Assembly (NCBI GenBank): GCA_964019135.1 | Contig: OZ025260.1 | Location: 28,018,254-28,082,253 of the forward strand | Source of the DNA: Arenicola marina | Taxonomy: Eukaryota > Annelida > Polychaeta > Arenicolidae | DNA length: 64,000 nucleotides | Reading direction: 5' to 3' | In this document: positions 1 to 64,000 of the stretch, piece after piece | Position numbering within the stretch: position 1 is the stretch's first letter | Layout: the number at the start of each line of letters is the position of its first letter | Made by a program: the position numbers and the translations under genes | The notes under the pieces: generated by a model | The model's input: the letters and a program-made list of their open reading frames with translations, nothing else | Databases searched by the model: none | What the model was told of the DNA's origin: nothing

Positions 1-132
1 TTGGCGTGGCAAATTAGTTGTATTGGTGTAATAAACGAACTTAAAAGTTCATTTCAATACTCCTTTTCTGTTCTGTTAAGTACATGTATGGGTAATCAAT
101 ATTTTAAAATGTATTATATGTCAAAAATAATA

Positions 133-1394
133 ACGATATGACACTGATCATATGTGTCAGACATGACACTGGTCATGTGTCAGACATGACACTGATCATG
201 TGTCAGACATGACACTGATCATGTGACAGACATGACACTAATCATGTGTCAGACAAGACACTGATCATGTGTGTCAGACATGACACTGATCATGTGTCAG
301 ACATGACACTGATCATGTGCCAGACAAGACACTAATCATGTGTCAGACATGACACTGATCATGTGTCAGACATGACACTAATCATGTGTCAGACAAGACA
401 CTGATCATGTGTGTCAGACAAGACACTGATCATGTGTGTCCGACATAACGCTGATCATGTGTCAGACATGACGCTGATCATGTGTCAGACATGACACTGA
501 TCATGTGTCAGATATGACAGTGATTATGTGTCAGATGTGATACTGATCATGTGTCAGATATGACACTGATCATGTGTCAGACATGACCCTTCATGTAGGT
601 CAGACTTGACACTGATCATGTGTCAGACATGACACTTCATGTATGTCAGACATGACACTGATCATGTGTTAGCGATGACACTTCATTTATGTCAGACATG
701 ACACTGATCATGTGTCAGAGATGACACTTCATTTATGTCAGACATGACACTGATCATGTGTCAGACATGACACTGATCATGTGTCAGACCTGACACTAAT
801 CATGTGTGTCAGATATGACACTGATCATGTGTCAGATATTACACTGATTATATGCCAGATATGACAGAGATTATGTGTCAGATATGACACTGATCATGTG
901 TCAGACATGACACTGATTATGTGTCAGACATGACCCTTCATGTATGTCAGACATGACACTTCATGTATGTCAGTCATGACACTTTATGTATGTCAGACAT
1001 GACACTGATCATGTGTCAGATATGACACTGATTAAATGTCAGATATGACAGTGATTATGTGTCAGATGTGACACTGATCATGTGTCAGATATGACACTGA
1101 TCATGTGTCAGATATGACACTGATCATGTGTCAGACATGACACTAATCATGTGTGTCAGATATGACACTGATCATGTGTCAGACATGACACTAATCATGT
1201 GTGTCAGATATGACACTGATCATGTGTTAGACATGACACTGATCATGTGCCAGACAAGACACTAATCATGTGTGTCAGATATGACACTGATCGTGTGTCA
1301 GACATGAATCTGATCATGTGTGTCAGACATGACACTGATCATGTGTGTCAGATATGACACTGATCATGGGTGTCAGATATGAGAATGATGATGT
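133..1394 (+). repeat. 22-24 bp minisatellite upstream of a MOSPD2 acceptor
   Basis: About 55 units of the type ACTGATCATGTGTCAGACAT, some with an extra TG. The array stops about 35 bp before exon 1429-1489. The unit string CAGACATGACACTGAT closely resembles the splice boundary CAG|GACATGGAACTGAT, so the array looks derived from that acceptor. Each unit also has the palindrome TGATCA. Confidence 0.9.
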
Positions 1395-1428
1395 AATAGA
1401 TGTTAAGACTCTTTTTCTCATGTTGCAG

Positions 1429-1489
1429 GACATGGAACTGATAAAATTCCAGATCAGCTGTTTTACAACATACTATCCTGCATTATTGG
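1429..1489 (+). CDS. MOSPD2: MOSPD2 exon, CRAL-TRIO segment
   Basis: Reads DMELIKFQISCFTTYYPALL, matching the human stretch DMDFVRFIINCFKVYYPKYL. The acceptor is TGTTGCAG and the donor GTATGT, leaving phase 1. A 23-bp array resembling this acceptor lies directly upstream. Confidence 0.9.
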
Positions 1490-4400
1490 GTATGTTTTGT
1501 TAATTTCTTATGGATATAAACCATAAAGAATTATGCGCACCCGATAAGTTCATTGAACGATACTGAAAACTGGGGATGCATTGTGCAGCTTGTGTAATGT
1601 AAGCTAATCCGTGTATAGATCGCAGAAACCCAGTAATTAAAGTGACACTGGGCCGGTACTGGCCACAGTGCCAACCCACAGGGCTGCTGCTGAAAGGGAG
1701 AGCAGGAACTACATGTGATGACCCGATTTTGTAATGGATACTTTTCGCTTTCTTTCCAGAGTACATGATGATATATGATATGCCTTGGGTTATGAATGGT
1801 AAGTACCTTGTCTTGAGGGTTCAATGATATATGTGACATTGTCTGATGCGATGTGCATGCGACAAGCTACGTGTCTATTCTAGGCAAATATATCCTAAGT
1901 GCGCAAACAGTACAACAAAATGCACAATAATGTATAAGATACGTTGAAGGGCTCATTAAGGCCCATTGGCTGCTAACGAGATTCACTCGATTCGCAAGAA
2001 TGGATGTTCCTTTTGACCACTTTGGTCGCTGACGCTAAGAGTGACTCGATACATAGATAGGATATGTTGGAGTAGAAGAAAAATGTAGTTTTGTTTGAAC
2101 TAGGGAATAAAATGAGCTTCCCCATGAAACCTGATAGACGAATGGCATATTTCTGCTCATGTTTAATATATTTAGATAAGTGTTGTCTGGGACCCTGCAT
2201 TTTCAAGATGTGAATTTATAAAACGATAAAATAATGTTCCAAAAGTTTCGTTATAGTTTCATCGCCAATTTACCTGTCGTATAGCTTATAAGTTCTGCTA
2301 AAGCAGTTGCAAAAACGTTTGCCGTGACTTGTGAGATTGGCTACCCGATATCAATCTTCTGGTGAGGTGCCCAGTGTTTGTTTTTAGCACTTTTCAAACC
2401 ATTGTTTGTATATATATATGTATATATCGTTATATGCTGACTTTACTAGGAATTTGTTTTTAACGCCCTATTGCACGACCTATAGCAGCCGACAATAGAA
2501 ATTCGATGTTAACCTGCTTTGTTGCCTGCTTAACATTCGCAAGAGTGTTGTGTCATGGAAATGACGGTTATCGTATTCTCATTCCTAGCCATGACATTTA
2601 TGGTGCCCTGATTTTTCTTTGTAGCGATATGGAAGATTATAAAGAATATATTGACGGCTGAACAACAAAAGCATGTGATATTCGCAAAGCGCCATGAAAT
2701 TCAGCAGTACATACCTGTAGATCAACTTTGGTGCCATATGGGAGGGACAGTGAGTACTCCTTCTACTTAGACATGCTAGCTTGACCATTGACCAGTGGGA
2801 ATTTAGACCAGGATTTTCCAAATGTGTTAATTCCACACCCACCCACCGACCCTCCCTCCACCCCCTTTGGATTTAATATTGACTGGTATATAATGATATA
2901 TGCGACAATGATAATTGTACTCTCCCCAAACGTTTCCACTTATTTGACCCACTTTTTTGGGTTTCTTTGTTAATTAAATCCAGACTTTATATTGGTGCTG
3001 CTGATTGGAAACACCTATACATGTGTATCTACTGTACTCTTTGCCTCCAGGATGACTTCCAGTATAGCTACTTGCCGTCCGAAGACTCTGGTATTGATAT
3101 TCCCAATGGCGAATCCTTAACAGAGTCCTCGAGTTACAGCTCACTGAGTGGGTCCCCTTCCAGGACCAGCTCCACCAGCAGCGTCAGGAAGCGGGTCAGT
3201 TGTGTTATGGTTCCCCGCTGTTGTGTATTCAATCTAGGCGTCCAGTGAGTATAAACCTAAAGCAAACGACAGGTCATCGATGCGACGACTGCGGTAAGCT
3301 TTGTCAGTCACAGATAGGCTTATTTAGTCAAAGCCCAAATGCAGCGGAACAAACCTTACTACTTAAACCAAATAAAAAGCTGCAATTCCATCGTCTTTCG
3401 CAGACTGGACGGATGCCAACCTTATAAGCTGTTCTCCATATTATAATCACACTTATGCGCCCTTCAATCCCCTTTAGCCCATGCGCGGACACAGGTGCAT
3501 GACCTAAGGCGCTATCCTAACCCCAAAAGTTTGAGTCACGGTCATGTCTCAGGCCTGGATGTGTCTGCCGCGAGCTTTTCGGTCTCGGGTGTTTTGGCCT
3601 CGGATGTTTCGGCGTCGAACTTTTCAGCCTCGGACGTTTCCGCCTCGTTTCTGCCTCGACCGTCGAACGAGGGAGTTCCGCTTGCGCTATAGTTGCTCTG
3701 CCCCACGTCAAGTTTAAACAGCAGAATTATCCTTCATACGCGACAATTGAAAATTAATATAATCGAAGATATATTCGAAGATTGGCAACAACGACACCAA
3801 TGCTCAGCATTTACTTTGCTACTGGTCCCGTACCGGATGAATTCAGTCATGTTGTTTAAATTAGAGGTCGTGTTGCTTTCGAAGTATGTTTTCGAGTTCA
3901 GTAAGTTTGAAAATTCAATCTAAACGGCTCTAGTAAACCATTCGTGAGCCCATCAGGGTAAGAGGTAAGATTGAGGTAAACCGTGAGGTTGGCAGTTACG
4001 CGGGGCAGAGGTGCTGTGAGGAACGAGCTCCCTCGATGTGCTGGCAGAGTGCGTCTGGTACAGACAACAAATGTGGCTGTTTGTAACGTTCATTGTGACG
4101 TCATTTTGATTAACGTTACCACAGAAACGGCCATAACAAAAGCCCTGAAAATGCCACTCTCGCAATATTAAATGCGTATATGCGGGGGGGGGGGGGGCAC
4201 GCCGCCTTCCTCGGCAAAAGGGGGAAGGGTGTACAAGCCTCAGATAGCCTAACTTTTGCATCAACAAACGGCATTCTTCCTCAAAAAGGGGGATCCGCCC
4301 CTAAATACGCCATTGTTAACGCATTCGCAACAGTTAGGCGGCGCCTGTACAATCCCTTCCCGCCGCTAGATAATGCCACAGAGTAGATATTATAATACCT

Positions 4401-7400
4401 ACTCTGTGATAATGCACAGTTCTTAGAAGCAGTCAAAATGGCGTATTAATTGAAGTCGCATGTCGTTCGTTGCTAAGCAACGAAACAATCCATTGTGCGC
4501 AGGTTTTCATTCTCTGTTCTGTTACCCGGGCAACGATTGTGAAGTTTTCAGCCGGTCTGTCGGACATTGCCAAACAATCTGGTTATACGTTTCCTAGTGT
4601 TTCACTGTGCGTAGAACTGGATGGATATGTCTCATTTAACGTCGAGGTTGACGATGACACTTGACATGTCAGCTAATAGCGACAAAGCCGCAGATTTGAT
4701 GAACGATCGAAACGATGTTGGCTCGCTCGATGAAATACAAGAATCGGATGAAACAGATGCTTTAGCTATTGGTGATATGACCGATTGTAATGGAAACCGC
4801 GATACACTTGAGGTATGGTGGCTGATAAGCTTATGACTGATATATGACTAAGTCCAATAAAACGATTTTAATGCTAAAGTACGAATTCTAGTCATCAAGT
4901 TGCATATATGCAGCTTGTAAAAATGTAGCATGCACGATATGATTAAAGCTGTCTAAACAGTTGTCTCCCGCCCAAATCGTGTTGAAATCTAGATTTGTAA
5001 TATTGTATAGCTTGATTAGTGCAAATATGGCTAAACTGACCGTCAATCGCAAAATACGTTTTCTGCTGTATTTACCATTCCGTTTAGAGCTAATCATAAT
5101 GTTACAATTCTGTCAAATCTCAATGCTAAGTGATCGCTTCACCATATTATGCTACTTTTCTTAATTGGCGGCAAATATCTCCATAAGTAACGTTAAAGGA
5201 ACAAATGTGTGTGCATTAGGTATGAGAATGAATAGTCTTCAGTAAACTGTGGCACTGGACGTGAAAACGTACGAGTAGGTCACACTGCCGATGTAAATGC
5301 TGAGCGTTTACCTGTCTCATGTACGCCACACGTTACAATGTGTTTTTAGGCTATTGATACTTGAGTCGTCTTTACTTGCACCAGCTATGGTGGGGTGTCC
5401 TGGAAATGGAGGGCCGCCCCGATAGCTCAGTTGGTGAGAACGCTCGCACTGAGTGCTCTGGCCACCTGAGAGGCTGACGGCACGTGGATCTGTGGTTCGA
5501 GCCCCGCTGTGGCCATGTCTGTGTGGTCGCAGGATACAGATCCCATGTCTTTCTTTTGCAAAGAGTAGGGGGGTTACTCCTGGGACATGACTCCACTCTA
5601 CCTTTCTTGTCCCATTGACGCGATATGACCAAAAGTGGTTAAAAGCGTCCTGAATATACAACCAACCTGGAAATGGATAGCATATCAGTTTTTTTGTACA
5701 TTTTACGTTTGACAAATGGTGTACATATTTGGTATGTTTATCGTGTACTTACGTGGATTTATAGTCGCTTCTATATGTATTTATAGTCGCTTCTATATGT
5801 ATATATCGTTATAGGCTGACTTTACTAGGAATTTGTTTTTAACGCCCTATTGCACGACCTATAGCAGCCGACAATAGAAATTCGATGTTAACCTGCTTTG
5901 TTGCCTGCTTAACATTTCAGGTGTATCTTGCACACACACAAAACTAGATAGAAAGTATTCTGGCACTTAAATAGAGACGTGTGCGCCGTCAAAAGCACGT
6001 CCGTCGGATGCAGGAGGCCCGAACGAAAAGGAGATACACATTTTAACTGTATAACTAGAGTCCGGTTTCAGTTAAAAGCTGGTTACAATTTAGTTATTCC
6101 TCGTCTAAAGATTTATCATGCAAATTAGTTATTTTCAACGGGCCAAATTTCAACTTTTGCAATTTGGGCAGTTATAGTCTACAGTTGAAATTCGTATCTC
6201 GTTTATTTTGTCCCGGTCCGGAAAGGAGGACAGTTGAAAACAGCGCCGTTGAAAACTCAGTCCGTGGTTTTCAACTAAAACAAAGGCCAATAAATTATTG
6301 CTTTCACTGCATGGATCTATATGTAGCATATATAGCTCCTATTTATTTTCACAACACATAATGGTTAATTATACATCCACAAGCAATTGTATGCATATCC
6401 AATCAACGTACATTAGACAGAAGAGAATGGCAAACATCTGTGAATACAGATCTCCTGGTAGACACTACTAGTCTCTCACAACATCAAGTATATTCTTCGG
6501 CGACCCGTCAAACAGCTGACTGCGGCCTGACGTAGCCAAATAGAATTACGATTCCCTTACACACAATCGAATCGAATGTCAAAGATCACTTCGTGACCCG
6601 GTAAACAGCCGAAATACAATATAATTATGTAACGCAATTAAATATACCTCGGCAGCCTATAAAACGGCCTAACCAGGCCTAAGTACATGACAATTCTCAT
6701 TCTCGTGAAACTGTATGGCGAGCAAAACAGCTGAGTTGTGGCCTGAGTAAAATATAATTCTTTAACACATGCAATCTAATATCATTCGTTTCCCCGAAAA
6801 ACCGCCGACTGCAGCCTTGCAAGCAACACAAAATTCGCTTACACAATCTAATATCACTTTGTGCCCCGTAAAGCTAACTTATCTTTTTCGTAAGGGGGTT
6901 TAACGTTTTCGGCATCCATTCAGATTCATGAGACGATAGTCCGCAACATTTGTGTTTTGGCGTAAACGGTTTACCACGTTGACCTCGCTCGGAAACATAC
7001 CTTCAGACTTGAGATCAAGCGGCAATAAGCCGGACCAAAGTACAGGGCATCCATATAAGGACTGCAGCGAGCCTCAATTGAGTCGCCATTAAATTAAATC
7101 AAAAAGTATTTACTTGTTTTTTAAGGTCACTATTGCTGAGAAGGACAAGCCTCAATTAAGTCTCAATTAACTTATATCCAAAAGTACATACTTGTTATTT
7201 AAGGTCACTTTTGCTGAGAAGGACAAGACGTTGTATACCAGCGTGGATAGCGATCCTTTGTTAGAGGACCCTGCACCATCCCTTTCCAATGACAAATCTA
7301 GAAGTAATGTAAGTGTCACGATAAGGTTCGTCAAACCTTCCTAACTTAGTAAGTAATAAGCCTGTTCCGCTACACTCTCTGACGCCAATCTAAGCAGCCA

Positions 7401-10400
7401 TCGAACACCGCATGCTACACCTGAGAATGAGAATAGCTTTCTATTGAATCAAACACTGATCACGTCCTAATAGTATTGGCGACTTCTGTTGCAGTCCCCG
7501 CCTAAGAAATTGTCGCTCAAGTCTAAACCGAGAGAAGGCAACGTGTTCGTGGGGCCGTTTGCTGCCATCAGGTGAGAGACTGGAGTACTACATGACAAGT
7601 ACGGTACGACAAGGGTGGTATGACAAGTACTGTACGACAAGGGTGGTATGACAAGTACTGTACGACGAGGGTTGTGTGACAAGTACTGTACGACAAGGGT
7701 GGTATAAAAAGTACTGTACGACAAGGGTGGTATGACAAGTACTGTACGACAAGGGTGGTATGAAAAGTACTGTACGACAAGGGTGGTACCACAAGTACTG
7801 TACGACAAGGGTGGTATGACAAGTACTGGATGACAAGGGTGGTGTGACAAGTACTGGATGATAACAGTGACGTGACAAGTACCGGATGACAAGGGTGGTA
7901 TGACGCGTACTGGATGACAAGGGTGGTACGACAAGGGTGGTATGACAAGTACTGTACGACAAGGGTGGTATGACAAGTACTGTACGACAAGGGTGGTATG
8001 AAAAGTACTGTACGACAAGGGTGGTATGACAAGTACTTTACGACAAGGGTGGTATGACAAGTACTGTACGACAAGGGTGGTACGACAAGGGTGGTATGAC
8101 AAGTACTGTACGACAAGGGTGGTATGACAAGTACTGTACGACAAGGGTGGTATGACAAGTACTGTACGACAAGGGTGGTACGACAAGTACTGTACGACAG
8201 GGGTGGTATGACAAGTATTGTACGACAAGGGTGGTATGACAAGTACTGTACGACAAGGGTGGTATGACAAGTACTGTACGACAAGGGTGGTATGACAAGT
8301 ACTGTACGACAAGGGTGGTATGACAAGTACTGTACGACAAGGGTGGTATGAAAAGTACTGTACGACAAGGGTGGTATGACAAGTACTGTACGACAAGGGT
8401 GGTATGACAAGTACTGTACGACAAGGGTGGTATGACAAGTACTGTACGACAAGGGTGGTATGACAAGTACTGTACGATAAGGGTGGTATGACAAGTACTG
8501 TACGACAAGGGTGGTATGAAAAGTACTGTACGACAAGGGTGGTATGACAAGTACTGTACGACAAGGGTGGTATGACAAGTACTGTGCGACAAGGGTGGTA
8601 TGACAAGTACTGTACGACAGGGGTGGTACAACAAGTACTGTACGACAAGGGTGGTATGACAAGTACTGTACGACAAGGGTGATATGACAAGTACTGTACG
8701 ACAAGGGTGGTATGACAAGTACTGTACGACAAGGGTGGTATGACAAGGGTGGTATGACAAGTACTGTACGACAAGGGTGGTGTGACAAGGGTGGTATGGC
8801 AAGTACTGTACGACAAGGGTGGTACGCCAAGGGTGGTATGACAAGTACTGTACGACAAGGGTGGTATGACAAGTACTGTATGACAAGGGTGGTACGACAA
8901 GTACTGTACGACAAGGGTGATATGACAAGTACTGTACCAAGTACTGGTTGACAAGGGTGGTGTGACAAGTACTGAATTACAAGGTTGGTGTGACAAGTAC
9001 TGGTTGACAAGGGTGGTATGACAAGAGTGGTGTGACACGTATTGGATGACAAGGGTGGTGTGACAAGTACTGGTTGAGAAGGGTAGTATGACAAGGGTGG
9101 TATGACAAGTACTGGTTGACAAGGGTGGTTTGACAAGTACTGGATTACAAGGGTGGTGTGACAAGTACTGGATGACAAGGGTGATATGACAAGTACTGGA
9201 TTACAAGTACTGGATGACAAGGGTGGTGTGACAAGTACTGGGTGACAAGGGTGGTGTGACAAGTACTGGATGACAAGGGTGGTGTGACAAGTACTAGATG
9301 ACAAGGGGGGTATGACAATGGGGGTATGACAATGGTGGTATAACAAGTACTGGATGACAAGGGTGGTATGACAAGTACTGGATGACAAGGGTGGTATGAC
9401 AAGTACTGGATGACAAGGGTGGTATGACAAGTACTGGATGACAAGGGTTGTATGACAAGTATGGTATGACAAGGACTGGATGACAAGTACTGGATGACAA
9501 GGGTTGTATGACAAGCACTGGATGACAAGGGTGGTATGACAAGGACTGGTTGACAAGGGTGGTATGACAATCACTGAATGACAAGGGTGGTATGACAAGC
9601 ACTGGATGACAAGGGTGGTGTGACAAGTACTAGATGACAAGGGGGCTATGACCAGTACAGGATTACGACAGATCAGTGTTTCTTCCATTGTGTGTCTCAT
9701 AAGCTTGCTGAAAACATAATGTTTATAAAGCGTTAACTTTAGGGCTGAAATGCAGCCTAATGTATGTGTATTTTGAAATACTAAATACTGCTTTTTGTTT
9801 TCTTTCCCCATTCCTTTACAGTCCCGCTGATAACTTTACGTTCGCTGTAGCGGCAGACGGAAAAGAAACTTCGGACATTCTGACTGTGGCCAATGTGTCT
9901 GATAGCATGGTGGCATACAAGGTAACACTTAACAACATGGTGGCATACAAGGTAACACTTAACAACATGGTTGCATACAAGGTAACACTTAACAACATGG
10001 TGGTATACAAGGTAACACTTCACAACATGGTGGCATACAAGGGAGCACTTAACAACATGGTGGTGTACAAGGTAACACTTAACAACATGGTGGCATACAG
10101 GGTAACACTTAACAACATGGTAGTGTGCAAGGTAACACTTAATATGGTGGCATACAGGAGATCACTTAACAACATAGTTGCATAGAAAATAACCCTTAAC
10201 AACACCATGGTATACAAGGTAACACTTAACAACACGGTGGCATACAAGGTAACACTTAACAACACGGTGGCATACAAGGTAACACTTAACAACCTAGTGG
10301 CATACAAGGTAACACTGTTGCATATGAAGTAGCATTTTACGGCGTATTAGCCAGCACTGCACTGGCTGCTATATAAAAATAAAACACAACAGTGAACCTT

Positions 10401-12525
10401 TGGACTGTTAGTCTATTGCCACAGTCTTGACAGACTTGAGGGAAAAGCGTGCGTATTAACTAGCTCGAAAAGTGTGTTTCATATTTCTATAATACATTTC
10501 TACAATATTTCATATTCATATATATAGTCGGTGTTAGTAAGCCAGCCAAGGGGGCTATCAGTAGTTTTAGTGTTAATATAATCTTATATCACGTAATATA
10601 GCTGTAACTGTATAATACCGCGCATTGCAAAGAACGTAATTCAGTAGCAAAAATGTTGGCTCCCTGGAGGTTACCCCCCCCCCCCTTCCCCGGGTGCTTA
10701 TTCAACCCCGGACGCTGATTTTTTTGTGTGTCTCCTTGACCGGGCCCCTTATAATCAAACGGGCGCTTATTCGAGCAACCACGATATATCTATATTGTGC
10801 CTGTGTATGGAATTAGCGACGCAATGCACATGACACGCGGGTGTTTGTGACGGCGCAGGTGAAGACGACCTCCCCGGACGCTTACCGGGTGCGGCCGAGC
10901 ACGGGGCTCGTCAAGCCCAACCACGTGGCAGAGGTTACCATCCACCTGCAGGCCGGCTGCGAGAGTCAGGGCGCCCGCGACCGCTTCCTCGTCATGGTCA
11001 TGAAGGTCGAGGACGACGTGAAGGCGGCCCACCAGCTGGCGGCTCAGTGGAAGGCAGCGGCCAGGGACCCAGCCACTTTCTTCGAGCACAGGTACAGCGC
11101 TGAGAAATCCAACTGTTTGATATTTTCTTGTGGCTGAAATTGTCTATCTGTGAGGCCATGTATATTAAGGAATGAACTGAAATGGTTGGTGTTTTTGGCC
11201 GCTGTTGTGCAGACAATGGTTAGACTGAGTATCCCGGGACGATGAGGGGGGACCAGGTGAAATTTAACAGTGGCCTGAAACACCCACAATATATATTGAG
11301 CCATACCTATTGTGCCATATCTACAGCCCACGTCCATGATGCCATGTTTATGATGCCATGTCTGTCGAGTCCTGTCTATGATGCCATGTCTGTCGAGTCC
11401 TGTCTATGATGCCATGTCTATAGACCGCGCCCATGATGCCATGTCTATACTATAGACCACGACTATGATGCCTATAGACATGGCACGTTTATGAAGCCAT
11501 GTTTATCTGACCACGTCTATGATGCCATGTCTAGATACCACATATATAATGCCCTGTCTAAAGACCACGACTATGATGCCATGTCTATAGACCATGTCTA
11601 TAGACCACGTTTATGAAGCCATGTTTATCTGACCACGTCTATGATGTCATGTCTATATACCACATATATGATGTCATGTCTAAAGACCACGTATTGATGC
11701 CATATGTCTATCGGGCAATGTTTATTATGTCCATGTTCATGGGGCCTTGTCAATTCCATTTCTATGTTCATGTGGCCTTGTCAATTCCATTTCTATGTCC
11801 ATGGGGCCTTGTCAACTCCATTTCTATGGGATCATGTCTGAGAGACTGAGTATGTAGTATGTATATTGGACCACGTTGATAGAACCAAGCCAGTGAGGTT
11901 GTACTTGTAGAAGTCAGGTCCGGGAGAGTCCGCTTATTCTGTCTTCTTGTTGCAGGATTGGTTGTCAGATGACTGTCCCTTCGCCAATGGAGGAAAAACT
12001 GGAGAAGATGGATACTCTGGGAGACAACCTGGCCGGCATCACGAAACAGGTAGGCTTTCTGGCTGACCCTCCGCCGTGTGACTCCCAACCCCCAGCCGAT
12101 CACCCATACCCCTTTACTCAACCCCCACCCGATGACTAATAGCCCGTATACAACACCGGGCACATTACGTTTGAGATAAACGACAGCAGAAAACACACGT
12201 GGTTTTGTTCGGTTATTCATATAATGTATATTCACTGCTGTATTGTAAAGGGTTAATTCCTCGCTTTGGGTTTACCACCGTGGACGTAGTATTTGACATG
12301 ACTAAAATTATGAAAAGCTGTTAGTGCAAAGCGATCATATTTCTTTGCTAGATGGAGGCCCTGGTATCAGAGCAGCGCGCCATGAAACAACGAATGTCAC
12401 AAGTCTTCGTCCTTCAAGTCGTCCTGACCTTGGGACTGCTCGCCGTCATCCTGTTTGCATTCGCCGCTGACTTCATGAGAGACACAACCGTACATGCCGC
12501 CTACGCCTCCTCCTGTACAATGTAG
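1429..12525 (+). CDS. MOSPD2: MOSPD2 homologue, 3' part (11 exons)
   Basis: Motile sperm domain-containing protein 2: in known animals a tail-anchored ER protein whose MSP domain binds FFAT motifs at organelle contact sites. Exons 1429-1489, 1760-1798, 2625-2749, 3051-3194, 4615-4812, 7204-7308, 7495-7571, 9822-9921, 10859-11091, 11956-12049 and 12352-12525 all have GT-AG borders and matching phases, and give 449 codons plus stop. The first four end the CRAL-TRIO lipid-binding domain (IYDMPWVMN, HMGGT). An acidic/serine linker follows, then the MSP domain (GPFAAISPADNFTF to ATFFEHR) with DRFLVM, equivalent to the FFAT-contact RFL of human MOSPD2 as I recall it. The last exon has a 24-residue hydrophobic anchor. 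Roughly the first 155 residues lie before the window. The linker is longer than in human (518 aa in total). Exon 4615-4812 is the least certain. Confidence 0.93.
1760..1798 (+). CDS. MOSPD2: MOSPD2 exon, CRAL-TRIO segment (39 nt)
   Basis: Microexon encoding YMMIYDMPWVMN, aligned with human KIVIFDMPWLMN. Acceptor TTTCCAG, donor GTAAGT, phase 1 on both sides. Confidence 0.9.
2414..2537 (+). repeat. 124-bp dispersed repeat, copy 1
   Basis: Almost identical to 5793-5916, exactly 3,379 bp away, in another MOSPD2 intron. It contains GCTGACTTTACTAGGAATTT. No terminal inverted repeats seen; class unknown. Confidence 0.85.
2625..2749 (+). CDS. MOSPD2: MOSPD2 exon, end of CRAL-TRIO domain
   Basis: Encodes IWKIIKNILTAEQQKHVIF through QLWCHMGGT, matching human AFKIVKTWL and PPHMGGT. 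Acceptor TTCTTTGTAG, donor GTGAGT, ending in phase 0. Confidence 0.92.
3051..3194 (+). CDS. MOSPD2: MOSPD2 exon, start of linker
   Basis: Starts DDFQYSYLPSEDSG (human DPFKYSYPPLPDDD), then turns serine-rich and ends SVRKR. Phase 0 on both sides; acceptor TTGCCTCCAG, donor GTCAGT. Confidence 0.88.
3238..3428 (+). mobile_element. LINE 3' tail fragment, copy 1
   Basis: Encodes HRCDDCGKLCQSQIGLFSQ, the cysteine-rich finger common at the C-terminus of non-LTR retrotransposon reverse transcriptases. About 190 bp matches 45570-45745 up to GGATGCCAAC, which looks like the shared 3' end. A dead 5'-truncated copy in a MOSPD2 intron; clade not resolved. Confidence 0.65.
3555..3660 (+). repeat. Degenerate 15-bp tandem repeat
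   Basis: About six or seven units of the form CGGATGTTTCGGCCT in a MOSPD2 intron. Open on both strands only because 15 is a multiple of three. Confidence 0.7.
4615..4812 (+). CDS. MOSPD2: MOSPD2 exon, acidic linker (probable)
   Basis: 66 codons open between an acceptor (TTTCACTGTGCGTAG) and a donor (GTATGG), phase 0 on both sides as the neighbours require. Composition is acidic and low in hydrophobics (SLDEIQESDETDALAIGDMT), like the divergent human linker. Its place is supported by phase rather than by strong identity. Confidence 0.6.
5411..5665 (+). mobile_element. tRNA-derived SINE, plus orientation
   Basis: Head GATAGCTCAGTTGGTGAGAA (A box) and GGTTCGAGCCCCG (B box), body with GCAGGATACAGATCCCATG, tail CCTGAATATACAACCAA. 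Flanked by a 12-bp target duplication CCTGGAAATGGA (5399-5410 and 5666-5677). The family recurs at 26452, 39487, 40510, 42547, 47305 and 61923. Confidence 0.9.
5793..5916 (+). repeat. 124-bp dispersed repeat, copy 2
   Basis: Near-perfect copy of 2414-2537. It is preceded by a 21-bp duplication (TTATAGTCGCTTCTATATGT). Confidence 0.85.
6495..6880 (+). repeat. Degenerate tandem repeat, about 110-bp period
   Basis: Three to four diverged units sharing CCCGTAAACAGCTGACTGC, GCGGCCTGA and TTACACAATCTAATATCAC in the MOSPD2 intron before exon 7204. Confidence 0.55.
7072..7227 (+). repeat. 78-bp tandem duplication of a MOSPD2 acceptor
   Basis: Units 7072-7149 and 7150-7227 are exactly 78 bp. Each ends AAG|GTCACT..GCTGAGAAGGACAAG, so the 3' splice site and the first 24 coding nt exist twice. 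Use of the upstream acceptor (exon from 7126) meets TAA at 7168-7170. Confidence 0.9.
7204..7308 (+). CDS. MOSPD2: MOSPD2 exon, linker
   Basis: 35 codons, VTFAEKDKTLYTSVDSDPLL onward, with a PLLED segment that may match human EEQTPLLKK. Acceptor TTATTTAAG, donor GTAAGT, phase 0. Its first 24 nt and its acceptor are tandemly duplicated just upstream. Confidence 0.78.
7495..7571 (+). CDS. MOSPD2: MOSPD2 exon, start of MSP domain
   Basis: Encodes SPPKKLSLKSKPREGNVFVG then PFAAI, aligned with human FKKPLSVFKGPLLHI. Donor GTGAGA, phase 2. A 28-bp array begins about 20 bp inside the following intron. Confidence 0.9.
7586..9662 (+). repeat. 28-bp minisatellite in MOSPD2 intron
   Basis: About 74 units of type GTACTGTACGACAAGGGTGG plus TATGACAA. 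It starts about 15-20 bp after the donor at 7572 and fills most of the intron. A TACTGGATGACAAGG variant dominates beyond 8940. Long minus-strand open frames (up to 747 codons of CHTTLVVQYLSYHPC type) are artefacts of a unit lacking stops. Confidence 0.95.
9822..9921 (+). CDS. MOSPD2: MOSPD2 exon, MSP core
   Basis: Encodes SPADNFTFAVAADGKETSDI through NVSDSMVAYK, aligned with human SPAEELYF and TNVTKNIVAFK. It ends at AAG|GTAACA, phase 0. The last 17 nt plus this donor are copied about a dozen times into the intron. Confidence 0.93.
9904..10316 (+). repeat. MOSPD2: 30-bp array made of a MOSPD2 exon end plus donor
   Basis: About 13-14 units, each repeating the exon 3' end ATGGTGGCATACAAG followed by the donor GTAACACTTAACAAC. 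Intact GT donors in the same context recur at 9922, 9952, 9982, 10012, 10072, 10102, 10132, 10219, 10249, 10279 and 10309. Being 30 bp, each unit reads VTLNNMVAYK in the exon frame until about 10183. Confidence 0.95.
10674..10785. repeat. GGGCGCTTATTCGAGCAA repeat fragment
   Basis: A C-tract followed by GGTGCTTATTCAACCC and GGGCGCTTATTCGAGCAA. The same motif occurs at 46738-46781, so this is a dispersed repeat remnant in the intron before exon 10859. Confidence 0.5.
10859..11091 (+). CDS. MOSPD2: MOSPD2 exon, MSP core
   Basis: Encodes VKTTSPDAYRVRPSTGLVKP through GARDRFLVMVMKVED and ATFFEHR. This is the FFAT-binding face of the MSP domain (human VRTTAPEKYRVKPS, QDRFLIM). Acceptor CGGCGCAG, donor GTACAG, ends in phase 2. 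Confidence 0.95.
11331..11850 (+). repeat. Degenerate array in MOSPD2 intron
   Basis: Variable 24-34 bp units built on ATGATGCCATGTCTATAGAC and ACCACGTCTATG, then CATGGGGCCTTGTCAATTCC units at 11738-11825. Lies in intron 11092-11955. Confidence 0.8.
11956..12049 (+). CDS. MOSPD2: MOSPD2 exon, coiled linker
   Basis: Encodes IGCQMTVPSPMEEKLEKMDT through LAGITKQ, a short amphipathic segment before the anchor. Acceptor TTGTTGCAG, donor GTAGGC, phase 0. Confidence 0.88.
12352..12525 (+). CDS. MOSPD2: MOSPD2 last exon, tail anchor and stop
   Basis: 57 codons plus TAG. MEALVSEQRAMKQRMSQ is followed by the hydrophobic segment VFVLQVVLTLGLLAVILFAF, equivalent to the human C-terminal anchor. The final residues (TVHAAYASSCTM) and the stop are the first unit of a minisatellite running on to 12905. 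Confidence 0.9.
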   Translation: MEALVSEQRAMKQRMSQVFVLQVVLTLGLLAVILFAFAADFMRDTTVHAAYASSCTM

Positions 12526-12905
12526 GCGGCGCCACCGTACAGACCGCCTACACCTCCTCCTAAAAGCGCCACCATACATACCACCTACATCTCCTGTAAA
12601 ATGTAGGCGGCGCCACCGTACATGCCGCCTACCCCTACTCCTGTAAATTGTAGAGGGCGCCACCGTACATGCCGCCTACGCCTTCTCCTGTAAAATGTAG
12701 AGGGCGCCACCGTGCAGACCGCCTACACCTTCTGTAAAATGTAGACGGCGCCACCGTACAGACCGCCTACACCTCCTCCTGAAGGCGCCACCATACATAC
12801 CACCTACATCTCCTGTAAAATGTAGGCGGCGCCACCGTACAGACCGCCTACACCTCCTCCTGTAAAATGTAGGCGGCGCCAGCGTACAGACTGCCTACAT
12901 CTCCC
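12488..12905 (+). repeat. MOSPD2: Minisatellite spanning the MOSPD2 stop codon
   Basis: About ten units of 37-47 bp: ACCGTACATGCCGCCTAC, CCTCCTCCTGTAAAATG, TAGGCGGCGCC. The first unit encodes the last 12 residues and contains the TAG. GTAGGCGGC of one unit pairs with GCCGCCTAC of the next, so the transcript could form serial hairpins. Confidence 0.93.
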
Positions 12906-13590
12906 ATCGTCAGTATTACTGAATGTTGTACACCCTCCGACCCCTACCCCCTCCCCCCCCCCCCCACCCCGCGCCGCAATGATGCCCCAAGCACTCGGCG
13001 CTAGTATATTTCACCTGTGACTGTACTGGGTGTGCCTTTCCGAAGTCACACGTCTGATCGGAGCTGTACCGTGTGGTGATCGCACCATAGGGGCTGTGGC
13101 AGGTTGTAATTATATAATGAGAACTGTGCCGTGCTGTAATCATGCCATGTAATTATGCCATGAACACTGGACCAAGTTGTAATTATGCCATGAGCATTGT
13201 ACTATATTGTAATCAAGAAATGAGCACTGCCATGTTGTAATCATACTATGAGCAATGTACCAAGTTGTAATCATGCCATGAGGACTGCCAGGTTGTAATC
13301 ATGCCATGAGCACTTGCCAGGTAGTAATCATGTCATGAACACTGTGCCAGGTTGTGATCATACCGTGAACGATGTACCAAGTTGTAATCATGTCATGAGC
13401 ACTGTGCCGGGTTGTAATCATACCGTGAACAATGTACCAAGTTGTAACCATGTCATGAGCACTGTGCCATATTGTAATCCTGCCGACCTAAGGCAGGATA
13501 CAGATGAAGCCATTTTCACAAGCAATAGGTCACTTATGGTCGCCTGCTTCTTGTTTTTTGTATTACTCCAGGCCGCGAGTATTTAATAAA
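12526..13590 (+). other. MOSPD2: Probable MOSPD2 3' UTR with AATAAA
   Basis: From the stop to a candidate poly(A) signal AATAAA at 13585-13590. It holds the stop-codon minisatellite and a second degenerate array (13095-13480). The true cleavage site cannot be known without transcripts. Confidence 0.4.
13095..13480 (+). repeat. Degenerate array of about 30 bp
   Basis: Around 12 units with CCATGAGCACTGTGCCAGG and TTGTAATCAT downstream of the MOSPD2 stop, probably within its 3' UTR. Confidence 0.75.
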
Positions 13591-13920
13591 TGGCTTTCAA
13601 AATGTGCGATAAAAATGTTTCTGTTCAAGCGACACGTACTCAAACTTAAATTTACATTTCGAAGTATTTGCTAGTTTTGCGCACAAGAACACAAACTTAA
13701 GACTTATAATTAAGGCGAATATGCGTTTAAATAATTCCAAATAGTCTTACTCTGATTATTCATAAATGCATAAAGGCAAGTTACTTTGTCTTCATACCTA
13801 TAGTGCTTGATTGCTTAATCAGACCGGAGCCGCCCCTCTGCTCGAAAGTTGTCCCAGCTATTAATGTCTAAATACGTCTAAGTAGTCCTAGGGTATTTAA
13901 TATGACGGCAAATGTTCTCA
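13591..13920. other. Unique intergenic stretch
   Basis: No gene, RNA or clear repeat recognised between the probable MOSPD2 end and the 21-bp array. Confidence 0.5.
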
Positions 13921-13922
13921 TT

Positions 13923-16900
13923 TCCAATGACGCGTCATCCCGAGCCAATGACGCCTCATTCCGGGCCAATGACGCCTCATCCTGAGCCAATGACGCCTCA
14001 TCCTGAGCCAATGACTCCACATCCCAAGCCAATAACGCCTCATCCTGAGCAAATAAAGCGTCATCCTGAGCCAATGACGCCTCAGCCTGAGCCAATGACG
14101 CCAATGACGCCTCGTCCTGAGCCAATGACGCCTCATCCTGAGCCAATGACGCCAATGACGCCTCATCCTGAGCCAATGACGCCTCATCCTGAGCCAATTG
14201 CGCCTCATCCTGAGCCAATGACGCCTCATCCTGAGCCAATGACGCCTCATCCTGAGGCAAAGACGCCTCATCCCGAGCCAATGACGCCTCATCCCGAGCC
14301 AATGACGCCTCATCCCCAATGACGCTTCATCCCGAGCCAATGACGCGTCATCCTGAGCCAATCACGCCTCATCCTGAGCCAATGACTCCACATCCCAAGC
14401 CAATAACGCCTCATCCTGAGCAAATGAAGCGTCATTCTGAGCCAATGACGCCTCATCCTGAGCCAATGACGCGTCATCCTGAGCCAATCACGCCTCATCC
14501 TGAGCCAATGACTCCACATCCCAAGCCAATAACGCCTCATCCTGAGCAAATGAAGCGTCAGCCTGAGCCAATGACGCCTCATCCTGAGCCAATGACGCCT
14601 CATCCGAAGACAATGACTCCACATCCCAAGCCAATAACGCCTCATCCTGAGCCAATGAAGCGTCATCCTGAGCCAATGACGCGTCGTCCTGAGCCAATGA
14701 CGCCTCATTCGGAGCCAATGACGCCTCATCCTGAGCCAATCACGCCTCATCCTGAGCCAATGACTCCACATCCCAAGCCAATAACGCCTCATCCTGAGCA
14801 AATGGAACGTCATCCTGAGCCAATGACGCGTAATCCTGAGCCAATGACGCGTCACCCTGAGCCAATGACGCCTCAGCCTGAGCCAATGACGCCTCATCCT
14901 GAGCCAATGACGCCTCATCCGAAGACAATGACTCCACATCCCAAGCCAATAACGCCTCATCCTGAGCCAATGAAGCGTCATCCTGAGCCAATGACGCCTC
15001 ATCCCCAATGACGCCTCATCCTGAGCCAATGACGCCTCATTTCCAATGACGCGTCATCCCGAGCCAATGACGCCTCATCCCGTGCCAATGACGCCTCATC
15101 CTGAGCCAATGACGCCTCATCCTGAGCCAATGACGCGTCATCCCGAGCCAATGACGCCTCATCCCCAATGACGTACGCCTCATCCCGAGCCAATGACGTA
15201 CGCCTCATCCCGAGCCAATGACGCGTCATCCTGAGCCAATGACGCCTCATCCTGAGCCAATGACGCCTCATCCTGAGCCAATGACGCCTCATCCTGAGCC
15301 AATGACTCCACATCCTGAGCCAATGAAGCGTCATCCTGAGCCAATGACGCCTCATCATGAGCCAATGACTCCAAATCCTGAGCTAATGAAACGTCATCCT
15401 GAGCCAATGACGCGTCATCCTGACCCAATGACGCCTCATCCTGAGCCAATGACGCCTCATCCTGAGCCAATTGCGCCTCATCCTGAGCCAATGACGCCTC
15501 ATCCTGACCCAATGACGCCTCATCCTTAGGCAAAGACGCCTCATCCCGAGCCAATGACGCGTCATCCCCAATGACGCTTCATCCCGAGCCAATGACGCCT
15601 CATCCTGAGCCAATGACTCCACATCCCAAGCCAATAACGCCTCATCCTGAGCAAATGAAGCGTCATCCTGAGCCAATGACGCGTCATCCTGAGCCAATGA
15701 CGCCTCATCCCCAATGACGCCTCATCCCGAGCCAATGACGCCTCATTTCCAATGACGCGTCATCCCGAGCCAATGACGCCTCATTCCGGGCCAATGACGC
15801 CTCATCCTGAGCCAATGACGCCTCATCCTGAGCCAATGACTCCACATCCCAAGCCAATAACGCCTCATCCTGAGCAAATGAAGCGTCATCCTGAGCCAAT
15901 GACGCGTCATCCTGAGCCAATGACGCCTCAGCCTGAGCCAATGACGCCAATGACGCCTCGTCCTGAGCCAATGACGCCTCATCCTGAGCCAATGACGCCA
16001 ATGACGCCTCATCCTGAGCCAATGACGCCTCAGCCTGAGCCAATGACGCCTCGTCCTGAGCCAATGACGCCTCATCCTGAGCCAATGACGCCAATGACGC
16101 CTCATCCTGAGCCAATGACGCCTCATCCTGAGCCAATTGCGCCTCATCCTGAGCCAATGACGCCTCATCCTGAGCCAATGACGCCTCATCCTGAGGCAAA
16201 GACGCCTCATCCCGAGCCAATGACGCCTCATCCCCAATGACGCTTCATCCCGAGCCAATGACGCGTCATCCTGAGCCAATCACGCCTCATCCTGAGCCAA
16301 TGACTCCACATCCCAAGCCAATAACGCCTCATCCTGAGCCAATGAAGCGTCATCCTGAGCCAATGACGCGTCATCCTGAGCCAATGACGCCTTATCCCCA
16401 ATTACGCCCCATCCCGAGCCAATGACGCCTCATTTCCAATGACGCGTCATCCCGAGCCAATGACGCCTCATTCCGAGCCAATGACGCCTCATCCTGAGCC
16501 AATGACGCCTCATCCTGAGCCAATGACTCCACATCCCAAGCCAATAACGCCTCATCCTGAGCAAATAAAACGTCATCCTGAGCCAATGACGCGTCATCCT
16601 GAGCCAATGACGCGTCATCCTGAGCCAATGACGCCTCAGCCTGAGCCAATGACGCCTCATCCTGAGCCAATGACGCCTCATCCTGAGCCAATGACTCCAC
16701 ATCCCAAGCCAATAATGCCTCATCCTGAGCCAATGAAGCGTCATCCTGAGCCAATGACGCGTCATCCTGAGCCAATGACGCCTCATCCCCAATGACGCCT
16801 CATCCTGAGCCAATGACGCCTCATTTCCAATGACGCGTCATCCCGAGCCAATGACGCCTCATCCCGAGCCAATGACGCCTCATCCTGAGCCAATGACGCC

Positions 16901-17275
16901 TCATCCTGAGCCAATGACGCGTCATCCCGAGCCAATGACGCCTCATCCCCAATGACGTACGCCTCATCCCGAGCCAATGACGCGTCATCCTGAGCCAATG
17001 ACGCCTCATCCTGAGCCAATGACGCCTCATCCTGAGCCAATGACGCCTCATCCTGAGCCAATGACGCCTCATCCTGAGCCAATGACTCCACATCCTGAGC
17101 CAATGAAGCGTCATCCTGAGCCAATGACGCCTCATCATGAGCCAATGACTCCAAATCCTGAGCTAATGAAACGTCATCCTGAGCCAATGACGCCTCATCC
17201 TGAGCCAATGACGCCTCATCGCGAGCCAATAACGCCTCATCCTGAGCCAATGACGCCTCATCGCGAGCCGAGCCG
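13923..17275 (+). repeat. 21-bp satellite-like array, 3.35 kb
   Basis: About 160 units of GAGCCAATGACGCCTCATCC. Variants TGACGCGTCA and TGACTCCACATCCC are arranged in longer blocks: 13923-14330 recurs at about 15753-16260, an offset near 1,830 bp. Because 21 is divisible by three it is open on both strands (PEPMTPH and AQDEASL repeats). I see no start, splice or homology evidence for a protein. Confidence 0.95.
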
Positions 17276-17490
17276 TATTCATAATCGCCACTTAGGCTAC
17301 GCCACTAGACTTAGCGTTAATCAACGGGAAGATTTGTCGAACGATTATCGGGTTCAAAATACATACAAAATAGTCACCCAAGAAGTGGATTTTCTGAATT
17401 GAGAAAGTGCTAAAATTATATTCAGTTCTTATTGTACGGCTACTTATGTATTTTGAACCCGATAATCGCTCGACAAATATTCCACTTAGC
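17275..17490. mobile_element. Foldback MITE, copy 1
   Basis: 34-bp inverted arms at 17332-17365 and 17445-17478 (ATTTGTCGAACGATTATCGG and its complement). Flank TATTCATAATCGCCACTTAG also occurs, inverted, at 47697-47818. No coding capacity. A G-run follows at 17505-17532. Confidence 0.75.
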
Positions 17491-17706
17491 GATTGGTCTT
17501 TTTTTGGGGGGGGGGGGGGGGAGGGGGGGGGGTCGCTCGGAAAGGGCGTTTCACTTCGAAAATGTATCCGCTCGTATTTTCCGACGATTGACCTGCTCTA
17601 TATGTCGCAGTTCCATGCAGACCCGGTTTATTATGTCATATCGGCTCTCGATCCTTACAACGTGACCGGGAAAGTGTCTTAATATTAGGTCCCCTGAGGG
17701 GGGGTA

Positions 17707-17912
17707 GCCATGTCGCGTGTCGATTTTAAGAAAAAGATCCATGTCGCGTGTTGATTTTAAGAAAAGGTCCATGTCACGTGTCGATTTTAAGAAAAGGTCC
17801 ATGTCGAGTGTCGATTTTAAGAAAAGTTCCATGTCGTGTGTCGCTAAGTCTTATGTCGCATGTCGATTCTAAGACAACCCCAATGTCGCGTTGTCGATTT
17901 TAAAAATCGCCG
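17707..17912 (+). repeat. About 28-bp array
   Basis: Seven units of CCATGTCGCGTGTCGATTTT followed by AAGAAAAG, decaying towards 17912. Confidence 0.85.
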
Positions 17913-18279
17913 TGTCGCCGTGTCGAAAAAGCCCCTATGGGGCCCTAATATTGGCTTTGGCTAGATCCAGAATGGACAGTATATATGGAAGCTGCTCGTA
18001 CTGCAATGTTCTACTGGCATTATGATTTTCAAAATAGTTTTAAGAAATCTCTTCGACGTATTATCCCACTGTGTGAATGTTAACTCTGTATGAAAAATAT
18101 ATGTGGTCATATTTAAAAAGGCAAAAAGCGGCAGCGATGCCCTAATATTGATCACGTACTGTACACAAGAAAGCCAGAAAGAAGAATCTTCATAATTATA
18201 TCAATATCATCCAACATATTTAAAAGTTTCTGACAGAAAAAATTGCTGCATGAGTACCTTGACTAAGAATTGACTGTTC

Positions 18280-18364
18280 GTTCATGCCGTCGCCTTCCAA
18301 AACCATTCCGTGGGAATGCTTAGAGATTGAAATCCCCATGCGCAGACCGGTACAGCCTGTCAAA
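18280..18364 (+). promoter_or_regulatory. AIMP1: Candidate AIMP1 promoter / 5' UTR exon
   Basis: A consensus donor CAAA|GTAAGT at 18362-18370 follows sequence with CATGCGCAGAC, an NRF1-like core. The AIMP1 start codon exon has an acceptor just before its ATG, so a non-coding exon upstream is expected. This is inference from position. Confidence 0.3.
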
Positions 18365-18560
18365 GTAAGTTACTTAGATTGCTGATCGGCGTTGAGGACA
18401 TTAAACTGAAATATGGGTTTATTTTATTTTGTTAAGCTCGACTAAATGACATTTCATTAATGAAATACAGCCATTATGAGCAAATTTAGTAATTTTAGTG
18501 TGTCGGCAAGAAATTGTTGTCGTGGACTGGGCGATAATATGAGAAGCAAAGAGGTTGTAG

Positions 18561-18712
18561 CACAGGCGCTTCAATCGTGGGTGGGTGGGGGGGGGGGGGG
18601 GGAGGGGGGAGGCGGCTTCACACATATGTCATACACAAAATGTCATAATTTATATAACATATGTGTGAAGCCGCCCCTCCCGCCCCACCCACCCACGATT
18701 GAAGAACCTGTG
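18561..18712. mobile_element. 152-bp hairpin MITE
   Basis: Near-perfect inverted arms of about 65 bp (CACAGG..CTTCAATCGTGGGTGGG, GCGGCTTCACACATATGT). Flanked by GTTGTAG at 18554-18560 and 18713-18719, eight bases if a shared G is counted. Size and duplication suggest a hAT-type non-autonomous element. The stem holds a 15-base G-tract. Confidence 0.8.
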
Positions 18713-18924
18713 GTTGTAGTGACGAAATTGATAACTTTATCCCTATCTAATTTTAGTGAACGACATAGTCTTACAACAGTAACATCTTGTTTTTAGGCTA
18801 GCAGGGCTGGTAACTGGGATTTTTTACTGGTAAAAGTAAACCAGTAAAGGTATGTCTTTCATCTTGGAAGCTATTCTGTAGCTATATAAGCTTATTTTGA
18901 TTACGTTTCTTTTCAGCTAGACCT

Positions 18925-19033
18925 ATGGCAAATAGAAGTGTTCTCCTCCAGAACATGGAGTCCAAAGCAAACCAGGCAGATAAAATGATAGTGTGTCTGA
19001 AGGAGCAGTTAAAAGAACTGACAAGGAATGCTG
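18925..19033 (+). CDS. AIMP1: AIMP1 coding exon 1
   Basis: [20 protein letters not shown] onwards, coiled coil. Acceptor TTTTCAG at 18910-18916 leaves a short 5' UTR piece before the ATG. Donor GTAAGA, phase 1. Confidence 0.9.
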
Positions 19034-22000
19034 GTAAGAAAAAATATGAAAGTGTAGAAGTATTCATTGAACCAGTACTGATCAAATCTGATTAGGGTAT
19101 ATCCGTCGAATGTCTGCCAGTGGGGTTGGCGCAAATGCCCCCAGGCAAGCCCGCTTCTCTAGGGGTACAACGGTAACAATGTTAAAATCCTTTGACGTTA
19201 GTAGGGAATCAACTGTAGCTTTTATTATAATGTGGGCACGTACAATAATAGTGCTTAAGTATTCTATATACCTTGTTCTATCTTCTGACATCAAGAAAGC
19301 GTGTCAACACTAGATTGTTGCAGTCATATTTTCGCGAACAATTGTTGGAGCATGCAACTTTTCCCTACCAACCGCCATGCATATGCAGCGCCACCTGGCG
19401 AATCCCGCCACCATTTGAACCATTGGTAGCCTGGGTCCCAAACTTTATAACAGTCAATGACTGGTGAAAGAGGGCGCTGCTGTTGTCCTTAAGTTCAAAG
19501 TGAGTGACTGACAAGGCCCTCTAGCGGAGAGTCATATGCTAACGGAGAGGAGGAACCAAGTCGCATTCACAGGTACCGGCATTCGCCAAAAACAAATATG
19601 GCGGACGGCTGGTCGGGAACAGTTGTGTGCTCCAACATTTCTTCGCGAAAATATAACCGAAACAACCTAGTGTCAACACTCTTTATTGATATCAGAAGAT
19701 AGAACAAGGTATATAGAATATGTAAACACTATGATTGTTCGAGCACACATTATAATAAAAGCTACAGTCGATTCCCTACTAACGTCGAAGGATTTTAACA
19801 TTGTTACCGTTGTGCCCCAAGAGAAGCGGGCTTGCCTGGGGGCACTTGCGCCAAACAGTGGGGTAATGTCAGACACTTATACAAAATAGCATACAGGTTG
19901 CAAAATAAAGGTCAAATGGTTCAATTCTGCCCGCCATGTATTTGTTATCATTCTACATCATGCACTGGCAGTTCCGGAAAGTATTGGAAATACCCGAATG
20001 GAACATAATCTTGCATGACACATCACCACCGAAATCTTGCCCAAACCTTTTGCGCCAATTTTTCTGAACCGCGTCACCCAGCGAAAGACTGTGCTCAATG
20101 TAAGCAATCACTGATTTTAGTAAATAAATGGTGATATTCGTGCAATTGTGACTCACTGAACCTGACATAGATATTTGTTATACATTTTTAATATGTTAAA
20201 TTAAATTGGAATAAAGCATAAAATAAGAAGTGTCCGACATTACCCCACACCTGTCCGACATTGCCCCGTTTTAGACTTCCAGTTTAGATTGATTCCACAT
20301 TGCTTTTTGGTATTTAGTTTTGGCAGGAAATGATCTTTTTATCTCTTTTTGGATAAAGAAGAGTCACCTTGTTGACAAGAAAAAACCTGGAAAAGACTGG
20401 CATTTCTTGTTCACTTTTAATCATTATTTTTGTGCAAACTTGTCAAAAACTGAAAAAGTGTCCGACATTCGATGGATGTACCTTACTCAACATATATGCT
20501 AAAGTCTTGCACTGAAATGACAAATTATTATTGTTTCAAATATATGATATAATGCTGCTTTATTGCATATAACTAGTAATCTGTAACTCTAAGGATTCCA
20601 GTATATCTCCTTCATTGTTGTCATCACTGTGTCAGCATGTGCCCAAAAGATATAGAATTGGTATGTAGTCCATCTTGGGTGACATTAGCCTGAACAGACA
20701 TTGAGTCGCTGAAATGTTGATAGGGCGATGAAATAACATTATTTTGTCACCGTATCAACATTTCAACGAGTTAACGTCTGTTCAGGCTAGGGTGACATGG
20801 GCTGACTGTTCTTCAATGACAGTGACACAGAAAGTGGCCAAACACTTGAACTACATCACTCTTTCTTTTCTTCCTGAACATAATTATAACCATCCCAACC
20901 AGAAGCAAAGCATTTGGCAGTTAATTTGGCAGAGATATTTCATACATCTGTGCCTCATTGTTAATTACACGTGTTGTGGGTTCATACCTTTACCTGATGA
21001 TGTGACCTGTGTACTCACCAGCTGCTGAAGCCTGTCGACAGGAAGAAGCCAAGCTAACGACTGAGAATGCTGCTCTGAGACGAGAGTTGGAGGAACTGAA
21101 AAAAAGGCTTGTTGCTGCTGAGGTTAGAAATGGAGGTACTGTTGGTCTAAGTTCTTTGATATATGATTGTGATTATTGAAATCTTGAATGCCCATCAAAG
21201 GCAATGAGGCAACCAGAGTAATAACATGTAATATTACAAATGTTGGTTCAGGATACGGATCCCATATATGTCTTCAAAAGGAGTAATTGGGGGCATGGCT
21301 CTCCACTGCTACTGACCTCTCGCATTAAAGGCTATTATGTCTTACAGTTTAGATAGCCTATTGTATCTTTTATTCAAATTCATTTACAAAAAAATTATTT
21401 AATAACAGCTGTTTTACTGACAAAACTGACCTTAACTTGAGCCCTGAATAAGTTGTGTCGCCTTCCTTTGCAGTTCCTCAAGTGCCCCTTCCCAGCAGAT
21501 CACCTGTGATCCAACCACCCGTTGGTCAGCCAAAGGTTGCACGGCAGGCAGAGACACAGCAGGCCGCCACCCCCGCACCGCCCCCCGCCAGCAAAGACGC
21601 CCCTCCCAACAAACCGCAGCAGAAGAAGAAAGAAAAAAAGGGTGAGGAATGTTTACGACTTGCTGTAGAAGTTAATTGAGTCTCTTTCTGAATTCCAAAT
21701 GACCAGATGAAGTAAAACGTATAGAAAAAGAAACTGAGTGCGAAATCTTGTCAGGTATAATCTTAAGTTATTTGGGCGCTCAACTTTCATCATAGTGCTT
21801 AAGACTGCAATAACACGCAAAATCTTTTCAACTAAACTAAACACCATTGGTAGGTCACCCATGTGGCTTTTACGCGGACTTAAACCCGCCTGCTCCGTTC
21901 TTACAATAGAATTAAACATTGTTAACTTCATTTCAAGTTCGTGATAATTAATGATTAATTGATAACGATAATTGATTGACTTGATAACGTTCATGGAGTA

Positions 22001-24062
22001 CACTACCGCCCCCTCCCTCCCCCTCCCTGACGGCCGACCAGAGGGTAAGCCCAAGGCGGCCCCCGCGGCCCCGGCCGCCGAGCTGCCTGTCGACGTGTCA
22101 CGGCTGGACATGCGCGTGGGCTTCATCGCGAGCGCCCGCAAACACCCGGATGCTGACGGTCTTTACGTGGAGGAGGTGGATCTGGGGGAGGGCCGCATCC
22201 GCACCATCGTCAGCGGCCTTGTCAAGTTCGTCCCCCTGGAACAGGTGCGGCTCTCTGACAGTCACTGCTGGAGCTCTTGCCATATTGGTTAACGCAAGCT
22301 GGATTTATTTCCACGGGGAACATCTCCGTGCTGGATTTATTTCCAGGGGGACATCCCGGTGCTAGATTTATTTCCAGGGGGGCATCCCGGTGCTAGATTT
22401 ATTTCCAGGGGGACATCCCGGTGCTGGATTTCACGAACGCATTTTAGCCGACAATCGGGGCTTAGTCGGCTACAGTTACCATGTAAATGATGGGCGATTT
22501 TAGCCGATTAAGCCCTAAGCTAAACTGCGTTCGTGAAACAGGCCATTGGTGTAGAGGTTAGCGCACTGGATGGCAGATCAACAGGTCCTGGGTTCGACTC
22601 AGGTCCCGGGCACCCAATCTGGGGCAGGTTTCATTCATTCATCCTTCATCGTCCCCGAGAGGTTCCTTGGCCCTGTTTAGCCCTTGTATGCACGAACACG
22701 GCCTAAAACCATTATTTACATTTCTCTCCGGGATGATAACAGCGTATTGTCATTGTGTTTTGCTAATGGTGGCCAAACTATTAGTTGTTTATCTATTATT
22801 TGCCAAAGCCTCATAACTTTTTTTTTTTTTTTTTTTACCTTTTTTCGTTTCTGTTTTGTTTTTAATATGACGTCACAATGGAAGCCAGATGAGTAATAAT
22901 AATCAGACGGGTTGAGTAAAGCTTACAGTCCAACGGCATCCATTGCCATCGCCGGTCCCTCTTGGACACGATGGGAATATATCCCGTCAGACATCTAACA
23001 ACAGCATCGATATGAAAACTGTTTTTTTAGTAATACAGATATAGAAAACTCAGCTTTTTAAAGGAACACACAGGAGTGGCTCAAACATATAGGGATGCTG
23101 GTAGGCCAGTGTTGCGTACTGTAGCACGCCCGACCGCGGTCGACCGCCTCGGCAAGTGCAGTCCTGCATCATAATATTAAATTCTTCTGAGATATGATAA
23201 CCCGTAAATATCGATGCGCCATAATTATCTATTATTTATCAATAGTTTACACTATTTAGAATGTGCTACTGTTTCAAAAGGATTAATTATTTAGAGGATA
23301 TGCCCGCAACAAATTGTACGCGGCGGTCGATCGTGCTCTGGAACTCAACCCTGATATAGGAGTGGCTCATAAGTATAGGAATGCTGGGAGGTCTGACATA
23401 TAATTGAGATACGCTGTCGTCTCGTGTCTAAGAGGCGATTGTAGCCCCGAGTGACCTCTGTGTGTTGTCTCTGACTGGCTTCCAGATGCAGCAGCGTCAC
23501 GCTATCTTCATGTGTAACCTGAAGCCGGCCAAGATGCGAGGCATTCTCTCCGAGGGGATGATTATGTGTGCCAGTACGCCCGACAAGGTCGAGATCATCG
23601 AAGTCCCGGAGGGCGTCGTCAAGGGCGACCGCGTCACCGTCCCCGGGTACCCAGGTCAGTGGTCACCACGTGGCGGCTCGTGTGGGGTCATCCCTCTTTG
23701 CTGCCTGGGGGGTCAGCCGGTCATGGTGGGTGGGTGTGTGGGTGGGGGGAGGGTCAATGTGGGAGGTTTGAGTCATTGTGGGTGGGGGGGGGGGGGGTGT
23801 TGATGGCGGGTTATTGTGGGGTTTGTTCAGGATGGGTCACTGTGGGTGTGTTCAGGGTGGGTCATTATGATCATATTATCCATTATTTGTTCCAGGCGAC
23901 CCGGACGCCCTGTTGAATCCTAAGAAGAAGGTGTGGGAACAGGTTCAGCCAGATCTGCGGATGAGTGCTGAGGGGTTGGCCACGTACAAGGGAACGCCCT
24001 GGACAATAGGCGACAAGGGCACCTGCAAGGCGCCCACCATGAAAGATACTCCTATTAAATAG
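18925..24062 (+). CDS. AIMP1: AIMP1 (p43 / EMAP II precursor), complete
   Basis: Aminoacyl-tRNA synthetase complex-interacting protein 1, a tRNA-binding scaffold of the multisynthetase complex and precursor of EMAP II in vertebrates. Coding exons 18925-19033, 21022-21135, 21474-21641, 22042-22244, 23486-23654 and 23896-24062 join in frame to 309 residues plus TAG (human 312). Residues about 1-75 are a leucine-zipper coiled coil ([36 protein letters not shown]). A Pro/Gln/Lys-rich linker follows ([11 protein letters not shown]). The C-terminal half is the EMAP II OB-fold: [26 protein letters not shown]-like [38 protein letters not shown]. Start chosen by alignment of MAN- with the human start. 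No breaks seen. Confidence 0.96.
19095..20482. mobile_element. Non-autonomous DNA transposon with GGGTA ends
   Basis: Ends GGGTATATCCGTCGAATGTC and, inverted, GACATTCGATGGATGTACC, flanked by TTA (or TA) on both sides. Inside lie long inverted arms, about 19105-19354 against 19620-19885, around a unique core. Sub-terminal motifs GTGTCCGACATTACCCCA occur at 20230-20270. The arm open frames on both strands are mirror images, not genes. In AIMP1 intron 1. Confidence 0.75.
20686..20789. mobile_element. 104-bp hairpin MITE with 9-bp target duplication
   Basis: Inverted arms of about 50 bp, TAGCCTGAACAGAC..CTGAAATGTTGATA. Target duplication GGGTGACAT at 20677-20685 and 20790-20798. A nine-base duplication points to the Mutator (MULE) superfamily. 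Confidence 0.85.
21022..21135 (+). CDS. AIMP1: AIMP1 coding exon 2
   Basis: [20 protein letters not shown] through VAAEVRNG, matching human KLRVENAKLKKEIEELK and QAEIQNG. Acceptor TACTCACCAG, phase 1 on both sides. Confidence 0.93.
21250..21320 (+). mobile_element. Decayed SINE body fragment
   Basis: CAGGATACGGATCCCATATA and the downstream GGAGTAATTGGGGGCATGGC match the body of the 5411 SINE family; head and tail are missing. Confidence 0.4.
21474..21641 (+). CDS. AIMP1: AIMP1 coding exon 3, linker
   Basis: [20 protein letters not shown] through QQKKKEKKG, the Pro/Lys-rich linker. Acceptor CCTTTGCAG, donor GTGAGG, phase 1. Confidence 0.92.
22042..22244 (+). CDS. AIMP1: AIMP1 coding exon 4, EMAP II domain start
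   Basis: Contains [34 protein letters not shown] and [10 protein letters not shown], strongly conserved tRNA-binding OB-fold. Acceptor CGACCAG is weak but phase-consistent; donor GTGCGG, phase 0. Confidence 0.95.
22299..22428 (+). repeat. 32-bp tandem repeat
   Basis: Four units of TGCTGGATTTATTTCCAGGG and GGACATCCCGG in the intron after AIMP1 exon 4. Confidence 0.85.
22429..22538. mobile_element. 110-bp hairpin MITE
   Basis: Terminal inverted repeats TTTCACGAACGCA; arms of about 45 bp remain similar inward (TTTTAGCCGA, GGGGCTTAGTCGGCTA). No clear target duplication. Confidence 0.7.
22541..22683 (+). mobile_element. tRNA-derived SINE, second family
   Basis: A-box-like TGGTGTAGAGGTTAGCGCA and B-box GGTTCGACTCA followed by CCGGGCACC, then an ATTCATTCATTCAT run. 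Too little pairing for a functional tRNA. It abuts the hairpin element at 22538. Confidence 0.55.
23107..23353. mobile_element. hAT-like MITE with CGACCGC ends, copy 1
   Basis: Ends CAGTGTTGCG..GACCGCGGTCGACCGC and GGCGGTCGATCGTG..CAACCCTG. A longer relative lies at about 49636-50756. Flanked by two imperfect copies of AGTGGCTCATAAGTATAGGA. Confidence 0.6.
23486..23654 (+). CDS. AIMP1: AIMP1 coding exon 5, EMAP II domain
   Basis: [20 protein letters not shown] and [17 protein letters not shown], aligned with human [10 protein letters not shown] and MVMCASSPEKIEIL. Donor GTCAGT, phase 1. Confidence 0.95.
23896..24062 (+). CDS. AIMP1: AIMP1 last coding exon
   Basis: [20 protein letters not shown] through [11 protein letters not shown] and TAG, matching the human C-terminus GEPDKELNPKKKIWEQIQPDL. 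Acceptor TTGTTCCAG. Confidence 0.96.
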
Positions 24063-24198
24063 GACAGATTTTCGAATGTAAAACGTTCTTTGCCTTATGA
24101 TCGGCCGCACAACTATTTTCTGCTTGTTCATAATTGGTCTGCATTGTGTCAATCGTCGCTCAAGGCACTGTTTCGTCAATGTGTTTGTCATTATTTGC

Positions 24199-24204
24199 AA
24201 TAAA
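24199..24204 (+). terminator. AIMP1: AIMP1 poly(A) signal
   Basis: AATAAA 137 bp after the AIMP1 stop, within TTTGCAATAAATCAC. The expected position for 3' end formation. Confidence 0.7.
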
Positions 24205-25009
24205 TCACATCTAAAGAATGAACATTTATCTCTGTTCTGACTGTCACTATATATATAGACCTGATCTTAAGGGATCAGTTACTCTACACCCTGCCCTACC
24301 AAGACTACCATACCCTGGTCATTAGGCATAGGTGGGTTTGCCACAATGTCTACTAATGTTCCTACCAAAGCAGCATTGATCATCGCAGGACAAAACATTT
24401 CTGTAAAGAAAATGGTTGGTATAATTCGCAAAAGACTAGTACACTATAATGGATTAATGCGATTTCATTTCTTCCTTTATTCTGCATTCTTATATTGGCT
24501 TTCCGCAACCCACGCAGACAGACCATGAACAATAACAGTCCTATCACAGATTAGTTTATAAACAAGACACTTCCCCATTGGGGAGTAACGGAACTGTCGT
24601 AAAATCTACAAGATCATACGCCAACCGTGAACAAACTGGCACACTGATTATCTACATAACTTCAAATCACAATATAACCGTAAGTTACTTTTGACTTTGT
24701 TGTCTACATACAACAGTAACTCTTTCCTTCTCATGTATAAGCCTAATTTTGGTTCAAGCGATAGAAATGGCACTATAAAACCAACGAACAAAATATTCAA
24801 CAACTTTAACATTCATTCAATCGGAGTAGCGATTTGGCCACGCTGCATCTTGAATATATACCGTTACTATAAGATGGTTATATATAAGATTGTGGCTGTC
24901 CCACGTCTGCAGTTTAGCAAGATGCTTTCAGTTCGTGGGTGTCACTGACATTCAGTCTTTAACAATTGGCAACAAGTGAACTGAGCACCAAACACTGACT
25001 GCGCTGACA
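24205..25009. other. Tail-to-tail gap between AIMP1 and BRCA2
   Basis: No gene or repeat recognised. A minus-strand AATAAA (TTTATT at 24476-24481) could serve the BRCA2 3' end, making its 3' UTR about 530 nt. Confidence 0.45.
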
Positions 25010-26413
25010 TCAGCTGGGTTTCTTGGATAGACGCAGAGACCGGCGTCTCTTGGAACAGAGACCGATCGGGTCTCTCTCAGACTTTCTCTTCTGTCCTGTT
25101 TGGCTGCCTGCGGCGCTGGACCAGTCACTATTCTGGCTGAGACTGGCAGTGGTACCAGCCAGGTCACTGCTCTGGCTGAGACCGGCAGTGGTACCAGCCA
25201 GGTCACTGCTCTGGCTGATACTGCCCGCGGTGCCAGCCAGATCATGGGTCTCACTTACAATGGTACCGGCCAAGTCATGGGTCTCACTTACAATGGTGCC
25301 GGCCAGGTCATGGCCCGCACACTGCCCGACCTCCCCACCCGCCTGGCCCACACACTGCCCGCACGCTGCCACGCCAGTGTGACGTGAACAACTGAGTTGG
25401 CCACTGACGTCTGACGTCACTGTCAGCGCGGTCGGACATGGCTTTGCGGCAGTGAGGATGAGATTGCAGGACGCCCTCTCCCGGCGGGACGACCCTTCTG
25501 CCCGCGTGGGGGGTTCGCTACCCCCGGGTGACTGGGTCCGTGTGGGCGGTTCGCTCCCCCTGGGTGACGTGGCCCGCGTGGGGGGTTCGCTTCCCCCGGA
25601 TGACGTGGCCCGCGTGGGGGGTTCGCTTCCCCCGGGTGACTGGGTCCGTGCGAGGGCAAGCGGTGACGTGCCGGTGGGGGGTCTGGCGAACGAGGGGGGC
25701 TTGAAGGCCCTGCGGACACCGCAGGTCATGGGGCTGCGTAGGGTGGGAAGCGCGGCGCCGGGACCGCCGCACAGGACCAGCCGCCGGGAACGCCTACGCT
25801 GCTCCAGCCGCTGCCTGGCAACCGGCGTCAGGGCTGTGGGTGTCGATGATCCTGTCACGAGCGGAGATTCTGTCACGGCCGATGATCCTGTCACGAGGGA
25901 TGATCTTGTCACGAGCGATGATTCTGTCACGAGCGATGATCCTGTCACGGCCGATGATCCTGTCACGAGCGATGATCCTGTCACGAGCGATGATTCTGTC
26001 ATGGCCGATGATCCTGTCGCGGCCGATGATTCTGTCACGGCCGATGCTCCTGTCACGAGGGATGATCTTGTCACGAGCGATGATTCTGTCACGAGCGATG
26101 ATTCTGTCACGAGCGATGATCCTGTCACGAGCGATGATTCTGTCACGAGCGATGATTCTGTCATGGCCGATGATCCTGTCGCGGCCGATGATTCTGTCAC
26201 GGTCGATGATCCTGTCATTACTATGGGCCTTCGATCCGCCAAGGTGCCGGGGGCCACAGTCTCACCATTGGACGTCTCCCCCTCTGTCACCCCGACATGA
26301 CGCGCCGTCTCACCTCCCGGGCCGCCACCGTCACGTGACTTCCTGCGCCAAGCCGGGGCGGTGTGGGTCAGACCCACGGGTCGCAGCGGGCGGGTCTCGG
26401 CAGTCGTCCACGG
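25010..26413 (-). CDS. BRCA2: BRCA2 terminal exon with coding minisatellites
   Basis: 467 codons plus TGA from acceptor TATCTTGTCAG. Order: PWTTAETRPLRPV; about 20 copies of a 6-aa repeat (LVTESS/LVTGSS type, 26216-25846); basic RRRSRRLV; LPTLRSPMTCGVRRAFKPPS, resembling the human SP-containing RAD51-binding tail; four 12-aa GSEPPTRA units (25660-25505); 13- and 11-aa DLAGT units (25325-25107); and a basic end, CSKRRRSLRLSKKPS. The frame stays open through all three arrays. Mostly disordered; larger than the human last exon. Confidence 0.85.
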   Translation of the reverse strand, partial: PWTTAETRPLRPVGLTHTAPAWRRKSRDGGGPGGETARHVGVTEGETSNGETVAPGTLADRRPIVMTGSSTVTESSAATGSSAMTESSLVTESSLVTGSSLVTESSLVTESSLVTRSSLVTGASAVTESSAATGSSAMTESSLVTGSSLVTGSSAVTGSSLVTESSLVTRSSLVTGSSAVTESPLVTGSSTPTALTPVARQRLEQRRRSRRLVLCGGPGAALPTLRSPMTCGVRRAFKPPSFARPPTGTSPLALARTQSPGGSEPPTRATSSGGSEPPTRATSPRGSEPPTRTQSPGGSEPPTRAEGSSRRERASCNLILTAAKPCPTALTVTSDVSGQLSCSRHTGVAACGQCVGQAGGEVGQCAGHDLAGTIVSETHDLAGTIVSETHDLAGTAGSISQSSDLAGTTAGLSQSSDLAGTTASLSQNSDWSSAAGSQTGQKRKSERDPIGLCSKRRRSLRLSKKPS

Positions 26414-29400
26414 CTGACAAGATAGGGAAGAAGAGAACCGGTCAACATGGGTTGCTTGGTTGCATATTCAGGACGCTTTAACCACTGTTGATCATATCGT
26501 GTCAATGGGTGAAGGAAGGGAAAGGGAAGCCATTTCACTGGGGGTAACCCCCTACTTGCGAAGAAGGAGATGGGATCTTTATCCTGCGACCACACACACA
26601 TGGCCACAGCGGGGCTCGAACCAACAATCCACGTGCCGTTAGGCTCTCAGGTGGCCAGAGCACTCAAGGCGTGAGCTCTAACCCACTAAGCTATCGGGGA
26701 GGCCCCCGGTCAACATGGGGGTGGCACACACACATCGCTTCCAGCCACTGTCAACACCAGCACCCTCAATACGTGCCATACTATAAAGCCCCCTCCAGAC
26801 GACACGAATTTACCATGACCTTGAGTCATGACCTAGAGGAAATCTTACTGTCTGGACAGGCGCTAGGGCATAGGCTGTTTTATGACGGATAGGTCTTGTC
26901 GGGTGCAACAGAACATGCTCTATTCGCTAGGACAAACCTATAGGTCATAAAATCTCTGGCCAATCATCAGTGCATGTCCTTCTGTCACGTGACAGAAACG
27001 GACTCGGTATGTGATTCGGTAATAAGGAGAAAAAAACCTCACCGTGTAATCGCACCGTGTGGACAGTGATGTCTCATAGGTCAAAAACACACAGAAAAAA
27101 CCTATGGGACACACCTATAGAACAAACCTATTGTCTGGACGGGGCTTAAAGGCTCAATACGTCGTAGTGTTGTCACTGATTACAATATGGTGATTGACAT
27201 ATGTGTGTGATTTGTTAACCCCGAGCACCCCGGGACTCCAGGAACGCGGGACGCCGGGACCCCAGGAGCGCGGGACGCCGGGACCCCAGGAGCGTGGGAC
27301 GCCGGGATCCCAGGAACGCGGGACGCCGGGACCCTAGGAACGCGGGACCCCAGGAACGCGGGACGCCGGGACCCCAGGAACGCGGGACGCCGGGAGCGCG
27401 AGACGCCAGGACTCCAGGAACGCGGGACGCCGGGACCCCGGGAGCGCGAGACGCCAGGACTACAGGAACGCGGGACCCCGGGACCTGTGGTGGACAAGCC
27501 TGGTGCGCCATCACCCGGGACACATCACTATTGGCAGTGGACCCCTCGTACAGTGAGATGCAGATCACTTACCCGCGTCACAGGGGAAACTCCCGTCCAC
27601 TTGGTCTCCAGCACCGTGCGCATGTCAGCCGCAAACGTCTTGGTATCCTGGCAACGAGAAACAATATGGCGGACATCTGTAGAGATATGGCCTGGTCACG
27701 TGGTCCAGGAACCTCAGTACTTTATGTAATAATAATTAGTGGTTGTAATTTTCAGTAATGGTTGTAATTTTCAGTAATAGTTGTAATGGCGCTAATGGTT
27801 GTATTGACAGCAACGGTTGCAATGGCAGAAATTATTATAGTGGCAGTAATGCCTGTAATGGCAGCAAATATCATTGTGGCAGTAATGGTTGTGATTGCAA
27901 CTAATGGTTTGAATGGCAGTACTGGGCGCAGGGATGACTGAACACACCTTGATATCTTCTCTGAATCTGGCGAGTTCCTGTCTGAGGTAGGATTCCTTGG
28001 GGTTGAGGGAGAACTGGGTCATCTCCGTGGCAACTGAGGCCGGCACGGGGTCACTCCTGCCAGCCGCCCGAGGGCGCCACTGCAGGTTGCTACAGCAACA
28101 GATGACGCTAGGCGTCAAGAGGTCGGCGACACTGTGAGACTGAGGGATACATACAATAGAGGTTACAGTGAGACTGAGGGACAAATACAACAGAGGTTAC
28201 AGTGAGACTGAGGGACACATACAACAGAGGTTACAGTGAGACTGAGGGACACGTACAATAGAGGTTACAGTGAGACTGGGGGACACGTACAATAGAGGTT
28301 ACAGTGAGACTGAGGGACACGTACAATAGAGGTTACAGTGAGACTGGGGGACACGTACAATAGAGGTTACAGTGAGACTGAGGGACACGTACAATAGAGG
28401 TTACAGTGAGACTGGGGGACACGTACAATAGAGGTTACAGTGAGACTGAGGGACACGTACAACAGAGGTTACAGTGAGACTGGGGGACACGTACAATAGA
28501 GGTTACAGTGAGACTGAGGGACACGTACAATAGAGATTACAGTGAGACTGGGGGACACGTACAATAGAGGTTACAGTGAGACTGGGGGACACGTACAATA
28601 GAGGTTACAGTCAGACTGAGGGACACGTACAATAGAGGTTACAGTGAGACTGGGGGACACGTACAATAGAGGTTACAGTGAGACTGAGGGACACGTACAA
28701 TAGAGGTTACAGTGAGACTGGGGGACACGTACAACAGAGGTTACAGTGAGACTGGGGGACACGTACAACAGAGGTTACAGTGAGACTGAGGGACACGTAC
28801 AATAGAGGTTACAGTGAGACTGGGGGACACGTACAATAGAGGTTACAGTGAGACTGAGGGACACGTACAATAGAGGTTACAGTGAGACTGGGGGACACGT
28901 ACAATAGAGGTTACAGTGAGACTGAGGGACACGTACAATTGAGGTTACAGTGAGACTGAGGGACAGATACAATAGAGGTTACAGTGAGACTGAGGGACAC
29001 GTACAATAGAAGTTACAGTGAGACTGGGGGACACGTACAATAGAGGTTACAGTGAGACTGAGGGACAGATACAATAGAGGTTACAGTGAGACTGAGGGAC
29101 ACGTACAATAGAAGTTACAGTGAGACTGGGGGACACGTACAACAGAGGTTACAGTGAGACTGGGGGACACGTACAACAGAGGTTACAGTGAGACTGAGGG
29201 ACACGTACAATAGAGGTTACAGTGAGACTGGGGGACACGTACAATAGAGGTTACAGTGAGACTGGGGGACACGTACAACAGAGGTTACAGTGAGACTGGG
29301 GGACACGTACAACAGAGGTTACAGTGAGACTGAGGGACACGTACAATAGAGGTTACAGTGAGACTGGGGGACACGCACCATAGAGGTTACAGTGAGACTG

Positions 29401-32400
29401 AGGGACACGTACAATAGAGGTTACAGTGAGACTGGGGGACACGTACAATAGAGGTTACAGTGAGACTGAGGGACACGTACAATAGAGGTTACAGTGAGAC
29501 TGAGGGACAGATACAATAGAGGTTACAGTGAGACTGAGGGACACGTACAATAGAAGTTACAGTGAGACTGGGGGACACGTACAATAGAAGTTACAGTGAG
29601 ACTGAGGGACAGATACAATAGAGGTTACAGTGAGACTGAGGGACACATACAACAGAGGTTACAGTGAGACTGAGGGACACGTACAATAGAGGTTACAGTG
29701 AGACTGGGGGACACGTACAATAGAGGTTACAGTGAGACTGAGGGACACGTACAACAGAGGTTACAGTGAGACTGGGGGACACGTACAATAGAGGTTACAG
29801 TGAGACTGAGGGACAGATACAATAGAGATTACAGTGAGACTGGGGGACACGTACAATAGAGGTTACAGTGAGACTGGGGGACACGTACAATAGAGGTTAC
29901 AGTCAGACTGAGGGACACGTACAATAGAGGTTACAGTGAGACTGGGGGACACGTACAATAGAGGTTACAGTGAGACTGAGGGACACGTACAATAGAGGTT
30001 ACAGTGAGACTGGGGGACACGTACAACAGAGGTTACAGTGAGACTGAGGGACACGTACAACAGAGGTTACAGTGAGACTGAGGGACACGTACAATAGAGG
30101 TTACAGTGAGACTGGGGGACACGTACAATAGAGGTTACAGTGAGACTGAGGGACACGTACAATAGAGGTTACAGTGAGACTGGGGGACACGTACAATAGA
30201 GGTTACAGTGAGACTGAGGGACACGTACAATTGAGGTTACAGTGAGACTGAGGGACAGATACAATAGAGGTTACAGTGAGACTGAGGGACACGTACAATA
30301 GAAGTTACAGTGAGACTGGGGGACACGTACAATAGAGGTTACAGTGAGACTGAGGGACAGATACAATAGAGGTTACAGTGAGACTGAGGGACACGTACAA
30401 TAGAAGTTACAGTGAGACTGGGGGACACGTACAACAGAGGTTACAGTGAGACTGGGGGACACGTACAACAGAGGTTACAGTGAGACTGAGGGACACGTAC
30501 AATAGAGGTTACAGTGAGACTGGGGGACACGTACAATAGAGGTTACAGTGAGACTGGGGGACACGTACAACAGAGGTTACAGTGAGACTGGGGGACACGT
30601 ACAACAGAGGTTACAGTGAGACTGAGGGACACGTACAATAGAGGTTACAGTGAGACTGGGGGACACGCACCATAGAGGTTACAGTGAGACTGAGGGACAC
30701 GTACAATAGAGGTTACAGTGAGACTGAGGGACACGTACAATAGAGGTTACAGTGAGACTGAGGGACACGTACAATAGAGGTTACAATGAGACTGAGGGAC
30801 AGATCCAATAGAGGTTACAGTGAGACTGAGGGACACGTACAATAGAAGTTACAGTGAGACTGGGGGACACGTACAATAGAAGTTACAGTGAGACTGAGGG
30901 ACAGATACAATAGAGGTTACAGTGAGACTGAGGGACACGTACAATAGAAGTTACAGTGAGACTGGGGGACACGTACAACAGAGGTTACAGTGAGACTGGG
31001 GGACACGTACAACAGAGGTTACAGTGAGACTGAGGGACACGTACAATAGAGGTTACAGTGAGACTGGGGGACACGTACAATAGAGGTTACAGTGAGACTG
31101 AGGGACACGTACAATAGAGGTTACAGTGAGACTGGGGGACACGTACAATAGAGGTTACAGTGAGACTGAGGGACACGTACAATAGAGGTTACAGTGAGAC
31201 TGGGGGACACGTACAATAGAGGTTACAGTGAGACTGAGGGACACGTACAATAGAGGTTACAGTGAGACTGGGGGACACGTACAACAGAGGTTACAGTGAG
31301 ACTGGGGGACACGTACAACAGAGGTTACAGTGAGACTGAGGGACACGTACAATAGAGGTTACAGTGAGACTGGGGGACACGTACAATAGAGGTTACAGTG
31401 AGACTGAGGGACACGTACAATAGAGGTTACAGTGAGACTGGGGGACACGTACAATAGAGGTTACAGTGAGACTGAGGGACACGTACAATTGAGGTTACAG
31501 TGAGACTGAGGGACAGATACAATAGAGGTTACAGTGAGACTGAGGGACACGTACAATAGAAGTTACAGTGAGACTGGGGGACACGTACAATAGAGGTTAC
31601 AGTGAGACTGAGGGACAGATACAATAGAGGTTACAGTGAGACTGAGGGACACGTACAATAGAAGTTACAGTGAGACTGGGGGACACGTACAACAGAGGTT
31701 ACAGTGAGACTGGGGGACACGTACAACAGAGGTTACAGTGAGACTGAGGGACACGTACAATAGAGGTTACAGTGAGACTGGGGGACACGTACAATAGAGG
31801 TTACAGTGAGACTGGGGGACACGTACAACAGAGGTTACAGTGAGACTGGGGGACACGTACAACAGAGGTTACAGTGAGACTGAGGGACACGTACAATAGA
31901 GGTTACAGTGAGACTGGGGGACACGCACCATAGAGGTTACAGTGAGACTGAGGGACACGTACAATAGAGGTTACAGTGAGACTGGGGGACACGTACAATA
32001 GAGGTTACAGTGAGACTGAGGGACACGTACAATAGAGGTTACAGTGAGACTGAGGGACAGATCCAATAGAGGTTACAGTGAGACTGAGGGACACGTACAA
32101 TAGAAGTTACAGTGAGACTGGGGGACACGTACAATAGAAGTTACAGTGAGACTGAGGGACAGATACAATAGAGGTTACAGTGAGACTGAGGGACACGTAC
32201 AATAGAAGTCACAGTGAGACTGGGGGACACGTACAACAGAGGTTACAGTGAGACTGGGGGACACGTACAACAGAGGTTACAGTGAGACTGAGGGACACGT
32301 ACAATAGAGGTTACAGTGAGACTGGGGGACACGTACAATAGAGGTTACAGTGAGACTGAGGGACACGTACAATAGAGGTTACAGTGAGACTGGGGGACAC

Positions 32401-35400
32401 GTACAATAGAGGTTACAGTGAGACTGAGGGACACGTACAATAGAGGTTACAGTGAGACTGAGGGACAGATACAATAGAGGTTACAGTGAGACTGAGGGAC
32501 ACGTACAATAGAAGTTACAGTGAGACTGGGGGACACGTACAATAGAGGTTACAGTGAGACTGAGGGACAGATACAATAGAGGTTACAGTGAGACTGAGGG
32601 ACACGTACAATAGAGGTTACAGTGAGACTGAGGGACACGTACAATAGAAGTTACAGTGAGACTGGGGGACACGTACAATAGAGGTTACAGTGAGACTGAG
32701 GGACAGATACAATAGAAGTTACAGTGAGATTGGGGGACACATACAACAGAAGTTACAGTGAGAATGGGGGACACGTACAATAGAGGTTACAGTGAGACTG
32801 GGGGACACGTACAATAGAGGTTACAGTGAGACTGAGGGACACGTACAATAGAGGTTACAGTGAGACTGGGGGACACATACAACAGAAGTTACAGTGAGAC
32901 TGGGGGACACGTACAATAGAGGCTTAAGGAAAACACAGAAACGGAGGGATAAACACAACGTAGGTTACATCATAACGTGTCCGTTCAGCATTACTATTGT
33001 GCATTACCATCCCAACAATATCAGACACACTAGACACCTTAATGTGACACGGCAAAGACAACCCCTCGCCTGTAAACCTCTCCAACACTTCTCAAGTCAA
33101 GAGACTTCTCACCTGTAAGCCTCCCAAGATCGTCACAGTTCTCACCTGTAAACCTCCCCAAAACTTCACAATCAAGACAATTCTCACTTGTAAAGCCCCA
33201 GAACTTCACAGCCAACATACTTCTCACCTGTAAACCTCCCCAGAACTTCACAGGCAGAACTTTTCTCCTGTAAACTTCCCCAGAACTTCACAGCCAAGAG
33301 ATTTCTTACCTGTAAACCTCCCCAGAACTTCACAGCCAAGAGATTTCTCACCTGTAAACCTCCCCAGAACTACACAGTCAAGAGATTTCTCACCTGTGAA
33401 CCTCCCCAGAACTTTACAGCCAAGAGATTTCTCACCTGTTAACCTCCCCAGAACTTCACAGCCAAGATTTCTCACCTGTAAACCTCCCCAGAACTTCACA
33501 GCCAAGAGATTTCTCACCTGTTAACCTCCCCAGAACTTCACAGCCAAGATTTCTCACCTGTAAACCTCCCCAGAACTTCACAGCCAAGAGATTTCTCACC
33601 TGTAAACCTCCCCAGAACTTTACAGCCAAGAGATTTCTCACCTGTAAACCTCCCCAGAACTTCACAGCCAAGAGACTTCTCACCTATAAACTTCCCCAGA
33701 ACTTCACAGCCAAGAGATTTCTCACCTGTAAACCTCCCCAGAACTTCACAGCCAAGAGACTTCTCACCTATAAACCTCCCCAGAACTTCACAGCCAAGAG
33801 ATTTCTCACCTGTAAACCTCCCCAGAACTTCACAGCCAAGAGCGTTCTCACCTGTAAACCTCCCCAGAACTTCACAGCCAAGAGTTTTCTCACCTGTAAA
33901 CCTCCCCAGTATTTCACAGACAAGAGATTTCTCACCTGTAAACCTCCCCAGAACTTCACAGCCAAGAGATTTCTCACCTGTAAACCTCCCCAGAACTTCA
34001 CAGCCAAGAGCTTTCTCACCTGTAAACCTCCCCAGAACTTCACAGCCAAGAGATTTCTCACCTGTAAACCTCCCCAGAACTTCACAGCCAAGAGATTTCT
34101 CACCTGTAAACCTCCCCAGAACTTCACAGCCAAGATATTTCTCACCTGTAAACCTCCCCAGAACTTCACAGCCAAGAGATTTCTCACCTGTAAACCTCCC
34201 CAGAACTTCACAGCCAAGATATTTCTCACCTGTAAACCTCCCCAGTATTTCAGACAAGAGATGTCTCACCTGTAAACCTCCCCAAAACTTCACAGCCAAG
34301 AGATTTCTCACCTGTAAACCTCCCCAGAACTTCACAGCCAAGAGCTTTCTCACCTGTAAACCTCCCCAGAACTTCACAGCCAAGAGATTTCTCACCTGTA
34401 AACCTCCCCAGAACTTCACAGCCAAGAGCTTTCTCACCTGTAAACCTCCCCAGAACTTCACAGCCAAGAGCTTTCTCACCTGTAAACCTCCCCAGAACTT
34501 CACAGCCAAGAGATTTCTCACCTGTAAACCTCCCCAGAACTTCACAGCCAAGAGATTTCTCACCTGTAAACCTCCCCAGAACTTTACAGCGAGCAGGTCA
34601 CGGTGTCGGTCGGCCAGATACACCGTCTGCACGATCCCTTCATCACCGCTGCAATGTATGGCAAACCACTATAATCATAATGGATTTAATACAAACGACC
34701 AGTAAACAGATATCTCACAAAGCCACAAAGCTCGTCAAACTCCAGTTGTAACCCCAACCTGTTTATATCGCATTGGAGTTCATGCTGGATATATGTTGGC
34801 ATCTGTGTGTTATTCATACAAAGATCGAAGTTTAAATGTGTTGAATCTCTAACTTCCGGTTAAGGTGTTTCAAGAGTGATAACGTCGGGCTCCATTGTAA
34901 GGCATGTAACGGCGGGGGCCGGTTTGGTCCTCAGCGGGAGTTGAACTCCCCGTCCTCCCGATCTCGAGTCAGCCACTCTAACCCTAACTCTGACCCCTCT
35001 AGCCTCGGCTAGACGGGTCACCCCTTTAGCCGAGGTTAGTACGAATGGTTTGACTGATACACCCACAATCTCTACCACAATATTGATTAAAGTGCATTGA
35101 GTGTCGGAAGAAGTGTTCAGTTACAGCGTTAGTCCCTTGTGTGGGGCGGGATGAACTAGGGCACCCACCTCTGTCTGTCGAAGGTAGACACGGCAGACAC
35201 GTGGACCACAACCCCGACCACATCCAGCTCCCCGTGCGGGGGGTGACATCTGGCGGCATGAAGCTCCCGGAACAGCGTCACCTGGCGGTGAGGACACAGA
35301 GAGGTAAGATACCAGAGTCATCAAGACATTCATAGTTATATCTGTATCAAATGACTACTCACATGGGAAACAAAGTTGCATGCGATAAAATCAAAGTTGT

Positions 35401-38400
35401 CAAACTCAGTTGTGGTCCCTGTAGTATTGTCAACCTAATATAAAATTCATCCTCTAAATATATCAATGTGCGAGACTACTATTTTAATTTACATGTAAGT
35501 ATTTTAAAAGGAATAGCTCAAGACTTAAATTACTCTCAAGCAACGGTGATGGTCGCCTATCTTCGCAGACATGGCCAATTTACCTTCAGTAGAACGCTTT
35601 ACATCTGTAGGTCATGTAGCGATAATTGGAAGGGTCAGGGTAGACAGAAGCCATTTCTCCGAAAATAAAACCTACTCTTTGCGAGTAAGAGTTACATGTA
35701 AGGTATCTTTATCCTGCACAAACATTTGCAGAGGTTAGGCTCGAACCCCGCACCGGCCGCTAGGGCTGGCCTGGCCTGGCAGAGCACGCACAACAATAGC
35801 CGAACCCGCTGCCTACCAGACCACGGGCTGGCCCTTGGGTAAATTGAGAACCAGTTCCCTCAGTAATGACGCCAGACGTTCCATACCTCTCGGGCTTCGT
35901 AGATGACGTCACGCAGGTTGTCATCGACCGGAAGTGGTTGGTAGCGGGTTGACCTTGTGGCGGTGACCGCCACGTGGCCGATTGTCATCCGGGATCTGAG
36001 GCCACACAGAACATACACTTGAGTAATCACTGATGGCTGCCCATCACGCCCTCTAGATTTGTAAAGAGCTAAAGGTTAGAAGCACTGGGACCTGGGGCCA
36101 CACAGAACATACACTTCAGTAATCACTGATGGCTGCCCATCACGCCCTCTAGATTTGTAAAGAGCTAAAGGTTAGAAGCACTGGGACCTGGGGCCACACG
36201 CTTGAGTAATCACTGATGGCTGCCCATCACGCCCTCTAGATTTGTAAAGAGCTAAAGGTTAGAAGCACTGGGACCTGGGGCCACACATAACATACACTTC
36301 ATTAATCACTGATGACTGCCCATCACGCCCTCTAGATTTGTAAAGAGCTAAAGGTTAGAAGCACTGGGACCTGGGGCCACACAGAACATACACTTCAGTA
36401 ATCACTGATGGCTGCCCATCACGCCCTCTAGATTTGTAAAGTGCTAAAGGTTAGAAGCACTGGGACCTGGGGCCCACAGAACATACACTTGAGTAATCAC
36501 TGATGGCTGCCCATCACGCCCTCTAGATTTGTAAAGAGCTAAAGGTTAGAAGCACTGGGACCTGAGGCCACACATAACATACACTTGAGTAATCACTGAT
36601 GGCTGCCCATCACGCCCTCTAGATTTGTAAAGAGCTAAAGGTTAGAAGCACTGGGACCTGGGGCCACACAGAACATACACTTCAGTAATCACTGATGGCT
36701 GCCCATCACGCCCTCTAGATTTGTAAAGTGCTAAAGGTTAGAAGCACTGGGACCTGGGGCCCACAGAACATACACTTGAGTAATCACTGATTGCTGCCCA
36801 TCACGCCCTCTAGATTTGTAAAGAGCTAAAGGTTAGAAGCACTGGGACCTGGGGCCCACAGAACATACACTTGAGTAATCACTGATGGCTGCCCATCACG
36901 CCCTCTAGATTTGTAAAGAGCTAAAGGTTAGAAGCACTGGGACCTGGGGCCACACAGAACATACACTTCAGTAATCATTGATGGCTGCCCATCACGCCCT
37001 CTAGATTTGTAAAGTGCTAAAGGTTAGAAGCACTGGGACCTGGGGCCACACATAACATACACTTGAGTAATCACTGATGGCTGCCCATCACGCCCTCTAG
37101 ATTTGTAAAGAGCTAAAGGTTAGAAGCACTGGGACCTGGGGCCCACAGAACATACACTTGAGTAATCACTGATGGCTGCCCATCACGCCCTCTAGATTTG
37201 TAAAGAGCTAAAGGTTAGAAGCACTGGGACCTGGGGCCCACAGAACATACACTTGAGTAATCACTGATGGCTGCCCATCACGCCCTCTAGATTTGTAAAG
37301 AGCTAAAGGTTAGAAGCACTAGGACCTGGGGCCACACATAACATACACTTCAGTAATTATTGATGCTCTTCACGCCTCTTAGAACAGACAACTAGATGCG
37401 TAACGGGCTGGAACAGGCTGACTTCAGATAATATTATGTGTTTTTACTTACATTGTATGTTATAACATCGCACAAAAAAAAAGTTAGTGCATGTCTTTCT
37501 GTTACGTAACAGAAACGGACTCGAATGGGATTCGGCAACACGGATATGACCTATGGGATAACCCTACCGTGTCGACAGTGATGACGAAAACAACACAGGC
37601 AACACCTATGGGACAGACCTATAGTACAAACCTATCATCTGGATGGGGCTTACCATATGACCCCCCCACCCCCCTCCTAACAAGTCTCGTACCTGGACTC
37701 GGCCGCCTGCAGACTGTAGATCCGGAACCGGTTGCCCTCCTTCAGGAGCTGTGGCAGGTCCTCAGGCGGCCGCCAGACGGTCAGGAGTGTGTCTGGAGCA
37801 GGCACAAGCAGGCACGTCGTCAGGCTCACACACAGCTCGCTATCTGAACCCCTCGCGCTCTGATACATCATGCAGACACACACAGAGACGTACCCCAGCG
37901 GCATCAAGTTTCAGGCTAGTTTGAGTGACATGTCCACTACAATACACCGCTCCATAATTCGAGCTAGGACCCGCCCACGCTTGAGTCCTTTTTCGTTAAT
38001 CGTGAGTATGAAATTGACAACCATAGCTGATGTGAGAAGTGAAAAGTACTCATCTCTGAAATTGACAAGAAAGTGACATGCTGCTTTGTTTGTCGGACTA
38101 GTTTGTCGATATAACGTCCAAACAAATCGGTCAATCTTGTAAATAACGCCGCCAATATTATGTTACAAAGAAGGCAATATGCTGAGCCTGCAGTAACCGA
38201 ATGACAGTGGTGAGGAAGGTAACATCAAGCAAGGAAGCAACCAACCTACTCGTGATTAGCTCAATGTAGCAGGAAAACCGGGTAACTCTGGGGACACTCA
38301 CCGCACGAGGCATCCACGTCTGACGTCAGACATCCGGCCACGCGCACCTTTAGCAGCGGCACCACGTTACGGGCGGGCGCCTGTAGGGGGAGCCACCGTA

Positions 38401-41400
38401 TACAGCAACATTATGACATTATACGCAGCCTAACGGGGGGCAAACTGAAGATACCTCTCATTGAGTATGCTCAGGGGGTGAGACTAATTAATCCTTGCGT
38501 GAGGTGATTGTGAGGCTCAAACACGTTCTAGACCTCCCTAGACATCGTTAGCGACAATCAGCGTAGGTCGGCTTAATACAGGGCTTCACATCCGCCATTT
38601 TTGAAAACGCGTGACTGGCGCAAAGAGTTGTGGGAAATGTTTTGGTGTTATCTTCAACTGTTCTATGGAGAAAAATACAGTATTCCCAAGGTAATGTCAT
38701 ATAATGTAGAACATTTAGGTTCATTGTCAACAGAATCTGTAGTCGATGACGCCATCTTGACGTTGCGTTAAGACCAAAATAATACCCACAATGCATTGCA
38801 CAAGTTGTTGTTTCACAGTAACGGTACCTCCTGTTGCAAATCGTCCATTTTTCTCTGGAATTCCGCTTGCAGTTCGGCCTGAGTGTCTTCAGCGTGTTGT
38901 CTGCGTGCCTCCGCCAGGGCCTCCCGTTGCGCCAGGCTCAGCAAGGCCTGGAAAGGATACTATCTTAGCCTCCACACGTCAGGCCCCACTTCATCCACAT
39001 TAAGTGGGTAACATCAACAGAATTCAATGTTTAGTACGTAAACAAAATGAACGCTCCAATTTTACATAAAACATGAGCATTTATTTTATATGTATGGATT
39101 ATCAATTGCAGAAATAATTCTCACAAGGTTATAAGTTCAACTTATACAAGTATTTGGAAATATGCAAATAATAAACACTTATTGATCAACCATTGGGGTT
39201 GGAGTGTTAGGCCCGATATAACCTTACAGGCATATGTGGCGTGAAGCCCCAATAAAATAAAATCAAATGGTGGTGGAGCGTCTATCTAATTTTTGTTCTT
39301 TGATACCTTAAGCGTTAGGAATTTATATAAAAACATTTGATAATTGTTCACTTCGCACCTCGAATGATGAAGGGTCGGCGGCCTGCTGAGCGGCCGCCAG
39401 TAGCTCCGTGCCGCCCTGAAGCCGGGCCACCTCGGCCGGGGTCCACCGCCGGCAGCCCCCCGTGCCGGCCCGCTCGCAACCTGCAATGGATGGTTGTATA
39501 TTCAGGACGCTTTAACCAATTCTGGTCAGATCGCGTCAATGGGAGAAGGTAGGGAGGGTGGAGCCATGTCTCCGGGGGGTAATCCTCTACTCTTTCCGAA
39601 GAAGAACATGGGATCGTTATCCTGCGACCACACAGACATGACCACAGCGGGGCGTTAACTACCGATCTACATGCCGTTAGACTCTCACGTGGCCAGTGCG
39701 CTCAATGCGAGCGCTCTAACCGACTGAGCTATCGGGCGTGCCCTCAGCCTGCAAGAAGCACACAGCGTGAGGCCATGTGGCGACCGCCGACCATAGATTA
39801 AACACGTGGCTTCCCTACATACATCAGCCACTACAGCCACCACTCTTTGCTAATTTGTGAACATCTGTGAGCATAATGCCCCCTTTTTGTATTTTGCATT
39901 TATTTTTCTACTTTTATGAAGTCACGCCCGCGCCTGTACCGGCATCTGCTGTACAACAACGCTTTCTTCTATGGCCATACATGTTGTCACTTAGTAATAT
40001 TATGCCACTAATCGCTTTATCTTAACTGTAACAGACGAAAGACGATGCCAATATCTTATTAAACAGCTACAGGATTCAAGTTATACAGGGACTATAAAAA
40101 ACAGATGATCTTAGTGGAGTGTTTTCTTAACATAACTTGATGATTCCACACTCTCTCACTCCGCGCCGCGCCTACCTCTATTACTGGATTCTTCAAACTC
40201 CTGTTGCAGTTTCCCGTAGATTCCCTCCAGATGTCGCTGGCGGTCTTTCTCAAACGCCTGCGCAGCTCTCTCCTCCGCCCGTAAACTGCGGAAAACACTG
40301 CTGCCATCTGCCTGCTTCTCCAAGAACTGAAAGCCAAGCCCGTAAGTGCTCTGTGTTCAACACTGATAGTACCAACCATCGGGTTGGGGTGATTACCCGA
40401 ACTATAACCCTAACGCTTCTGGGATCGTTATACAGCACAAGACGTTTGCACCGGCGGGGTTCGATCCCACACACGGTCCGCTGGGTTGACGCAGCAGAGG
40501 GGTCGCTGATAGGTTGGTTGGTTATTCAGGACGCTTTAACCACTTTTCAGGCTGTCCAGCACACCCTCATGAAAAAGTAGAACAAAAGTAGGAATGGAAA
40601 TACAGAAAAAGTAGGACAAAAGTAGGAAAATAGAAGCAAAAAGTATGACTCAAATAGCATATGTAGCAACATTATTCCGGATAAACAAATGACAAAAAGT
40701 TATATTACTGAGAAAATGCTTTTTCAGAACATTTCTTATATGCTGCTCAGCTGAACCTGTATTTTCATTATTAGAACTTGACAGACACTAGTGTTGATTT
40801 AAAGATATATCAGGACGCAAAAACAAAATACCTCTGACTTTTGCAATAATAGAAGCGATATGCACACTTTTACAGCAATTCACGACATTTTGAAATTGCG
40901 CCTGGTGAAGCAAATACCAAAAAGTAGGAAAAAGTAGGAAAATGTAGGTATTTTGAAGAAAAAGTAGGAAAAATAGGATGGAGACAAAAAAGTAGGAAAA
41001 AGTAGGATCACTGGACAGCCTGACTTTTGGTCATATCGCGTCAATGGGAGAAAGAAGGGAGAGTGGAGCCATGCCCTCGGGGGTAACCCCCTACTCTTTA
41101 CGAAGAGAAACCTGGGATCTTTATCCTGTGACCACACAGACATGGCCACAGCGGGGCTCGAACCACCGACCCACGTGCCGTTAGGCTCTCAGGTCACCAG
41201 AGCACTCAATGCGAGCGCTCTAGCCCACTGAGCTGTCGCGCCGGCCCCAGAGGGGTCGCTGAAACCACACGCGCTATCTAGCCTACTACAGGCTATGAGG
41301 TGACCCTCATCACATCAGATTGTCTCAAAGTATCATATACTGGCCTATGACATGTCTTGATAAAGTTTAGCAAAAGGAACTTAATCCATGAGGATAAAAT

Positions 41401-44400
41401 ATTGCAACTAAAAGGCTTCGAGGTATACAGGGTAAGGAACCCTCCGAGAGGTATATAACTGACATATTTCCTCATAGCTAATCTAACGCTTAGCAATTCT
41501 ACTTGCGTTCTACTTCCCAACCCAGAAATCATACTTGATCAACTTTAAATAAATGATATATGATTTGACTAATCATTTTAACATGCGTAATTTCTGTCGA
41601 TGTCACTGGCCAAAATCAAAGATAATTCACCTAGTATACCGAAGGGAAATCCTCCCGTGGTCTTAATAGACAAAGCACTTGATGTGACAACCCCGTTTGT
41701 CTTGGACAACAACGAACACATTTGAAAATACAACTGATTGATTCGCTGTTAGCGTTGCCGCGCCGCGCACTGGAAGCCGAGAAGCCACTGTCAGACAGAG
41801 GAAGGCTCGTGGGAGCACAGAGGACTGGGGCCCCTGGTGCCATGGGGGGTGGGAGAGGGGGGCGGGGGGAGGGCGTGGCCAGATCAATACGGGCGCGTGG
41901 TGGAACTGAGCCAACACAAAGAACGCAATTTGATCCCTGTAATACCACTGTCAATACCACACCATCCGAAGTTGACCTACAAATCGAACATCGCCCACAG
42001 AGAATCCAGGTGTGGCTGAACCAGATATCTCGATTACCAGAAGGTTCGTTGGGCTTGGGACGTTTTGATAATAGTTGTCAATCAATGGACAGTGGAAGCG
42101 TAGCTTAACGGAGCGACGGCTAACAAATCTACCCAAAGAAGGGGCACGGAACGAAACCGGTTGAAATAATATCTCGTCTAGTGTGGTCTCGAGTAAATCC
42201 GTAACCACTGATAATTATGGAACAATAGCAATAATCAAGAATCAGACATTCGTGTTTGAAAAAAACAAAAGAAAAACATGTATCTCACGCAAATCTGGAA
42301 AATTTCATGACTTTTCTATGATTGATCCATGATTTTCCCACGGAAAATTCATGGAATAGTCACCTTAGTCACCTAAGGTTAAATTTAATTTACAGGTACG
42401 GGTTAGAAAAACATAAGCATTTCTGCACCACGGCCTCTTCTTCCCCTCATATCCATCCGATCCACTCACATTATTTTATTTATTAGCCATGGTTTAGAAA
42501 CCTAACGACTACCCATGGGGGTGGAGCAGGCAGTTATGACTAATATGGTTGGTTGGTTGGTTATTCAGGACACACAACCATTTTTGGTCATATCGCATCA
42601 ACGAGAGAAGGACGGAAGAGTGAAGCCATGTCCCCGGGGGTAACCCCCTACTCTTTGCGAAAAGGGACATGGGATCTTTATGCAGCGATCACACAGACAT
42701 GGCCACAGCGGGGTTCGAACCATCAATCCACTAAGCTATCGGGCCGGCCCCGATGACTCACCTGCAGTGGGTAGACCCTGGGGACCACTGCCCACTGAGC
42801 TATCGGGCCGGCCCCGATGACTCACCTGCAGTGGGTAGAGCCTGGTGACCACTGCCCACTGAGCTACCGAGCCGGCCCCGATGACTCACCTGCAGTGGGT
42901 AGATCCTGGTGACCACTACCCACTGAGCTATCAGGCCGGCCCCGATGACTCGCCTGGAGCGGGTAGATCCTGGTGACCACTACCCACTGAGCCATCGGGC
43001 CGGCCCCGATGACTCGCCTGGAGCGGGTAGACCCTGGTGACCACTACCCACTGAGCTATCGGGCCGGCCCTGATGACTCACCTGCAGTGGGTAGATCCTG
43101 GTGACCACTACCCACTGAGCTATCGGGCCGGCCCCGATGACTCGCCTGGAGCGGGTAGACCCTGGTGACCACTACCCACTGAACTATCGGGCCGGCCCCG
43201 ATGACTCGCCTGGAGCGGGTAGACCCTGGTGACCACTACCCACTGAGCTATCGGGCCGGCCCTGATGACTCACCTGCAGTGGGTAGATCCTGGTGACCAC
43301 TACCCACTGAGCTACCGGGCCGGCCCCGATGACTCGCCTGGAGCGGGTAGACCCTGGTGACCACTACCCACTGAGCTATCGGGCCGGCCCCGATGACTCA
43401 CCTGCAGTGGGTAGACCTTGGTGACCACTACTCACTGAGCTATCGGGCCGGCCCCGATGACTCACCTGTAGTGGGTGGATCCTGGTGACCACTACCCACT
43501 GAGCTATCGGGCCGGCCCCGATGACTCGCCTGGAGCGGGTAGACCCTGGTGACCACACTACCCACTGAGCTATCGGGGCGGCCCCGTTGACTCACCTGGC
43601 GTGGGTAGACCCTGGTGACCACTACCCACTGAGCTATCGGGGCGGCCCCGTTGACTCACCTGGCGTGGGTAGACCCTGGTGACCACACTACCCACTGAGC
43701 TACCGGGCCGGCCCCGATGACTCACCTGCAGTGGGTAGATCCTGGTGACCACTACCCACTGAGCTATCGGGCCGGCCCCGATGACGCACCTGGAGCGGGT
43801 AGACCCTGGTGACCACACTACCCACTGAGCTACCGGGCCGGATCCGATGACTCACCTGCAGTGGGTAGATCCTGGTGACCACTACCCACTGAACTATCGG
43901 GCCAGCCCCGATGACGCACCTGGAGCGGGTAGACCCTGGTGACCACACTACCCACTGAGCTACCGGGCCGGCCCGATGACTCACCTGCAGTGGGTAGATC
44001 CTGGTGACCACTACCCACTGAGCTATCGGGCCGGCCCCGATGACTCGCCTGGAGCGGGTAGACCCTGGTGACCACACTACCCACTGAGCTATTGGGCGGC
44101 CCCGTTGACTCACCTGGCGTGGGTAGACCCTGGTGACCACTACCCACTGAGCTATCGGGGCGGCCCCGTTGACTCACCTGGCGTGGGTAGACCCTGGTGA
44201 CCACACTACCCACTGAGCTATCGGGGCGGCCCCGTTGACTCACCTGGCGTGGGTAGACCCTGGTGACCACTACCCACTGAGCTATCGGGGCGGCCCCGTT
44301 GACTCACCTGGCGTGGGTAGACCCTGGTGACTCACCTGGAACGGGTAGACCCTGGTGACCACACTACCCACTGAGCTATCGGGGCGGCCCCGTTGACTCA

Positions 44401-47248
44401 CCTGGAGCGGGTAGACCCTGGTGACTCACCTGGAGCGGGTAGACCCTGGTGACTCACCTGGCGTGGGTAGACCCTGGTGACTCACCTGGCGTGGGTAGAC
44501 CCTGGTGACTCACCTGGAGCGGGTAGACCCTGGTGACTCACCTGGCGTGGGTAGACCCTGGTGACTCACCTGGCGTGGGTAGACCCTGGTGACTCACCTG
44601 GCGTGGGTAGACCCTGGTGACTCACCTGGAGCGGGTAGACCCTGGTGACTCACCTGGAGCGGGTAGACCCTGGTGACTCACCTGGAGCGGGTAGACCCTG
44701 GTGACTCACCTGGCGTGGGTAGAACCTGGTGACTCACCTGGAGCGGGTAGACCCTGGTGATGATGACATCCACACAGCCGACGAGACCGCCGTCGGGGTA
44801 GAGGGAGGAGAGCGGGAGGGGGGCGGGGTGGGGGCGGCGCCAGTACCCCAGGCGGGCGTCCCAGGGTGCTCGCCGCGTGCTGTTCGCACAGATCTTCAGC
44901 ATAGTGTCTGGGGACGCCTGCATCGGAAGAACGTTATCACTCATTATCGCTCAACGCGTTTTGCACACGACCATCGATTCATATTATCGCATAAAGAAAT
45001 CCACCATCGCTTTTACATCAATATCAATCTGATCAGTTTTTCATCCACATTGACACATCAATCATCACTTTAAATACCAATAGAAATCACTGCAAGGTTC
45101 GCACATAAATAATAACAAAAAGTGACTTGTTGTGGCCAAACAACAATTCTGAAATAAACCGTTAAAAAAATCGAAAAAATCGAATTAATTAATTGCACAA
45201 TAGCAAGCTGTCCAGCACACCCTTATGAAGAAATAAGACAATAGTAAGAAGGAAAACACAGCACACTCAGTCCTAGCCTGCCAAACATTCTTGCTCTTGC
45301 CAAACAGATACGTTTTCGTTGGCTAGGGTACGTTCATCGTATGGAAAGTGAACACATTCCAAAGATGTGTTCTACGGTGAACTCGCCGCCGGCAAAATGC
45401 CAACCCGACGGCCAAAGCTCAGTTTTAAGGAGGTTTTCAAACGTGACATGCAGGCTTTCAGCATCGATTCGCATTCTTTGGCAGCCCATAAGAGGCAATG
45501 GGCACGTCTCGTGCGAGATGGAATGGCCGACCATGACGGGCTCTGGTTTGAGAAATTGGGACTAGAAACGCCAATCTAGGCGTACAGTGAGAAATGACCA
45601 AGACCTAACGACAGGTCATCGATGCGACGACTGCGGTAAACTTCGTCGGTCACAGATATATGCTTATTTAGTCATAAGCAAAAATGCCGCGAAACAAAAA
45701 GAAGTACTTAAACCACACCAAAAAGGTGTGTTACGCAGACGGACAGATGCCAACCATGCACACATTTATGCTACTTTTTTCACTGCATTTTTACATTGAG
45801 CCAGGTAAAGCCAAATTTTTTAAAAAGTAGGACAAATGGGATGGCGACCAAAAAGTACAAACAAGTAGGCAACGTAGAATCACTGGACAACATGCATTTG
45901 TAAAAACCAGCCTGCGATGACTTTTACTCTACCACAGACCACAGGAGAAACGTATATGGGAGCCCAAATGAAAAAAGTCCCTTCGTCACGCACATATTAG
46001 ATCAAGAGGAACCAAATTGGAGCGGTACTTGACAATAGAGTGGTGTAAATCTTTGTGATAAAATTCACATGAAGACATAACATCAATACCGACCTGGAAA
46101 CACATTCCTGCCTGCATTATGGATGGGGAGTCGAGGCGGGGGGCGGGGGGATCCACATCGGCGGCCCACTGGCACCGCAAACACACATCTCCCGGCATGC
46201 CTCGCGTTACGTCAAGCTCTCAATAAGACAGTAGACTTGACTGCCATGCAACCTCGACATTCATCCACCGATCGGTGACATGTTTTGTGAGAGAGCGCTA
46301 AACGAACCTGGTAGATCCTGGTAGTACCCGGACAGCCGTCAAACCATTCAGGAGAGACGCTCTTGAAAAGTCCCCAAAGATAACGTGCCTTAAAATTTGG
46401 TGTACAGACCTGCAGCGGTGGCGCCGCGCCGTGGTCGCCGACCAGTTCCGCGCCGTACGTCACGACCTTGTCGCCGGCGCGCAGGCGTCCCTCCAGCACC
46501 AGTGACGTCAGAGGGCGGTCCAGGGCGGTGCGGATGGAGTACCAGCCGTCGGTCACCTCCAGGACGCCCTGTCGGCAGAAAGCGCCGCGTCACATTTAGT
46601 GTCATAGAAAAATTTGTCAAGCCAGGTCATAAAACACGATGGCGGTGTACCACACGACAACGACCACCAATATAGAGTTTGTGAGGTATTGGTTCTATTA
46701 CAGTGCAAAAGTGCAATCTGCGCGATAAAAATATACCGAGCGCTTATTTAAACGGGCGCTTATTCGAGCAACTACAGTACATATCATTTGAGGACAATAT
46801 CCGGTGGTTCTTCCATGTTATGGCGTACCATTGTCTCAGCATAGCTCACGTATGACTCAACCCTATCATTTACTATAATAATCCTCTTCGTGGGCTTTAA
46901 CATCGAAGATGGACCACACTCCCCAGCCAAGTGGTTAATAACAGGCCAATAAATACATTCGTTCCTAGCGTCCTATATATATAACTAAACAGCTAACAGA
47001 CGTGCCGCTACAAAATGGGGTCTGATATTCTACCAGAAGCTACTTAAAGATGGATGCTTCTACTCACGTAAGACGACTTGAGCGTTTGGTCGCCGCTCTC
47101 ACCGACCGCCTTCTTCGGCGTCCTGCCACCAGGGGTCGCCCGCTGAGGCAGGTCACGTGACTCCGGTAGATGGATGATTTGGACGATGCAGAGGACGAGG
47201 GTCTTCTGGGGACTGTCGTCGTGCTCGAGGATTTTCTTCAAGGCACTC
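25010..47248 (-). CDS. BRCA2: BRCA2 homologue, 3' part (14 exons)
   Basis: DNA-repair mediator that loads RAD51 on single-stranded DNA. Exons, 5' to 3' on the minus strand: 47248-47068, 46568-46410, 44917-44738, 40326-40176, 39480-39359, 38947-38828, 38380-38302, 37843-37693, 35995-35887, 35281-35169, 34648-34564, 28139-27948, 27647-27573, 26413-25010. All use GT-AG and their phases chain into 1,039 codons plus TGA. They cover OB1 (TDGWYSIRTALDRPL, ANSTRRAPWDARLGYW, VGCVDVIITRVYPLQ), the coiled tower (FRSLRAEERAAQAFEKDRQR to QAEFQRKMDDLQQE), OB2 (LLTVWRPPEDLPQLLKEGNR), OB3 (LLAVKFWGGLQ, SNLQWRP) and a C-terminal RAD51-binding-like tail (LRSPMTCGVRRAFKPP). BRC repeats, most of the helical domain and the N-terminus are not in the window or not recognised. 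Five introns carry SINEs or arrays touching splice sites. Confidence 0.95.
25107..25325 (-). repeat. BRCA2: 39- and 33-bp coding repeats in BRCA2
   Basis: Three 39-bp units (DLAGTTASLSQNS type) followed upstream by three 33-bp units (DLAGTIVSETH), sharing the DLAGT core. Confidence 0.88.
25505..25660 (-). repeat. BRCA2: 36-bp coding minisatellite in BRCA2
   Basis: Four units, plus form GGGGGGTTCGCTTCCCCCGG, encoding GSEPPTRATSPG-type 12-residue repeats. Confidence 0.9.
25846..26216 (-). repeat. BRCA2: 18-bp coding minisatellite in BRCA2
   Basis: About 20 units, plus-strand form GATGATCCTGTCACGAGC, read on the minus strand as six-residue VTGSSL/VTESSL repeats. In frame with the BRCA2 terminal exon. 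Confidence 0.93.
26452..26705 (-). mobile_element. SINE just upstream of the BRCA2 terminal exon
   Basis: Same family as 5411, same orientation as BRCA2. A 14-bp target duplication CCGGTCAACATGGG occurs at 26438-26451 and 26706-26719. The 3' end lies 38 bp before the terminal-exon acceptor. Confidence 0.92.
26786..27147. mobile_element. MITE with GCCCC-TCCAGAC ends, copy 1
   Basis: Inverted ends AAGCCCCCTCCAGACGACA and TTGTCTGGACGGGGCTT. Internal GTCACGTGACAGAAACGGAC and CACCTATAGAACAAACCTA recur at 37485-37652. In the last BRCA2 intron. Confidence 0.7.
27228..27484 (+). repeat. GC-rich array in the last BRCA2 intron
   Basis: Variable units CAGGAACGCGGGACGCCGGG / ACCC, 16-24 bp, about 12 copies. 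Open on several frames; not coding. Confidence 0.88.
27573..27647 (-). CDS. BRCA2: BRCA2 exon, OB3 end
   Basis: DTKTFAADMRTVLETKWTGV then SPVTR, similar in position to human [21 protein letters not shown]. Acceptor GTTGCCAG, donor GTAAGT, phase 0. Confidence 0.85.
27721..27930 (+). repeat. GTAATGGTTGTAATGGCAG degenerate repeat
   Basis: Interrupted short repeats of AATGGTTGTAATGGCAGTA type in the BRCA2 intron 27648-27947. Confidence 0.6.
27948..28139 (-). CDS. BRCA2: BRCA2 exon, OB3
   Basis: SHSVADLLTPSVICCCSNLQ, WRPRAAG and FSLNPKESYLRQELARFRED, matching human AASNLQWRPESKSG and SASPKEGHFQETFNKM. Acceptor CCCTCAG|TCTCAC is phase-consistent and is the seed of the 34-bp array. Confidence 0.93.
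28140..32922 (+). repeat. BRCA2: 34-bp array of a BRCA2 3' splice site, 4.8 kb
   Basis: About 140 units. On the minus strand each contains GTGTCCCTCAG or GTGTCCCCCAG followed by TCTCACTGTAAC, copying the true acceptor CCCTCAG|TCTCACAGTG at 28140. Rare variants recur at fixed distances: CACGCACCA at 29372, 30664 and 31922, and CAATTGAGG at 28936, 30228 and 31486. These give higher-order blocks of 1,292 bp (38 units) and 1,258 bp (37 units). Confidence 0.97.
33078..34566 (-). repeat. BRCA2: 42-bp array of a BRCA2 exon end plus donor
   Basis: About 35 units. On the minus strand each is GTGAGAAATCTCTTGGCTGT then GAAGTTCTGGGGAGGTTTACAG: the exon 3' end followed by its donor. 42 bp is 14 codons (VRNLLAVKFWGGLQ), so the BRCA2 frame stays open for about 25 copies beyond the real donor at 34563. 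Confidence 0.97.
34564..34648 (-). CDS. BRCA2: BRCA2 exon, OB3
   Basis: GDEGIVQTVYLADRHRDLLA then VKFWGGLQ, matching human [20 protein letters not shown]. Donor CAG|GTGAGA, phase 0. Its last 30 nt plus donor make up the 42-bp array that follows. Confidence 0.93.
34905..35030 (-). mobile_element. tRNA-like fragment (possible SINE)
   Basis: On the minus strand GGGGAGTTCAACTCCCGC resembles a B box; no clear duplication. Contains CCCTAACTCTGACCCC. Confidence 0.3.
35169..35281 (-). CDS. BRCA2: BRCA2 exon, OB3 start
   Basis: VTLFRELHAARCHPPHGELD and VVGVVVHVSAVSTFDRQ, matching human [20 protein letters not shown] and IGFVVSVV. Donor GTGGGT, phase 2. Confidence 0.92.
35701..35834 (-). mobile_element. 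tRNA-derived SINE, third type
   Basis: Minus strand: GGGCCAGCCCGTGGTCTGGT head, GGGGTTCGAGCCTAACC B box, then GCAGGATAAAGATACC like the tail of the 5411 family. In a BRCA2 intron. Confidence 0.55.
35887..35995 (-). CDS. BRCA2: BRCA2 exon, OB2 end
   Basis: SRMTIGHVAVTATRSTRYQP and LPVDDNLRDVIYEARE, matching human ERANIQLAATKKTQYQQLP and DEILFQIYQPRE. The acceptor GGCCTCAG is repeated in the adjoining 96-bp array. Confidence 0.93.
35996..37365 (-). repeat. BRCA2: 96-bp array of a BRCA2 3' splice site
   Basis: About 14 units. On the minus strand each has TATGTTCTGTGTGGCCCCAG then GTCCCAG, copying the real acceptor (..TGTGTGGCCTCAG|ATCCCGG at 35996). The rest of the unit carries CATCACGCCCTCTAGATTTG. 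Units with 9-bp deletions are present. Confidence 0.96.
37485..37652. mobile_element. MITE with TCCAGAC ends, truncated copy 2
   Basis: GTGCATGTCTTTCTGTTACG and CCTATCATCTGGATGGGGCT match the right part of 26786-27147. Confidence 0.65.
37693..37843 (-). CDS. BRCA2: BRCA2 exon, OB2
   Basis: LLTVWRPPEDLPQLLKEGNR and FRIYSLQAAES, matching human [22 protein letters not shown]. The acceptor TTCAG|AT is chosen because it alone fits the phase; its pyrimidine tract is weak. Confidence 0.9.
38302..38380 (-). CDS. BRCA2: BRCA2 exon, OB2
   Basis: APARNVVPLLKVRVAGCLTS then DVDASC, aligned with human [21 protein letters not shown]. Donor G|GTGAGT, phase 1. Confidence 0.82.
38625..38808. mobile_element. 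Possible MITE with TTGTGGG ends
   Basis: Weak inverted ends TTGTGGGAAATGTTTTGGT and ACCAAAATAATACCCACAA. In a BRCA2 intron 20 bp from exon 38828-38947. Confidence 0.4.
38828..38947 (-). CDS. BRCA2: BRCA2 exon, tower coiled coil
   Basis: ALLSLAQREALAEARRQHAE and AEFQRKMDDLQQE, a long amphipathic helix like the returning tower helix. Phase 0; donor GTACCG. Confidence 0.88.
39359..39480 (-). CDS. BRCA2: BRCA2 exon, tower
   Basis: RRWTPAEVARLQGGTELLAA and AQQAADPSSFE, aligned with human [20 protein letters not shown]. A SINE sits at its 3' splice site; the first four exon bases belong to the SINE's target duplication. Confidence 0.92.
39487..39744 (-). mobile_element. SINE inserted at a BRCA2 3' splice site
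   Basis: Family of 5411, minus orientation, same as BRCA2. Target duplication CAACCTGCAA (39477-39486) and CAGCCTGCAA (39745-39754), one mismatch. In the BRCA2 direction this reads TTGCAGGTTG, so the acceptor dinucleotide lies inside the duplicated target and exists on both sides of the SINE. Confidence 0.9.
40176..40326 (-). CDS. BRCA2: BRCA2 exon, OB2/tower start
   Basis: FLEKQADGSSVFRSLRAEER and GIYGKLQQEFEESSNR, matching human WMEKTSSGLYIFRNEREEE and LFTKIQEEFEEH. Ends in phase 1. Confidence 0.93.
40510..41247 (-). mobile_element. SINE split by a DNA transposon
   Basis: Family of 5411. A 15-bp target duplication CAGAGGGGTCGCTGA lies at 40495-40509 and 41248-41262. The SINE body is interrupted at its CCACTTTTGGTC segment by the element at 40548-41022. 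Confidence 0.93.
40548..41022. mobile_element. 475-bp non-autonomous DNA transposon, copy 1
   Basis: Perfect 12-bp terminal inverted repeats CAGGCTGTCCAG; 6-bp target duplication ACTTTT (40542-40547, 41023-41028). Interior rich in AAAAGTAGGAAAA, no coding. Nearly identical to 57438-57920. The six-base duplication fits few superfamilies (Dada-like or a variant hAT); family not settled. Confidence 0.92.
41263..42540. other. BRCA2: BRCA2 intron, no feature recognised
   Basis: Within intron 40327-44737. A short G-rich run at 41844-41877 and AT-rich sequence; open frames here lack homology. Confidence 0.5.
42547..42751 (-). mobile_element. SINE at the edge of the donor array
   Basis: Family of 5411: GGTTGGTTGGTTATTCAGGA tail at left, GGGGTTCGAACC B box, head CACTAAGCTATCGGGCCGGC at right. 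The D-arm side of its head continues into the 64-bp array. Confidence 0.85.
42752..44325 (-). repeat. BRCA2: 64-66 bp hybrid array: BRCA2 donor plus SINE head
   Basis: About 24 units. Plus-strand form: GATGACTCACCTGCAGTGGG, TAGACCCTGGTGACCACTAC, CCACTGAGCTATCGGGCCGG. The first two parts copy the exon end and donor of 44738 (minus CAG|GTGAGTC); the third is the SINE head with its A box. Both sources flank the array, so it formed after SINE insertion. Confidence 0.95.
44310..44757 (-). repeat. BRCA2: 28-bp array of a BRCA2 exon end plus donor
   Basis: About 16 units, plus form GACTCACCTGGAGCGGGTAG and ACCCTGGT. On the minus strand each gives ACCAGGGTCTACCCGCTCCAG-like exon end and the donor GTGAGTC. 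28 bp is not divisible by three, so extra units would shift the frame. Confidence 0.96.
44738..44917 (-). CDS. BRCA2: BRCA2 exon, OB1 end
   Basis: ASPDTMLKICANSTRRAPWD and PLPLSSLYPDGGLVGCVDVI through TRVYPLQ. Donor CTCCAG|GTGAGT, phase 0. Its last ~20 nt and donor seed the array at 42752-44757. Confidence 0.95.
45204..45894. mobile_element. DNA transposon copy 3, interrupted by a LINE
   Basis: Degraded relative of 40548-41022: start CAAGCTGTCCAGCACACCCT, end ATCACTGGACAACATG. The middle (about 45248-45745) is LINE. No matching target duplication remains. Confidence 0.7.
45248..45745 (+). mobile_element. LINE 3' fragment, copy 2
   Basis: C-terminal part of a non-LTR reverse transcriptase: IRFRWLGYVHRMESEHIPK, then, after a one-base frame change near 45366, FYGELAAGKMPTRRPKLSFK and RDMQAFSIDSHSLAAHKRQW. 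The finger HRCDDCGKLRRSQI follows. Ends CAGATGCCAACC, as in the copy at 3238. Truncated at the 5' end; clade unresolved. Confidence 0.8.
46410..46568 (-). CDS. BRCA2: BRCA2 exon, OB1
   Basis: GVLEVTDGWYSIRTALDRPL and YGAELVGDHGAAPPLQ, matching human IIELTDGWYAVKAQLDPPL and HGAELVGS. Phase 0 on both sides; donor GTCTGT. Confidence 0.95.
46738..46781. repeat. GGGCGCTTATTCGAGCAA repeat fragment
   Basis: AGCGCTTATTTAAACGGGCG and CTTATTCGAGCAACTACAG; same motif as 10737-10782. Confidence 0.5.
47068..47248 (-). CDS. BRCA2: BRCA2 exon, helical/OB1 junction
   Basis: SALKKILEHDDSPQKTLVLC, matching human [20 protein letters not shown]. Acceptor TTTATTTACAG, donor GTGAGT, phase 0. The first exon I can identify. 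Confidence 0.93.
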
Positions 47249-47304
47249 CTGTAAATAAAACAACAACACACACTGAGCCACAATCATCGCAGTTTGTCAT
47301 TGCT

Positions 47305-47527
47305 AGTTGGTTGGTAGGTTGGCTGCTTGGCGGTTGTATATTCAGGACGTGGGATGGGAGAAGGAAGGGAAGAGCGGAGCCATGTCTCCGGGCGTAACAC
47401 CCTACTCTTTGCGAAGAAAGACATGGGATCTTTATCCTGCGACCACACAGACATGGCCACAGCCACAGTTAGGCTCTCAAGTGGCCAGAGCGAGCGCTCT
47501 AACCCACTGAGCTATCGAGGCGGCCCC
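47305..47527 (-). mobile_element. SINE next to the first identified BRCA2 exon
   Basis: Family of 5411 with a deletion in the head. Target duplication TGTCATTGCT at 47295-47304 and 47528-47537. Confidence 0.9.
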
Positions 47528-47696
47528 TGTCATTGCTGGATTCTCTGGCCCATAAGACAACGAGACAATAACACCCGGGTTTTATGCATAATCCATACGT
47601 AGCTTATGCAAGAAAAGTGCTGTTTCGTCGCAGCCCCACCAGCTCGTTGTGGTGGTGCTCATGAGCAAGAAATCACATTCAATGTAATGTTTGCAC

Positions 47697-47818
47697 TTTC
47701 GTCAGAAAATCCATCACTTTGGTGAATATTTATCTATGTTCACCCCGATAATCTCGACAATTGTTCCACTTAGCGGCTATGTAGATTTGCGTAGCCTATG
47801 CCTGGATTATGAATACCG
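47697..47818. mobile_element. Foldback MITE fragment, copy 2
   Basis: GATAATCTCGACAATTGTTC, CACTTAGCGGCTATG and GGATTATGAATACC match the complement of 17275-17370. Confidence 0.6.
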
Positions 47819-47837
47819 CCCCAGGGGCCGTATTGGT

Positions 47838-48287
47838 TATCCCACCTTAGTGCTACGTAAGCCTACTTGCTGATATGTAGAGAAAAAACAATTAGAAAGA
47901 GTAAAGTGGCAGCCTTTAAATCGAAAATTTGTTATGGTTCTGAACACTATCGCCAGGGACGTGAGGGCCTACGACTAAAGGTCTGCGACCTAATTTTCTA
48001 TGATACACTAGCCCTGGTCACGGAGCCTGGAAAGTGCATGGAGAATAAGTACCAGAGTTCTGTTAGCCTGAACCCATTTGGATCTTGCCCCCAGAAAGGT
48101 ACTTGAGTTGAAAACCCTGTGGCCTTGGACGGGTTTTAGCTTGGCGCGTCACAGATGTGACATAAGGAATCACATCTCGATGCACACAAATGCCATCATT
48201 TAGAAGCAGCGGCATCAAAAACATGGTTCCATAAGTTCACTGAAACAGGCTTCTTTTCTTACTCGATATTTTTAAGGTCATTTTTTT
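47838..48287. other. No feature recognised
   Basis: No exon, RNA or repeat could be supported here. Confidence 0.4.
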
Positions 48288-48705
48288 TCAGGGTTCATAC
48301 AGGCAAGGTTCCATCAAATTCAAGCCTTTTTAAGGCAAGCACTAGAAAAATGCCAGGACTTTTCAAGGACTATTTTTACCTTCTCTGGTCTATTTTAAGC
48401 ATAAAATCTTCGATATGCGGAAATAAGGAATGACAACAAGAAGGCAGTGTCCACGTTTATTTATTACCAACCAACAGCATTTATTGGAGTTTATCATTTT
48501 ACTTTTATTAAATGCTACTTCTTTAATTCAGCCAGCCTTTGTTCGATGTTTTCTTGGGTCTTTGCCAGTGCCCGGTCCAGTTTGGAATCAAGCACTTTTC
48601 ATTGTAATTGCCCTATTTTCAAGCAAATTCTAGTACATTGGATCGACCTCAAGGCATCAGTCAAAATTCAGGCACTTTTAAGCACTGTTTTTACACACTG
48701 CCATT
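48288..48705. mobile_element. Possible hAT-like remnant
   Basis: Left end CAGGGTTCATACAGGCAAGG; repeated TCAAGCACTTTT / CAAGGACTATTTTT motifs resembling sub-terminal repeats; right end decayed near GCACTGTTTTTACACACTG. Confidence 0.35.
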
Positions 48706-48756
48706 TATAAAATATAAAAAAATAACGTTTTCCCACCCCTTACCTTTTCATACTCC

Positions 48757-49010
48757 CATTACGTATTTCGCTGGCACATTTCTCCCATAACTCCCCTTTA
48801 TATTTCATCCCTGTCCAATAAGCGTTTCCCCCATAACTCTCCTTTATATGTTACCACTGGCAAATGCCCCTTGCAACCATAACCCCCCTTTACATTTAAT
48901 CACTGGCAAATACCCTTTTCCCCAATAACTCCCCTTTATATTTCATCACTGGCAAATACCCCTTGCCCTAATAACTCCCCTTTTATATCGAACCACTGGA
49001 TAACTGTTTT
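48757..49010 (+). repeat. Degenerate array of about 46 bp
   Basis: Five units with ATAACTCCCCTTTATATTTC and ATCACTGGCAAATACCCC. Confidence 0.75.
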
Positions 49011-49635
49011 CACTGAATCCTCCCCCCCCCCACCCTGCTCCCACAACCAGCCCCACTATCTCTCAAGTAACACTGCCATAGTTTCCATTCCACAACACTA
49101 CCCCACCTATAAACACTCGTGGTTAAGGACACTTGGCCGTCTCCAGCGATACCCCGCCAGACCAAAGAAACCACCATTGACACAACCTCCCTTCAATATC
49201 CTGCCGCGAGTGAGGCCATTTTCTGCCTATCAACAAAAACGCAGCCGCAGCCTTGGGCTTCGTTCGGTCTCCGTATGTCGCGGCGATAAAACATGATCAG
49301 CATATGCACCCAGGGCGCTTAGGAGTTGTTTTTATCTCAGTCTCCGCCTATCGTGTGTGGAGACCAGAAGCACGTGGCGTTGATGGGCGATAAAAGAGGC
49401 AATTCCATGTCCAACGTCGCCAGGGAACCAGTCACCCTGAGGCGATGCCGCCTGATACCGCAACGTTAATCGGTAATCTCGCGACATGTGAAGTTATCCT
49501 TTGGTGCATTCCGTATGGGCGTCGACCGCGGTGGCACGGCTTGCGGTACGACAAATAAGGATTTGAACTTGGCGGATTGGTCAAGGACGCGTACAATTCT
49601 TCACCGGATGTGGGGTATAGTTCGCCTCGAGAGAG

Positions 49636-50756
49636 AAGTCCTGCATGATAATAATACACTCTTGACGACGATTCTTCTCAAATATGTGGGGATAACCCGT
49701 AAATATCGATGCTCAATAGTTATCTTTTATTTATCAATATTTAACACTATTTAGATCGTCCTGCTATTTCCAAAGTAGGGTAGAGTGGGGCAAAACGCCT
49801 ACCTTAAGCAAGATGCGCCATATTTATTTTCAGTATGATACGAGCAAATCTAGATAACGTCAGAGACCTTCATCACGCATGGCTCTACGTTAATGATACA
49901 TGGATTTCTTTGTAAATATTAGCCGTAAGGCGGGGAAAACGAAAAGATAAAATTCCATTTTGGGGCGTTTTGTACCGGTGTGGGGCAAAACGCCCTGTTT
50001 GTAAAGTCATGATATAGGTGAATAATATATGTATGAGCAGCTTTAATCGCTTCCATTATGTTCTATTATATGATGAACATTAATAAAGTAGACGAATTTT
50101 CGATCTATGTGTTAAACAAGAAATATATTTTTAATGAGAGAATTGATAATGGGGCAAAACGCCTACCAATGGGGTAAAACGCCTACCCAATAATCTGGTA
50201 GGCGTTTTGCCCCAAAATGAAGTGGGCGTTTTACCCCATCAGACAACAGTATTGTTATTTTAGCCTAGCCCGCCTTTATGCAATTATTGCCCAAATTCAC
50301 AGACACATCGTTACAGTTTATAATCTTGTTATTGTGACTGACCTGGTAATCAGACCTGAATCCTCATAAGTCAGCTATGGTGAGCCAATAATTCTAGAGC
50401 AATTTTACAAAAAAGGAGGTAAAAATGGGAAATTGTCAATGATATACTTATTTTTGCATACTCGACCCCACGCTTCCAGAAGACGTTCGCATATGATCAC
50501 GTGACATGTATGCGTCACTCATAGTCTTCCGGAACATGCGCGTCTGGGTTATTTTGGGCATGGGCGTTTTACCCCACCTGGGCGTCTTGCCCCACCCTAC
50601 CCTAAGGATACTTAGTGGATCCTTAGTGGATATTTAGTGGATTTTTCAGTGGATATCCCAGCAACAAATGAAAATAGTCCGATGTCGTTCCATAGCCAGT
50701 TAGGAGTGACCAACATTTGGACGTGGCGGTCGACCGTGATGCAGAACTCGGCCCTG
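49636..50756. mobile_element. hAT-like MITE copy 2, split by another element
   Basis: GTCCTGCATGATAATA, GATAACCCGTAAATATCGAT and GGCGGTCGACCGTG..GCCCTG match 23107-23353. The 825-bp element 49778-50602 sits inside. The left edge is uncertain. Confidence 0.6.
49778..50602. mobile_element. 825-bp non-autonomous DNA transposon, GGGTAGAGTGGGG ends
   Basis: Inverted ends GGGTAGAGTGGGGCAAAACG and GGGTAGGGTGGGGCAAGACG, flanked by TA. Internal inverted copies of TGGGGCAAAACGCCTACC at 50150-50240. No coding. The TA flank fits a Tc1/mariner-like mechanism; shares a GGGTA start with 19095-20482. Confidence 0.85.
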
Positions 50757-51128
50757 AATATTGATGACAGTCGAAACAATGAGTTCAACATACTACATAA
50801 CATGTCATACAAGTAGTAGTATAGTAGACGTGGACATCATCCTGGGCGATTTGTGAAAAACAGACCCTTTTATCCCTTATTTAATTGACAAAGCCATGTA
50901 AAACCAGACTGGGAGGCCTATCAATTCTCACGTTAGATATAAATTACGCGGTAGTAAATATATGTTGCTATCAAGCAATCTTATCTCCTGCGTTTACCGC
51001 TATATATATCAACTTTGACCATGGGCAGTAATTCCTCAAGTCCCCCTCTCGTGAATGACCTTATCACCTACCAATATATCTCTATCTGCAGTCAAACATT
51101 GCAAACAGACGGTATGTATATCTGCTAG

Positions 51129-53603
51129 GGGACTGGCTCACATATCTTGGCTGTGGGGCTTCGTGCCGCAGTTATACTGGGGACTGGCTCACACATCTTG
51201 GCTGTGGGGCTTCGTGCCGTAGTGGCGTGGTTATACTGGGGACTGGCTCACATATCTTGGCTGTGGGGCTTCGTGCCGTAGTGGCGTGGTTATACTGGGG
51301 ACTGGCTCACATATCTTGGCTGTGGGGCTTCGTGCCGTAGTGGCGTGGTTATACTGGGGACTGGCTCACATATCTTGGCTGTGGGGCTTCGTGCCGTAGT
51401 GGCGTGGTTATACTGGGGACTGGCTCACATATCTTGGCTGTGGGGCTTCGTGCCGTAGTGGCGTGGTTATACTGGAGACTGGCTCACATATCTTGGCTGT
51501 GGGGCTTCGTGCCGTAGTGGCGTGGTTATACTGGGGACTGGCTCACATATCTTGGCTGTGGGGCTTCGTGCCGTAGTGGCGTGGTTATACTGGGGACTGG
51601 CTCACATATCTTGGCTGTGGGGCTTCGTGCCGTAGTGGCGTGGTTATACTGGAGACTGGCTCACATATCTTGGCTGTGGGGCTTCGTGCCGTAGTGGCAT
51701 GGTTATACTGGGGACTGGCTCACAAATATTGGCTGTGGGGCTTCGTGCCGTAGTGTCGTAGTTATACTGGGGACTGGCTCACAAATATTGGCTGTGGGGC
51801 TTCGTGCCGTAGTGTCGTGGTTATACTGGGGACTGGCTCACACATCTTGGCTGTGGGGCTTCGTGCCGTAGTGTCGTAGTTATACTGGGGACTGGCTCAC
51901 AAATATTGGCTGTGGGGCTTCGTGTCGTAGTGTCGTGGTTATACTGGGGACTGGCTCACTCATCTTGGCTGTGGGGCTTCGTGCCGTAGTGTCGTGGTTA
52001 TACTGGGGACTGGCTCACACATTATGTCTGCGGGGCTTCGTGCCGCAGTGGCGTGGTTATACTGGAGACTGGCTCACACATCTTGGCTGTGGGGCTTCGT
52101 GCCGTAGTGGCATGGTTATACTGGGGACTGGCTCACAAATATTGGCTGTGGGGCTTCGTGCCGTAGTGGCGTGGTTATACTGGGGACTGGGTCACACATC
52201 TTGGCTGTGGGGCTTCGTGCCGTAGTGGCATGGTTATACTGGGGACTGGCTCACAAATATTGGCTGTGGGGCTTCGTGCCGTAGTGTCGTAGTTATACTG
52301 GGGACTGGCTCACAAATATTGGCTGTGGGGCTTCGTGTCGTAGTGTCGTGGTTATACTGGGGACTGGCTCACTCATCTTGGCTGTGGGGCTTCGTGCCGT
52401 AGTGTCGTGGTTATACTGGGGACTGGCTCACACATTATGTCTGCGGGGCTTCGTGCCGCAGTGGCGTGGTTATACTGGAGACTGGCTCACATATCTTGGC
52501 TGTGGGGCTTCGTGCCGTAGTGTCGTGGTTATACTGGGGACTGGCTCACACATCTTGGCTGTGGGGCTTCGTGCCGTAGTGTCGTGGTTATACTGGGGAC
52601 TGGCTCACACATCTTGGCTGTGGGGCTTCGTGCCGTAGTGACATGGTTATACTGGGGACTGGCTCACAAATATTGGCTGTGGGGCTTCGTGTCGTAGTGT
52701 CGTAGTTATACTGGGGACTGGCTCACAAATATTGGCTGTGGGGCTTCGTGTCGTAGTGTCGTGGTTATACTGGGGACTGGCTCACACATCTTGGCTGTGG
52801 GGCTTGGTGATGTAGTGGCATGGTTATACTGGGGACTGGCTCACAAATATTGGCTGTGGGGCTTCGTGTCGTAGTGTCGTAGTTATACTGGGGACTGGCT
52901 CACAAATATTGGCTGTGGGGCTTCGTGTCGTAGTGTCGTGGTTATACTGGGGACTGGCTCACACATCTTGGCTGTGGGGCTTGGTGCCGTAGTGGAATCG
53001 TTATACACGGGACTGGCTCACACATCTTGGCTGCGGGGCTTCGTGCCGTAGTGGCGTGGTTATACTGGGGACTGGCTCACACATCTTGGCTGTGGGGCTT
53101 CGTGCCGTAGTGGCATGGTTATACTGGGGACTGGCTCACAAATATTGGCTGTGGGGCTTCGTGTCGTAGTGTCGTAGTTATACTGGGGACTGGCTCACAA
53201 ATATTGGCTGTGGGGCTTCGTGTCGTAGTGTCGTGGTTATACTGGGGACTGGCTCACACATCTTGGCTGTGGGGCTTGGTGCCGTAGTGGCATGGTTATA
53301 CTGGGGACTGGCTCACAAATATTGGCTGTGGGGCTTCGTGTCGTAGTGTCGTAGTTATACTGGGGACTGGCTCACAAATATTGGCTGTGGGGCTTCGTGT
53401 CGTAGTGTCGTGGTTATACTGGGGACTGGCTCACACATCTTGGCTGGGGGGCTTGGTGCCGTAGTGGCATCGTTATACACGGGACTGGCTCACACATCTT
53501 GGCTGCGGGGCTTCGTGCCGTACTGGCGTGATTGTACTGGGGACTGGCTCACACATCTTGGCTATGTGCCTTCGTGCCGTAGTTACACAGGGGACAGGCA
53601 CCA
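51129..53603 (+). repeat. 59-bp minisatellite, 2.5 kb
   Basis: About 42 units of GGGGACTGGCTCACATATCT, TGGCTGTGGGGCTTCGTGCC, GTAGTGGCGTGGTTATACT. The first ten units are nearly identical. Later, multi-unit blocks recur (GTCGTAGTTATACTG with ACAAATATTGG). Confidence 0.96.
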
Positions 53604-54500
53604 ATCCCAAACTCTACATCCAATAATGACCATTTAGATATCACACACAGCCAAACACAGCCAAACAGTCGAACTCGGTCGAGGGAAGCCTGCTCGCTTT
53701 GTACACAGGCACACCATTGCCGCTGCGTTGTGCGATGAGCGGACTTCACAACCAGCCAGGCCATAATAACATCAATTTCAGATCATCGATAGGGCGTTTC
53801 AACTATAGTACATACCCAAAGGGAATGTGGATCGTTTGCAAGACGCAGTAAGGGCTTCCAGAGTCTATATTTATGATTATCGATCCCTAGGTCTATGTGT
53901 ATAAGTGTATAAGTAAGGCAGTTATCTGGCCGGAGGACCTCTCGACTCCGCCTGTCAAGGCCACGCCACGCCACGTCTCGTCAAAGCCTCGCGCCATGTG
54001 TGACCGTCCTCTCCAGTTACTAGCTCTCCTCACGCGTCTTGAAGTGTAGTGTGAGGCAGGGTGTCATTCTCAATAAAGATCAAGGCGACTTTGACATCGC
54101 TGGGGTCACGGGAGGTGAGATGGTTCTTCAGGGGGGAGCCAAACTTCCATGGTGCCGTGTGTGTGTGTGGTGGGGGGGGGGGGGGTGCTAGGTTTCCTCT
54201 CCTAATCCTCATTGTCATGGCATTGGTCTGGGCATCACTATTCCGTCACTAACAATAGTGAACTCAGATGGAAAAAAAATGATGAATTCCTGCCGACAAA
54301 AAGAAAGCACTTTTCACGGCGATCTCAGAATGGTCTGTTGACAACAGCACTTTTCGCGGCCCATTTTCTATGTTTCGTGGAGTATAGATGTCATGCCCCT
54401 TGGACGTTAGCATTTCAGGCATCCCATCCGCATACACATGTAAATATATGTTCTTCTCAACAGAACCCACTGTGACATGCGGCTTCGCAGGCATACAGAC
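53604..54500. other. No gene recognised
   Basis: Mostly unique sequence with a G-tract at 54171-54184. A minus-strand frame at 54218-54030 (KNHLTSRDPSDVKVALIFIE) looks protein-like but has no splice sites or homology I can support. Confidence 0.35.
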
Positions 54501-54505
54501 AAATA

Positions 54506-54755
54506 AAGCTCACCATCTCTCTCTCTAAATACATATATCACATGCATTTAACTACACATCAAATCCAGTTTGATTTTAGTCAAAAAGGACCAACATTTTT
54601 GTTTACCTCAGAGATTCACCCGAACCAGTAGCCACCCCCCCCTCCCGCTATGAAGCTCGCCATCTCTCTCTCTAAATACATATCAAATCAAGTTTAATTT
54701 TAGTCAACGAGGACCAAGATTTTGTTTACCTCTGAGATTCACCCGAACCACAGAC
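54506..54755 (+). repeat. Tandem duplication of about 130 bp
   Basis: Two copies of AGCTCGCCATCTCTCTCTCT through GAGATTCACCCGAACCA; the second has a 20-bp deletion. Confidence 0.8.
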
Positions 54756-55469
54756 AACCCCAAACCACCACCCCCTGGGCCCCCAATTTAAGCCCCCATT
54801 GTGTGACCGAGGCCGGAGGGAGAGAGGCAAGGTCTGTTGACAGGGTATGTTGACCGGGCCTATTGACGAGTAAACAATCGCCGTTTCGCCCACCAAAAGC
54901 GGGAGAGTGGACAGAAGTGATCAGGTCGATCAGCTCGCCGCCTCGCATCGCCACCAGGGGTCAGCACCAGACAACCGGGTGCCAGGGGCAACAGTCTCCT
55001 TGCCGATCACAGCGAGAACAGTCAGCCAGACTAAATACCGGAATGCCAAGAGTAATAGCGGAACAACATACGCCCCATCAGCGATGAGTCGACTTAATAA
55101 GGTATGTCTCCCAGATATTCTTTCTGAATTGATTTATAATGCCGTCACATCATTGCGTCGACCGTACCACGTGCTACTTTCAAGCCGTGACTTCACCGTG
55201 GGCTAATTGCAGGCATTTTCTGTCGGAAAAAAAACTCGAAGTGCGTATTTTAACGCCTTCCAAGCCAGTGAATTACGACGTGCTGGTGTGAATGAATGTG
55301 TCTATAAATAACATCAGTGTTAAGTAGCTAATCCTGTTGATGCATGCAATCTCACGACAAGCATTCATGTGCCAATATCAAACATCCCGACAGAAAACAC
55401 CTGTCTGAATGACTTCTTGAAATACGTCTTACGTCTTCTGAAACGTGTCAACCTGCTTCCTGCATCTGA

Positions 55470-56880
55470 ACAGTGACCTAAGGATCATACGTCACATGTA
55501 GCTGAGTGAGCACACAGACATCTGTTATCACACTGATCTAAAGATCATACGTCACATGTAGTTGAGTGAGCACACAGACATCTGTTGTACATTGACCTAA
55601 AGATCATACGTCACATGTAGTTGAGTACGCACACAGACATCTGTTGTACATTGACTTAAAGATCATACGTCACATGTAGTTGAATGAGCACACAGACATC
55701 TGTTGTACACTGACCTAAAGATCATACGTCACATGTAGTTGAGTGAGCACACAGACATCTGTTGTACACTGACCTAAAGATCATAAGTCACATGTAGTTG
55801 TGTACGCACACAGACATCTGTTGTACACTGACTTAAAGATCATAAGTCACATGTAGTTGTGTACGCACACAGACATCTGTTGTACACTGACCTAAAGATC
55901 ATAAGTCACATGTAGTTGTGTACGCACACAGACATCTGTTGTACACTGACTTAAAGATCATACGTCACATGTAGTTGAGTGAGCACACAGACATCTGTTG
56001 TACATTGACCTAAAGATCATACGTCACATGTAGTTGAGTGAGCACAGACATCTGTTGCACATTGACCTAAGGATCATACGTCACATGTAGTTGAGTGAGC
56101 ACACAAACATCTGTTGTACATTGACCTAAAGATCATACGTCACATGTAGTTGAGTACGCACACAAACATCTGTTGTACATTGACCTAAAGATCATACGTC
56201 ACATGTAGCTGAGTGAGCACACAAACATCTGTTGTACATTGACCTAAAGATCATACGTCACATGTAGTTGAGTACGCACACAAACATCTGTTGTACATTG
56301 ACCTAAAGATCATACGTCACATGTAGCTGAGTGAGCACACAAACATCTGTTGTACATTGACCTAAAGATCATACGTCACATGTAGTTGAGTACGCACACA
56401 GACATCTGTTGTACATTGACTTAAAGATCATACGTCACATGTAGTTGAGTACGCACACAGACATCTGTTGTACATTGACTTAAAGATCATACGTCACATG
56501 TAGTTGAGTACGCACATAGACATCTGTTGTACATTGACTTAAAGATCATACGTCACATGTAGTTGAGTACGCACACAGACATCTGTTGTACATTGACTTA
56601 AAGATCATACGTCACATGTAGTTGAGTACGCACATAGACATCTGTTGTACATTGACTTAAAGATCATACGTCACATGTAGTTGAGTACGCACACAGACAT
56701 CTGTTGTACATTGACCTAAAGATCATACGTCACATGTAGTTGAGTGAGCACACAAACATCTGTTGTACATTGACCTAAAGATCATACGTCACATGTAGCT
56801 GAGTGAGCACACAGACATCTGTTGTACATTGACTTAAAGATCATACGTCACATGTAGCTGAGTACGCCCGCAGACATTTA
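55470..56880 (+). repeat. 59-bp minisatellite, 1.4 kb
   Basis: About 24 units of GATCATACGTCACATGTAGT, TGAGTGAGCACACAGACATC, TGTTGTACATTGACCTAAA. Unrelated in sequence to the 59-bp array at 51129. Confidence 0.96.
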
Positions 56881-57437
56881 ATCCAAATGTCCTCTCACCT
56901 TTCACTGACCACGATACGGGTTTCTTTTTTATCGACCTCCTATCTCCCATAAAGCCGTCCATTTCTCCCATTCAGAAATCATGGATTCAGTGTGAACATT
57001 GCGAGACAGAAAACTGCCAAGGCCAAATAAACTACCGATCTCAATAAAAAATTTCCAAATCCTAAACCTAAACTTGAAAGACAAAAGATTCACGACTCTT
57101 CCAGCTTGTTCATGAGACTAGAAGCCCTGTGGACGTGTTCTGGGATAACATTACCAGTACGGTGGGTGTGCGAACGCTGAAACACTAGAAATAAAACCAT
57201 CTGAAACCGGTTTATGTTTCCCCGACAAGATCCCGGTTTAATGGTAACCATCACAGGCAGTAGACTGAAGAGCTATGGGCCACATTGATATCCCAGGATC
57301 AGCAAGGTGTCACTCAGACCCATTCTAACCTCACCCGGCCAAACCAAGCCCGAAATAAAGTTAAGAGTGAATGCGCGGTTGGTCGGTTTATGGAGGACGC
57401 CTTCATATTGCGGCCTAAAGGGCCCCGGTCAGTGTTA
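56881..57437. other. Unique stretch, no gene recognised
   Basis: No exon or repeat could be supported. Confidence 0.4.
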
Positions 57438-57920
57438 CAGGCTGTCCAGTACACCCTCATGAACAAGTAGAACAAAAGTAGGAATGGAAATACAGAAAAA
57501 GTAGGACAAAAGTAGGAAAATAGAAGCAAATAGTATGACTCAAATAGCATATGTAGCAACATTATTCCGGATAAACAAATGACAAAAAGTTATTTTACTA
57601 AGAAAATGCATTTTTAGAACATTTCTTATACGCTGCTCAGCTTACCTGTATTTTCATTATTAGAACTTGACAGACACTGGTGTTGATTTAAAGATATATC
57701 AGGACGCAAAAACAAAATACCTCTGACTTTTGCCATAATAGAAGCGATATGCACACTTTTACAGCAATTCACGACATTTTGAAATTGCGCCTGGTGAAAC
57801 AAATACAAAAAAGTAGCAAAAAGTAGGAAAATGTAGATATTTTGAAGAAAAAGTAGGAAAAATAGGATGGAGACAAAAAAGTAGGAAAAAGTAGGAAAAG
57901 TAGGATCACTGGACAGCCTG
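57438..57920. mobile_element. 483-bp non-autonomous DNA transposon, copy 2
   Basis: Perfect CAGGCTGTCCAG terminal inverted repeats; 6-bp target duplication GTGTTA (57432-57437 and 57921-57926). Very close to 40548-41022, hence a recent pair. Confidence 0.93.
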
Positions 57921-58204
57921 GTGTTAGGAAACGGCTGGATGACCTCGCTTTATCACTTATCAGGCCACACGTTTGCCACATAATGCTAAATGGGGGACGG
58001 ATGGATTTGATGTTTTAAATTGTTCTACATTAAATCCAACTAATTCTCATAAAAGGAATGACCTGTTTTATGAAGGAATGACCTGTTTTCATTAAAGAAT
58101 GACCTGTTTTCATGAAAAAATCTGACAAGCCCATGTGTTTGGTAGAGGGAGTCGGCGCTATCAGAGAAAACGAAACAATGTGGGTATGGAAGAGGGTTGT
58201 GGAG

Positions 58205-60545
58205 GTGGGTGGGGGGGCATAAAGTGACTAAGGAGGAGGAAGGGTGGTGGGGAGTGGGGGACATAAAGTGGCTGAGGAGGAGGGGGTGGCGGGGCACACA
58301 CAAAGGGGTGAGGAGGAGGGGGTAGCGGGAAGTGGGGCACACACAGGGGGGTGAGGAGGGGGTAGCGGGAAGTGAGGCACACACAGGGTGGTGAGGAGGA
58401 GGGGGTAGCGGGAAGTGGGGCACACACAGGAGGGTGAGGAGGAGGGGTTAGCGGGAAGTGGGGCACACACAGGGGGTGAGGAGGAGGGGGTAGCGGGAAG
58501 TGGGGCACACACAGGGGGGTGAGGAGGAGGGGGGTAGCGGGAAGTGAGGCACACACAGGGGGGTGAGGAGGAGGGGGTAGCGGGAAGTGAGGCACACACA
58601 GGGGGGTGAGGAGGAGGGGGTAGCGGAAAGTGGGGCACACACAGGGGGTGAGGAGGAGGGGGTAGCGGAAAGTGGGGCACACACAGGGGGTGAGGAGGAG
58701 GGGGTAGCGGAAAGTGAGGCACACACAGGGGGGTGAGGAGGAGGGGGTAGCGGAAAGTGGGGCACACACAGGGGGGTGAGGAGGAGGGGGTAGCGGGAAG
58801 TGGGGCACACATAGGGGGGTGAGGAGGAGGGGGTAGCGGGAAGTGAGGCACACATAGGGGGGTGAGGAGGAGGGGGTAGCGGAAAGTGGGGCACACACAG
58901 GGGGTGAGGAGGAGGGGGTAGCGGAAAGTGAGGCACACACAGGGGGGTGAGGAGGAGGGGGTAGCGGAAAGTGGGGCACACATAGGGGGGTGAGGAGGAG
59001 GGGGTAGCGGGAAGTGAGGCACACATAGGGGGGTGAGGAGGAGGGGGTAGCGGAAAGTGGGGCACACACAGGGGGTGAGGAGGAGGGGGTAGCGGAAAGT
59101 GAGGCACACACAGGGGGGTGAGGAGGAGGGGGTAGCGGAAAGTGGGGCACACACAGGGGGGTGAGGAGGAGGGGGTAGCGGAAAGTGGGGCACACACAGG
59201 GGGGTGAGGAGGAGGGGGTAGCGGGAAGTGGGGCACACATAGGGGGGTGAGGAGGAGGGGGTAGCGGGAAGTGAGGCACACATAGGGGGGTGAGGAGGAG
59301 GGGGTAGCGGGAAGTGAGGCACACACAGGGGGGTGAGGAGGAGGGGGTAGCGGGAAGTGGGGCACACATAGGGGGGTGAGGAGGAGGGGGTAGCGGGAAG
59401 TGGGGCACACATAGGGGGGTGAGGAGGAGGGGGTAGCGGGAAGTGGGGCACAGACACAAGGGGTGAGGAGGAGGGGGTAGCGGGAAGTGAGGCACACACA
59501 GGGGGTGAGGAGGAGGGGGTAGCGGGAAGTGGGGCACACACAGGGGGGTGAGGAGGAGGGGGTAGCGGGAAGTGGGGCACACACAGGGGGTGACGAGGAG
59601 GGGGTAGCGGGAAGTGAGGCACACACAGGGGGGTGAGGAGGCGGGGGGTAGCGGGAAGTGGGGCACACACAGGGGGGTGAGGAGGAGGGGGTAGCGGGAA
59701 GTGAGGCACACACAGGGGGGTGAGGAGGAGGGGGTAGCGGGAAGTGGGGCACACATAGGGGGGTGAGGAGGAGGGGGTAGCGGGAAGTGGGGCACACATA
59801 GGGGGGTGAGGAGGAGGGGGTAGCGGGAAGTGGGGCACACACAGGGGGTGAGGAGGAGGGGGTAGCGGGAAGTGGGGCACACACAGGGGGTGAGGAGGAG
59901 GGGGTAGCGGGAAGTGGGGCACACACAGGGGGGTGAGGAGGAGGGGGTAGCGGGAAGTGGGGCACACATAGGGGGGTGAGGAGGAGGGGGTAGCGGGAAG
60001 TGGGGCACAGACACAAGGGGTGAGGAGGAGGGGGTAGCGGGAAGTGAGGCACACACAGTGGGGTGAGGAGGAGGGGTTAGCGGGAAGTGAGGCACACACA
60101 GTGGGGTGAGGAGGAGGGGGTAGCGGGAAGTGAGGCACACACAGGGGGGTGAGGAAGAGGGGGTAGCGGGAAGTGGGGCACACACAAGGGGTGAGGAGGA
60201 GGGGGTAGCGGGAAGTGGGGCACACATAGGGGGGTGAGGAGGAGGGGGTAGCGGGAAGTGAGGCACACACAGGGGGGTGAGGAGGAGGGGGTAGCGGGAA
60301 GTGGGGCACACACAGGGGGGTGAGGAGGAGGGGGTAGCGGGAAGTGAGGCACACATAGGGGGGTGAGGAGGAGGGGGTAGCGGGAAGTGAGGCACACACA
60401 GGGGGGTGAGGAGGAGGGGGTAGCGGGAAGTGAGGCACACACAGGGGGGTGAGGAGGAGGGGGTAGCGGAAAGTGGGGCACACAAGGTAAGTAAGGAGGG
60501 GAGGGTGGTGAAAAGCGGGGCACACAATGGGGAGTGAGGAAGAGG
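58205..60545 (+). repeat. 44-bp purine-rich minisatellite, 2.3 kb
   Basis: About 52 units of GTGAGGAGGAGGGGGTAGCG, GGAAGTGGGGCACACACAGG, GGGG. The minus strand has no stops in any frame, giving open frames of 534-806 codons (PLPATPSSSPPCVC). The length is an artefact of the 44-bp unit cycling through the frames. Confidence 0.96.
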
Positions 60546-60900
60546 GGATGGTGGACACAAGCAGTGTCCGCTTTCGGTCACGGCCCCAGGGATGCCTTCC
60601 GCTTCGCTATAGTAACACCAAGGTGACCTTGACTACGAGTGCCACAAGCCATAATCAATTCAAGTCATTTCCCTAAACTCCAGAGGGTTTCTTCTGTTAC
60701 CCCTGGTCGACACATCCCCACCCCCTTATGTATTTTCACGTTGTATCGCGGGGCGGGCCCAGGGGCTGAGGGGTGAGGGGCGTGGTATGTAGGTCGTACT
60801 TTATATCACGTGACACGTGTCATGGCCACGCTATATATCACCTAGACACTGCATTGTTACCGTCAGTCGATAGCAGTCGATCACACCCCGGGGGTGGGAA
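60546..60900. other. No feature recognised
   Basis: Unique sequence between two arrays. Confidence 0.4.
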
Positions 60901-60904
60901 GGGG

Positions 60905-61050
60905 GGAAGCGGGGCAGAGCCTGCCCACCCACGGGGTGACGGTGTGTGTGTGGGGGGGGGGAGGGGGGGGGGGGGTGCAGCGCCTGCCCACCCAAGGGGT
61001 GACGGTGTGGGGGTACAGCGCCTGCCCACCCAGGGGGTGACGGTGTGGGA
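60905..61050 (+). repeat. Short G-rich tandem repeat
   Basis: Three to four units with CAGCGCCTGCCCACCCA, GGGGTGACGGTGTG; one contains a G-run at 60951-60975. Confidence 0.8.
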
Positions 61051-61399
61051 GGGGTGGGGGTGCCTTTATATCGATCACCTCTCCAAAGGGGCGCCCTTTC
61101 TCCACTCTACCCTATCAACTTGCCACCCCTCACCCCTCATCAGGTCTATCGCACATACAGGACCCCCCTCCCCCCTCCAACCTTCGCCGCCTCTGACAAC
61201 ACGTAGCCATCAAGACAGATTTTGCCGCCATAGACGGGAGAAGTCGACCGGAGCCACCAGAGGGCATCACTGTGGGACTTGAAGGCCACCGAGTCAACCC
61301 TGTGTATGGGATAGGAGGGGCACACCTTGGAATCCTGGAGCTACCGAGGTCACACCGTGTATGGGATAGGTAGGGCACACGGCACTAAACACACTTGTC

Positions 61400-61918
61400 G
61401 CCTTGGGATCCTGGACTCGGAGCCAATGCTCCCCGAGGTAAGGCAACAATGCAATATCATAAGACCAGGCTAAAAGCGCAAAACAAATCCACATGTTATG
61501 TTATGTAGCACTACAGTCGCAAATAATGTCTTTAACGCACCGTATGGAATTTGATAGTTACGTTAAAAGGAATCCAACTTTTGTCGTTTAACCAGGAAGG
61601 ACAATACGAGGACAGTCAAAGTATAACTGACTATAACTGCGTTAAAATAAGAGGAAGGTTATTTGTTAAATGGTCCGTACTGCGTCACCCGATTCTGCAC
61701 CCTGCACCATGATGTGCGCAGGTGGCTTGGTAACTTGTACCACAAAGTATGCGCATACACGTAGCGCATTATTCCATCCGCGTAATACTGGCTCTGCCCA
61801 TTGGGGAATCCACACTAAATGAACGGAATCCACATAAAAACCACACCTACGCCAGTGGTTGAATCGAAAATGCAACCCAGGTGTACCGCCGAAGTCCAAT
61901 ACGGACTATATATATATA
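61400..61918. other. No gene recognised
   Basis: Unique sequence ending in a short TA microsatellite (61908-61922). Confidence 0.4.
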
Positions 61919-61922
61919 TATA

Positions 61923-62078
61923 TCTCTTTGCGAAGAAAGACCTGGGAACTTTATCCTGCGACCACACAGACATGGCCACAGCGGGGCGCGAACCACCGAC
62001 CCACGTGCCGTGAGGCTCTCGGGTGGCCAGAGCACTCAAGGCGAGCGCTCTAACCCACTGAGCTATCGGCGCGGCCCC
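61923..62078 (-). mobile_element. SINE, tail missing
   Basis: Family of 5411: body CTTTATCCTGCGACCACACA, head TAACCCACTGAGCTATCGGC. The tail is replaced by a TA run at 61908-61922. Confidence 0.85.
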
Positions 62079-62129
62079 CGCACACATTTGGTTCGTCGGT
62101 CCAGAAGGGCGACGAACACCTCACATATG

Positions 62130-62270
62130 CCACGGTCGCAGGTCACACGGGATGGGCAGGTCACACGGGATGGGCAGGTCACACGGGATGGGCAGGTCAC
62201 ACGGGAGGGGCAGGTCACACGGGATGGGCAGGTCACACGGGATGGGCAGGTCACACGGGATGGGCAAGGG
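62130..62270 (+). repeat. 18-bp tandem repeat
   Basis: Seven units of GGTCACACGGGATGGGCA. Confidence 0.95.
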
Positions 62271-63345
62271 ACTGGGGGTGGCTGGAGGGGTGACTGGGGG
62301 AGTGGCTGGAGGAGTGGCTGGAGGGGTGACTGGAGGGGTGGCTGGAGGAGTGGCTGGAGGAGTGGCTGGAGGGGTGGCTGGAGGAGTGGCTGGAGGGGTG
62401 ACTGGAGGAGTGGCTGGAGGAGTGGCTGGAGGGGTGGCTGGAGGAGTGGCTGGAGGGGTGACTGGAGGAGTGGCTGGAGGGGTGACTGGAGGAGTGGCTG
62501 GAGGGGTGACTGGAGGGGTGACTGGAGGGGTGACTGGAGGAGTGGCTGGAGGGGTGGCTGGAGGAGTGGCTGGAGGGGTGACTGGAGGGGTGACTGGAGG
62601 AGTGGCTGGAGGGGTGACTGGAGGAGTGGCTGGAGGGGTGACTGGGGGGGTGACTGGAGGAGTGGCTGGAGGGGTGACTGGGGGAGTGGCTGGAGGGGTG
62701 GCTGGAGAGGTGGCTGGAGGATTGGCTGGAGGAGTGGCTGGAGGGGTGACTGGAGGAGTGGCTGGAGGGGTGCCTGGAGGAGCGGCTGGAGGAGTGGCTG
62801 GAGGGGTGCCTGGAGGAGTGGCTGGAGGGGTGCCTGGAGGAGCGGCTGGAGGAGTGGCTAGAGGGGTGGCTGGAGCAGGGGCTGGAGGAGTGGCGGGAGG
62901 AGTGGCTGAAAGAGTGAATGGAGGGATGACTGGAGGAGTGGCTGGAGGAGTGGCTAGAGGGGTGGCTGGAGGGTGGCTGGAGGAGTGGCTGGAGGGGTGG
63001 CTGGAGGGTGGCTGGAGGAGTGGCTGGAGGGGTGGCTGGCGGAGTGGCTGGAGGGGTGACTGGAGGAGTGGCTGGAGGGGAGGCTGGAGGAGTGGCTGGA
63101 GGAGTGGCTGGAGGAGTGGCTGGAGGGGTGGCTGGAGGAGTGGCTGGAGAAGTGGCTAGAGGGGTGGCTGGAGGGTGGTTTGAGGGGTGACTGGAGGGGT
63201 GGCTGGAGGAGTGGCTGGAGGAGTGGCTGGAGGAGTGGCTGGAGGGGTGGCAGGAGGAGTGGCTGGAGGGGTGACTGGAGGAGTGGCTGGAGGAGTGGCT
63301 AGAGGGGTGGCTGGAGGGTGGCTTAAGGGGTGACTGGAGGGGTTG
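62271..63345 (+). repeat. 12-bp array GGAGTGGCTGGA
   Basis: About 88 units alternating GGAGTGGCTGGA and GGGGTGACTGGA. Open in two plus frames as AGGV and WRSG repeats; no gene evidence. Confidence 0.96.
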
Positions 63346-63854
63346 CTGAAGGGATGGCTAGAAGCTTTGCGCCAACTTTATGCACACATCGTGACGATAG
63401 GGACCCAGCCACAGGCGGGGTTTGAACTCGCACTCGGTTGGTCTGTTGTAGTCAAGTACGTTCGCTCTCGACCACGGCAACCAGAAAGAGACCATGCGAG
63501 TATGATACGATCAAAGTCACATGTCCAACAAAACTAGTACACGTAGTAGATGGCTACTTGAGGTGCTTCAAGGGTGTGAAGATACGCGCCCCCCCCCCCC
63601 CCCCTCCACTGGCCAGGCTTGTCTGGTGTGGTGGACACGCGTCTCTAGTATTGTTACCCTATCGCCAGGAGAGACAAGGGGTGCCCGTAAAACCAGCGAG
63701 AGAGCGGCTGACGGGCACGCAATGGATAACATTGGCAGCAGAACTTGCTTTGTTTTCTCATACGAAAGCGAATCAATATTCCAAGACACCTTGCTAAGGA
63801 TTGGCTTCTGATCCTCAAGTTCCTTTCCGTGCTCTCGAAAATCAACTTCGAATC

Positions 63855-64000
63855 AGTATGATGTTGGGAACCAGCCGGTAACAAACAAATAGAACTTCGA
63901 TATGGTGTTGGGAACTAGCCCGTAACAAACAAATAGAACTTCAATATGGTGTTGGGAACTAGCCGGTAACAAACAAATAGAACTTCGATATGGTGTTGGG
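63855..64000 (+). repeat. 44-bp array running off the window
   Basis: Three units of TATGGTGTTGGGAACTAGCC, GGTAACAAACAAATAGAACT, continuing past the end. Confidence 0.9.

Follow-up and report, generated by a model that had tools for sequence, protein, structure and literature searches.

Minisatellites spanning splice junctions in the annelid Arenicola marina: recurrence at unrelated loci and a possible excess at donor sites

Several tandem arrays in a 64,000-nucleotide stretch of the Arenicola marina genome (C13:28018254-28082253, hereafter the window; assembly of 867 Mb in 762 contigs) run across exon-intron boundaries and carry copies of them. This locus raises the question of whether such arrays are born preferentially at splice junctions or fall on them by chance. 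A sequence-only reading of the window had suggested boundary-directed tandem duplication, recalling the 'mirage' minisatellites of amphioxus. Mirages were reportedly described in lancelet Adh3 by Canestro, Roser and Albalat in 2002. A lancelet origin of the present genome was rejected on sequence grounds. Among the 120 of 7999 hits listed, mitochondrial COX1 on contig C762 is 91% identical to that of Pilargis wolfi and 87-90% to those of Saccocirridae and Nereididae, which puts the genome among annelids near Phyllodocida. For the AIMP1 of the window the annelid Ridgeia came first among hits bearing a name, and none of the legible names in the 120 listed, many being truncated or absent, was a lancelet.

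Three genes were recognised in the window, MOSPD2-like and AIMP1 on the forward strand and BRCA2 on the reverse strand (Table 1). The gene with the MSP domain was taken to be MOSPD2-like. The MSP exon at 9822 scored below the curated cut-off of PF00635 by itself, and the next exon (tested as 10817-11134) scored above it; a search of the MSP exon against phage gave no match, as expected. 49 splice junctions were placed from open frames, peptides and splice signals, a few of them approximately, the guiding peptides being ones that we took to correspond to human proteins. 42 non-overlapping arrays called by TRF make up 43% of the window. One of 3.3 kb (13924-17269, 21-bp unit, ∼161 copies) lies between the MOSPD2-like and AIMP1 genes. 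An ARAGORN tRNA-Ala call at 25553-25641 sits in a 36-bp tandem array (25500-25648) and is probably spurious.

TRF and base-by-base comparison confirmed that at least five arrays in the window copy splice junctions, at donors 9921, 34564 and 44738 and acceptors 28139 and 35995, and Pfam placed these in two unrelated genes, MOSPD2-like and BRCA2, as the sequence-only reading had held. The array at the MSP-domain exon repeats CATGGTGGCATACAAG|GTAACACTTAACAA, the last exon base being 9921. When junction 9921|9922 was compared with the copy one period (30 bp) into the intron, 16 exon nt were found to be copied; each unit corresponds to 10 aa, and a 157-aa open frame extends over 9712-10182. The duplication over the acceptor called at 7204 takes in ∼24 exon nt, with a copy matching 22 of 24 positions when scored without TRF. 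It is an incipient junction array and was absent from the earlier reader's list. At 12487-12904 a 47-bp array begins at the MOSPD2-like protein's C-terminal membrane segment or immediately past it, and may vary the C-terminus.

A sixth array, at position 133, had been proposed as probably touching and copying a splice site. Touching was ruled out, the array (138..1394) stopping 34 bp before the acceptor at 1429. Copying held up as probable: the unit matches that junction at 20 of 24 positions with one gap, a match equalled by 1 of 5000 shuffles and by 8 of 10634 (overlapping) non-array segments of the window. The exon part alone gave a weaker result, with 15 of 2000 shuffles and 36 of 2388 segments scoring as high. 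Judged from its unit, this is probably a degenerate seventh junction-copying array.

In BRCA2 the acceptor at 28139, the first base of an OB3 exon, has 6 exon nt copied in a 34-bp unit. The motif CAGT.TCA occurs 137 times in 28100-32950, and the A and G of the acceptor are conserved at 1.0 and 0.99 across the array. At the other end of the same intron the 42-bp array copies the OB3 exon end LLAVKFWGGLQ (last exon base 34564), with 21 exon nt copied exactly and 27 with one mismatch; degenerate 42-bp copies can be traced to ∼33060. Each unit corresponds to 14 aa, and a 376-aa open frame extends over 33541-34668. The two facing arrays account for 6208 of the 6424 bases (97%) of intron 28140-34563, with ∼35 donor units at one side and ∼141 acceptor units at the other, bearing out the earlier claim of two arrays in one intron. 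That the intron is real follows from BRCA-2_OB3 positions 29-59 and 60-120 falling on the flanking exons. Its position presumably agrees with that in the human gene.

The acceptor at 35995, the start of another BRCA2 exon, has 4 of 5 exon nt copied; the AG and the sequence upstream are copied and the exon part is weak. The OB1 exon ends in CVDVIITRVYPLQ (last exon base 44738), and here 23 exon nt are copied with 3 mismatches in a 28-bp unit. The array at this donor begins as the 28-bp unit repeated 13.1 times (44394-44760) and continues as a 64-bp composite unit repeated 24.9 times (42728-44331), in which the tail of a SINE-like dispersed repeat has been fused with the junction unit. This repeat has seven core matches in the window, including one at 42728-44331, where the array has grown across the border of the dispersed element.

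Table 1. Genes, exons and junction arrays of the window, and myosin junctions elsewhere in the genome that carry a spanning array.
Feature	Position	Strand	Basis
MOSPD2-like gene	∼1429-12477	+	MSP domain (Pfam Motile_Sperm)
Probable degenerate acceptor-copying array, 23-bp unit x53.7	138..1394	+	TRF and unit/junction match
Two-copy 78-bp duplication over acceptor called at 7204	7070..7227	+	Array-junction overlap analysis
MSP-domain exon, MOSPD2-like gene	9822..9921	+	Pfam PF00635 and splice sites
Donor-spanning array, 30-bp unit x13.8	9906..10316	+	TRF, Pfam, junction-copy comparison
AIMP1	∼18925-24059	+	tRNA_bind domain
BRCA2	∼27.5-46.6 kb	-	Pfam BRCA-2_OB1, Tower, BRCA2DBD_OB2, BRCA-2_OB3
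BRCA2 OB3 exon, acceptor array at 5' end	27985..28139	-	PF09104 positions 60-120; 3' end approximate
Acceptor-spanning array, 34-bp unit x140.9, ..CCCTCAG|TCTCAC	28134..32922	-	TRF and junction-copy comparison
BRCA2 OB3 intron between donor-copying and acceptor-copying arrays	28140..34563	-	Flanking OB3 exons
Donor-spanning array, 42-bp unit x34.8	33139..34590	-	TRF, Pfam, junction-copy comparison
BRCA2 OB3 exon, donor array at 3' end	34564..34648	-	PF09104 positions 29-59 and splice sites
Acceptor-spanning array, 96-bp unit x14.5, ..GGCCCCAG|GTCCC	35991..37365	-	TRF and junction-copy comparison
Donor-spanning array of BRCA2 OB1 exon	42728..44760	-	TRF, Pfam, junction-copy comparison
BRCA2 OB1 exon, C-terminal part of fold	44738..44917	-	PF09103 and splice sites
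Myosin donors with spanning arrays	L032 4499; L034 7438, 6543; L038 401; L042 1172
Myosin donors with spanning arrays, continued	L043 812; L045 571; L046 394
Myosin acceptor with spanning array	L042 416

The sequence-only reading had proposed asking whether arrays near junctions match them. This was non-discriminating because any array overlapping a junction copies it by construction, and the density of array starts against distance to the junction was utilized instead. The base rate was taken from 20 regions of 10 kb (L009-L028) at round coordinates on contigs C1-C8. Tandem arrays covered a mean of 45% and a median of 39% of these regions, five of which were array throughout (a single array each), and 0.60 arrays started per uncovered kb; minisatellites or satellites seem to have inflated the genome. 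A tandem load of ∼45% means that some junction overlap is expected, so that comparison with a base rate was needed. Arrays overlap 6 of the 49 window junctions; when the 28 arrays that lie below 48.8 kb were re-placed at random, the average was 1.4-2.2, with a probability of reaching at least six of 0.0003 to 0.015 depending on exon tolerance.

Units were also compared by their resemblance to a donor site, a comparison that proved uninformative. A donor-consensus score of at least 9 was reached by 6 of 106 units from the window and random regions, and by 3 of 67 from the random regions alone; the mean in non-array segments was 3.5. The top random-region match (L027) resembles an ordinary intronic array. 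L021 and the array at 28134 both have 34-bp units, and these are unrelated. Three tandem copies of CAGGTGAGT gave 2875 genome matches against 913 for the reversed sequence, counts that were set aside because a few large arrays may dominate them.

A fairer test was provided by myosin genes, since the window had been picked for its junction arrays. A myosin-head search gave 77 matches, and 56 of these 77 exons were sampled from stretches with clustered matches; the stretches were picked by match clustering without sequence, with the open-frame lengths in the match table visible. The second batch (20 exons) was picked with the arrays of L030-L036 already known. Two uncallable acceptors, donor 3733 of L035 (by hand) and five low-scoring calls (2 donors and 3 acceptors) were excluded, leaving 104 junctions. 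An array extending at least 3 nt into the exon was counted as spanning. Such arrays were found at 9 of the 104 junctions (8 of 53 donors and 1 of 51 acceptors) of this set, which is a single gene family in a few clusters; three came from the first 36 exons and six from the second 20, and L034 and L042 carry two each of the nine. Junction copying thus recurs outside the window, at unrelated loci on several chromosomes. Boundary spanning is weakest at 35995 and at L032 4499, where 4-5 exon nt are copied.

In the window and myosin sets combined, arrays whose edge lies 3-60 nt into the exon span 15 of 152 junctions, namely 11 of 77 donors and 4 of 75 acceptors. Scored without TRF, 16 of 151 junction 24-mers are copied (at least 19 of 24 positions) within 400 bp of intron, against 2 of 755 unrelated stretches, a control drawn from other loci and not from introns of the same genes, which shows copying and not enrichment. 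The myosin share of these is 11 of 103 (9 of 53 donors, 2 of 50 acceptors).

To measure enrichment, array starts were counted outward from the exon along the intron and expressed per uncovered kb, with 120-1500 bp as deep intron. 48 of the 49 window junctions were used, the uncertain acceptor at ∼22000 being left out; the L032 donor was entered as 4527 and afterwards placed at 4499, with its distance class unchanged. At pooled donors, which include the selected window, 11 arrays start at -60..-3, or 2.63 per kb against 0.71 in deep intron (3.7-fold, P 0.0009). Myosin donors gave 8 starts (2.81 against 0.71 per kb; 4.0-fold, P 0.003), where ∼2 spanning arrays would be expected in 53 donors, and the ratio was 7.0-fold with arrays of at least 2.4 copies only. 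Window donors gave 3 starts (3.1-fold, P 0.10). Over -2..+60 the donor ratio was 3.4-fold, and 1.8-fold (P 0.22) without periods under 20 bp.

Acceptors behaved differently from donors in the myosin set, with 1 start (0.35 against 1.14 per kb; 0.3-fold). The pooled acceptors stood at background (4 starts, 0.94 against 0.96 per kb; 1.0-fold) and the window acceptors at 3.2-fold (3 starts, P 0.09). Arrays do occur at both junction types, as the sequence-only reading stated, and a clear acceptor enrichment was not found in any of these three sets. Donors and acceptors differ at P 0.03 in myosin and P 0.10 with the window added (Fisher). The suggested boundary-directed excess was seen at myosin donors and not clearly at boundaries in general: junction-spanning arrays at both myosin types together are 1.7-fold enriched (P 0.10), so that the enrichment claim rests on the donor split, for which type and distance were not fixed beforehand and P values are uncorrected. 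GC content is higher in array flanks than in background; array rate differs ∼1.1-1.5-fold by GC bin, and acceptor GC is equally high. GC or a G-run was rejected as the cause of the donor excess, the effect being too small. In this modest sample array births may exceed the deep-intron level near donors, and do not clearly do so near acceptors.

We consider it probable, from the arrays' sequence, that they are mirage-type minisatellites, mostly silent by-products of active minisatellite birth, to which a donor-side excess is added. A short segment (28-126 bp) that chanced to straddle an exon-intron junction would be tandemly duplicated, and the duplicate would expand by slippage or unequal exchange. 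The outermost copy would stay joined to the exon, retaining the junction and leaving the reading frame intact, and because it remains attached all added copies would be intronic. Copies with a splice-like GT or AG would behave neutrally and be spliced out. Junction arrays would be frequent because this annelid genome gives birth to minisatellites at a very high rate, and above that base rate extra arrays would be born within ∼60 bp of donors, on the exon side as well. In the single assembly analysed the arrays appear to be neutral and recent.

Purifying selection by itself does not account for the donor excess, as it can reduce density from the neutral intronic level but not increase it. The simplest remaining cause would be a locally raised duplication rate, with eight cases outside the window. 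We tentatively propose, as something short of an even chance, that transcribed 5' splice sites are a hotspot of minisatellite birth, running at ∼4 times the deep-intron level within 60 bp of donors and not of acceptors, and that introns are rebuilt from copies of their donor ends, nearly in full at the extreme.

A narrower explanation is that R-loops, polymerase pausing or microhomology repair raise the rate of first duplications within ∼60 bp of donors. The excess on either side of the donor junction (3.7-fold at -60..-3 and 3.4-fold at -2..+60) is in its favour, as is the absence of a fixed register: the exon share of the unit ranges from 0.14 to 0.79 in 11 arrays and looks uniform, as would be expected if duplications arise in a zone and not at a cut site. 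The sample is small, however, the intronic part of the excess drops when periods under 20 bp are removed, and window acceptors are raised to a similar degree. This explanation would seem somewhat unlikely as it stands; the donor bias is compatible with R-loops or splicing-linked damage, which the sequence-only reading had suggested, and with other causes.

Chance overlap, with arrays starting anywhere in genes at ∼0.6-1 per uncovered kb and no boundary preference, is consistent with the 45% tandem content of the random regions, with pooled acceptors lacking an excess, with the 1.4-2.2 junction arrays that random placement already yields in the window and with the P of 0.10 for both myosin types together. 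It does not account for the excess at donors, overall or in myosin, which GC leaves unexplained, and we regard it as unlikely.

Selection offers another route to the asymmetry if duplications arise equally at both intron ends and those at acceptors are purged, as an upstream AG would be used and downstream donors ignored. The imbalance in myosin (8 of 53 against 1 of 51) and the copying of just 5-6 exon nt by two of the three window acceptor arrays are as this would predict. Yet selection could depress acceptors below the intronic level and not lift donors above it, pooled acceptors lie at background and not below, and AG is kept in the copies of both acceptor arrays tested; we think this quite improbable as the explanation.

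The copies themselves bear on function. In the seven arrays tested GT or AG is kept in 0.86-1.0 of copies, a conservation close to that of the other columns of the unit, with the GT columns of the MSP array below average; this is suggestive neither of cryptic sites being purged nor of a function. Periods divisible by 3 were found in 3 of 11 donor-spanning arrays, which is chance and gives no frame preference; in-frame selection was rejected on this count, and the 'two in frame' that the sequence-only reading had singled out are not special. That repeated junctions serve as backup or alternative splice sites or as variable-length protein segments is very improbable on these results, in spite of the open frames through the BRCA2 OB3 and MOSPD2-like arrays, and the mirages of lancelet Adh3 and globin genes are likewise said not to disturb splicing (PMC3087553).

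The amphioxus precedent is real, as two papers (PMC3087553, PMC3902484) attest. In the former, mirages are carried by the lancelet globins BflGb6 and BflGb9 and described from several genes as arrays of 10-160 bp units, many of whose copies carry GT or AG; in the latter, one is given for lancelet PGBD5 and troponin C is mentioned. By these accounts the worm arrays are the same kind of object: the unit spans the exon-intron boundary, its length (28-126 bp in spanning arrays) lies inside the published range, GT or AG is present in many copies, and both intron ends can be affected. The host here is an annelid and not a cephalochordate, copies number up to 141, and one intron is filled by two facing arrays. 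Neither a sampled rate (here 15 of 152) nor a donor bias was present in the parts of the lancelet accounts available. New here are the phylum, the proportion of sampled junctions affected, the intron filled by two arrays and the bias towards donors.

Human segmental-duplication genes (PMC2812944) have internal tandem repeats with ∼30-bp units, some at exon-intron boundaries, that likewise alter gene structure. Those have ∼4 copies on average and lengthen exons or make putative new introns, whereas the worm arrays are often long and kept to the intronic side where an intron already exists. The Rogers model (as cited in PMC3087553) has introns arise when AG|GT proto-splice sites are tandemly duplicated, and shares with the worm arrays the duplication of sequence bearing splice signals. 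The worm junctions, in contrast, look ordinary and established as read from the DNA, and no new intron is shown. In another annelid, the earthworm, metallothionein genes have intronic minisatellites and fourth-exon duplications reportedly absent from the transcript (PMC12783039). The latter might be related to junction arrays; the repeats are not described, in the part available, as copying splice junctions. A literature search on mirage or junction-spanning minisatellites, covering few subscription papers and some sources in part, brought up the lancelet, human and earthworm cases and found no annelid array that copies a splice junction.

Mirages have so far been reported mainly from single lancelet genes. 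The annelid rate of ∼1 in 10 sampled junctions suggests that genomes rich in minisatellites produce such arrays generally, and offers a system in which mirage origin can be counted beyond description. If the donor bias is true, tandem-duplication mutagenesis would be tied to the 5' splice site, which bears on intron growth and gain. An intron with ∼35 donor and ∼140 acceptor copies is an extreme natural test of site choice by the spliceosome.

Some further features were noted in the myosin stretches. Arrays that start 0-15 bp into the intron after a donor, with no exon copied, are found at L044 1243, L047 603, L038 1055 and L041 405. The donor at L046 ∼394-398, which bears a junction array, may belong to a GC-AG intron (CAG|GCAAGT). 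A myosin gene in L030-L031 (C4:367500-385299), where array coverage is merely 1-2%, has clusters of similar exons, four over profile positions ∼110-154 and four over ∼590-640, which we take to recall the mutually exclusive exons of insect Mhc.
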